Positions 1 to 35,699 of a stretch of 35,699 bases of DNA are shown in pieces; within the stretch, counting starts at the first letter, position 1; every line of letters starts with the position of its first letter. The stretch spans positions 1 through 35,699 of the forward strand of contig NZ_AFPM01000086.1 of assembly GCF_000220565.1 (NCBI RefSeq), written 5' to 3'. The position numbers and the translations under genes were made by a program. Below the pieces are notes generated by a model. It saw only the letters and a program-made list of their open reading frames with translations, was not told the DNA's origin and searched no databases. The DNA is from Oceanicola sp. S124. Its GTDB lineage: Bacteria > Pseudomonadota > Alphaproteobacteria > Rhodobacterales > Rhodobacteraceae.

Positions 1-111
1 CCGCATAGGACGCTCTACAGCCGGTGGAAGCGCTGGAGCGAGAAAGGCATCCTCGCCAGCATGATGGTCGGCCTGGCTACAGGACACCGCTAAGAGAAAA
101 CCGTGGTGATC

Positions 112-151
112 CCGCACGGGACATCACTTCGTGATGCCCTGCCGGGCAGTG
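112..151 (+). repeat. Palindromic repeat copy 1 (40 nt)
   Basis: This segment is absent from the expected transposase reading (VVI directly followed by DAT). It contains CGGGACATCAC-TTC-GTGATGCCC, a hairpin, followed by TGCCGGGCA. It matches the copies at 226-265 (inverted) and 555-597. Its length is not a multiple of three, so it shifts the frame. Confidence 0.8.
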
Positions 152-225
152 GACGCGACCTGTCTGAAAGCACACCGTACCGCGACCAGCATGGCCGGCA
201 AGAAGGGAGGCGTGGCCGCCTGATC

Positions 226-265
226 CATTGCCCGGCAGGGCATTGCCCGGCAATGTCCCGAGAGG
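226..265 (-). repeat. Palindromic repeat copy 2 (40 nt, inverted)
   Basis: The reverse complement has the same block order as the other copies: CTCTCGGGACAT, hairpin, ATGCCCTGCCGGGCA. The hairpin stem here is CATTGCC/GGCAATG rather than CATCAC/GTGATG. Both arms have therefore changed together, which suggests the fold is conserved. It lies between the RLI and GRAKGG codons of the transposase relic. Confidence 0.8.
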
Positions 266-554
266 GGGCGAGCCAAGGGGCGGCATGAACACAAGGCTGC
301 ACGCCATCTGCGACAGCCAGGGACGATCGCTCAACCTGTTCGTCACCGCCGGACAGGTCAGCGATGACATCGGCGCACGCGGGCTGCTCAGCAGCCTTCC
401 AAATGTCGCATGGCTGCTCGGAGATCGGGGCTACGACGCTGATTGGGTCCGAGAAGCATTGCAAGACAAGGGGATACGCGCCTGCATTCCCGGCCGAAAG
501 CAACGCAAGACCCAGGTCAAATACGACAAGCGCCAGTTCAAGCGGCGAAACCGC

Positions 555-597
555 CCCTCTCGGGACATCACGTGCCGTGATGCCCTGCCGGGCAGCG
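555..597 (+). repeat. Palindromic repeat copy 3 (about 43 nt)
   Basis: Starts CCCTCTCGGGACATCAC, loop GTGCC (partly pairing), then GTGATGCCCTGCCGGGCA. It is nearly identical to copy 1 and is the longest copy. It separates the KRRNR codons of the transposase relic from the EIMF codons that carry the catalytic Glu. The exact 3' border is uncertain by a few bases. Confidence 0.8.
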
Positions 598-843
598 ATG
601 CGAGATCATGTTCGCGCGCCTCAAGGACCGGAGGCGCGTGGCAACCCGCCATGACCGCTGTCCAAAGGTCTTCCTCTCAGCCATCGCTCTCGCGGCAACC
701 GTCATCTGCTGGTCATGACTCCTGACCCTGGCCCAGTGCCCCATGATGGCTTTGTCAGGTCGCAGGTCGCCCGACCGCCGGACGTTGGATTTTCCAAGCC
801 AGTTCGCGACGACCGGCGGGTGATGCCAGCGCTATTTTCGCGA

Positions 844-863
844 TCTAGCCTGTTTGGACGATA
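844..863. promoter_or_regulatory. Weak operator-like dyad A upstream of the GMC operon
   Basis: TCTAGCCT-GTTT-GGACGATA. The right half matches the consensus half-site found at seven other places in the window (GGACGATG), while the left half matches at only about five of eight positions. It lies 55 bp before the chosen GTG start of the GMC oxidoreductase, a position like the other sites. Because one half is poor this is the least certain member of the set. Confidence 0.45.
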
Positions 864-917
864 ATATCTGTGACGGTTCGGCTCATGCTTCTGGCGGCGA
901 CACGAGAGGCAACAGCA

Positions 918-2546
918 GTGAGCAAGGTCAGAACGCAGAGCGACACAGTGGATTACATCGTGATCGGGGCCGGGGCCGCTGGATGTGTGGTGGCTGCCCG
1001 ATTGTCGGCCTTGCCCGGTGTGCGAGTGGCGATGATCGAAGCGGGCGGCAGTGATCACAATCCGTTGATCCACATCCCCGGCGCGAATTTCGCGACCGGC
1101 ACAAACCCCGCCTTCAACTGGAGTTACGAGACCGCGCCGAACCCTGCGCTGGACGGGCGCAGGCTCTACATGTCGCAGGGGCGCGTGATGGGCGGGTCCG
1201 CCTCGATCAACGGCATGATGTTCCTGCGTGGACGTGACAGCGACTTTGACCAATGGGCTGCGTCGGGCGCGACGGGCTGGAGCGCCGCCGAGGTGCGCCC
1301 ATGGTTCGAACGGGCTGAGACCTATTTGGGGCACCCGCGTCCCGGTCGCGGGCAGGGCGGTCCGGTGACGATCACCCGCGGGCACGCCACGGCGCCTGTC
1401 TGCGATCTCTTCCTCGAGGCCGCCACTGCCGACGGGCTGCATCGTAGCGAGGATATCGCGGCGGACGGGCCATCATCCGCGGGCTATGTCGACCTGTCGA
1501 TCCGGCGCGGGCGGCGGGTGTCCACGGCCGCGGCCTATCTGAACGGCGTGGCGCATCGCGGCCGCCTGCGCATCCTGCGCAACGCCCATGTCGCCCGGAT
1601 CGAGATCGCCGGGGGCCGCGCCAAGGGGGTTCATCTGATCCAGCGCGGCGAAACTCGATATCTGAGCTGCCGCCGAGAGGTCATCGTCGCGGGCGGTGCG
1701 ATCAATTCGCCCGCACTTCTGCTGCGCTCGGGCATCGGCGATCCGGCCCGGCTCGGCGCGCTGGGCATCGACGTGCGCGTCGCCAATCCCGGCGTGGGCG
1801 AGAATTACCAGAACCACCCGATGTACAAGATGATGTTCGCCACCACCGCCCCGGTCAGCGCCTATTCTCATCTGCGTCCCTTCGGCGCGCTGAAGGCGGG
1901 TCTGTCCTACCTTCTGGCGCGGCGCGGCGTGCTGGCCAGCGGGCTGTTCCCGGTGGGCGGGTATTTCGAGACCGAGGAAGGCAATCCCGAGACGCTGATG
2001 CAGTTCTGCATGGCCCCGGCGCTGACGATCCGGCGCCGCCCGGGCATCCTTGGCGTGCTGCCGCGCGCCCACGGGTTCTCGGTCTTGCTCTATCAGGCGG
2101 TGCCTTTCAGCCGGGGTCGGGTCGGGATCGCCAGCGCCGATCCTTCCGCGCCGCCGGTGATCGAGGCGAATGTCTTTGGCGATGACCGCGACCTCGACAT
2201 CATGGCAGTCGCCGCATTCAGAATGCGGAAGATGATGGCGCGCCCTCCGATGGGGGGCGTGCTGGGGGAGGAACTGGCCCCCGGTCCGCAGGCCGACAGT
2301 TTCTCGGCCATGCGCGAGGCGATCCGGGCCGAGGTCGGCGCCAATTACCACGTCGCGGGCACCTGCCGGATGGGCAGCGACCCGGACGCGGTCGTCGATC
2401 CCCAGTTGCGGCTGCGCGGGGTCGAGGGACTGCGGGTGGTGGATGCCTCGGTCATGCCGAATGTGGTCAGCGCCAACACCTATGCGACCACCGTGATGAT
2501 CGCCGAGCGCGGAGCCGATTTCATCGCCGCCGCGCATCGCCACTGA
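918..2546 (+). CDS. GMC-family FAD-dependent oxidoreductase (choline/alcohol dehydrogenase type)
   Basis: Members of this flavoprotein family oxidise alcohols to aldehydes or ketones. The chosen GTG start gives 542 aa, with GAGAAG of the FAD-binding Rossmann fold at residues 17-22. The family motif GRVMGGSASINGM follows, and the C-terminal active-site pair is visible as YHVAGTCRMG (His about 478) and SANTYATT (Asn about 520). An in-frame GTG at 870 and ATG at 885 are possible earlier starts, but 918 gives the usual short N-terminus before the FAD motif and has GAGAGG upstream. The gene is first of a four-gene operon and a weak operator-like dyad lies upstream. Family is clear. The substrate is unknown; by context it may be a hydroxylated terpenoid or steroid-derived alcohol. 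Confidence 0.85.
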   Translation: MSKVRTQSDTVDYIVIGAGAAGCVVAARLSALPGVRVAMIEAGGSDHNPLIHIPGANFATGTNPAFNWSYETAPNPALDGRRLYMSQGRVMGGSASINGMMFLRGRDSDFDQWAASGATGWSAAEVRPWFERAETYLGHPRPGRGQGGPVTITRGHATAPVCDLFLEAATADGLHRSEDIAADGPSSAGYVDLSIRRGRRVSTAAAYLNGVAHRGRLRILRNAHVARIEIAGGRAKGVHLIQRGETRYLSCRREVIVAGGAINSPALLLRSGIGDPARLGALGIDVRVANPGVGENYQNHPMYKMMFATTAPVSAYSHLRPFGALKAGLSYLLARRGVLASGLFPVGGYFETEEGNPETLMQFCMAPALTIRRRPGILGVLPRAHGFSVLLYQAVPFSRGRVGIASADPSAPPVIEANVFGDDRDLDIMAVAAFRMRKMMARPPMGGVLGEELAPGPQADSFSAMREAIRAEVGANYHVAGTCRMGSDPDAVVDPQLRLRGVEGLRVVDASVMPNVVSANTYATTVMIAERGADFIAAAHRH

Positions 2547-2561
2547 CAGATCGAGGAGGAG

Positions 2562-3512
2562 ATGAGCATGGAAACCAGGGTTCTTGGCCAATCGGGGCTG
2601 CGCGTCTCGGTGGTGGGCCTGGGCTGCAACAATTTCGGCGGCATGGTCGCAGGGCTTGACGACAGCGCTGCGGAACGCGTTATCCACGCGGCGCTGGATG
2701 CGGGGATCACCCTGTTCGACACCTCTGACAGCTATGGCGCCGAAGGCGGGTCCGAGCGGGTGCTGGGGGCGGCGCTGAAGGGGCGGCGCGATGGCGTCAT
2801 GCTGGCGACCAAGTTCGCCTCGCCCCTCGGCGGCAGCGGCAAGAGCGGCTATGACGGCTCGCGCCGGCATGTCTTCCACGCGGTCGAGGGCAGCCTGCGC
2901 CGACTGGGCACCGATCATATCGACCTGTACCAGTACCATTTCCCCGACCCGCTGACCCCGCTGGAGGAGACGCTGCGCGCGCTCGAAGATCTCGTCCGGG
3001 CGGGCAAGGTCCGGTATATCGCCTGTTCCAACCTGCCGGCGTGGCAGCTGGTGGATGCCAGCTGGACCGCACGCTATCACGGGCTGGGCCGCTTCGTCTC
3101 GACGCAGGCGGAATACAACCTGCTCAGCCGCGACGTTGAGGACAGCCTGTTCCCGGCGCTCCGCGCCACGGGGATGAGCCTCCTGCCCTATTTCCCGCTC
3201 GCCAGCGGCCTTTTGACCGGCAAGTACCGGCGTGGCGCGCTGCCCGAGCAGGGCCGGCTGATCGATCTTCCTTATTTCAAGGCAGGTCTGACCCAGGAAC
3301 GGCTCGATCGGATCGAGGCCCTGGCGGCGATTGCCGAGGCGCATGGCCGAAATCTGCTCGATCTCGCCTTCGCCTGGCTGCTGGCGGAACCGCTGGTCGG
3401 CTCGGTCATGGCCGGGGCGACGAAGCCTGAACAGGTGATCGCCAATGCCGAGGCCGCGCGCTGGCGGCTTGATGCCGCGATGCGGGACGAGATCTCGCAG
3501 GCGCTGGCCTGA
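2562..3512 (+). CDS. Aldo/keto reductase
   Basis: A 316-aa NADP-dependent aldo/keto reductase with the (β/α)8 barrel pattern. The catalytic tetrad is in place: Asp53, Tyr58 (SYGAEGGSE), Lys84 (ATKF) and His126 (QYHF). The C-terminal segment GATKPEQVIANAEA is the usual cofactor-binding end of the YajO/Tas-like subgroup. The ATG at 2562 is preceded by GAGGAGGAG, a strong ribosome-binding site, and the gap to the GMC gene is 15 bp, so the two are surely co-transcribed. It probably interconverts a ketone and an alcohol of the same substrate family as the GMC enzyme. The actual substrate cannot be read from sequence. Confidence 0.88.
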   Translation: MSMETRVLGQSGLRVSVVGLGCNNFGGMVAGLDDSAAERVIHAALDAGITLFDTSDSYGAEGGSERVLGAALKGRRDGVMLATKFASPLGGSGKSGYDGSRRHVFHAVEGSLRRLGTDHIDLYQYHFPDPLTPLEETLRALEDLVRAGKVRYIACSNLPAWQLVDASWTARYHGLGRFVSTQAEYNLLSRDVEDSLFPALRATGMSLLPYFPLASGLLTGKYRRGALPEQGRLIDLPYFKAGLTQERLDRIEALAAIAEAHGRNLLDLAFAWLLAEPLVGSVMAGATKPEQVIANAEAARWRLDAAMRDEISQALA

Positions 3513-3538
3513 CGCGGACAACAAGGAGGAAAGACAGG

Positions 3539-4462
3539 ATGGATGTTCTTATCATCGGGGGCACCGGCATGATCGGCGTCAATGCCGCGCTGCACCTGAA
3601 GGCCAAGGGCCATAACGTCGCGCTGGCTGCCCGCAACATGCCGGACAAGGATCACCCCGCTGCGCGTTTCCCGGTACTGACACGCGATTTCACCAAGGGC
3701 GAGTTTCGCGCCTCGGATCTGGCGCAGTTCGACGCCGTGGTCTTTGCCGCGGGCAACGATCCGCGCCACATGCCTGCCGGGGCCGATCCCGAGGAGTTCT
3801 ATCGCCGCACCCAATCCGACAGCGTGCCGGCCTTTGCCGAATTGGCGCGCGAGGCGGGGATCAAGCGCTTCGTGCAGGTCGGCAGCTATTACCATCAACT
3901 GCTGCCCGATCTGGTCGAAAGCTCGGTCTATGTCCGGGCACGCAAACTGGCCGATGACGGGGTGCGGGCGCTGTCGCGCGACGGCTTCATGGCCTGCACG
4001 CTGAACCCGCCTTCGATCGTCGGGGCAACGCCGGGCCTGCCGGCGCTGCGCTATCAGACGCTGGCGGAATGGGGGCAGGGGCTGCGGCCCGAAATCCCGG
4101 TGACGGCGCCGCCGGGCGGCACAAATTACATGTCGGTGCGATCCTTGGCCGAGGCGATCGAGGGCGCGCTTTTGCGCGGCGAAGGCGGCAAGGCCTATCT
4201 GATCGGTGACGAAAGCCTCAGCTTCCGCGACTTCTTCCAACTGTTCTTCGACGTGGCGGGCAACCCGGTTCAGGTCGGGATCGTGGACGAGGAAAACCGG
4301 ATGCTTCCCGATGCCTTCATCGTACAGGGGCGCGGCAACACCATCGCCTATGAACCCGATCCGAAGGAAACAGCCCTGCTTGGCTATACCCGCAACGACG
4401 TGCGCCGCGCCGTGGCCGAGGTGGCCGCGATGGCGACGCGTCGCAGCGAGGCTGCCCGATGA
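3539..4462 (+). CDS. NAD(P)-dependent epimerase/dehydratase-like protein (atypical extended SDR)
   Basis: A 307-aa protein with an N-terminal Rossmann fold, GGTGMIG at residues 7-13. It has the overall pattern of NAD-dependent epimerase/dehydratase or NmrA-like proteins. The usual Tyr-xxx-Lys pair is not clean: the best candidate is YVRARK, where Lys is five rather than four residues after Tyr, so the mechanism may differ from classical SDRs. AAGGAGG-type ribosome-binding sequence (AAGGAGGAAAG) precedes the ATG. It sits 26 bp after the aldo/keto reductase and overlaps the next SDR by 4 bp, so it is part of the same operon. Function is unassigned beyond the fold. Confidence 0.78.
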   Translation: MDVLIIGGTGMIGVNAALHLKAKGHNVALAARNMPDKDHPAARFPVLTRDFTKGEFRASDLAQFDAVVFAAGNDPRHMPAGADPEEFYRRTQSDSVPAFAELAREAGIKRFVQVGSYYHQLLPDLVESSVYVRARKLADDGVRALSRDGFMACTLNPPSIVGATPGLPALRYQTLAEWGQGLRPEIPVTAPPGGTNYMSVRSLAEAIEGALLRGEGGKAYLIGDESLSFRDFFQLFFDVAGNPVQVGIVDEENRMLPDAFIVQGRGNTIAYEPDPKETALLGYTRNDVRRAVAEVAAMATRRSEAAR

Positions 4463-5307
4463 GCCGTGACCTGTTGCGCCTGTCCGGCAAGGTCGCGCTG
4501 ATCACCGGCGGGGCCGCCGGGATCGGCCGCGCCACCGCCGAGTTATACCTCGAGGCCGGGATGCAGGTGGTGATCGCCGACAACCATGCAGACCGCTGCG
4601 CCGAGGCGTCTGCGGCCATGCCCGCGGCGCTGGTGATCGAGGCCGATGTGCGCGACCCCGACGATGTGGCGCGTATCATCGACGAGACGCGCCAGCGCTT
4701 CGGTCGGCTTGATGTTCTGGTCAACAACGTGGGGGATTATCTGAAGATCTTCACCCCGTTCGAGCGCTCGACAGAGGAGGAATGGGAAGCGCTTTACGAC
4801 ATCAACCTCAAGCACATGTTCCGCATGACCCGCGCGGCGCTGCCCCTCGTGAAAGCCTCGGGCGAGGGCGGGTCGATCATCAACCTGTCCACGGTCGAGG
4901 CCCTGCGCGGCATTCCCAACGCTACCGTATACTCGGCGTTCAACTCCGCGATCCTCGGCTTCACCCGCAGCCTGTCGGTCGAGCTGGGCTATCACGGTAT
5001 CCGGGTCAATGCGATTGCGCCGGAAACCACCGATACGATTCAGGTAACGGCAGATCCAAGGGTGCCGCTGGCCAACCGTCCCCATATCCGGACTTGGTTC
5101 CCGATGGGACGTTTCGGCCGGGGTGAGGATTCGGCGGGCGCGGCGCTCTATCTGGCGTCCGAGCGGCTTTCGGGGTGGGTGACGGGCACCACCATGGTTG
5201 TGGATGGCGGGGTGATCGCCGCAGGGGCCTGGATGCGGATGCAGGACGGCACCTCGTTCACCCATCTGCCGATCATCGCCGCCGACGGCTATACCGATCT
5301 GGACTGA
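4459..5307 (+). CDS. Short-chain dehydrogenase/reductase lacking the catalytic Lys
   Basis: A 282-aa classical-SDR-length protein with the cofactor motif GGAAGIG (residues 17-23), LVNNVG near 88 and the catalytic Ser144 and Tyr158. The position four residues after Tyr158 is Asn162 (VYSAFNSA) where the family has Lys. The codon AAC is clear in the DNA. It may therefore be a weak or non-classical enzyme, or bind a substrate without hydride transfer. The start overlaps the preceding gene as ATGA, which implies translational coupling. The C-terminus (WMRMQDGTSFTHLPIIAADGY) is longer than usual. Last gene of the first operon; a 9-bp hairpin follows. Confidence 0.85.
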   Translation: MSRDLLRLSGKVALITGGAAGIGRATAELYLEAGMQVVIADNHADRCAEASAAMPAALVIEADVRDPDDVARIIDETRQRFGRLDVLVNNVGDYLKIFTPFERSTEEEWEALYDINLKHMFRMTRAALPLVKASGEGGSIINLSTVEALRGIPNATVYSAFNSAILGFTRSLSVELGYHGIRVNAIAPETTDTIQVTADPRVPLANRPHIRTWFPMGRFGRGEDSAGAALYLASERLSGWVTGTTMVVDGGVIAAGAWMRMQDGTSFTHLPIIAADGYTDLD

Positions 5308-5313
5308 CGCGGC

Positions 5314-5341
5314 TCAGGGCGCGGCATCTGCAGCGCCCTGA
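5314..5341. terminator. Hairpin between convergent genes
   Basis: TCAGGGCGC (5314-5322), 10-nt loop, GCGCCCTGA (5333-5341). It is a perfect 9-bp stem in the 42-bp gap between the convergent SDR and acyl-CoA ligase genes. There is no clear T run on either side, so intrinsic termination is only probable. Confidence 0.5.
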
Positions 5342-5349
5342 CCCTGGCC

Positions 5350-6894
5350 TCAATTGTTGCGGAACGCGTTCAGCGCCGCGGGCCCGGCGCGCAGCGCCTC
5401 GACCAGATCGCGCTTGCGGATCTTGGCGGCTTCGATCGGCATCGTGTCGATGAATTCAAACCGGCGCGGCACCTTGTAGGCCGCAAGCTGTGCCCGGCAA
5501 TGGGCCTCCAGCAGGTCGGCACTCAGCTCGGCATCGGTATCCTGTACCACAATGGCCACCGGGATCTCGCCCTTCACCTCGTCCGGGGCGGGGACGACGG
5601 CGCAGATCGACACGCCCTTCTGGCGATAGAGCACGCTTTCCACCTCAAGCGGATAGATGTTGTGGCCGCCGGTGATGATGACATCCTTCTTGCGGTCGAC
5701 GATGAACAGGAACCCCTCTTCATCGAGGAACCCCAGATCGCCCGAAAGCCAGCCGTCGGGACCAAAGCTTTCCGCCGTGGCCTCGGGATTGTCGGCATAG
5801 CCGCGGTTGACGCAATCGCCGCCGATCACCACCTCGCCGACCTCGCCCCGCGGAACCGGCTGGCCCGCCTCATCGACGATGGTGATGCGCGACGATCCAA
5901 CCGGCAGCCCGGCCGCCCCGGCCCGGCGCGGCCCGCTGATGGGTTCGATCACGCATTGGCCGCAGGTCTCGGTCGCACCATAGACCTGACTGACGCGCGC
6001 GCCCGAGAGGGCCTCGAATTTCTGGATGATCGGCTGCGGCACCGGCGCGCCACCGGTGGTGCAGACGCGCAGCGACGACAGGTCGTGGCGGTCCGCATCG
6101 AACGCCCCGACCATGTAGACATACATCGTCGGCGTGCCTCCGAAATAGGTCGCCCGGTGGTGGGCGATATCGCTTAGCACGCGTTCGGTGTCCCAGCGTT
6201 CATGCAGGACCAGCGTGCCCCCGGTATAAAGGCAAAGGTTCAGCGTCACCGTCAGCCCAAAATTGGTGAACAGCGGCACGGCGCAGAGATAGGTCTCGGC
6301 CCCGAACCGTGCGCCATGCGCGACCGACATGTCACGCAGCGAACTGGCGGTGGCGAAATGGGTCTGGTCGATCGCCTTCGGCTTGCCCGTGGTGCCCGAG
6401 GAAAAGAACAGCGCCGAGGTGTCGTTGAAATCCTGACGGTGATCGGTGAAGGTTTCGGGTGCCGCGGCGATCAGCGCGTCGAAATCCAGCGCGCCCTTGA
6501 CCGCGCCGCCAAGACAGAACGTCAGAAGGTCGGGCAGACGGGCGGCGATCTGCATGGCCGTGGCGGCACTGCTCTGATCGCAGATCAACGCGCGGATGCC
6601 GCCACGCGTCAGGATGTCCGAAACCTCGGCGGCACGGAACATCGCCGACAGCGGGGCGGGGATCGCCCCCAGCCTCTGACAGGCCCAGAAGGCCGCGGCC
6701 ATCATCGGCGTGCTGGGCAGATAAAGCGCCACGCGCGCCCCCGGCTGCACCCCGGCCTTTTGCAGGGCCCCCGCCATGCGCGCCGTCAGCGCGCCGAATT
6801 CGGCGTAGGTGATCCGGCGGTCTCCGTCGATCAGGAAAGGCCGCTCCGGCACAAGTGCGAGGTTGCGTTGCAACATCTGGTTCAGCGTTTCCAC
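5350..6894 (-). CDS. AMP-forming acyl-CoA synthetase
   Basis: A 514-aa ANL-superfamily ligase that would activate a carboxylic acid with ATP and CoA. Motifs in order: SSGTTGKPK (ATP phosphate loop), YGATETCG, GWLSGDLGFLDEEGFLFIVDRKKD (hinge and ribose-binding Asp) and a C-terminal YKVPRRFEF. The catalytic Lys region reads MPIEAAKIRKRDL, which keeps a Lys but departs from the usual PxTxxGKxxR pattern. It is transcribed divergently from the SDR at 7023, with a perfect copy of the shared dyad between them. It is the second ligase of the cluster and clearly different from the FadD3-like one, so it may activate a side chain or another acid intermediate. Confidence 0.88.
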   Translation of the reverse strand: METLNQMLQRNLALVPERPFLIDGDRRITYAEFGALTARMAGALQKAGVQPGARVALYLPSTPMMAAAFWACQRLGAIPAPLSAMFRAAEVSDILTRGGIRALICDQSSAATAMQIAARLPDLLTFCLGGAVKGALDFDALIAAAPETFTDHRQDFNDTSALFFSSGTTGKPKAIDQTHFATASSLRDMSVAHGARFGAETYLCAVPLFTNFGLTVTLNLCLYTGGTLVLHERWDTERVLSDIAHHRATYFGGTPTMYVYMVGAFDADRHDLSSLRVCTTGGAPVPQPIIQKFEALSGARVSQVYGATETCGQCVIEPISGPRRAGAAGLPVGSSRITIVDEAGQPVPRGEVGEVVIGGDCVNRGYADNPEATAESFGPDGWLSGDLGFLDEEGFLFIVDRKKDVIITGGHNIYPLEVESVLYRQKGVSICAVVPAPDEVKGEIPVAIVVQDTDAELSADLLEAHCRAQLAAYKVPRRFEFIDTMPIEAAKIRKRDLVEALRAGPAALNAFRNN

Positions 6895-6951
6895 TTTGGG
6901 TTCTCCGTCCGGTCAAAGCTCCCGGTTTCATATCCCAGCCGATCCAGACCG

Positions 6952-6971
6952 CATCGTCCGCCGGGACGATG
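6952..6971. promoter_or_regulatory. Operator-like dyad B (perfect inverted repeat)
   Basis: CATCGTCC-GCCG-GGACGATG, a perfect 8-bp inverted repeat with a 4-bp spacer. It is centred in the 128-bp gap between the divergent acyl-CoA ligase (start 6894) and SDR (start 7023), so it could control both. It is the best-formed of eight related sites in the window. Confidence 0.8.
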
Positions 6972-7022
6972 CCACCGCGCAGCCGTGGGCAAGGATGCCG
7001 CGGAACTGGAAAGGGAAAACGG

Positions 7023-7781
7023 ATGACAGGACGTCTGGAAGGCAAGGTCGCAATCATCACAGGCGCGACCTCAGGGATCGGGGCGGCTGCGTCACGGCGC
7101 TTCGCACAGGAAGGGGCCTGCGTCGCCTTGGTCGGGCGTAACCCTGCGCGGGGTGCGGCGTTGGTGGCCGAGATCGATAAGGCGGGCGGACGGGCGGCCT
7201 TTCATGTCCTGGATTTCGAGGCCCCCCAAGGGGTCGAGGACATGGTCTGCGCCGTCGCCGGCGAGTTCGGCGGGATCGACGTGCTTTACAACAACGCCGG
7301 CGGGTCCAGCAGCGCAGATGGACCGCTGACAGTTGCCCCGGAGGCAGAGTTCTGGCGCTGCATTCGGGTGGATCTTTTCGGCAGCTGGCTGATGGCGCGT
7401 CACGTCATCCCGCATATGAAGGTGCGTGGTGGCGGGTCGATCATCAACACCGCCTCGATCGCGGGGGCCATGGGGCTGCCGAACCGCGACGCCTATACCG
7501 CCGCCAAGGGCGGGCTGCTCGCGCTTGGCCGCTCGATGGCGGTGGAATTCGCCGCCGACGGCATCCGGGTGAACACGCTCGTCCCCGGCGCCGTCGGCAC
7601 CGAGCGGGTGCTGCGTTTCTTCGAGGAGGAACCGCATCTCGAAGCGCAGCGGCAGGCTTATCTGCTGGGGCTTGCGCGGCCCGAGGACGTGGTGAACGCG
7701 GCGCTGTTTCTGGCCTCGGACGACTCCGCGCGCACCACCGGCCACATGCTTCCGGTGGATAGCGGCATCCTGATTTCGTGA
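7023..7781 (+). CDS. Short-chain dehydrogenase/reductase
   Basis: A 252-aa classical SDR with GATSGIG at residues 14-20, NNAG near 90, and the complete Ser145, Tyr158, Lys162 triad (AYTAAKGG). GGAAAGGG upstream of the ATG supports the start. It is expected to be an active NAD(P)-dependent alcohol dehydrogenase or ketoreductase. It stands alone, divergent from the acyl-CoA ligase and sharing its operator region. The substrate is unknown, but regulation suggests a step in the same catabolic pathway. Confidence 0.88.
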   Translation: MTGRLEGKVAIITGATSGIGAAASRRFAQEGACVALVGRNPARGAALVAEIDKAGGRAAFHVLDFEAPQGVEDMVCAVAGEFGGIDVLYNNAGGSSSADGPLTVAPEAEFWRCIRVDLFGSWLMARHVIPHMKVRGGGSIINTASIAGAMGLPNRDAYTAAKGGLLALGRSMAVEFAADGIRVNTLVPGAVGTERVLRFFEEEPHLEAQRQAYLLGLARPEDVVNAALFLASDDSARTTGHMLPVDSGILIS

Positions 7782-7814
7782 TGCTTTCCCACCCGACCGA
7801 TGCGGCGTCAGCGC

Positions 7815-7834
7815 GCTAGTCCCTTCGGACGATG
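7815..7834. promoter_or_regulatory. Operator-like dyad C upstream of the first ABC importer
   Basis: GCTAGTCC-CTTC-GGACGATG. The right half is the consensus, and the left half is the TAGTCC variant also seen, as its complement, in sites E-H. It lies 84 bp upstream of the binding-protein start, in the only sizeable gap before this operon. Confidence 0.7.
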
Positions 7835-7918
7835 CCCTGACGGCGCTCGCGAACGCAGGGTCAACTTCAGGCGTCGACCCTTGCGCAACGGAAGCCGCCG
7901 ATCATTTGGGAGGATGAG

Positions 7919-9121
7919 ATGAAGACCTTTATGACAACCGCCGCGACGGTCGCTCTTGTTGCGGGCATGGCCCAGGCTGCTGACGGGACGGTGAAAGTCG
8001 GCGTGCTGAACGATCAAAGCACGTCGTTCTCGGCGCTCGGCGGCTCCGAGGTCGTGGTGGCCGTTGAGATGGCGATTGCGGATTTCGGCGGAGAAGTCCT
8101 TGGCAAGCCGATCGAATTCGTATCCGCCGATCATCAGAACAAGCCCGACGTGGCGCTGTCGATCGCCCGCGAATGGCTGGATACCGAAGGTGTCGATGTC
8201 ATCATGGACGTGCCGAACTCGGCCGTGGCCCTGGGGCTGAACACCCTGATCGGGGACAGCGGCAAGATGGGCCTTTTCGTCTCGCCCCTGACCGACCGGC
8301 CGACCGAGGCCGATTGCAACGGTCACGTTCTGGCCTGGGCCTATGACGCCTATTCGACCGTTGGGACCGCGGTGAATGCGCAGCTCGACAAGGGGCTGAA
8401 AAGCTTCTTCACCCTCTCGCCCGACTACGAGGCGGGCAAGGTGATGGCCAGCTGGGTGGAAACCGCCGTGACCGAGGGCGGGGGTGAGGTCGTCGGTGCG
8501 GTGGCGGCCCCGCTCGGCACCACCGATTTCTCGTCTTACATCCTTCAGGCACAGGCGTCGGGGGCAGAAGTCATCCAGATCAACCTGAACGGCTCGGAAC
8601 TGATCAATGCCCTGAAGCAAGTGCAGGAATTCGGGCTGATCGCATCCGGCATGGAGGTCGCGGTGACCTTCCTGCACCAGTCCGACGCCCGGTCGATCGG
8701 GGCCGAGGCGCTGGAAGGCGTGCAGTTCGCCGCGCCCTGGTTCTGGACCCAGGACGAGGCCGCCCGCGACTTCGGCACCCGGATGATGGAAGCCACGGGC
8801 AACGCCCCGGGCTGGGTTGCTGCCGGCAATTATTCGGCTGCGATGACCTATCTCAAGGCTGTCGAAGCGGCCGGTACGGATGAACCCGAAGCGGTGATCG
8901 CCCAGATGGAATCCATGGATCTGGACGACCTCTTCGTCCACAACGGCGAGCTGTATCCGAACGGGCGCCTGATCCATGACATGTACCTGCTCGAGGTGCG
9001 CTCGCCCGCCGAGATCGGTGACAGCCAGGAATATTTCAAACTGGAGGCGACGGTGCTTGCCGAGACGGCCTTCCAGCCGCTCAGCGCCACCACCTGCCCG
9101 CTGGTCAACGCGAACGGCTGA
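7919..9121 (+). CDS. Liv-type ABC transporter periplasmic substrate-binding protein
   Basis: A 400-aa type I periplasmic binding protein of the branched-chain amino acid (HAAT) family. It has an N-terminal Sec signal peptide, MKTFMTTAATVALVAGMAQA, with an Ala-x-Ala cleavage site before ADG. The mature protein begins VKVGVLNDQS, the usual first strand of this fold, and the middle holds SPDYEAGKVMASW and the hinge region. GGGAGGATG precedes the start. It opens the first importer operon and is the only binding protein in the window, so it may serve both permease sets. Relatives of this family also bind aromatic and other carboxylic acids. By context the ligand may be a steroid-derived or alicyclic acid rather than an amino acid. 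Confidence 0.9.
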   Translation: MKTFMTTAATVALVAGMAQAADGTVKVGVLNDQSTSFSALGGSEVVVAVEMAIADFGGEVLGKPIEFVSADHQNKPDVALSIAREWLDTEGVDVIMDVPNSAVALGLNTLIGDSGKMGLFVSPLTDRPTEADCNGHVLAWAYDAYSTVGTAVNAQLDKGLKSFFTLSPDYEAGKVMASWVETAVTEGGGEVVGAVAAPLGTTDFSSYILQAQASGAEVIQINLNGSELINALKQVQEFGLIASGMEVAVTFLHQSDARSIGAEALEGVQFAAPWFWTQDEAARDFGTRMMEATGNAPGWVAAGNYSAAMTYLKAVEAAGTDEPEAVIAQMESMDLDDLFVHNGELYPNGRLIHDMYLLEVRSPAEIGDSQEYFKLEATVLAETAFQPLSATTCPLVNANG

Positions 9122-9128
9122 GCACGGC

Positions 9129-9416
9129 ATGGCCGGGTACCTGGTTTTCGACCTCGAGATCACCGACCCCGCGGCTTGGGAGGAATACCGCCGTGAGGCG
9201 GGGCCGGTGATGGACGCGGCAGGCGGGCATTTCGTGATGGCAAGCGCCAGCATCGAACCGCTCGAGGGCGACTGGCATCCCGCCAGCCTCTCGGTTGTGG
9301 CTTTCCCCAGCTATGAGGCGGCGCGGGCATACTACCATTCGCCCCCCTACCAGTCCCTCGTGCCCCTGCGGCAGCGTGCTGCACGTGGGCACGGGGTTCT
9401 TATCAAAGGACTGTGA
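9129..9416 (+). CDS. DUF1330-family small protein
   Basis: A 95-aa protein of the DUF1330 type, a ferredoxin-like dimeric α+β fold. The pattern MAGYLVFDLEITDPAAWEEY, then GGHFVMA, PASLSVVAFPSYEAARAYYHSPPYQ and a C-terminal hydrophobic strand fits this family. It starts 7 bp after the binding-protein stop and ends one base before the LivG start codon, so it is embedded in the importer operon. Family members have no established reaction. A role as a small isomerase, lactonase or binding protein for the imported compound is only a guess. A longer in-frame ORF begins inside the binding-protein gene, but the ATG at 9129 gives the normal family length. Confidence 0.8.
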   Translation: MAGYLVFDLEITDPAAWEEYRREAGPVMDAAGGHFVMASASIEPLEGDWHPASLSVVAFPSYEAARAYYHSPPYQSLVPLRQRAARGHGVLIKGL

Positions 9417-9417
9417 G

Positions 9418-10170
9418 ATGACGGATACGATCATCGAGACCCGGGGGCTGGTGCGCCGGTTCTCGGGCTTCACGGCCGTGGACGGCGTGAACCTGAAGAT
9501 CGCGCGCAATTCGGTACATGCGCTGATCGGGCCGAACGGGGCGGGCAAGACCACGGTCTTCAACCTGATTTCCAAGTTCCTTGCACCAAGCGAGGGGCAG
9601 ATCCTGTTCAACGGTCGCGACATCACCCGGACAAAGCCCGCCGAAGTGGCGCGGCAGGGCATGGTGCGCTCGTTCCAGATCTCGGCGATCTTCGGGCGCA
9701 TGACGGTCGCAGAAAACCTGCGTATCGCGCTCCAGCGTCCGACGGGCCTGTCGATGAACTTCCTGCGTGGTGACACCGTGCTGGCGGGGCTGGACGGGCG
9801 GGTCGACGAATTGCTCGACGCGGTCGGGATGCTGGACTGGCGCGACCGTCCGGCGGCGGGCCTGCCCTATGGGCGCAAGCGGGCGCTGGAGTTTGCCACA
9901 ACGCTGGCGCTCGACCCCGAGCTGATGCTGCTGGACGAGCCGATGGCGGGGCTGGGCACCGAGGATATCGAACGCATCACCGCCCTGATTGCAGGCGAGG
10001 CGCAGCGGCGCACCATCCTGATGGTGGAGCACAATCTGTCGGTGGTGGCCGAGCTGGCCGACCGGATCACGGTGCTGGCGCGCGGCAATATGCTGGCCGA
10101 AGGCAATTACGCCGATATCTCTGCCGACGAGGCGGTGATTGAAGCCTATATCGGGGGCGACATTGACTGA
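9418..10170 (+). CDS. livG: ABC importer ATPase, LivG type
   Basis: A 250-aa ATP-binding subunit with Walker A GPNGAGKTT, the LivG-type signature region LPYGRKRALEFATTLA in place of a classical LSGGQ, Walker B LMLLDEPMAGL and the switch His (MVEHNL). It provides one of the two nucleotide-binding domains for the permease encoded downstream. It starts one base after the DUF1330 stop, and its end overlaps the TTG start of the next gene. The substrate is set by the binding protein and permease, so the liv symbol denotes family only. Confidence 0.9.
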   Translation: MTDTIIETRGLVRRFSGFTAVDGVNLKIARNSVHALIGPNGAGKTTVFNLISKFLAPSEGQILFNGRDITRTKPAEVARQGMVRSFQISAIFGRMTVAENLRIALQRPTGLSMNFLRGDTVLAGLDGRVDELLDAVGMLDWRDRPAAGLPYGRKRALEFATTLALDPELMLLDEPMAGLGTEDIERITALIAGEAQRRTILMVEHNLSVVAELADRITVLARGNMLAEGNYADISADEAVIEAYIGGDID

Positions 10171-10870
10171 GCAACCTGTACTCGAAGTGTCCGGCCTTGA
10201 GGCCTGGTATGGCGAAAGCCAGGCGCTGCACGGCATGGATTTCGTCGTCAATCGCGGCGAGGTGGTGTCGCTTCTGGGCCGCAACGGCGCGGGCAAGTCG
10301 TCCACCCTGCGCAGCATCGTCGGGCTGATGCGCCGCACCCGTGGCGAGGTGCGCCTGCACGGGCAGAGCATCCTCGGAAAGGCGCCAGAGCAGATCGGGC
10401 GCATGGGTCTTGCCTGGTGCCCGGAAGAGCGCGGCATCTTCAACAGCCTGACCGTGGCCGAGAACCTGCGCCTGCCGCCGGTGGTGGCCAGGGGCGGCAT
10501 GAGCGAGGAGGAACTGCTGGCGCTGTTCCCCAATCTCAGGGAACGCTGGCGCAGCCCGGGCGGCAAGCTTTCGGGCGGCGAACAGCAGATGCTCGCCATC
10601 GCCCGCATCCTGCGCACCGGGGCCGACATCCTGCTGCTGGACGAGCCGACCGAGGGGCTGGCCCCCGTCATCGTGCAGGAGATCGCCGAGGTCGTGCGCG
10701 CCATCAAGGCCCGCGGCCTGACCGTGGTGCTGGTGGAGCAAAACTACCGTTTCGCCTCGCGCCTGTCGGATCGCCACTACGTCGTGGAACACGGCAGGGT
10801 GATCGACAGCATGGACCGCGGTGGCCTGGAACAGAACCGTGCCCGCATCGAAACCTATCTGAAGGCCTGA
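10163..10870 (+). CDS. livF: ABC importer ATPase, LivF type (TTG start)
   Basis: A 235-aa ATPase with Walker A GRNGAGKSS, signature LSGGEQQMLAIARIL and Walker B ILLLDEPTEGLAP. The latter is typical of LivF. No ATG gives a full-length protein. TTG at 10163 (MTEQPVLEVSGLEAWYG) yields the usual family length, lies within the last codons of livG and has GGGGGC just upstream, so start by coupled translation is likely. An upstream in-frame TTG at 10139 is also possible but has no ribosome-binding sequence that I can see. It pairs with the LivG protein to drive the fused permease next to it. Confidence 0.88.
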   Translation: MTEQPVLEVSGLEAWYGESQALHGMDFVVNRGEVVSLLGRNGAGKSSTLRSIVGLMRRTRGEVRLHGQSILGKAPEQIGRMGLAWCPEERGIFNSLTVAENLRLPPVVARGGMSEEELLALFPNLRERWRSPGGKLSGGEQQMLAIARILRTGADILLLDEPTEGLAPVIVQEIAEVVRAIKARGLTVVLVEQNYRFASRLSDRHYVVEHGRVIDSMDRGGLEQNRARIETYLKA

Positions 10871-10871
10871 C

Positions 10872-12797
10872 ATGACCGAGCTTCTGGGAATTCCCCCCGT
10901 CCTTCTTTTCGGCCAGCTTCTGATAGGCCTGATCAACGGCCTGTTCTATGCCCTGATGAGCATGGGCGTGGCCATCATCTTCGGCATGTTGCGGATCGGC
11001 AATTTCGTGCATGGCGCGCAATACATGCTGGGGGCCTTCGGGGCCTGGTTCCTCATCAGCCTGCCAGATCTCTTCCCCGGCCTCGGCCTGCCGTCCCTGG
11101 GCTATTGGTGGGCCTTGGTGCTGGTGCCGCCGGCGGTCGCGGTGATCGGCGCGCTGATGGAGCGGGTCTTCATCCGCCGGGTCTACAACCTTGAACATGC
11201 CTACGGGCTCTTGCTGACCGTCGGCATGGCCTTCGTGATCGAGGGTCTGTTCAATGTGAAATTCGGCGCCGCCGGGCAGCAATACGGCGTGCCCGACCTG
11301 CTGAAGGGCGGCGTGAACCTGGGCTTCATGTTTCTGCCGATCTACCGCATCTGGGTGATCGTGGCCGCGCTGGTGGTCTGTTTCGGCACCTGGGCGGTGA
11401 TCGAGCGCACCCGGCTGGGCGCCTATCTGCGGGCTGCGACCGAAAACCCCGATCTGGTGCGCACCTTCGGGATCAACGTGCCCCGGATGCTGATGTTGAC
11501 CTATGCTTTCGGTGTCGGTCTGGCCGGTCTGACCGGCGTCATGGCGGCGCCGATCTACCAGGTCAGCCCGCAGATGGGGCAGTCGATCATCATCACCATC
11601 TTCGCGGTCGTGGTCATCGGCGGCATGGGTTCGATCATGGGCGCCATCGTCAGCGGCATCGGGCTGGGGGTCATCGAGGGGCTGACCAAGGTGTTCTGGC
11701 CCGAGGCCTCCTCGACGGCGATCTTCATCTGCATGGCGCTGGTGCTGATCCTGCGGCCACAGGGGCTGTTCGGCAAGGAAACCTCGGCCCATTCCGGCGC
11801 CGACATCACCATTGCCCGGCGCGAAAGCATTCTGGAAAACGGCCGGATCTGGATCCCGGTGCTGGCCATCGGCGGCCTGCTTCTGCCCTACCTGGTCTAC
11901 CCGGTCTTCGCGATGAAGATCCTGTGTTTCGCGCTCTTCGCCTGCGCCTATAACCTGATCTTCGGCTATGTCGGCCTGCTGGCCTTTGGTCATGCGGCCT
12001 TTTTCGGGGCCTCGGCCTATGGCACGGCGCATCTCGCCTCGGTCTGGGGCTGGTCGCCCGAGGCCTCGCTTCTGGGCGGGGTGGTGCTTGCCACCGGGCT
12101 TGGCGCGCTGTTCGGCTGGCTGGCGATCCGGCGGCAGGGTCTTTACTTCGCGATGATCACCCTTGCGCTGGCGCAGGTGCTGGTCTTCTACGCGGTGCAG
12201 GCGAACTGGACCCATGGCGAGGACGGCATTCAGTCGGTGCCGCGCGGGATGCTGTTCGGGGTCTTCGACCTGAACGACATGATGACGATGTATTTCTTCG
12301 TCCTCGCGGTTTTCCTGATCGGTTTCGCCTTCATCTACCGACTGCTGCGGTCGCCCTTCGGGCAGGTGCTGCGCGCGATCCGCGACAACGAGGCGCGGGC
12401 GACCTCGCTTGGCTACTCGACCGAGCGTTTCAAGCTGATCGCCTTTACCCTGTCGGCCCTGCTGGCAGGCGTCGCGGGCGGCGTGAAGGCGCTTGTGTTC
12501 CAGATTGCCTCCCTGGCGGACCTGCATTTCATGACCTCGGCCGATGCCCTCCTGATGACGCTGATCGGCGGCGTGGGCACGATCCTTGGCCCGGTGGTGG
12601 GTGCGGCAATCGTGGTGACGTTGCAGCGCGAATTCGCGGAGTTCGGCGCCTGGGTCATCGTGGTGCAGGGGGCGGCCTTTGTCCTTTGCGTGCTGTTCCT
12701 GCGGCAGGGCGTTGTGGGCACGCTGGAAAACTGGCTGGGCCGACGGGCTGAACGGGCGCGCGAGGCGGGCCTCTCCCGCCGCGATCCGGCGGAATGA
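10872..12797 (+). CDS. Fused LivH-LivM ABC permease
   Basis: A 641-aa membrane protein made of two permeases in one chain. Residues 1 to about 300 are LivH-like (LINGLFYALMSMGVAIIFGMLR at the start, VVVIGGMGSIMGAIVSGI later). Residues from about 325 are LivM-like (GYVGLLAFGHAAFFGASAYG, and LRAIRDNEARATSLGYS, the coupling segment). About 16 hydrophobic segments can be seen. LivH and LivM are normally separate genes; here no stop or restart lies between them and the linker around residue 300-325 is hydrophilic. The ATG follows the livF stop by one base. It should form the whole transmembrane pore of the importer on its own. Confidence 0.88.
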   Translation: MTELLGIPPVLLFGQLLIGLINGLFYALMSMGVAIIFGMLRIGNFVHGAQYMLGAFGAWFLISLPDLFPGLGLPSLGYWWALVLVPPAVAVIGALMERVFIRRVYNLEHAYGLLLTVGMAFVIEGLFNVKFGAAGQQYGVPDLLKGGVNLGFMFLPIYRIWVIVAALVVCFGTWAVIERTRLGAYLRAATENPDLVRTFGINVPRMLMLTYAFGVGLAGLTGVMAAPIYQVSPQMGQSIIITIFAVVVIGGMGSIMGAIVSGIGLGVIEGLTKVFWPEASSTAIFICMALVLILRPQGLFGKETSAHSGADITIARRESILENGRIWIPVLAIGGLLLPYLVYPVFAMKILCFALFACAYNLIFGYVGLLAFGHAAFFGASAYGTAHLASVWGWSPEASLLGGVVLATGLGALFGWLAIRRQGLYFAMITLALAQVLVFYAVQANWTHGEDGIQSVPRGMLFGVFDLNDMMTMYFFVLAVFLIGFAFIYRLLRSPFGQVLRAIRDNEARATSLGYSTERFKLIAFTLSALLAGVAGGVKALVFQIASLADLHFMTSADALLMTLIGGVGTILGPVVGAAIVVTLQREFAEFGAWVIVVQGAAFVLCVLFLRQGVVGTLENWLGRRAERAREAGLSRRDPAE

Positions 12798-13546
12798 GCG
12801 CCGCGGTCGTGATCGGCGCAGGCCCGGGGCTGGGCCTGTCGCTGGTGCGGGCCTGTGCCAGCGCCGGGTACGCGACGGGCTTCATCGGCCGCCGGGCCGG
12901 CGCGGTCGCGGGATATGGTGAAACGCTGGCGGCCGAGGGGCTGTCGGACACGCTTGGAACCTGCGGTGATGCCGCCGATCCGGTGTCGCTGACCGGCGCG
13001 CTGGATCGCTTGAGGCAGGCGCAGGGCGCGCCCGAGCTTCTGATCTGCAATGCGGCCATCGTCGAACCCTCACGCTTCGTGACGCCCTCCGGGATCGAGA
13101 CGGCGCGATATGCCGATGCGCCGGGCTGGCAGGCCCGGGGCGCGCCGCTGGATGCCGAGACGCTGGTGGCGCAGTTCCGCGCCAATGTGGCCGGGGCCCT
13201 GACGGCGGCGCAGCATGTCGCGCCGGACATGATCGCGCAGGGCAGGGGGACGATCCTGCTGACCGGCGGTGCACTGGCCTTTGGCCCCTGGATCGAATGG
13301 GGGGCGGTGTCGCTCGGCAAGGCGGCGCTGCGCAGTCTCGGGCAGTCGCTGGCGTTGGAGCTGGGGCCGCACGGTGTTCAGGTGGCCGTTGTGGCGATCC
13401 ACGGCACCATGGCGCCGGGCACGCCCTATGACCCTGATCTGGTGGCGGAGCATTACCTGTCCCTCCATCGCCGCCCGCGCCCTGATTGGACGGTGGACGC
13501 GCATTACAAGATGAACGAGGACGACGGAAAGGATCCCGACAGATGA
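12794..13546 (+). CDS. SDR-fold protein lacking the catalytic Tyr
   Basis: A 250-aa Rossmann-fold protein with GAGPGLG at residues 8-14, LICNAAIV in place of NNAG, and LGKAALRSLGQSLALELGP as the active-site helix. Lys176 is kept but the Tyr position (172) is Val, and the catalytic Ser region reads LLTGGALAF. It belongs to a recognisable branch of SDR proteins without the Tyr, so it is probably not a standard dehydrogenase. It overlaps the permease gene by 4 bp (ATGA) and the next SDR by 4 bp, so it is translated as part of the importer operon. Function unknown. Confidence 0.82.
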   Translation: MSAAVVIGAGPGLGLSLVRACASAGYATGFIGRRAGAVAGYGETLAAEGLSDTLGTCGDAADPVSLTGALDRLRQAQGAPELLICNAAIVEPSRFVTPSGIETARYADAPGWQARGAPLDAETLVAQFRANVAGALTAAQHVAPDMIAQGRGTILLTGGALAFGPWIEWGAVSLGKAALRSLGQSLALELGPHGVQVAVVAIHGTMAPGTPYDPDLVAEHYLSLHRRPRPDWTVDAHYKMNEDDGKDPDR

Positions 13547-14340
13547 TAGAGACGCCCCTTCGACTCGATGGCCGCGTGGCGCTTGTCACCGGCGGGGCCA
13601 GCGGCATCGGCGCCGCCATCGCGGCGCGGCTTGCCGCGCTGGGGGCACGCGTGGTGCTGGCGGACATGAACGCCGACGGACTGGCCGCGGCCCGTGCCGA
13701 AACCGGCGCGGAGGCCTGCGTCAGCGGTGACGTAAGTCGCGCCGAGGATGTCACGCGCATGGTGGCCGAGGCTGCCACGGCCACAGGTCCAGTCGAGCTT
13801 CTGGTCAATGCCGCCGGGATCGCGGATACGTTCCGCCCCGTGCAGGACTGTGATCCCGAAAGTTGGCAGAAGGTGCTCGACGTCAACCTGCGGGGCTGCT
13901 TCCTGATGTGCCGGGCGGTCGGCCCGGCCATGCTGTCGGCACGGCGGGGCGCGGTTGTGAACGTCTCGTCCATGGTGGCGCCTGTCGCGTTTCCGGGCCG
14001 CTCGGCCTATGGGGTCAGCAAGGCGGGGGTCGATCACCTGACCAAGGCGCTGGCCTGCGAATGGGGCCCTGCGGGGGTCCGGGTGAACGCCATTGCCCCC
14101 GCCTATACCCGCACGCCGATGGTGCAGAAGCTGATTGATGACAAGGCGCTGGACTTCGGCGTGATCGAGCGGCGCACGCCGCTGGGGCGCCTCGCCCTGC
14201 CCGACGAGATGGCCAAGGCGACCGCTTTTCTGCTGTCGGACTGGGCGTCCTATGTCACCGGGACGGTGCTGCCGGTGGACGGTGGCTGGCTGGCCTATGG
14301 GGCGGCAGGGGATGTGGATCGTTTCGGCGCAGCGGGCTGA
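13543..14340 (+). CDS. Short-chain dehydrogenase/reductase
   Basis: A 265-aa classical SDR with GGASGIG (residues 17-23), LVNAAG near 88 and Ser143, Tyr156, Lys160 (SAYGVSKAG) all present. The C-terminal GTVLPVDGGW is the usual cofactor-side strand. It overlaps the previous gene as ATGA. Last gene of the 7919-14340 operon, followed by a strong hairpin. Likely an active NAD-dependent alcohol dehydrogenase or 3-oxoacyl reductase. The exact substrate is not readable. Confidence 0.88.
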   Translation: MIETPLRLDGRVALVTGGASGIGAAIAARLAALGARVVLADMNADGLAAARAETGAEACVSGDVSRAEDVTRMVAEAATATGPVELLVNAAGIADTFRPVQDCDPESWQKVLDVNLRGCFLMCRAVGPAMLSARRGAVVNVSSMVAPVAFPGRSAYGVSKAGVDHLTKALACEWGPAGVRVNAIAPAYTRTPMVQKLIDDKALDFGVIERRTPLGRLALPDEMAKATAFLLSDWASYVTGTVLPVDGGWLAYGAAGDVDRFGAAG

Positions 14341-14363
14341 GCCGGCTCAGCCCAGACCCAAAG

Positions 14364-14392
14364 AAAACGGGCGCCTTCTCGGCGCCCGTTTT
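14364..14392. terminator. Bidirectional intrinsic terminator
   Basis: AAAACGGGCGCC (14364-14375), TTCTC loop, GGCGCCCGTTTT (14381-14392). A 12-bp stem has A/T tails on both arms, so it can stop transcription from both the SDR (+) and the fadD3-like gene (-), which converge here. Confidence 0.88.
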
Positions 14393-14421
14393 CCTTCCTG
14401 CCAGACCGGTGGCCCGGGCGA

Positions 14422-15993
14422 TCACGCCGGTTCCGCCGCCAGTTCACGTTTCAGCACCTTGCCCTGGGCGCTGACCGGCAGGGCCGCGCGGATCTCGACC
14501 ACGCGCGGCACCTTGTAATTGGCCATCTGTTCGCGCGCCCAGGCGATGATCTCGGCCTCGGTCGCACTCTGGCCGGGGCGCAGCACGACGAAGGCCTTGC
14601 CAACCTCGCCCATGCGCGCGTCGGGGATGCCGATCACAGCCACCTGACCAATCGCGGGGTGGTTGGACAGCATCCGCTCGATCTCGGCCGGGTAGCAGTT
14701 GAAACCGCCGGTGATGTACATGTCCTTCAGCCGGTCCTCGACCACGAGGTTGCCCGCGTCGTCGAACCGGCCCACGTCGCCGGTATGCAGCCAGCCCTCG
14801 GCGTCGATGGTCGCTGCCGTCGCTTCCGGGTCGTCGAAATAGCCCTGCATGACGATATAGCCGCGAATGCGGATCTCGCCGGTCTCGCCCTGCGGCAGCT
14901 GGGTGCCGTCTTCACCGAAGACGGCGATCTCGACGCCCGGCATCGGGGTGCCGGCGGTCTTGGCCACGACTTCGATCGGGTCGGAGGTATGGCACATGGT
15001 GCCATAGCCGCCACATTCGGTCAGGCCATAGCCATTGCAGACCCCTTCGCAGCCCAGATCGGTCTTCATCCGCTCGACAAGGATCGAGGGGATGACCGCG
15101 CCGCCGGTGATCCCGAGGCGCAGCGACGACCTGTCGGTGTCCTCGAAGCCCGGATGGTTCAGCATTCCCTGAAAGATCGCGGGCGGGCCGGGAATGACCG
15201 AAACGCGCTCGGCTCCGACACGGGCCAGGACCTCGCCCGGATCATAGGCCTGATGCGGAAGCACGGTGGCCCCCACGATCAACGAGCCGATGGCGCCTCC
15301 GCGATAGCCGAAAGCGTGGAAGAACGGTGGGATGACAAGGGTGCGGTCGCCCCGGCGCATGCCGACACGTTCGGTCCATGCGGCGACCACGCGCAGGAAC
15401 TGCTGATGTGCATACATCACCCCCTTGGAGCGCCCGGTGGTTCCCGAGGTGAACAGGATGTCGCAGATCGTCTCGGGGGTCAGCGCCGCTTCACGCGCGG
15501 CAAGCTCCGCATCCTCGACGTCCTCGGCGCGGGCCATGAAATCCGCCCATGCGGTATCGCTGCCAGCATTGTCCAGCACCACCACCTCGTTCAGCTGGGC
15601 ACGGACCTTGTCGTTCAGCAGGTCGGGGAAGTGCCGGTCGAGGAACTGGCCCACCGAGACCACCAGCTTGGCGCCGCCGCGCAGCGCGAGGTCTTCGATC
15701 TCGGCGCTGCGGAACCGGGTTGAAACCGGGATCATGATCGCGCCCGCGCTGGCCGCGCCCATGGCCGCGATCAGCCAGTTCGCGCAGTTCGGCGCCATGA
15801 TCATGATCCGGTCGCCCGCCTCGATCCCCGAGGCGATCAGCGCCTTGGCGAAGCGGCGACGCTCCGCGTCGAAGTCACGAAAGCTGAGCGTGACACCACC
15901 ATCCTCGATATAGGGGCTGTCGCCATAGACCTCGGCGGCCCGCGCACAGCAGGCAGGCAGGGTTGTGAAGGTCCAGCTTTGCGATTCGAGCAT
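14422..15993 (-). CDS. fadD3: FadD3-like HIP-CoA ligase (AMP-forming)
   Basis: A 523-aa acyl-CoA synthetase with LFTSGTTGRSKGVMYAH (phosphate loop), PPFFHAFGYRGG, YGLTECGGYGTMCH, GWLHTGDVGRFDDAGNLVVEDRLKDMY and C-terminal ALPVSAQGKVLKREL with the catalytic Lys. The combination CDILFTSGTTGRSKGV, NPFFHxFGY-like box, GYGLTE..GTMC and RLKDMYITGGFNCYPAE closely matches M. tuberculosis FadD3 as I remember it. That enzyme activates the propanoate side chain of HIP to start degradation of steroid rings C and D. The ATG at 15993 has AAGGGAGAG upstream; the longer reading to 16107 would run across the operator. Divergent from the SDR at 16161 with dyad D between. Orthology is inferred from remembered sequence. 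Confidence 0.82.
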   Translation of the reverse strand: MLESQSWTFTTLPACCARAAEVYGDSPYIEDGGVTLSFRDFDAERRRFAKALIASGIEAGDRIMIMAPNCANWLIAAMGAASAGAIMIPVSTRFRSAEIEDLALRGGAKLVVSVGQFLDRHFPDLLNDKVRAQLNEVVVLDNAGSDTAWADFMARAEDVEDAELAAREAALTPETICDILFTSGTTGRSKGVMYAHQQFLRVVAAWTERVGMRRGDRTLVIPPFFHAFGYRGGAIGSLIVGATVLPHQAYDPGEVLARVGAERVSVIPGPPAIFQGMLNHPGFEDTDRSSLRLGITGGAVIPSILVERMKTDLGCEGVCNGYGLTECGGYGTMCHTSDPIEVVAKTAGTPMPGVEIAVFGEDGTQLPQGETGEIRIRGYIVMQGYFDDPEATAATIDAEGWLHTGDVGRFDDAGNLVVEDRLKDMYITGGFNCYPAEIERMLSNHPAIGQVAVIGIPDARMGEVGKAFVVLRPGQSATEAEIIAWAREQMANYKVPRVVEIRAALPVSAQGKVLKRELAAEPA

Positions 15994-16082
15994 CCTGCTC
16001 TCCCTTGGCATCGAATTCCGGTGACCGGCGTCGCACACGGTCACGCCCTGCTTGCGACCTGCCCGAAAACCGCGGCAGGGTG

Positions 16083-16102
16083 CATCGTCCGATGAGACGA
16101 CG
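16083..16102. promoter_or_regulatory. Operator-like dyad D between fadD3 and an SDR
   Basis: CATCGTCC-GATG-AGACGACG. The left half is the consensus, the right half differs at two positions. It lies 90 bp upstream of fadD3 (-) and 59 bp upstream of the divergent SDR (+), so it may regulate both. Confidence 0.72.
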
Positions 16103-16160
16103 CCCATGCGCGCGGCGCGATGCTAGGGGCGTTCCAAGGAATGAGAAAGGGGCTTCTCTC

Positions 16161-16958
16161 ATGACATCTCCGGTTTCAAAAGCGGATATCCGTCTGGACG
16201 GGAAGGTGGCGATCGTCACTGGCGGCAGCCGTGGTATCGGCGCCGGCATCGCGGCCATGCTGCTGGCACAGGGGGCCGAGGTCGCGATCTGCGGACGCTC
16301 CGAACCCGAGACCCTGCCCGGGGGCGGCGGGCGCAAGGCGCGGTTCTGGTCCTGTGACGTGCGCGACGCCGAGGCGGTGTCAACCTTCGTCGATGCCGTG
16401 GGCGAGGCGTTCGGGCGCATCGACATCCTCGTGAACAACGCGGGCGGCGCACCGGCCTCGGATGCGGCGACGGCCTCGCCCCGGTTCCATGAAAAGATCA
16501 TGGCGCTGAACCTGATGGCGCCGATCCACATGTCACAGGCGGTGCATCGCTGGATGGTCAAGAACGACGAGGGCGGCTCGATCGTCAACATCGCCTCGGT
16601 CTCGGCCACCCGGCCGTCGCCCTGGACGGCGGTCTATGGCGCGGCGAAATCGGGCCTTCTGGGGCTGACCCGCAGCCTTGCCGCCGAATGGGGGCCGGTG
16701 ATCCGGGTCAATGCCATCGTGGTCGGGCTGGTCGACAGCGGCGGCGATGCGCTGCCCTATGGCGGGGTCGAGGCGCGCGACGCGATCGCCGCCTCGCTGC
16801 CTGCCAAGCGGCTCGGCCTGCCCGATGATATCGCGGCGGCTTCGCTCTATCTGGCCTCGCCGATGGCGGCCTACGTGTCGGGGGCGGTGCTGGATGTAAC
16901 GGGCGGCGGCGAGCGCCCGCTGTTCCTGGATCTGGTCGAACGGCACTCGAAGGGCTGA
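16161..16958 (+). CDS. Short-chain dehydrogenase/reductase
   Basis: A 265-aa classical SDR with GGSRGIG (residues 21-27), LVNNAGG near 90, and Ser146, Tyr159, Lys163 (AVYGAAKSG). The upstream in-frame extension to 16005 would cross dyad D and reads as low-complexity Arg-rich sequence. The ATG at 16161 with GAAAGGGG upstream is therefore chosen. Probably an active dehydrogenase or reductase for a cyclic alcohol or β-hydroxyacyl-CoA. It is transcribed alone, divergent from fadD3, and a hairpin follows. Confidence 0.88.
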   Translation: MTSPVSKADIRLDGKVAIVTGGSRGIGAGIAAMLLAQGAEVAICGRSEPETLPGGGGRKARFWSCDVRDAEAVSTFVDAVGEAFGRIDILVNNAGGAPASDAATASPRFHEKIMALNLMAPIHMSQAVHRWMVKNDEGGSIVNIASVSATRPSPWTAVYGAAKSGLLGLTRSLAAEWGPVIRVNAIVVGLVDSGGDALPYGGVEARDAIAASLPAKRLGLPDDIAAASLYLASPMAAYVSGAVLDVTGGGERPLFLDLVERHSKG

Positions 16959-16978
16959 CCCACGGACCCGGAAATGCA

Positions 16979-17004
16979 AACGGGCGGCCCCCGGGCCGCC
17001 CGTT
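16979..17004. terminator. Intrinsic terminator between convergent SDR genes
   Basis: AACGGGCGGCC (16979-16989), CCCG loop, GGCCGCCCGTT (16994-17004). A perfect 11-bp stem with a modest T-rich tail (GTCGTTT) on the plus side. It separates the SDR ending at 16958 (+) from the one ending at 17027 (-). Confidence 0.8.
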
Positions 17005-17026
17005 GTCGTTTCAGGAAGAGGCGTGA

Positions 17027-17932
17027 TCAGGAACTGCCCCAGACCGGCTTGGCCGCCGGGCGTTCGGCTTTCAGACGTTCCACCGCCGCGCTGATTTCCT
17101 CTGCCTTCCAGGCCCGCTTGATGTCTTCCTGCGGGCCGTCGCTCCAGCCCAGACAGAGGCGCAGATCGCCGCCGATCAGTTCGAACACCTCGCCGCTGAC
17201 ACCGACCGATTGTTCCGAACACAGCCAGGCCACCAGCGGCGCGGTGTTTTCAGGCGCGAAGATGTCGAATTCGCCCTCCTTGGCACTCATCGCCTCGCCA
17301 AAGGCCCCTTCGGTCATCCGGGTGCGGGCGTTGGGGGCGATGGCATTGGCGGTGATGCCATAGCGGGCCAGTTCGGCCGCCTGCACCAGCGTCATCGAGG
17401 CGATGCCGCCCTTGGCTGCAGAATAGGCGGTCTGGCCGATCGACCCATGCAGGCCCGCACCCGAGGTGGTGTTGATGATGCGGCCATCGACGGCCTCACC
17501 GGCTTTGGCCAAGCCGCGCCAGTGATCGACCGCATGGCGTGCGGTGCAGAAATGGCCGCGCAGATGCACACGCATCACCGCGTCCCATTCGTCCGGCGTT
17601 GCCGAGACGAACATCCGGTCGCGCACGAAACCCGCGTTGTTGACCACGGCGTGAAGGCTGCCGAAGGTCTCGACCGTCTGGCGCACCATCTCGCCGGTGG
17701 CCTCCCAGTCGGCCACGTCGCAATGGTTGGCCATGGCGCGTCCGCCCATGGCGGTGATTTCGGACACCACGGCCTCGGCCGGGCTTTCGCCGGTGTCCTC
17801 GCCGTGGTTGCCGACACCCAGATCGTTGACCACGACCGCCGCGCCCTGGCGCGCAAGCTCCAGCGCATAGGCGCGGCCCAGACCGCGGCCGGCGCCGGTG
17901 ACGATGACGACCCTGTTTTCGCAGATACCCAT
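17027..17932 (-). CDS. SDR of the MFE-2/HSD17B4-like (3R)-hydroxyacyl-CoA dehydrogenase type
   Basis: A 301-aa SDR beginning VVIVTGAGRGLGRAYALELARQGAAVVVNDLG, a signature of the (R)-3-hydroxyacyl-CoA dehydrogenase domain of peroxisomal multifunctional enzyme 2 and its bacterial relatives. VVNNAGFVRDRM, Ser157, Tyr170 and Lys174 (AYSAAKGG) are all present. A 50-residue C-terminal extension follows the core. Start at 17932 has AGGAAAGGAC upstream and lies one base beyond the stop of the preceding gene. It is the last gene of the operon with two acyl-CoA dehydrogenases, hydratase and thiolase, so a β-oxidation dehydrogenation step is the natural role. Confidence 0.82.
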   Translation of the reverse strand: MGICENRVVIVTGAGRGLGRAYALELARQGAAVVVNDLGVGNHGEDTGESPAEAVVSEITAMGGRAMANHCDVADWEATGEMVRQTVETFGSLHAVVNNAGFVRDRMFVSATPDEWDAVMRVHLRGHFCTARHAVDHWRGLAKAGEAVDGRIINTTSGAGLHGSIGQTAYSAAKGGIASMTLVQAAELARYGITANAIAPNARTRMTEGAFGEAMSAKEGEFDIFAPENTAPLVAWLCSEQSVGVSGEVFELIGGDLRLCLGWSDGPQEDIKRAWKAEEISAAVERLKAERPAAKPVWGSS

Positions 17933-17933
17933 T

Positions 17934-18533
17934 TCAGTCCTTTCCTGACAGCCGTACCGCACGGGCGTTGCCCGCGTTGCGTGGCCGGTTCTTCTCCGCC
18001 TGTCGCAGCGGTTCACATTCGACCAGCCCCGCGCGTGAGCGTCGGGCCAGCCGTTCGTATTCGCCTTCGCCGTCCTGTTTCCAGACGATCTGGTCGGGGC
18101 GCAGTTCCCGCAGGGCGCGCGCCGGATTGCCCGCGATCAGGCGCCTTGGTCCGACCTGCATCCCCGAGCGCACCAGAGACATGGCCGCGACAAGGCACTC
18201 CGCCCCGATCTCGGCCTCGTCCAGCACCACGGCGTTCATCCCGACCAGCGCATGATCCCCGATCAGGCATCCGTGCAGCACGGCGCCGTGACCGATGGTG
18301 GCGCCGCGCTCGACGATGCAATCGGATCCGGCGCCGGTATGCATGGTGCAATTGTCCTGCACGCTGGCCTGGCCGCGCACGATGATGCGCCCGAAATCCC
18401 CCCTGAGCGAGGCCGACGGGCCGATATAGCAGCCCGGTCCGATCTGCACGTCGCCGATCAGCACGGCGGTCGGGTGCAGGAAGGTGGCTTCATCCACCAC
18501 CGGCACCCGGCCCTCGAAGGCATAGACCGGCAT
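17934..18533 (-). CDS. Gamma-carbonic-anhydrase-fold protein (PaaY/YrdA-like)
   Basis: A 199-aa left-handed β-helix protein with hexapeptide repeats (IGDVQIGPGCYIGPSASLRGD, IVERGATIGHGAVLHGCLIGDHALVGMNAVV). The three metal-type His residues are visible at 65, 82 and 87. The closest remembered relatives are PaaY of the phenylacetate pathway, a thioesterase that relieves CoA-ester dead ends, and YrdA/CaiE. A C-terminal tail of about 30 basic residues is extra. It is packed between the thiolase (1-bp gap) and an SDR (1-bp gap), so it belongs to the CoA-dependent pathway. A CoA-thioester housekeeping role is more plausible than carbonic anhydrase activity, but that is inference. Confidence 0.8.
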   Translation of the reverse strand: MPVYAFEGRVPVVDEATFLHPTAVLIGDVQIGPGCYIGPSASLRGDFGRIIVRGQASVQDNCTMHTGAGSDCIVERGATIGHGAVLHGCLIGDHALVGMNAVVLDEAEIGAECLVAAMSLVRSGMQVGPRRLIAGNPARALRELRPDQIVWKQDGEGEYERLARRSRAGLVECEPLRQAEKNRPRNAGNARAVRLSGKD

Positions 18534-18534
18534 G

Positions 18535-19686
18535 TTACAGCCGTTCGATGATGGTCACGTTGGCCTGACCGCCGCCTTCGCACATGGTCTGAAGCCCGTA
18601 ACGACCGCCGCGACGCTCCAGCTCGTAAAGCATGGTGGTCATCAGCCGTGCGCCGGTGGCCCCGATCGGGTGGCCGAGCGAGATGCCGCCGCCGTTCACA
18701 TTGACCTTTTCATGCGGAATCCCCAGCTCCTTCATCCAGGCCAGCGGGATCGAGGCAAAGGCCTCGTTGCATTCGAACAGGTCGATGTCGTCGACGGTCA
18801 GCCCGGTTTTTTCCAGCGCGTGACGGGTCGCGGGGATCGGCGCGGTCAGCATCCAGACCGGATCGTCGGCCCGTACCGTCAGGTGATGGATCCGCGCCCG
18901 CGGCTTCAGGCCGTGGGTCTTGACCGCCGCCTCCGAGGCCAGCAGCAGGGCGGCCGCGCCGTCACAGGTCTGGCTGGCGACCGCCGCCGTGATCCGCCCG
19001 CCGGGCTCCAGCGGTTCCAGCGTCGCCATCTTCTCAAGCGAGGTGCCCCGGCGCGGGGTCTCGTCATGGCTCAGACCTTCGACCGGAATGATCTCGGCCT
19101 CGAAAAGGCCTGCATCGATCGCCGCCAGCGCCCGTTCGTGGCTTGCCAGCGCAAAGCGCTCCATCTCCTTGCGCGAACAATCCCACTTCTCGGCGATCAT
19201 CTGGGCCGAACGGAACTGGCTCACCTCCTGATCGCCGAACCGGGCCAGCCAGCCGGGCGAAGAGCGGAAGGGATCATCGAACCCATAGGCCTGACCCGCA
19301 TACATCGCGGCCGAGATCGGAATCGCGTTCATGTTCTGCACACCGCCCGCGATCACCAGATCCTGGGTGCCGCTCATCACGCCCTGGGCTGCGAAATGTA
19401 CGGCCTGCTGGGACGACCCGCATTGGCGGTCGATGGTCACGCCCGGCACATGCATCGGCAGGCCCGCGACCAGCCAGCAGGTGCGCGCGATGTCGCCCGC
19501 CTGACTGCCGATGGTGTCGCAACAGCCATAGACCACGTCATCCACCGCCGCCGGATCGATCCCGGTGCGTGCGACCAGGGCCTTGATCGGGGCGGCCCCC
19601 AGATCGGCGGAATGGAGATGGGCAAGGCTGCCCTTCTTGCGGCCCACCGGGGTGCGGATGGCATCGACGATATAGGCTTCGGCCAT
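18535..19686 (-). CDS. fadA6: FadA6-like thiolase
   Basis: A 383-aa thiolase with the acyl-accepting Cys89 (VTIDRQCGSSQQAV), His339 (GHPIGATG) and Cys369 (MCEGGGQANVTIIERL). The sequence VPGVTIDRQCGSSQQA, GGVQNMNAIPIS, YGDQEISQFR-like box and GGRYGLQTMCEGGG closely match remembered M. tuberculosis FadA6. That thiolase is tied to HIP degradation and is thought to cleave the CoA ester after the ring-opening steps. Start ATG at 19686. Three bases separate it from the acyl-CoA dehydrogenase upstream. It differs from the other thiolase of the window (28515-29711). Confidence 0.85.
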   Translation of the reverse strand: MAEAYIVDAIRTPVGRKKGSLAHLHSADLGAAPIKALVARTGIDPAAVDDVVYGCCDTIGSQAGDIARTCWLVAGLPMHVPGVTIDRQCGSSQQAVHFAAQGVMSGTQDLVIAGGVQNMNAIPISAAMYAGQAYGFDDPFRSSPGWLARFGDQEVSQFRSAQMIAEKWDCSRKEMERFALASHERALAAIDAGLFEAEIIPVEGLSHDETPRRGTSLEKMATLEPLEPGGRITAAVASQTCDGAAALLLASEAAVKTHGLKPRARIHHLTVRADDPVWMLTAPIPATRHALEKTGLTVDDIDLFECNEAFASIPLAWMKELGIPHEKVNVNGGGISLGHPIGATGARLMTTMLYELERRGGRYGLQTMCEGGGQANVTIIERL

Positions 19687-19689
19687 GGA

Positions 19690-20733
19690 TCAGCCCTCCT
19701 GGTTGAACAGCGTGTCAGGCCCGATGGCCAGCGTCTCAAGTCGTGCTGCATAACGGTTGCGGTGCAGGGTCTCGGTGCCCCAGAGATTGCGCAGGCTCAA
19801 TGTGCGCTTGATGTAGAAATGCACATCCGCCTCCTGCGAATAGCCCATGCCGCCATGAACCTGGATTGCGGTCTGCGCGGTAGTTTCGGCAGCGCGGCCG
19901 CAGACGTATTTGGCATGGCTGATCCGCGCACGGGTATAGGCATCCTGCGTGGATGCGGCCATGGCGGAGGCAGCCTGTAGTACCGGGCGCGCGAACTCCA
20001 CCGCCACCTGCGCGGAGGCCAGATGGTGCTTCAGCGCCTGATAGCTGCCGATCGGTTTGCCGAATTGGGTGCGTTCCCCGGCATAGGCGACCGAAATGTC
20101 GATGGCGCGCTGCGCGATGCCCAGCATCTGCGCGGCGGCAAACAGCGCGCCGATCTCCTGCGCATGATCCGTGGCGGCGCGCGCTGCCTCGCCCTCGGCG
20201 AGGATCTGGGCGTCCGGCCCCGGTGTGACGGCGAACAACCGGCGCAGCGGATCGACGCCGGGTTGCGGCGTGATCGTGGCACTGCCGGCGGGGCACAGCA
20301 GCACCCGGTCGACCTCGAAGATCAGGATCGCATCGGCGCTGTCAGCCCCTTCGGCAAAGGGGGCGGCGGGATGGCTCAGCGCGACCTGCGCCTCGCCGGC
20401 CATCACCTGGGCCAGCAGCGCCGCCTCACCGAATTGGTCGAGCGCCGGCAGGGTGATCCCCATGGTCTCGATCAGGGGTTCGGGCAGCAGGGCCGCGCCC
20501 GCCGCGGTGACAAGGCCGATCACGTCCTGCGGCGCCAGCCCCAGCCCCCCGGCCTCTTCGCCCACCAATGCGCCGGGCAGGCCAAGTTCGACCATTGCCG
20601 ACCAGCGCGCGGCGTCATGGCTCTTGCCGGTCTCGGCCAGCGCACGCAGTTCGGCGGTGGTGCAATTGGCGGCGAGGAACTCGCGCACCATGTCGGTCAT
20701 CATCTGTTGTTCTTCGGTGATCACGAATTGCAT
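19690..20733 (-). CDS. Acyl-CoA dehydrogenase, small FadE subunit
   Basis: A 347-aa acyl-CoA dehydrogenase, shorter than the usual 380-400 aa. It keeps the N-terminal helical domain (MQFVITEEQQMMTDMVREFL), the ERTQFGKPIGSYQALKHHLA segment and IQVHGGMGYSQEADVHFYIKR. The central β-domain is degenerate. The start at 20733 is chosen over a longer frame because the preceding extension overlaps the neighbouring gene and looks random. In steroid-degrading bacteria adjacent FadE genes often encode unlike subunits of α2β2 enzymes (e.g. FadE26-27, FadE28-29, FadE31-32). This gene and the one at 20738, separated by 4 bp, look like such a pair acting on ring-derived CoA esters. Confidence 0.83.
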   Translation of the reverse strand: MQFVITEEQQMMTDMVREFLAANCTTAELRALAETGKSHDAARWSAMVELGLPGALVGEEAGGLGLAPQDVIGLVTAAGAALLPEPLIETMGITLPALDQFGEAALLAQVMAGEAQVALSHPAAPFAEGADSADAILIFEVDRVLLCPAGSATITPQPGVDPLRRLFAVTPGPDAQILAEGEAARAATDHAQEIGALFAAAQMLGIAQRAIDISVAYAGERTQFGKPIGSYQALKHHLASAQVAVEFARPVLQAASAMAASTQDAYTRARISHAKYVCGRAAETTAQTAIQVHGGMGYSQEADVHFYIKRTLSLRNLWGTETLHRNRYAARLETLAIGPDTLFNQEG

Positions 20734-20737
20734 GGCG

Positions 20738-21901
20738 TCACTTCCTCGGCATTCCGAGCATCCGCTCGGCGATGATGTTGCGCTGAATTTCGTTGGTCCC
20801 GGCATAGATTGGACCAGCGAGTGAGAAGAGGTATCCGTCCAGCCAATTGCCCGCATCGGGCGCGGCCGAGGCCCCCGGATGCAGCTCGGCCCGGTCGCCG
20901 AGGATATCAAGCGCGGTGCGGTGCAGCGCGATGTCCAGCTCGGACCAGAAGATCTTGTTGGTCGAGGCCTCGGCACCGATCCTGCCGCCCGCCATCAACC
21001 GAGAGGCGGTCGAGTAGATCGAAAGCGCATAGGCCTCGGCACCCATCGCGGCCTCGGCCACGCGGGCGCGCAGCACCGGATCAAGGTCATCGCCCCGGCT
21101 TTGGGCCAGCGCCACCAAGGCACGCACTGCGACCTGGTACCGGGCGGGGCTGCGCAGCATCAGGCCGCGCTCGAATCCTGCGGTGGCCATGCAGATCTTC
21201 CAGCCCTGACCCTCGGCGCCAAGGATGTTCTCGGCGGGGACCCGGACCTCGTCGAGGAAGAGTTCGGCGAAACCGTGTTCGCCGTTGATCTGGTGGATGG
21301 CCTGCCGGGTGACGCCGGGCGCGTCCAGCGGGAACAGGATCAGGCTCAGCCCGTGGTGGCGTTCGCTGTCGGGATCGGTGCGGAACAGGCCGAAGGCCAT
21401 GTCGGCATAGACCGCGCGGGACGACCAGATCTTGTGGCCCGACAGGACGTATTCATCGCCCTCGCGACGGGCCTTGGCCCGCACGGCGGCAAGGTCCGAC
21501 CCTGCCTGCGGCTCTGACCAGGCCTGGGCCCAGATCTCTTCGCCGGTGGCCATCCTGGGCAGATAGCGGGCCTTCTGCTGCTCGGTGCCGAATTCCATCA
21601 GCGTCGGGCCCAGAAGGAAGATGCCGTTCTGGTTCACCCGCAGCGGCGCACGGGCGCCGTAATATTCTTCTTCGAAGATCAGCCAGCGGATCAGGTCCAG
21701 TCCGCGCCCGCCATAGGCGTCGGGCCATGTCACCATGCCCCATCGTCCCTCGTTCAGCTTGGCTTCCCATGCGCGATGGGCCTCGAACCCTTCGCGCGAG
21801 GCGTCGAAACTGGGCAGTGGCGTGGCCGGGACGTTGTCACGCATCCAGCTGCGCACCTCGTCGCGGAAGGCGCGCTGCGCGTCGGTATAGGTCAGTTCCA
21901 T
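20738..21901 (-). CDS. Acyl-CoA dehydrogenase, large FadE subunit
   Basis: A 387-aa acyl-CoA dehydrogenase with WSEPQAGSDLAAVRAKA (FAD/substrate loop), SGHKIWSSRAVYADMAFGLFRT, and the C-terminal YAGTNEIQRNIIAERMLGMPR. The YEGT Glu of medium-chain enzymes is Ala here. Glu244 in GFERGLML occupies the position used as catalytic base by isovaleryl-CoA dehydrogenase, so it may serve instead. The C-terminal block strongly resembles mycobacterial FadE30/FadE31-type enzymes of HIP degradation. The start overlaps closely with the hydratase upstream (3-bp gap). Likely heteromeric partner of the smaller subunit encoded next. Confidence 0.85.
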   Translation of the reverse strand: MELTYTDAQRAFRDEVRSWMRDNVPATPLPSFDASREGFEAHRAWEAKLNEGRWGMVTWPDAYGGRGLDLIRWLIFEEEYYGARAPLRVNQNGIFLLGPTLMEFGTEQQKARYLPRMATGEEIWAQAWSEPQAGSDLAAVRAKARREGDEYVLSGHKIWSSRAVYADMAFGLFRTDPDSERHHGLSLILFPLDAPGVTRQAIHQINGEHGFAELFLDEVRVPAENILGAEGQGWKICMATAGFERGLMLRSPARYQVAVRALVALAQSRGDDLDPVLRARVAEAAMGAEAYALSIYSTASRLMAGGRIGAEASTNKIFWSELDIALHRTALDILGDRAELHPGASAAPDAGNWLDGYLFSLAGPIYAGTNEIQRNIIAERMLGMPRK

Positions 21902-21904
21902 GTC

Positions 21905-22795
21905 TCAGTCCTTGTCCCCGGCCTCTGCCTTGTTGGCCTTCGCCATCGAGGCGGCATTCAGGCCCGACAGCCGGTCGCCCGAGGCCAGCTCGTTCTGGGC
22001 ATGGGCGAAATGGTGCATGTGATAGACGGCGTCCATGCCGGTGCGCTTGCCGCGCAGGTCCTCGACATGGTTGATCGCCTGTTTGGTCAGCCAGTTGCCA
22101 AGGCTCGGGCGCGACACCAGCGTCTCGGCCCAGTTCCGCACGGCTTCGGTAAGCTCGGCGCGCGGCACGACCTTGTTGACCATGCCGAAATGCTCGGCCC
22201 GGGCCGCGGGCATCCGCTCGCCCAGAAGCAGGAATTCCTTGGCCACGCGCGGCGGCAGTTCGAAGGGATGCGCGAAATACTCGACGCCAGGAATGCCCAT
22301 GCGGTTCACCGGGTCCTGGAAGAACGCGTCGTCCGATGCCACGATCAGGTCGCAGACCCAGGCCAGCATCAGACCGCCCGCGACACAGGCGCCCTGGACC
22401 ATCGCAATGGTCGGCTTGGGACAATCGCGCCAGCGGCGGCACATGCCCAGATATTGCTCATGCTCACGGGTATACAGGAACTCGGCGCCGGGCTTCTGCG
22501 TGTGGTCTTCCCACAGCAGACGGCGCGGAAAAGCGACATCCACGTCGCGGCCCGGCGTGCCGATGTCGTGGCCGGCCGAGAAGTGCTTGCCCTCGCCGCC
22601 CAGCACGATGGCCTTCACCTCGGGGTCGTTCACCGCCTGCTGGAAGGCATCGTCCAGCGCATAGGTCATCTGCGAGTTCTGGGCGTTGTTGAACGTCGGC
22701 CGGTTCATCATGATCCAGGCGACGGCGTTCTCGACCCGGTAGGTCACCGGCGTATCGGTCTCGTAGACCGGCTGCGGCTGGGGATCGGTACTCAT
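21905..22795 (-). CDS. Enoyl-CoA hydratase/isomerase family protein
   Basis: A 296-aa crotonase-fold protein. It has EGKHFSAGHDIG (oxyanion-hole strand), VQGACVAGGLMLAWVCDLIVASDDAFFQDPVNRMGIPGVEYFAHPF and a C-terminal trimerisation helix. The stretch AGGLMLAWVCDLIVASDDAFF, with Asp/Phe where many hydratases have Glu, suggests a specialised branch rather than a short-chain crotonase. The ATG giving MSTDPQPQ is chosen; a frame open to 22855 would run into dyad E. It is the first gene of an operon continuing into the two acyl-CoA dehydrogenases. Likely adds water to, or isomerises, an unsaturated ring-derived CoA ester. Confidence 0.84.
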   Translation of the reverse strand: MSTDPQPQPVYETDTPVTYRVENAVAWIMMNRPTFNNAQNSQMTYALDDAFQQAVNDPEVKAIVLGGEGKHFSAGHDIGTPGRDVDVAFPRRLLWEDHTQKPGAEFLYTREHEQYLGMCRRWRDCPKPTIAMVQGACVAGGLMLAWVCDLIVASDDAFFQDPVNRMGIPGVEYFAHPFELPPRVAKEFLLLGERMPAARAEHFGMVNKVVPRAELTEAVRNWAETLVSRPSLGNWLTKQAINHVEDLRGKRTGMDAVYHMHHFAHAQNELASGDRLSGLNAASMAKANKAEAGDKD

Positions 22796-22852
22796 GGGGA
22801 TCGGTCCTCTTGTCTCTTCCCGGCCGAAGCTAGGGGCGGGACCGATCCGCAT

Positions 22853-22872
22853 CATCGTCTGTTGGGACTAAC
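22853..22872. promoter_or_regulatory. Operator-like dyad E upstream of the hydratase-FadE operon
   Basis: CATCGTCT-GTTG-GGACTAAC. The right half is the GACTAA variant. It overlaps the stop codon of the thioesterase gene (22868-22870) and lies about 58 bp before the hydratase start, so a promoter must lie within the end of the thioesterase gene. Confidence 0.75.
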
Positions 22873-23377
22873 AGGCGGGCTGCGGCTCGGTCGAGACGCG
22901 GCGGCGCGTCCCCGGCGGCATCGGAAGATCGGCCTGCGCCCGCTGCGCGGCCAGCAGCGTTTCGGCCAGCGGACCGGACTCCATTTTGCTGACCCTGCGG
23001 GCTTCCAGGTTCATGTGAAGAACCATGGTTTCCATGAAGGCCGAGCGCTGCCCGGTCGTGGCATTCCACAGCTGGAAAAACAGGTGAAACCGCTTGAGAT
23101 CGGTGAACAGGATGCGCCCGGTGCCCAGCAGCGGGGTGCGCTCCATCAACTCGCTTTCATAGCGCATGTGCTTTTCCACCCGGAAGAAGCCGCGCCGTTC
23201 GACCTGCGGATACGCGGGTGTCCAGCCCAGCTGAAGGAACATGGCCCGGTCGATCTCGTCGAGGACGCGATCATAGACCAGCACGTTCATGTGGCCGTTC
23301 TCGTCGATATCCTCGGGACCGACCCGACCGGACCAGGATTGTGTCCCGGCCCAGTCGGGCAGTTTGGCATCAGCCAT
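22868..23377 (-). CDS. Hotdog-fold acyl-CoA thioesterase
   Basis: A 169-aa thioesterase of the 4-hydroxybenzoyl-CoA thioesterase/FatA-like type. The diagnostic N-terminal block is VGPEDIDENGHMNVLVYDRVLDEID, with the Asp and Asn-Gly-His-Met-Asn of the active-site helix. Later strands read FFRVEKHMRYESELMERTPLLG and FFQLWNATTGQRSAFMETMVLHMN. The start at 23377 lies inside the last codons of the LivF gene (8-bp overlap), implying coupling. It may release CoA from blocked intermediates or from the acid side chain. It ends the second importer operon. Confidence 0.82.
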   Translation of the reverse strand: MADAKLPDWAGTQSWSGRVGPEDIDENGHMNVLVYDRVLDEIDRAMFLQLGWTPAYPQVERRGFFRVEKHMRYESELMERTPLLGTGRILFTDLKRFHLFFQLWNATTGQRSAFMETMVLHMNLEARRVSKMESGPLAETLLAAQRAQADLPMPPGTRRRVSTEPQPAC

Positions 23378-24095
23378 GGGCTGCTGCCATCCGCTGTGCG
23401 TTCCACGCCGCAAGCCGGTCGGTCAGTTCCGGCGAGGGGCATTCCAGCGCCACCTGACCACGGCTGACGATCAGGGCGCGGTCGGTATAGGGCTGGGTCA
23501 CCTTCAGGTGCTGTTCCACGATGATCACGGCGGTGCCGCTTTCGGCCCATTTGCGCAGGAAGGCAAGGATCGGCGGCAGCAGCATCTGCGCCACCCCCAT
23601 CGAGGGTTCGTCGCAGAGCAGAACCTTCGGCCGGGCCACGAAGGCCTGCCCGAGGGCAAGGATCTGCTGCTGCCCACCCGAAAGGTCCCGCGCCCGCGCC
23701 TGAGCCTTTTCCTTCAGGATCGGAAAGACCGAGTGGATCTCTTCCAGCGTCTTGGCAAAGGCATCGGGATCGCGCCGCCCGGCCGCCTGACCCAGCCGCA
23801 GGTTGTCATGCACCGTCAGCTCGGGAAACACCCGGTGGTTGTCGAGCACCAGCCGCAACCCCTCATGGGCCGCGCGTTCGGGGGCAAGACCGGTCACGTT
23901 CTTGCCATCCATGATCACGGAGCCCGAAGTCGGGGTGTTGAAACCGCTGATCGCCCGCAACAGGGTCGATTTTCCGGCCCCGTTCTCGCCGCCAATCAGA
24001 AGAATCTCGCCCGGCTCGACGGTCAGAGAGATGTCGCGCACGACCGGGATGTCGCCATATCCGGCCGTCAGGTTCTTGACTTCAAGCATGGGCAT
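23370..24095 (-). CDS. livF: ABC importer ATPase, LivF type (second set)
   Basis: A 241-aa ATPase with Walker A GGENGAGKSTL, signature DLSGGQQQILALGQAF and Walker B VLLCDEPSMGVA, the last typical of LivF. The start MPMLEVKNLTAGYG at 24095 has GTGGGAGG six bases upstream and overlaps the end of the LivM-LivG fusion gene by 14 bp. It is the second nucleotide-binding subunit of the second importer, and is clearly divergent from the first copy at 10163. Confidence 0.88.
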   Translation of the reverse strand: MPMLEVKNLTAGYGDIPVVRDISLTVEPGEILLIGGENGAGKSTLLRAISGFNTPTSGSVIMDGKNVTGLAPERAAHEGLRLVLDNHRVFPELTVHDNLRLGQAAGRRDPDAFAKTLEEIHSVFPILKEKAQARARDLSGGQQQILALGQAFVARPKVLLCDEPSMGVAQMLLPPILAFLRKWAESGTAVIIVEQHLKVTQPYTDRALIVSRGQVALECPSPELTDRLAAWNAQRMAAAHG

Positions 24096-25881
24096 GGTCG
24101 CCTCCCACAAACAGGTGCTGAACGGCAGGGTCTTTTGCCAGGTCTTCCGGGCTGCCCTGCGCGATGCGTTTGCCGGTTTCCAGCACGGTGATGCGGTCAG
24201 CAATCGACCAGACCAGATCGAGATCGTGCTCGACAAGCACGATGGTGGTGCCGAGCTTGCGGCTGAGAAGCCAGATCAGCGACGAGAACTCTTCGCGTTC
24301 CTCGGCGGACAGGCCGGCTGCCGGTTCGTCGAACAGCACCACGCGGCTGTCCTTCAGGGCGACACGCACCACTTCCAGCAGACGGCGCTGGCCATGCGAC
24401 AGCAGCGTCGGCAGTCCCGAGGCGTAATCGTCGCGCATGCTATCAAGGACCGCACGCAGTTCCTTCGGCAGCTCGCTCTGACGGGCGTCCAGACCGACGC
24501 GCACGTTGTTCCACACCGAGAAAGCGGGGAAAATGCGCGGGTTCTGGAAGGTCCGGCCAAGGCCGTGGCGCGCGATGTCGGCGGCGCTGGCCCTGGACAC
24601 GTCGCGCTTGTCGAAGGTGTAGCTGCCTTCGTTCATCCTGCTGAAGCCGTTCAGCACGTTCAGAAGCGAGGTCTTGCCTGAACCGTTGGCGCCCACAAGG
24701 CCGTGGATCTCGCCGGGGCGCAGCTCCAGATCGACCCGATCGACCGCCACCACAGAACCGAAGCGCTTGGTCGCGCCCTTCAGCGAGATGATCGGCTCGC
24801 GGGTTTCAGAGGCCGCATGGTCCGGCAGGCTGTTCAGCCAGTTGGTCAGCGCGCTCAGGTGGAAGGCACGTTCGCCACCGCCGGTCTGGTTGCGCTTGCG
24901 CCGGGCCTCTTCGATCGTGCCGACGATACCGTCGGGGAAGACGATGACCACGATCAGGGTGATGAACCCGTAGATCAGCGGCTTGTACTCGGCCAGATCG
25001 ACCAGAAGCATGTTGGGGATGGTGAAGACGGCCAGAATGCCGAGGATCGGGCCCAAAAGCTGACCACGCCCGCCGACGACCACCGAGAAGAAGAAGATGA
25101 ACGACACGTCCATCAGGAAGCTTTGCGGGGTCACGAAGCTGACCGCAGGCACGAAGAGCACGCCGCAGATCCCGGTGCCGAGGGCGGCCAGGATGAAGGC
25201 CAGAGAACTCATGTGGCCGGGGTTGATCCCCAGCGACCGGGCGGCCTCGGGGCTTTCTGCGGCGGTGCGCATCTGGCGCCCGAGGCGCGAATTGCGGATG
25301 CCGTAGTGGAAGGCCAGCGCCGCGATCGGCAGCAGGGTGCAGAGGATCGACAACGGGCTGATCCCGAGGACCAGCGGCTTCGACAGCCCCGGTGTCGGCA
25401 TCGAGATGCCATTCAGTCCCTGCGTCACGCTGTCCATCTGCAACAGAAGCTGCGGAAAGACGACCGCGGCCGACAGCGTCACGAAGCCAAGGTGAAAGCC
25501 CTGGACCCGCAGCGCGGGCAGGGCGAACAGCAGCCCGCCTGCCACCGCAACGACGATCCCGGTCAGGACGCCGACGAAGACGGGCAGGTCGTTGATCCCG
25601 CTGGCCACGGCAAAGCCGTAGGCCCCCAGGCCAAGCAGCACGCCCTGACCAAAGGATTTCTGACCGGCATCCACGAACAGGAAGTTCTGCAGGATCGTCA
25701 CGGCGATGTAGATGTTCATCAGCTGGAAGGAATGCTCCCAGTAGGAACTGCCCAGAACCGCCGGGATGATTCCCATGGCGACGAGGATGGCGACGGCGAT
25801 CCAGAATTGCGGCAGGTCACTGTCGAAGCGGCCGGGCCTTGGCTTGGGCGAAGCGGGTGTGGCGGTTGTGCTCAAGGTCAT
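24082..25881 (-). CDS. Fused LivM permease-LivG ATPase
   Basis: A 599-aa fusion. Residues about 25-330 are a LivM-type permease: many membrane segments, DAGQKSFGQGVLLGLGAYG, and RQMRTAAESPEAARSLGINPGH as coupling segment. Residues from about 355 are a LivG-type ATPase with Walker A GANGSGKTSLLN, LSHGQRRLLEVVRVAL as signature, Walker B VVLFDEPAAGLS and LVEHDLD. This fusion order is known in some HAAT-type importers. It differs from the first importer, where LivH and LivM are fused. The ATG at 25881 is 4 bp after the LivH stop. No binding-protein gene is adjacent. Confidence 0.88.
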   Translation of the reverse strand: MTLSTTATPASPKPRPGRFDSDLPQFWIAVAILVAMGIIPAVLGSSYWEHSFQLMNIYIAVTILQNFLFVDAGQKSFGQGVLLGLGAYGFAVASGINDLPVFVGVLTGIVVAVAGGLLFALPALRVQGFHLGFVTLSAAVVFPQLLLQMDSVTQGLNGISMPTPGLSKPLVLGISPLSILCTLLPIAALAFHYGIRNSRLGRQMRTAAESPEAARSLGINPGHMSSLAFILAALGTGICGVLFVPAVSFVTPQSFLMDVSFIFFFSVVVGGRGQLLGPILGILAVFTIPNMLLVDLAEYKPLIYGFITLIVVIVFPDGIVGTIEEARRKRNQTGGGERAFHLSALTNWLNSLPDHAASETREPIISLKGATKRFGSVVAVDRVDLELRPGEIHGLVGANGSGKTSLLNVLNGFSRMNEGSYTFDKRDVSRASAADIARHGLGRTFQNPRIFPAFSVWNNVRVGLDARQSELPKELRAVLDSMRDDYASGLPTLLSHGQRRLLEVVRVALKDSRVVLFDEPAAGLSAEEREEFSSLIWLLSRKLGTTIVLVEHDLDLVWSIADRITVLETGKRIAQGSPEDLAKDPAVQHLFVGGDHAHA

Positions 25882-25884
25882 CGT

Positions 25885-26784
25885 TCACACCTTCCGGGCG
25901 GCGGCACGGCCGAACAGGCCCTGCGGCAGGAACATCAGGATGGCGACCAGCAGCAGCAACGAGGCAAGGTCCTGATAGGCGCCGCCGATGTAGAAGGCGG
26001 TCAGCGCAGCGGTGATGCCCACCAGCGGGCCGCCGATCAGCGTGCCGGTGTTGTTACCGATCCCGCCGACCACGGCGGCCACGAAACCGTTCAGCACATA
26101 GCGCAGGCCGGCATCCGGGCTGACCGAGATCATCGGAGCGACCATGAAGCCGACCGACCCGGCGATGACGCCCGAGATGCCGAAGGCCAGAAGCTGCAGG
26201 CGTCCGACGTTCAGACCCGCGGCGCGGGCGGCGTCGAAATCCTGGCTCAGGGCGCTGATCGCCAGACCGCTGAAGGTACGACGCAGGAACCAGCGCAGCG
26301 CGAAATACCATGCGAACATCGACCCGATCGCCAGCAGGAAGGCCCCGTCGGTGCGCACGCCGAGAATCTCGAACCGGGGCACAGGGCCGCGCACCATGTT
26401 GCCGAAGACGCCGAAGTTCAGCGTGAGAATGGCGGCGATGATCACTGAAACCGACATCGTCGAGATCAGCCAGCTGTTTTGCTCTACGCCGGAACGCAGC
26501 GGTTTCAGCGTCAGCCAGCCCTGGGCCGCGGTGAACAGCCCGATGACGATGCTGACCAAGATCAGCATCGGGATCCACACCGCGAATCCGACGCGGTTGG
26601 CCAGCAGGTACGCCCCGAAGGCGCCAAGCATGAAGATCGTGCCTTGCGCGAAGTTCAGGATGCCCGTGGCGTTGTGGACGACATTGAAGCTCATCGCGAT
26701 GATGGCGAAGAGCGATCCGACAGCGGCACCTCGAAGCAGGATCGTCATGATCATGTCGAAGTTTGCAAACATTTCGTTGAGCAT
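25885..26784 (-). CDS. livH: ABC importer permease, LivH type
   Basis: A 299-aa permease with about eight membrane segments: IIAMSFNVVHNATGILNFAQGTIFMLGAFGAYLL near the N-terminus and FVAAVVGGIGNNTGTLIGGPLVGI later, both LivH hallmarks. The start at 26784 has GGGAGG upstream. The frame open to 26880 overlaps dyad F and is not expected to be translated. It is the first gene of the second importer operon and partners the LivM domain of the next gene. Confidence 0.88.
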   Translation of the reverse strand: MLNEMFANFDMIMTILLRGAAVGSLFAIIAMSFNVVHNATGILNFAQGTIFMLGAFGAYLLANRVGFAVWIPMLILVSIVIGLFTAAQGWLTLKPLRSGVEQNSWLISTMSVSVIIAAILTLNFGVFGNMVRGPVPRFEILGVRTDGAFLLAIGSMFAWYFALRWFLRRTFSGLAISALSQDFDAARAAGLNVGRLQLLAFGISGVIAGSVGFMVAPMISVSPDAGLRYVLNGFVAAVVGGIGNNTGTLIGGPLVGITAALTAFYIGGAYQDLASLLLLVAILMFLPQGLFGRAAARKV

Positions 26785-26877
26785 TGGTCCTCCCAAGTGA
26801 CACCGGCGCACCAATACCAATCGGGCCCGCGTCGTGATTTGGCTTGGCGCCATCATGTGATGGGCTTCGGTTTCGCC

Positions 26878-26897
26878 CATCGTCCCTACGGACTAAG
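26878..26897. promoter_or_regulatory. Operator-like dyad F upstream of the second importer
   Basis: CATCGTCC-CTAC-GGACTAAG. It lies 94 bp before livH and overlaps the stop codon of the TetR gene (26893-26895), the same arrangement as dyad E. Confidence 0.75.
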
Positions 26898-27645
26898 CGT
26901 CTCGGACGGGTCGGGGCGCGACAGAGGCGATGATGGCGTTGAGGTCCGCCACGACCTCGCCAAGGCTGCTCTGCAACTGGCGCTGGGATTCATCGTGGCC
27001 CGCCGGGCGACGGATGCTCATAAGCGCCTGTTCCGAAATGAGATCCGCGACTTCCTCCGCCGAAAGCCGCCCGCCTTCGCGGAACCAGCGCGAGGTCCAG
27101 GTGGCCATCCCGATGATGCCGAACGCCGCCACCTGCGGGTCGGTCTGGCGGAATTCGCCGTTGGCGATGCCTTCCTTGATGACATGTAGGTATTCGGCAT
27201 AGATCGCGCGCCGCGAGGCGTCATAGGTCGCGCGCAGGTTCTCGGGAATCTGCGCCTCAAGCCGACCGAGTCGCAGGAAACGCGACCCGAAGGACAACCG
27301 CCGCACCACGCCTTCGCGCACCACGCCCAAAAGCCGGTCCGAGGCCGACAGTTCTGGGTTGCGCGCGATCGACTGGATCGTGCCGACCGGCGCATGGGCT
27401 TCGGCCTCGACCAGCGAGGCCAGAATGTCGTCCTTGGACGTGAAATAATGATAGAGCGCGGAACGCCCCAGCCCGACCTCGCGCGCGATCATCGTCATCG
27501 AGACCCGGTCGAACCCCTGTTCGTCGAACATCCGCGCTGCGATATCCAGCAGTTCCTCTCGCACCAGTTCGCGGCGCGGGTTGGTGTCGCGGCGGGTGTC
27601 GCGCTCGGTGTCGCCCGCAGACGTTGCGCGTTGGGTGTCAGCCAT
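26893..27645 (-). CDS. TetR-family transcriptional regulator, proposed repressor of the cluster
   Basis: A 250-aa TetR protein. The N-terminal DNA-binding helix-turn-helix is clear at residues about 28-72 (DIAARMFDEQGFDRVSMTMIAREVGLGRSALYHYFTSKDDIL). The ligand-binding domain is typical in length, with GMATWTSRWFREGGRLSAEEVADLI near the end, reminiscent of KstR2-like regulators. A 25-residue polar leader precedes the domain. The start at 27645 (AAGGAC upstream) overlaps the TIM-barrel gene. It is the last gene of the thiolase operon, whose promoter carries dyad G, and every transcription unit of the cluster has a similar dyad. I infer that it binds these sites and is released by a CoA-ester intermediate, as KstR2 is by HIP-CoA. 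Confidence 0.87.
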   Translation of the reverse strand: MADTQRATSAGDTERDTRRDTNPRRELVREELLDIAARMFDEQGFDRVSMTMIAREVGLGRSALYHYFTSKDDILASLVEAEAHAPVGTIQSIARNPELSASDRLLGVVREGVVRRLSFGSRFLRLGRLEAQIPENLRATYDASRRAIYAEYLHVIKEGIANGEFRQTDPQVAAFGIIGMATWTSRWFREGGRLSAEEVADLISEQALMSIRRPAGHDESQRQLQSSLGEVVADLNAIIASVAPRPVRDA

Positions 27646-28507
27646 GGGAAAGGTCCTTGTCGCGGCAGCGGTCAAGCCGCTCTAGCATCTGTTTGCCAGC
27701 CGTGGCGGCAGCGTCTGCAGTCTGGTCGAGCGTGCGGGCGCCGATTCCGGGTGAGAACACCTCGACCGTCACGCCGCTGGCGGTCAGCGCCGGCTCCAGC
27801 GCCGACAGGAAGCCGATGATATCAAGCGCGCCGTCGCCGGGATAGAGACGATCCCGCGTGGCCCGGATCACTGCGCTCGGGGATGCATGTGTCATCGGCA
27901 GAGCATCACTGATTTGCACCGTGCTCACAAGAGAGTGATCAAGGCCGGCAAGCCGGGTCAGGGGCAGGGGAGCGGCGCTGGCAAGGTGCCAGACATCCAG
28001 CACCAGACCGGGGCCGAACAGCGCCGCGCTTTCGATCAGTTCAAGCGCGGCATCAAGCGACGAGACCGCGCCCCATGCGACAGGCTCCAGCGCGATCCGG
28101 CGTCCGGCATCGGCGGCGCGGGCACAGAGCGTCCGAAACGGCGCGGCCAGATCGGCCAGCGGCGGGCACCGCCCGGCAAGGTCGAGGCCAAGATGGATCA
28201 CCGGCGCTCCGGCGATCTCGGCGATGCGCAGGGCCTGCGCAAGGCTGTCTTCCGGCGGTCCGCTCCAGTCCGACAGGAAGTCGATCGCCGGAACGGTGAC
28301 GTCCATGTCCGCGATCAGCCCGGCGATCTCGCCGGGGGCGAGCGCCGTGAAGACCGGGTCGTTGAAATGCAGGGTCAGCCCGTCCATCCCCGCGCGTTTC
28401 ACCGCCCCGAGGCGGGCGGCGAACCCCGCGCGATCCGTCGCCGCAGGCTCGGTTCCGACCAGCGTGTAGGTGGCGGCGTAAAGCGGGATATGACGGGCCC
28501 CGGCCAT
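27638..28507 (-). CDS. Xylose-isomerase-like TIM-barrel protein (sugar phosphate isomerase/epimerase family)
   Basis: A 289-aa protein with the AP-endonuclease-2/xylose-isomerase-like TIM-barrel pattern. Putative metal ligands lie on successive strands: ALEPVAWGA (Glu), [10 protein letters not shown] (Asp and His), VQISDALP (Asp) and VTVEVFSPG (Glu). The N-terminus ([11 protein letters not shown]) is a normal first strand, so the ATG at 28507 is sound. Family members include isomerases, epimerases and dehydratases for sugars and inositols, and some act on ring compounds. It sits between the thiolase (7-bp gap) and the TetR gene (overlap). I know of no such enzyme in HIP degradation, so its job here is open. 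Confidence 0.8.
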
Positions 28508-28514
28508 GCGCGGA

Positions 28515-29711
28515 TCAGAAGATCTCGAACAGGCCGGCCGCCCCCATGCCGCCGCCGATGCACATGGTCACGACGCCCCATTTCGCGCCCCGTCGCTGGC
28601 CTTCATGCAGGATATGTCCCGCCAGCCGCGCGCCGGTCATGCCAAAGGGATGGCCCACCGCGATGGCGCCGCCGTTCACGTTCAGCTTCTCGGGGTCGAT
28701 ACCCAGCTTGTCGCGGCAGTACAGCGCCTGACTCGCGAAGGCCTCGTTCAGCTCCCACAGGTCGATGTCATCGATGGTCAACCCGTGATGGGCCAGCAGT
28801 TTCGGCACCGCGAAGACCGGGCCGATGCCCATTTCCTCAGGCGCGACACCGGCGACCGCCATGCCGCGGAAGGCGCCAAGCGGGGTCAGCCCCTCGGCCG
28901 CGGCCACAGCCTCGCTGGTCAAGACCAGCGCCGCGGCGCCGTCCGACAGCTGCGAACTGTTGCCGGCGGTGATGAAGCGGCCTTCCTTGACCACGGCGCC
29001 ATCCTTGAACACCGGTTCCAGCCCGGCCAGCTTCTCGGCGGTGGTGCCGGCGCGCATCCCCTCGTCACGGGTCAGCGTCACCTCTTCGTCGATCCACTCG
29101 CCCGCCTCGGTCTTGACCTTCTTGACCGTGGTCATCAGGGCAAGCTCGGTATCGAAGCGCCCCGCCTCCTGGGCGGCCACGGTGCGCTGCTGGCTCTGCG
29201 CCGAAAAGGCATCCTGCGCCTCGCGGCTGATGCCGTAGCGATCCGCGACGATCTCGGCGGTCTCGATCATCGGCATGTACATATGCGGCGCATGCTCCAG
29301 CACCGACTGCGACACGTTGCGATAGCTGTTCTTGTGCTTGTTCTGGACCAGCGAGATCGATTCCACGCCGCCCGCCACGGCGACGTCCAACCCGTCCTCG
29401 CGCACCGCGCGATCGGCAAAGGCGATGGCCATCAGCCCCGAGGAACACATCCGGTCCACCGTCATCCCCGGCACCGACGCCGGCAGGCCCGCCGCCAGCG
29501 CGGTCAGCCGCCCGATGTTGTAGCCCTGGGTGCCCTGCTGCGCCGAGCAGCCCATGATCACATCGCCCACCCGCGCCGGATCAAGCCCGGAACGCTCCAT
29601 CGCGCTGCGCACGGCATGACCGGACATCGCCGGCGCTTCGGTGTCGTTGAAGGCTCCGCGAAAGGCTTTCCCAATCGGGGTGCGGGCGGTCGAAACGATG
29701 ACAGCGCTCAT
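28515..29711 (-). CDS. Acetyl-CoA acetyltransferase-type thiolase
   Basis: A 398-aa thiolase with active Cys89 ([16 protein letters not shown]), His354 ([12 protein letters not shown]) and Cys384 ([15 protein letters not shown]). It is of the ordinary acetyl-CoA acyltransferase type and distinct from the FadA6-like enzyme. The start at 29711 has GGAAAGGAC upstream; the frame open to 29780 would run into dyad G. First gene of the operon thiolase, TIM-barrel, TetR. It could carry out a later β-oxidation cleavage on the linear acids left after ring opening, or side-chain shortening like FadA5. Which one cannot be decided here. Confidence 0.87.
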
Positions 29712-29777
29712 GCGGATGTCCTTTCCAATGCATTTTTCAGTCGTTCTGCCCCAAAGACCCCGGCCAGCTCCGAAGAT

Positions 29778-29797
29778 CATCGTCTGACAGGACTACG
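29778..29797. promoter_or_regulatory. Operator-like dyad G in the leader of the thiolase-TetR operon
   Basis: CATCGTCT-GACA-GGACTACG. It lies 67 bp before the thiolase start and just downstream of the predicted promoter at 29821-29849. A bound repressor would therefore block transcript start or early elongation, which fits autorepression by the TetR protein of the operon. Confidence 0.75.
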
Positions 29798-29820
29798 GCG
29801 ACCCCGGTGTGGCTGGGCCA

Positions 29821-29849
29821 ATTTAACGATGTGACATAAAATTTGACAA
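29821..29849 (-). promoter_or_regulatory. Predicted promoter of the thiolase-TetR operon
   Basis: On the minus strand TTGTCA (29844-29849), 17-bp spacer, TTAAAT (29821-29826). This resembles the sigma-70 pattern and lies in an unusually A+T-rich stretch. Transcription would begin near 29813, placing dyad G at about +16 to +35. Confidence 0.5.
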
Positions 29850-29960
29850 GCCGTCGAATCTCGGGCGTAGTCATCAACGCTCCGTCTAAAAATTCGCCGT
29901 ACTGCCGAATCTTGCGGCAGCAGGGGATGCTCACGGAACCTTTGGGAGGAGGTATCGACC

Positions 29961-30959
29961 ATGTTGGATATGTCTTTTGCTAGGTCTGGAACGCAGTCTG
30001 GCCTCATCGACGCGCTGTATGACCTGATCGTCGATCAGGGGGATCTTGTCGCCGCGCTGGAAAGAATCATGCGGGCCACCGTGTCTGTCGGGCTGCGCCT
30101 GAACCGCTGCGGCCGGGGCGAGGATATCCTCCTGGCGACGTTGGGCGACGTCAGCGAAGCCGGTCGCCGGGCCGGAAGCTGCCATGTCAGCAGCCGGGCC
30201 GATGCCTACGGCCGCCGGCTTGAGCTGACGCTGTGCAGCGCGGACGCCGCAAGCCTCGCCGCCTCCGGTTTCCTCGATGGCCTGCTCCTGCACCTGGATC
30301 GAGCGATCACCCTGTCATCACGCCTCGAGAACGCCGATGTCGAGCGGTCGCTCGGGTCCGAGCTTCTGGGTCGTTTGTCGATCGGTACCGTCTTTCTGGA
30401 TGCCGAGCGCCGGGTCGTGGCGATGACCGGTGCGGCGGAAAGCCTTGTCGGCTTGGGGAATGGACTGCACCTGCGCGCCGGCATGCTTACCGCCAGTTTC
30501 GGCCATGAGGACCGCGCCCTGCAGACGGCGATCCGTCAGGCGATGGAAGCGGGGCCGGACGAGGTGCCGACCGTGCTTCAGATCCAGCGCCAGCGCGACG
30601 AACGCACCCTCGGCGTCGTGGTTCAGCCTGTCGCGCGCGGCGCGCGCAACGGCGGCATCGTCTGTTCAGTTGTAATCCGCGATGGAGAAGCGGCCAATGA
30701 GCCGCAGGTCGACATGCTGCGCCGCCTGTTCGAACTGACGCCGGCCGAGGCGGTACTGACCAGCATCCTGTCGAAGGGTCACACGCTGGACGAAGCTTCG
30801 GAAGAACTGGCGATCAGCCGCAACACCGCCCGCGCGCACCTGCGCTCGATCTTCTCGAAATGCGGCATCAACCGGCAGACCGAGCTCGTGCGCCTGGTGC
30901 TGAGCAGTGTCGCCATGCTGGGCACATGCACTCCGGGCGCACCGCGTCAGGCTGCCTGA
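29961..30959 (+). CDS. LuxR-family (GerE-type HTH) transcriptional regulator
   Basis: A 332-aa regulator. The C-terminal DNA-binding domain is LTPAEAVLTSILSKGHTLDEASEELAISRNTARAHLRSIFSKCGINRQTELVRLV (about residues 253-312), a clear LuxR/GerE helix-turn-helix. The N-terminal 240 residues have no motif I can name. A PAS-like segment around LLGRLSIGTVFLDAERRVVAMTGAAESLV (about 133-160) suggests ligand sensing. GGGAGGAGG lies upstream of the ATG. It is divergent from the thiolase operon, stands alone, and has no copy of the dyad within its own proximal leader. It may be a second regulator, perhaps an activator of the pathway. A terminator follows. Confidence 0.85.
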   Translation: MLDMSFARSGTQSGLIDALYDLIVDQGDLVAALERIMRATVSVGLRLNRCGRGEDILLATLGDVSEAGRRAGSCHVSSRADAYGRRLELTLCSADAASLAASGFLDGLLLHLDRAITLSSRLENADVERSLGSELLGRLSIGTVFLDAERRVVAMTGAAESLVGLGNGLHLRAGMLTASFGHEDRALQTAIRQAMEAGPDEVPTVLQIQRQRDERTLGVVVQPVARGARNGGIVCSVVIRDGEAANEPQVDMLRRLFELTPAEAVLTSILSKGHTLDEASEELAISRNTARAHLRSIFSKCGINRQTELVRLVLSSVAMLGTCTPGAPRQAA

Positions 30960-30988
30960 TCCTCTACGCCGACAACTCACACATGAAA

Positions 30989-31014
30989 AAGCCGGGCCCG
31001 AAAGGGTCCGGCTT
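30989..31014. terminator. Bidirectional intrinsic terminator
   Basis: AAGCCGGGCCC (30989-30999), GAAA loop, GGGTCCGGCTT (31004-31014), with one G-T mismatch in the stem. It has CATCTTTT on the plus side and a T run (from GAAAAAG) on the minus side. It separates the LuxR gene (+) from the end of the ipd operon (-). Confidence 0.88.
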
Positions 31015-31046
31015 CATCTTTTCCATGCTGGGGGGAGGGCGGCGTT

Positions 31047-31817
31047 TCAGACCGAATAGCCGCCGTCGACCGCGATCACCTGCCCGGTGACAAAGCCAGA
31101 CCGGCTGCTGTCGGCGAAGAAGGCCACCGCCTCGGCGATGTCCTCGGGCTTGCCGACACGTCGCAGCGGCGTGGCGCGGGCGGCCGCCTCCATATAGGCG
31201 GCATCGATCCCACCCGAGGCGATCAGCGCGTCCATCTGGCCCGCCTCGATCAGGCCGGTGGCCACACCGTTGGCGCGCACGCCGAACCGGCCTTCTTCCT
31301 TGGCGATGCCTTTCATGACGGCGGTGACCGCCGATTTCGGCACCACCGACAAGCCGTCGGCGGGGGCATATCGGAACTGCGCCGCACTCAGGCAACAGAC
31401 CACCGATCCGCCGGCGGCGCGCAGCGCGGGCAGGGCGGCATGGGCCACCCGGAAGAAGCCCATCGTATCGGCCAGCAGGTGGCGCTCCATCAGATCGGGA
31501 TCGGTCCGGCTCAGATGGACCAGATCAATCAGCGGGCCGGCGGCATAGACCAGCGCGTTCAGCGCACCGCACTCGGCCGTCATCGCCTGGATCAGGGCGG
31601 GGGCGGCGGTCTTGTCGGCAAGGTCCAGGGAATAGGCGCGGGCGGTGCCGCCCGCGTCGGTGATCGCCTTGACCGTGGCCTCGGCCCTCGCAACATTCGA
31701 CAGGTAGGTCAGGGCGATATCCCAGCCCTGACCCGCCAGTACCTTGCAGATCACCCCGCCGATGCCGCCGCTTCCACCGATCACCAGAGCGGTGCCTTTC
31801 GGAGAGATCGTGCTCAT
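31047..31817 (-). CDS. SDR-fold protein with Ser in place of the catalytic Tyr
   Basis: A 256-aa protein with GGSGGIG (residues 14-20), LVYAAGPL in place of NNAG, Ser144, and Lys161 in GLSVVPKSAV. The residue four before Lys161 is Ser157, not Tyr. FabI-like enoyl reductases use a different Tyr spacing, and a Tyr150 (AQFRYAPADGL) is present seven residues earlier. An enoyl-ACP-reductase-like arrangement (Tyr-x6-x-Lys) is therefore possible. The C-terminus GQVIAVDGGYSV is normal. It is the third gene of the ipdA-ipdB operon, starting 1 bp after the ipdB stop. A CoA-ester enoyl or keto reduction is plausible but not proved. Confidence 0.82.
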   Translation of the reverse strand: MSTISPKGTALVIGGSGGIGGVICKVLAGQGWDIALTYLSNVARAEATVKAITDAGGTARAYSLDLADKTAAPALIQAMTAECGALNALVYAAGPLIDLVHLSRTDPDLMERHLLADTMGFFRVAHAALPALRAAGGSVVCCLSAAQFRYAPADGLSVVPKSAVTAVMKGIAKEEGRFGVRANGVATGLIEAGQMDALIASGGIDAAYMEAAARATPLRRVGKPEDIAEAVAFFADSSRSGFVTGQVIAVDGGYSV

Positions 31818-31818
31818 C

Positions 31819-32619
31819 TCAGGCGGCCTGGCGCACGCCGGGCGGGTTGCCCTTCACCGCATGGGCGCGCATGTCGCGCGGATCAAGGCGCCGGATGATC
31901 TCCAGCTGTTCGGCGGTCGGGGCAGGAGTTTCGCCCATGCCTTCGGCGGCGAGCAGCGGGAAGCCGGTGGCCTCCTGCACCATGTCAAAGCTGACGCCAG
32001 GATGCAGTGAGAGAACGCGGGACGCGTGGTCGGGGCCGTTGAAATCCATCACGCAGAGGTCGGTGACGATGCGGCCGAACTGGACTTCCGGGCGGCGCAT
32101 CCCTTCGGGCCAGCGCTCGTCCGAGAAGCCCACGGAACAGACGACATCCACCTCGCCTTCGATGAAGACGCGCTTGGAATGCGCCGGGATCAGCATCGAG
32201 TTCTTGTGGCTGATCGAGTTCCCAGGGAAGCCGCGCACGCCCAGCATCTGCACCTTGGGCTTGGCGAAATCGCCAAGGCAGCTGATGTTGCCCTGCGCCC
32301 AGCGGTCCACCTGCACCGGCGTCACCATCGCATGACGCTGACCGCGCCACAGGGTCGAGAAGACACGGGCATAGGGCATCCAGCCCGAGAAGCCCGGAAC
32401 CTCGTCCCGGCTCACGCCGAGCGGCACCGGCTCTTCGGTCAGATAGGCCTCGCCGTCGGTCATCATCAGGCCGGGCTCGAAGCTCAGCTTGGCAAGGCCC
32501 GCCGCGATGCGCGGCAGGGGGCCGATGCCGGTGACAAGGATCTCGCCGTCGCCGCGAAAGGCTTCGGCGGCGGCCACGATCATCAGTTCGGACAGGGTGA
32601 ATTCGGTTTCTTGGCTCAT
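31819..32619 (-). CDS. ipdB: IpdB-like subunit of the COCHEA-CoA hydrolase
   Basis: A 266-aa CoA-transferase family I β-type subunit. GDGEILVTGIGPLPRIAAGLAKLSFEPGLMMTDGEAYL, MPYARVFSTLWRGQRHAMVTPVQVDRWAQGNIS and VRGFPGNSISHKNS closely match remembered M. tuberculosis IpdB. HRGxD-like GPDHASRVLSLHPGVS also matches. With IpdA it hydrolyses the last carbocycle (ring C) in HIP degradation instead of transferring CoA. The start at 32619 (MSQETEF, GAGGGTGA upstream) lies 14 bp after ipdA; the much longer frame upstream overlaps ipdA and is a shadow. Confidence 0.88.
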   Translation of the reverse strand: MSQETEFTLSELMIVAAAEAFRGDGEILVTGIGPLPRIAAGLAKLSFEPGLMMTDGEAYLTEEPVPLGVSRDEVPGFSGWMPYARVFSTLWRGQRHAMVTPVQVDRWAQGNISCLGDFAKPKVQMLGVRGFPGNSISHKNSMLIPAHSKRVFIEGEVDVVCSVGFSDERWPEGMRRPEVQFGRIVTDLCVMDFNGPDHASRVLSLHPGVSFDMVQEATGFPLLAAEGMGETPAPTAEQLEIIRRLDPRDMRAHAVKGNPPGVRQAA

Positions 32620-32633
32620 GATGTCACCCTCGA

Positions 32634-33512
32634 TCAGAACACGGGAATGGGAAGGTTGCGAATGGCCTCTGCGCCGCCAAGCGCCGCGACATAGCTGTCC
32701 TCGCCATCGGCGACGTACTTGGTCACGAAATCGGCCCAGGCCTCGGCGTCGCCTGCGGTGGCGCCGTATTCCTTCAGATGCGCCATGTCCCAACCATAGA
32801 ACCCGTGCGACAGCGTGGGGTGGGCGCCAAGCGGGGCATGGACGACCATGTCGACCACGCCACGATGGAACAGGCTCTTGCGGGCATCGGGGCCATCGCT
32901 TTCGGACAGGCTGTCCACCAGCTCTTCGGTGCTGACGATCACCCGCTCGGCGGCACCGGCGAAGAGATCGTCGAAATAGGGATCGTTGCCCTCGGTGCGG
33001 GTGTTGCCGCGCGCATCCGAACGCGACACGTGGATCAGCGCCACGTCCAGCGGCAGCGCAGGCATCGCCAGCAAGACGTCGCCCGCGTCATAGGGCGACA
33101 CCACGGTCTTGATCTCGGGATTGATCTCAAGGATCGCGCTGCCCAGACCCACGCGGGTCGGGGCGAAGGGCACGCCCTCGGCGGCGGCGCGCAGCCCCAG
33201 CAGCAGCATCCCCTCGTCAAGTTCGCGCACCTCGAAGGTGCCGGCCTCGCGGGCGCGGCGATACCACGGCTCCAGCGGGATCTGATCCAGTGACACGAAG
33301 CCATAGGTGACCTTGGCCACCTTGCCGGCAGCGCAGAGCATCCCCACCTCGGGGCCGCCATAGGTGACGACATGCAGGTCCTTCAGATCGGACCGCAGGA
33401 TTTCACGGATCAGGGCCATCGGCTTGCGCCGGGGGCCCCAGCCACCGACGCCGATGGTCATGCCGTCGCGCAGGCTGGCGATGGCACCGGAGAGGTCGGT
33501 CCTTTTGTCCAT
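32634..33512 (-). CDS. ipdA: IpdA-like subunit of the COCHEA-CoA hydrolase
   Basis: A 292-aa CoA-transferase family I α-type subunit, the same length as I recall for mycobacterial IpdA. The order DKRTDLSGAIASLRDGMTI, GGWGPRRKPMALIREILRSDLKDL, VVTYGGPEVGMLCAAGKV and YGFVSLDQIPLEPWYRRARE matches IpdA almost block for block. LDEGMLLLGL holds a Glu (residue 100) near where the catalytic Glu of IpdAB is reported. The start MDKRTD at 33512 is chosen by alignment with IpdA. Upstream ATG at 33545 and GTG at 33521 are alternatives. Dyad H lies 58 bp upstream. Together with ipdB this is the strongest marker for HIP catabolism in the window. Confidence 0.9.
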   Translation of the reverse strand: MDKRTDLSGAIASLRDGMTIGVGGWGPRRKPMALIREILRSDLKDLHVVTYGGPEVGMLCAAGKVAKVTYGFVSLDQIPLEPWYRRAREAGTFEVRELDEGMLLLGLRAAAEGVPFAPTRVGLGSAILEINPEIKTVVSPYDAGDVLLAMPALPLDVALIHVSRSDARGNTRTEGNDPYFDDLFAGAAERVIVSTEELVDSLSESDGPDARKSLFHRGVVDMVVHAPLGAHPTLSHGFYGWDMAHLKEYGATAGDAEAWADFVTKYVADGEDSYVAALGGAEAIRNLPIPVF

Positions 33513-33569
33513 TACTTCACTCACTCTAATTGTCTTCGGGCCCATCGTGGTACGACGGGCCCGATCAAT

Positions 33570-33589
33570 CATCGTCTGTTGAGACTAAC
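33570..33589. promoter_or_regulatory. Operator-like dyad H upstream of ipdAB
   Basis: CATCGTCT-GTTG-AGACTAAC. It sits in the gap between the MaoC-like gene and ipdA, 58 bp before the ipdA start. It shares its left half and spacer with dyad E. Confidence 0.75.
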
Positions 33590-33594
33590 CTTGG

Positions 33595-34062
33595 TCATTC
33601 CGGCAGGAAGGCATAGCGTTGCAGGGTGTCGGCCACGCAGGCCGGGCGCTCGCTTCCCTCGATCTCGACCGTGATGCGCACCTTGGTCTGCACCATGCGG
33701 TTGCCCAGATCCGTGGCCTCGGCGATCTCGCCCGACATCCGGATGCGGGACCCGACGGGCACCGGTGCCGGGAAACGCACCTTGTCCAGGCCATAGTTCA
33801 CGCCCCAGTCCAGATTGGTCGGCATGAACAGGTCCGGCAACACCATGTTGACCAGCGACAGGGTCAGGAACCCATGCGCGATGGTCTTGCCGAAGGGGCC
33901 CTTGGCGGCGCGCTCGGGATCGACATGCAGCCATTGGTGATCACCGGTCGCCTCGGCGAACATGTCGATGCGGGCCTGATCAATCTCGATCCAGTCGGTC
34001 GGTCCGAGTCGGGTGCCGATCGCGGCGATGACTTCGTCGGCGGAGGCAAAATTGAAGGTCAT
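33595..34062 (-). CDS. MaoC-like (R)-specific enoyl-CoA hydratase
   Basis: A 155-aa single-hotdog hydratase of the NodN/MaoC type. The diagnostic block is FAEATGDHQWLHVDPERAAKGPFGKTIAHGFLTLSLVNMVLPDLF, with the Asp-His catalytic pair in ATGDHQWLHVD. The start at 34062 (MTFNFASADEV, GAGGCGCGC upstream) is preferred to the earlier ATG at 34122, which would overlap ipdF. It adds water to a trans-2-enoyl-CoA and would pair with the (R)-hydroxyacyl-CoA type SDR at 17027. It follows ipdF by 7 bp and precedes dyad H, so it ends the echA20-ipdF operon. Confidence 0.85.
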   Translation of the reverse strand: MTFNFASADEVIAAIGTRLGPTDWIEIDQARIDMFAEATGDHQWLHVDPERAAKGPFGKTIAHGFLTLSLVNMVLPDLFMPTNLDWGVNYGLDKVRFPAPVPVGSRIRMSGEIAEATDLGNRMVQTKVRITVEIEGSERPACVADTLQRYAFLPE

Positions 34063-34069
34063 GCGCGCC

Positions 34070-34858
34070 TCATGCACGTTGGGAAGATACGGAAACGACT
34101 TCGCCCACCATGTAGGAGGCATAGTCGGAGGCGAGGAAGATGATCACGTTGGCCACTTCCCAGACCTCGGCTGCACGGCCAAAGGCTTCCTGAGCCGCCA
34201 GCGCCTTCAGCTGCTCTTCGGGGGCCGAGCGGGCAAGGAATTCATGCATCGCGATCGAAGGCGAGACGGCATTGATGCGCACGCCATGTTCGGCGGCCTC
34301 GACACCCGAGCAGCGGGTCAGCGCCATGACACCCGCCTTGGCGGCGGCGTAATGGGCCTGACCCTTCTGGGCGCGCCAGCCCAGCACCGAGGCATTGTTG
34401 ACGATGGCGCCAGCGCCGCGCGCGGTCATATGCGGCAGCATCGCGCGGGTCATGCGCATGGTGCCGGTCAGGGTGACGTCAAGAACGAGGTTCCATTCCT
34501 TGTCCTCCATCTCGGCCACCGGCTTCAGACCGCCAAGGCCTGCGTTGTTCACCAGCACATCAACCCCGCCGAGCGTCTCCTCGGCGGCGGCGACCAGCGC
34601 CTGCACCTGATCCTCGTCGGTGACATTGCAGAGCTTGCCCGAAACGGCACAATCGGGCGACAGCGTTTGAAGCTCCTCGACGGCGGTGGCAAGGCGGCCT
34701 TCATGGATGTCCGAGATCATGATGGCGCGGGCACCTTCCTCGACCGCGCGGCGCGCGGTGGCAAAGCCGATGCCCTTGCCGGCGGCGGCGGTGATCAGGA
34801 CCGAGCGGCCCTTCAGCAGGCCGTGGCCGGGCACGTAATCGGGAACGGTGATGCTCAT
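34070..34858 (-). CDS. ipdF: IpdF-like short-chain dehydrogenase/reductase
   Basis: A 262-aa SDR with the unusual cofactor motif TAAAGKGIG (about residues 23-31), VLVNNAGLGG, Ser157, Tyr170 and Lys174 (HYAAAKAGVMALTRCS). The runs VNNASVLGWRAQ, AKAGVMALTRCS, RINAVSPSIA and EVVSVSSQ, as well as the N-terminal GHGLLKG, match remembered mycobacterial KstR2-regulon SDR IpdF almost word for word. IpdF catalyses a keto/hydroxy step on the HIP-CoA ring system. It overlaps echA20 by 4 bp. I am confident of the pathway, less so of whether it is IpdF or its close paralogue. Confidence 0.82.
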   Translation of the reverse strand: MSITVPDYVPGHGLLKGRSVLITAAAGKGIGFATARRAVEEGARAIMISDIHEGRLATAVEELQTLSPDCAVSGKLCNVTDEDQVQALVAAAEETLGGVDVLVNNAGLGGLKPVAEMEDKEWNLVLDVTLTGTMRMTRAMLPHMTARGAGAIVNNASVLGWRAQKGQAHYAAAKAGVMALTRCSGVEAAEHGVRINAVSPSIAMHEFLARSAPEEQLKALAAQEAFGRAAEVWEVANVIIFLASDYASYMVGEVVSVSSQRA

Positions 34859-35628
34859 GTCTTGTCCTTCTTCGAAAAGTCGGCGGTCTTGCCGCCGTCA
34901 ACGAACGCGTCGCGCGTGGCCTGGGATTCGGCGGTCAGATAGGCTTGCGCAGTGAACCCCTGTTCCCAGCGGTAATCGCGTTCCAGATCGGTCGGTTCGA
35001 CGCCGTTCAGGCTTTCCTTGGCCAGCGCGATCATGGTCGGGCTTTTCGCCGCGATCTTCTCGGCCATCGCCATCGCCCGGTCACGCAGCGCCTCGGGGGC
35101 GACCACCTCGGCGATGGCGCCATGACGCGCGGCCTCGGCGGCGGTGATCGGTTCTCCGGTGTAATACATCTGGCGCACCAGTTGCAGCGGCAGCATCCGT
35201 TGCAGATGCGCGCCCGCGCCAAGCGCGCCCCGATCCACTTCGGGCACGCCCAGAGTGGCATTGTCGGCCAGCAGGATGATGTCGGCCGAGCCGCAGATGC
35301 CGATACCGCCGCCAAGGACATAGCCATGGGCGGCCGCGATCACAGGGGCGCGGCCCTTGTGAACGGCGCGGAAGGTGTCCCAGTTGCCCTTGTTCACGTC
35401 AATGATCTTGCCCGGCTCGGCCTGCAATTCCTTGATGTCGACCCCGGCGCAGAAACCGCGCCCCTCGGCGCGGATCACGATCACCCGGGTCTCGGGGTCG
35501 GCATGGGCGCGATCGATGGTCCGGGCCAGCAGGAACCAGCCCGCACTGTCCAGCGCGTTGACGGGCGGGTTGTCGATGACGATCTCGGCGATGTGCTTGT
35601 CGATCGTCAGGCGGATGGGCTCAGCCAT
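34855..35628 (-). CDS. echA20: EchA20-like ring-D hydrolase (crotonase fold)
   Basis: A 257-aa crotonase-family protein. Blocks IDNPPVNALDSAGWFLLA, VIVIRAEGRGFCAGVDIKELQ, GGGIGICGSADIILLADNATLGVPEVDRGALGAGAHLQRMLP and YRWEQGFTAQAYLT match remembered EchA20. EchA20 is the crotonase-fold enzyme that opens steroid ring D by hydrolysis of a β-diketone CoA ester in HIP degradation. The ATG at 35628 overlaps the stop of the truncated upstream gene by 8 bp; ribosome-binding GAGGAGG lies just before. The C-terminal KTADFSKKDKT tail is charged. It should act just before IpdAB. Confidence 0.86.
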   Translation of the reverse strand: MAEPIRLTIDKHIAEIVIDNPPVNALDSAGWFLLARTIDRAHADPETRVIVIRAEGRGFCAGVDIKELQAEPGKIIDVNKGNWDTFRAVHKGRAPVIAAAHGYVLGGGIGICGSADIILLADNATLGVPEVDRGALGAGAHLQRMLPLQLVRQMYYTGEPITAAEAARHGAIAEVVAPEALRDRAMAMAEKIAAKSPTMIALAKESLNGVEPTDLERDYRWEQGFTAQAYLTAESQATRDAFVDGGKTADFSKKDKT

Positions 35629-35699
35629 TGCGGGCCTCCTCGGTGGTAAGAGTTGTCAGGGCGTCGATCCGGGTGCGGGCCTCGGCCACGATGTCCGAG
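35621..35699 (-). CDS. C-terminal end of an unidentified gene cut by the window edge
   Basis: The last 25 codons read SDIVAEARTRIDALTTLTTEEARNG and a TGA that overlaps the echA20 start by 8 bp. Codon use and coupling show it is a real gene of the same operon. Too little is visible to identify it. In actinobacteria ipdC (a flavin-dependent oxidoreductase of HIP degradation) lies near ipdAB, and it would be the expected missing gene, but that is only a guess. Confidence 0.6.
   Translation of the reverse strand, partial: SDIVAEARTRIDALTTLTTEEARNG

Follow-up and report, generated by a model that had tools for sequence, protein, structure and literature searches.

A conserved 20-bp dyad in a steroid-type catabolic cluster of Oceanicola sp. 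S124 as the predicted operator of a TeiR/TesR-like LuxR-type activator

Regulation of steroid catabolism in proteobacteria is described as largely unknown in the consulted part of a 2021 review, and one locus of Oceanicola sp. S124 raises the question directly. The window analysed here, the whole 35,699-nucleotide stretch of contig NZ_AFPM01000086.1, carries ipdA (32634-33545, minus strand; PDB entries 6co6/6co9, 6coj and 6con at E 1e-83 to 1e-80), a marker of C/D-ring (HIP) degradation. A first-pass annotation had described a dyad, placed beyond chance before every transcription unit of this cluster, with a TetR-family protein as its natural binder. Is the dyad real, and which protein reads it? 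Our preferred reading, with a probability of roughly 0.84, is that a TeiR/TesR-like LuxR protein, an activator of steroid catabolism in proteobacteria, uses it as its operator, binding being predicted from sequence comparison.

The dyad is confirmed as a genuine shared element. Seven of the eight proposed sites match the core ATCGTCY-N4-RGACKA exactly and the remaining one, at 844, differs from it at one position. The window holds seven exact matches, whereas 200 first-order Markov resamplings gave 0.005 on average and never more than 1. The claims of eight sites and of more than chance both hold up. When spacers of 0 to 12 were tried in the window, only a spacer of 4 gave core matches.

The symmetric site at 6952-6971, exact on both strands, lies between a divergent acyl-CoA ligase gene (5350-6894, minus) and an SDR gene (7023-7781, plus), as it does in relatives (loci L200 and L202), and the site at 7815-7834 (plus) precedes importer 1, comprising a livK-type gene (7919-9121) and the genes that follow it to 14340 (same place in L200, L201 and L204). 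The near-symmetric site at 16083-16102 separates the genes for a FadD3-type ligase (14422-15993, minus) and another SDR (16155-16958, plus), and occupies the same place in L200, L201 and L203. Four exact sites are on the minus strand: 22853-22872, upstream of an operon for a hydratase, two acyl-CoA dehydrogenases, a thiolase, an OB protein and an SDR (22795 down to 17027; kept in L037, L039, L040 and others); 26878-26897, which shares a few bases with the end of tetR and precedes importer 2 (livH, livMG, livF; 26787 down to 23370; a one-mismatch form in L037, L038, L039 and L040); 29778-29797, upstream of a thiolase/TIM-barrel/tetR operon (kept before the thiolase gene in relatives) and also in the gap towards luxR; and 33570-33589, upstream of ipdA-ipdB-SDR (kept in L037, L040, L208 and L211). 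The site at 844-863 (plus), before the GMC-AKR-epimerase-SDR operon, is weak: counted by eye it has 4 mismatches to the 20-mer, and it is absent among the 29 matches with up to 3 mismatches. The named operons do carry sites, but "every transcription unit" was too strong, since none is in view before ech20-sdr8-maoC, at the window edge, and none can be clearly assigned to luxR.

At promoters read in one direction the half-sites differ: the one far from the gene is TAGTC and the one next to it GACGATG, with TAGCC and GACGATA as the respective forms at 844. The two divergent promoters have near-symmetric dyads. Oriented to the gene, the consensus is TAGTCY-N4-RGACGATG; the earlier consensus, CATCGTCY-N4-RGACKAHS, had masked this asymmetry.

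A degenerate -10 hexamer follows the dyad at a fixed distance. Its second position is A (A39) at 38 of 61 alphaproteobacterial sites and at 21 of 23 others, and T43 is present in 18 of these 23, while the column profiles between dyad and -10 revealed no conserved -35 hexamer. This spacing, a property of the set as a whole (window sites 7815, 29778 and 33570 are without a good -10), puts the dyad centre near -42.5 relative to the predicted start sites, which is where the lux box lies at class II promoters. Promoter elements picked out by eye within the dyad were dropped, the profiles having placed the -10 further downstream.

Matrix scans rank site 844 with the other window sites; the good ranking of window sites is, however, partly circular, because the matrices were built from core-selected sites, and the main evidence was moved from matrix ranking to a consensus-free analysis of 76 regions upstream of orthologous genes in other genomes. 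There the strongest 4-mer pairs were pieces of the dyad, with AGTC-N7-ACGA in 44 of the 76 regions versus 19 of 760 background pieces. The TetR-bearing relatives (15 of 15 searched) contain 102 exact core matches, compared to 2 for a reversed control. Seven other genomes have IpdA but no TetR orthologue: the five of them with a relative of the window LuxR hold 31 matches (control 2), and the exact dyad was not found in the two that have neither regulator. A further 39 matches (control 0) come from four genomes that lie outside the class and have a high-scoring LuxR relative but no TetR orthologue. Sites that could be placed in other genomes are upstream of HsaA-, HsaC-, KstD- and IpdA-type genes, ipdB having been left out of the cross-genome comparisons. 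The placement upstream of orthologous operons is repeated in the relatives, and the proposal of one operator covering transport, activation and ring cleavage is borne out.

Could the dyad be a chance or coding-bias pattern? GACGA-type exact matches number 53 in 34 genomes without a high-scoring LuxR, as opposed to 14 for the reversed control. Since such matches arise in unrelated genomes and the reversed control therefore understates the background, TAGTC-type matches were counted separately: by our own count of the listings they make up only 4 of these 53, versus 53 of the 102 in the TetR-bearing relatives. Together with the single productive spacer, the consensus-free recovery and the placement kept across orthologous operons, this leaves chance with next to no probability. 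Genomes G457 and G537 have only GACGA-type matches, one match in G663 falls inside a hydratase-like gene (L299), and the TAGTC-type dyad was found in neither G862 nor G718, though both group with dyad genomes in the tree.

As to the binder, the TetR-family protein (26893-27645, minus; TetR_N and TetR_C_24 by Pfam) has its gene in the window regulon and orthologues inside the cluster in 16 loci, and TetR operators are commonly palindromes, so a repressor of the KstR2 kind, leaving the DNA when a CoA ester binds, would be a natural guess. However, dyads beside steroid-type genes occur in nine genomes where no TetR match exceeds 65 bits, as compared to 291 for the orthologue, and the fixed -10 spacing is seen at TetR-less sites as well (6 of 12 in one set, 21 of 23 in another). 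Since the dyad occurs in genomes that lack its orthologue, TetR is rejected as sole binder; the dyad tracks a LuxR-type regulator, the -10 distance is that of an activator, and we consider the repressor explanation very improbable. As tetR lies downstream of a dyad, it looks like a member of the regulon.

In all nine of those genomes there is a relative of the binder and activator that we propose, the LuxR-type regulator of 29961-30959 (plus). Co-occurrence within TetR-bearing genomes is useless for choosing between the two, because a LuxR relative is present in all 15 searched. The window protein scores 23.4 bits for GerE and so narrowly misses the Pfam cut-off (23.5), but GerE is found in 16 of 16 members of alignment A1 at E up to 0.01. 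The window LuxR is divergent (nearest protein about 40% identical; end branch 1.29 in the tree), and the recognition helix NTARxHL does not vary among 16 orthologues. The four outside-class genomes retain it, and so does G862, as NTARAHLRSIF. A structure model shows alpha/beta and PAS-like parts and an HTH; no kinase or autoinducer-binding domain is shown by Pfam in the LuxR proteins. The genes lie in or near site-bearing or steroid clusters in the window, in many relatives and in L294, L301, L305 and L309, and on contigs other than that of ipdA in G477, G254 and G380.

One may also consider that both proteins share the box, with LuxR activating and TetR, where a lineage has it, competing as repressor. 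The presence of tetR under a dyad and the joint presence of both relatives in every TetR-bearing genome searched would fit; nevertheless, TetR-bearing and TetR-less genomes showed no difference in the core, and we regard this arrangement as very improbable. Alternatively, since LuxR binding is predicted and the comparison covered TetR and LuxR, a third regulator common to all these genomes might read the dyad, and other TetR-family ORFs do lie near some TetR-less sites (L221, L231). The conserved helix and the presence of luxR in or near so many site-bearing clusters make that explanation, too, a very unlikely one.

The preferred reading, activation by LuxR, has a precedent in TeiR/TesR of Comamonas testosteroni, a LuxR-type protein that activates steroid degradation according to the consulted parts of PMC6895838, PMC6678751 and PMC8700777. 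Here too a LuxR-type gene lies in or near a steroid cluster, and its role would match as well, as a positive regulator of kstD-, hsa- and ring-degradation-type genes; however, TeiR is described as a membrane kinase, unlike the domain layout above. The 2019 paper (PMC6895838) repeats, in the part consulted, an earlier report confining tesR-like genes to C. testosteroni. The literature searched, in the parts consulted, yielded no operator for TeiR/TesR, and no operator like this dyad for steroid catabolism was found in it.

The lux box of LuxR-type quorum activators at class II promoters is likewise a 20-bp dyad near -42.5 without a conserved -35; the resemblance extends to the LuxR-family HTH, whereas the box sequence is different and Pfam finds no autoinducer-binding domain here. 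KstR2 of actinobacteria is, in the consulted part of PMC5380842, a TetR repressor released by HIP-CoA, whose regulon also has ipdAB, a FadD3-type ligase, a thiolase, dehydrogenases and a TetR gene in the cluster. Our dyad, in contrast, goes with a LuxR-type protein, and the window TetR does not qualify as a KstR2 orthologue (44.5 bits to KstR2 versus 85.6 to 3dcf). The KstR2 motif is a shorter palindrome with CAAG/CTTG arms. EdcR of the alphaproteobacterium Caenibius tardaugens has a palindrome common to steroid (oestrogen) gene promoters, but that operator, TnnCnnTACnAnTnGTAnnGnnA, overlaps the -10 box and serves a TetR-type repressor, differing from the dyad in sequence and position (PMC8700777, part consulted). 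In the pdc progesterone cluster of the same species a luxR-type gene neighbours one for a luciferase-like monooxygenase, an arrangement also present in G457 (L234), and PMC12239570 compares that LuxR with TesR; the consulted part of the paper contained no mention of an operator.

We therefore propose, from comparative evidence, that a dimer of the LuxR-type regulator, probably a TeiR/TesR relative, would bind the dyad as an activator site replacing the -35 element and recruit RNA polymerase to the degenerate -10 box. It would thereby turn on import, CoA activation, and the beta-oxidation and ring opening of what is left of the steroid, C/D-ring compounds of the HIP type, with its N-terminal part perhaps sensing a steroid-derived ligand. 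The regulon here is best read as consisting for the most part of importers and genes for the C/D rings, and as including tetR. It also seems fairly likely that soluble LuxR activators of the PAS type, in a TeiR/TesR-like group, read a near-invariant 20-bp box at -42.5 and that this box is a common code of aerobic steroid catabolism in several deep Pseudomonadota groups. On this reading the box and the recognition helix would be retained where enzymes, gene order and additional members (Liv-type importers, KstD, HsaA, HsaC, HIP genes) vary, so that, if the common code is true, entire clusters could pass from one class to another and still be correctly controlled. One operator with a named candidate activator makes regulation of proteobacterial steroid catabolism directly testable, LuxR rather than TetR being the first protein to purify, and would offer parts for steroid biosensors and a 20-bp tag for finding unrecognised steroid genes, including importers such as those seen here.

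In the whole 4.65-Mb genome of the strain the exact core occurs, besides the seven window sites, twice in contig C29, both times inside one intergenic region, and once in C34, in what reads by eye as ABC-type coding sequence. Weaker matches include those in C222 (score 15.7) and C335 (8.8); matches in C82, inside a LysR-like frame, and in C184, inside a coding frame, were rejected as sites. C29 also has a weak candidate site (L031, near 4552), upstream of an acyl-CoA dehydrogenase frame.

The window, on contig C254 of a 4.65-Mb draft genome, carries a catabolic cluster with a recurrent 20-bp inverted site, or dyad, for which eight positions had been proposed: 844, 6952, 7815, 16083, 22853, 26878, 29778 and 33570. 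Seven of them match the core ATCGTCY-N4-RGACKA exactly, and the site at 844, with deviating halves (TAGCC and GACGATA), is one mismatch from the core and absent from the matches at up to three mismatches to the 20-mer. The accompanying claim that chance would not place a shared dyad in these gaps held up, the window having seven exact places where 200 first-order Markov resamplings averaged 0.005, and when spacers of 0 to 12 were tried in the window only a spacer of 4 gave matches. Sites serving one direction read, when gene-oriented, TAGTC(C/T)-N4-(A/G)GACGATG, and both divergent promoters (6952 and 16083) have near-symmetric sites.

Ten transcription units adjoin these dyads, namely the GMC operon, two ligase/SDR pairs, two Liv-type importers, a hydratase-dehydrogenase-thiolase operon, a thiolase-TIM barrel-tetR operon and ipdAB (the gene names are provisional; that of IpdA is based on PDB matches, and FadD3 matched at 653 bits vs. 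a cut-off of 657). The first-pass annotation had a dyad preceding every unit, which stands for these ten but not for ech20-sdr8-maoC, at the window edge, where no site is in view, nor clearly for luxR. Two Liv-type ABC importers (7919-14340 and 23370-26787) lie inside the steroid regulon. Genome-wide, the exact core gave 11 rows: eight rows, or seven places, in the window, two places on contig C29 and one on C34. Those on C29 share one intergenic region, flanked by a thiolase gene and a gene for a third periplasmic binding protein (locus L031, 10625-12071); at about 4552 of that locus, where a double acyl-CoA dehydrogenase frame begins, there is a weaker dyad with a matrix score of 15.7. The C34 match looks, by eye, like ABC-transporter coding sequence.

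The dyad was also recovered when it played no part in selecting sequences. From other genomes we took 300-base regions upstream of nine head genes (ipdA, fadA6, ech1, livH2, livK1, fadD3, ligA, sdr5 and sdr2), 76 remaining after similar ones were dropped, and counted all 4-mer pairs at spacers of 0 to 16 against 760 random pieces from the same loci. All 14 pairs shown were pieces of the dyad; AGTC-N7-ACGA, for instance, occurred in 44 of the 76 regions vs. 19 of the 760 background pieces. Position weight matrices were trained on three sets, namely 44 sites of TetR-bearing relatives, 12 of TetR-less alphaproteobacteria and 23 of genomes outside the class, and ranked the eight window sites within the 8, 8 and 9 best distinct places, respectively. 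This ranking is partly circular because the training sites were selected by the core; with the last matrix site 6952 scored 11.8, no better than shuffles (up to 11.7). On these sequence comparisons we conclude that the dyad first noted can be regarded as a real operator, and its targets as a real regulon.

Which protein binds it is a separate matter. The natural binder had been proposed to be the TetR protein encoded at 26893-27645 (minus strand), orthologues of which (49-63% identity) mark 16 loci in Rhodobacteraceae, Cypionkella, Oceanibium, Stappia, Nitratireductor, Aquibium, Rhizobiaceae and others. Conservation before orthologous operons was borne out there, with dyads upstream of fadA6, livH, ech1, ipdA, livK, fadD3/SDR and ligase/SDR units, though not each unit in each locus. 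The 15 whole genomes (without that of L040) hold 102 exact matches on both strands vs. 2 for the reversed pattern, our control; 53 of the 102, counted from the listing, are TAGTC-type, a class absent from three of four Stappia genomes. All 15 also encode a relative of the window's LuxR protein (29961-30959, plus strand), so that they do not decide between the two.

More telling are genomes in which the two regulators part. An IpdA search of 385 genomes of the class matched eight, our own included, and the other seven all lack a TetR orthologue (top score 65 bits vs. 291 in G040). Five of these (G477, G254, G380, G457 and G537) have a LuxR relative at 118-129 bits and together 31 exact matches (control 2), 13 of them TAGTC-type; G264 and G362, both of about 2 Mb and without a LuxR relative, have zero exact core matches. 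In G477, G254 and G380 placed sites immediately precede HsaA-, HsaC- and KstD-like genes (names below NCBIfam cut-offs), and the one site examined in each of G457 and G537 adjoins a FadD3-like ligase on the contig that carries luxR. That of G457 (L234, 4331-7496) falls between this ligase and a luciferase-like monooxygenase, with the LuxR gene alongside, as in the pdc progesterone cluster of Caenibius tardaugens, whose LuxR regulator is compared with TesR in the available text (PMC12239570). When 398 genomes of the phylum were searched with a profile of 16 LuxR orthologues, 73 gave a match, and outside the class G646, G882, G865 and G663 scored 324-348 bits vs. 350 for our own protein. They hold 18, 4, 6 and 11 exact matches (control 0), of which 11, 1, 5 and 8 are TAGTC-type. 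Many of the exact matches with annotated surroundings (a set without six from G646) precede genes of HsaC, HsaA or KstD type in the vicinity of luxR genes; one G663 match falls within a hydratase-like gene. Best TetR matches were 47-58 bits in G646, G882 and G663, with none in G865. The 34 other genomes, 24 with lower-scoring LuxR relatives and ten of the same family without a match at 1e-25, gave 53 matches (control 14), four TAGTC-type; the latter ten serve as background only, as genomes that may lack a steroid cluster. We conclude that the operator had been given to the wrong protein, dyads being present in genomes that have a LuxR relative and no TetR orthologue. From the sequence evidence it is most likely (roughly 0.84) that a TeiR/TesR-like LuxR activator reads the dyad as its box, serving steroid catabolism across several groups of Pseudomonadota.

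All 16 orthologues share the recognition helix N-T-A-R-x-H-L without variation, and G646, G882, G865 and G663 retain it, although another G646 copy reads NTVRAHL; in most LuxR proteins at 216 bits or less the helix differs. G862 retains NTARAHLRSIF yet has a single, GACGA-type, match, and therefore the helix alone does not predict the dyad. A maximum-likelihood tree has a branch (97/93) that sets apart all 22 rows of dyad-bearing genomes, along with long-branch rows from G862 and G718.

An activator site must keep a fixed register with the -10 element, which a repressor site need not. Alignment of 61 gene-oriented TAGTC-type alphaproteobacterial sites revealed one conserved block downstream of the dyad, in which 38 of the 61 have A at offset 39, positions 43-44 are T-rich and A is more weakly kept at 51. 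YARNNT at offsets 37-39 occurred in 18 of 49 sites of TetR-bearing genomes (mean 1.24, maximum 10, in 134 control windows) and 6 of 12 of TetR-less ones (mean 0.14, maximum 2), and outside the class A39 is found in 21 of 23 sites and T43 in 18. If offsets 38-43 are read as a -10 hexamer spanning -12 to -7, the dyad centre (offset 7.5) would fall at -42.5, where class II promoters have their lux box, and there is no conserved -35. Window sites 7815, 29778 and 33570 match the -10 poorly, and the argument thus rests on the whole site set.

As the final gene of the operon behind 29778, and in L047 following an SDR-like gene behind a one-mismatch dyad, tetR is best seen as a regulon member, its product perhaps a feedback regulator with another operator.

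In the texts available, regulation in bile-acid-degrading Proteobacteria is largely unknown and KstR homologues are absent (PMC8399759), the KstR2 regulon is treated (PMC5380842), and TeiR/TesR activates the steroid clusters of Comamonas testosteroni, the only organism with reported tesR-like genes (PMC6895838). The EdcR palindrome, as far as available (PMC8700777), differs from the dyad; the accessible parts of PMC13101464, PMC4810484, PMC10637631 and PMC3591248 give no operator, and titles and abstract beginnings yielded no paper describing the one reported here, although subscription journals may hold one. Where the available description makes TeiR a polar membrane kinase (PMC6678751), the related-looking window LuxR has no Pfam kinase family. 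None was found in any profile member, and a PAS family in one. Its model (pLDDT 77, pTM 0.51) comprises an N-terminal alpha/beta region, a long helix, a PAS-like part and a helix-turn-helix, with VqmA (6e-7) and EL222 (3e-5) among the best Foldseek PDB matches at low TM-scores (about 0.2-0.3). The simplest reading would be a ligand-gated one-component activator, whose ligand is a guess. In G646 two dyads lie at the 3' ends of luxR copies (L296, 18529; L297, 6432), facing away, and the gene downstream may be under joint control with the regulator.
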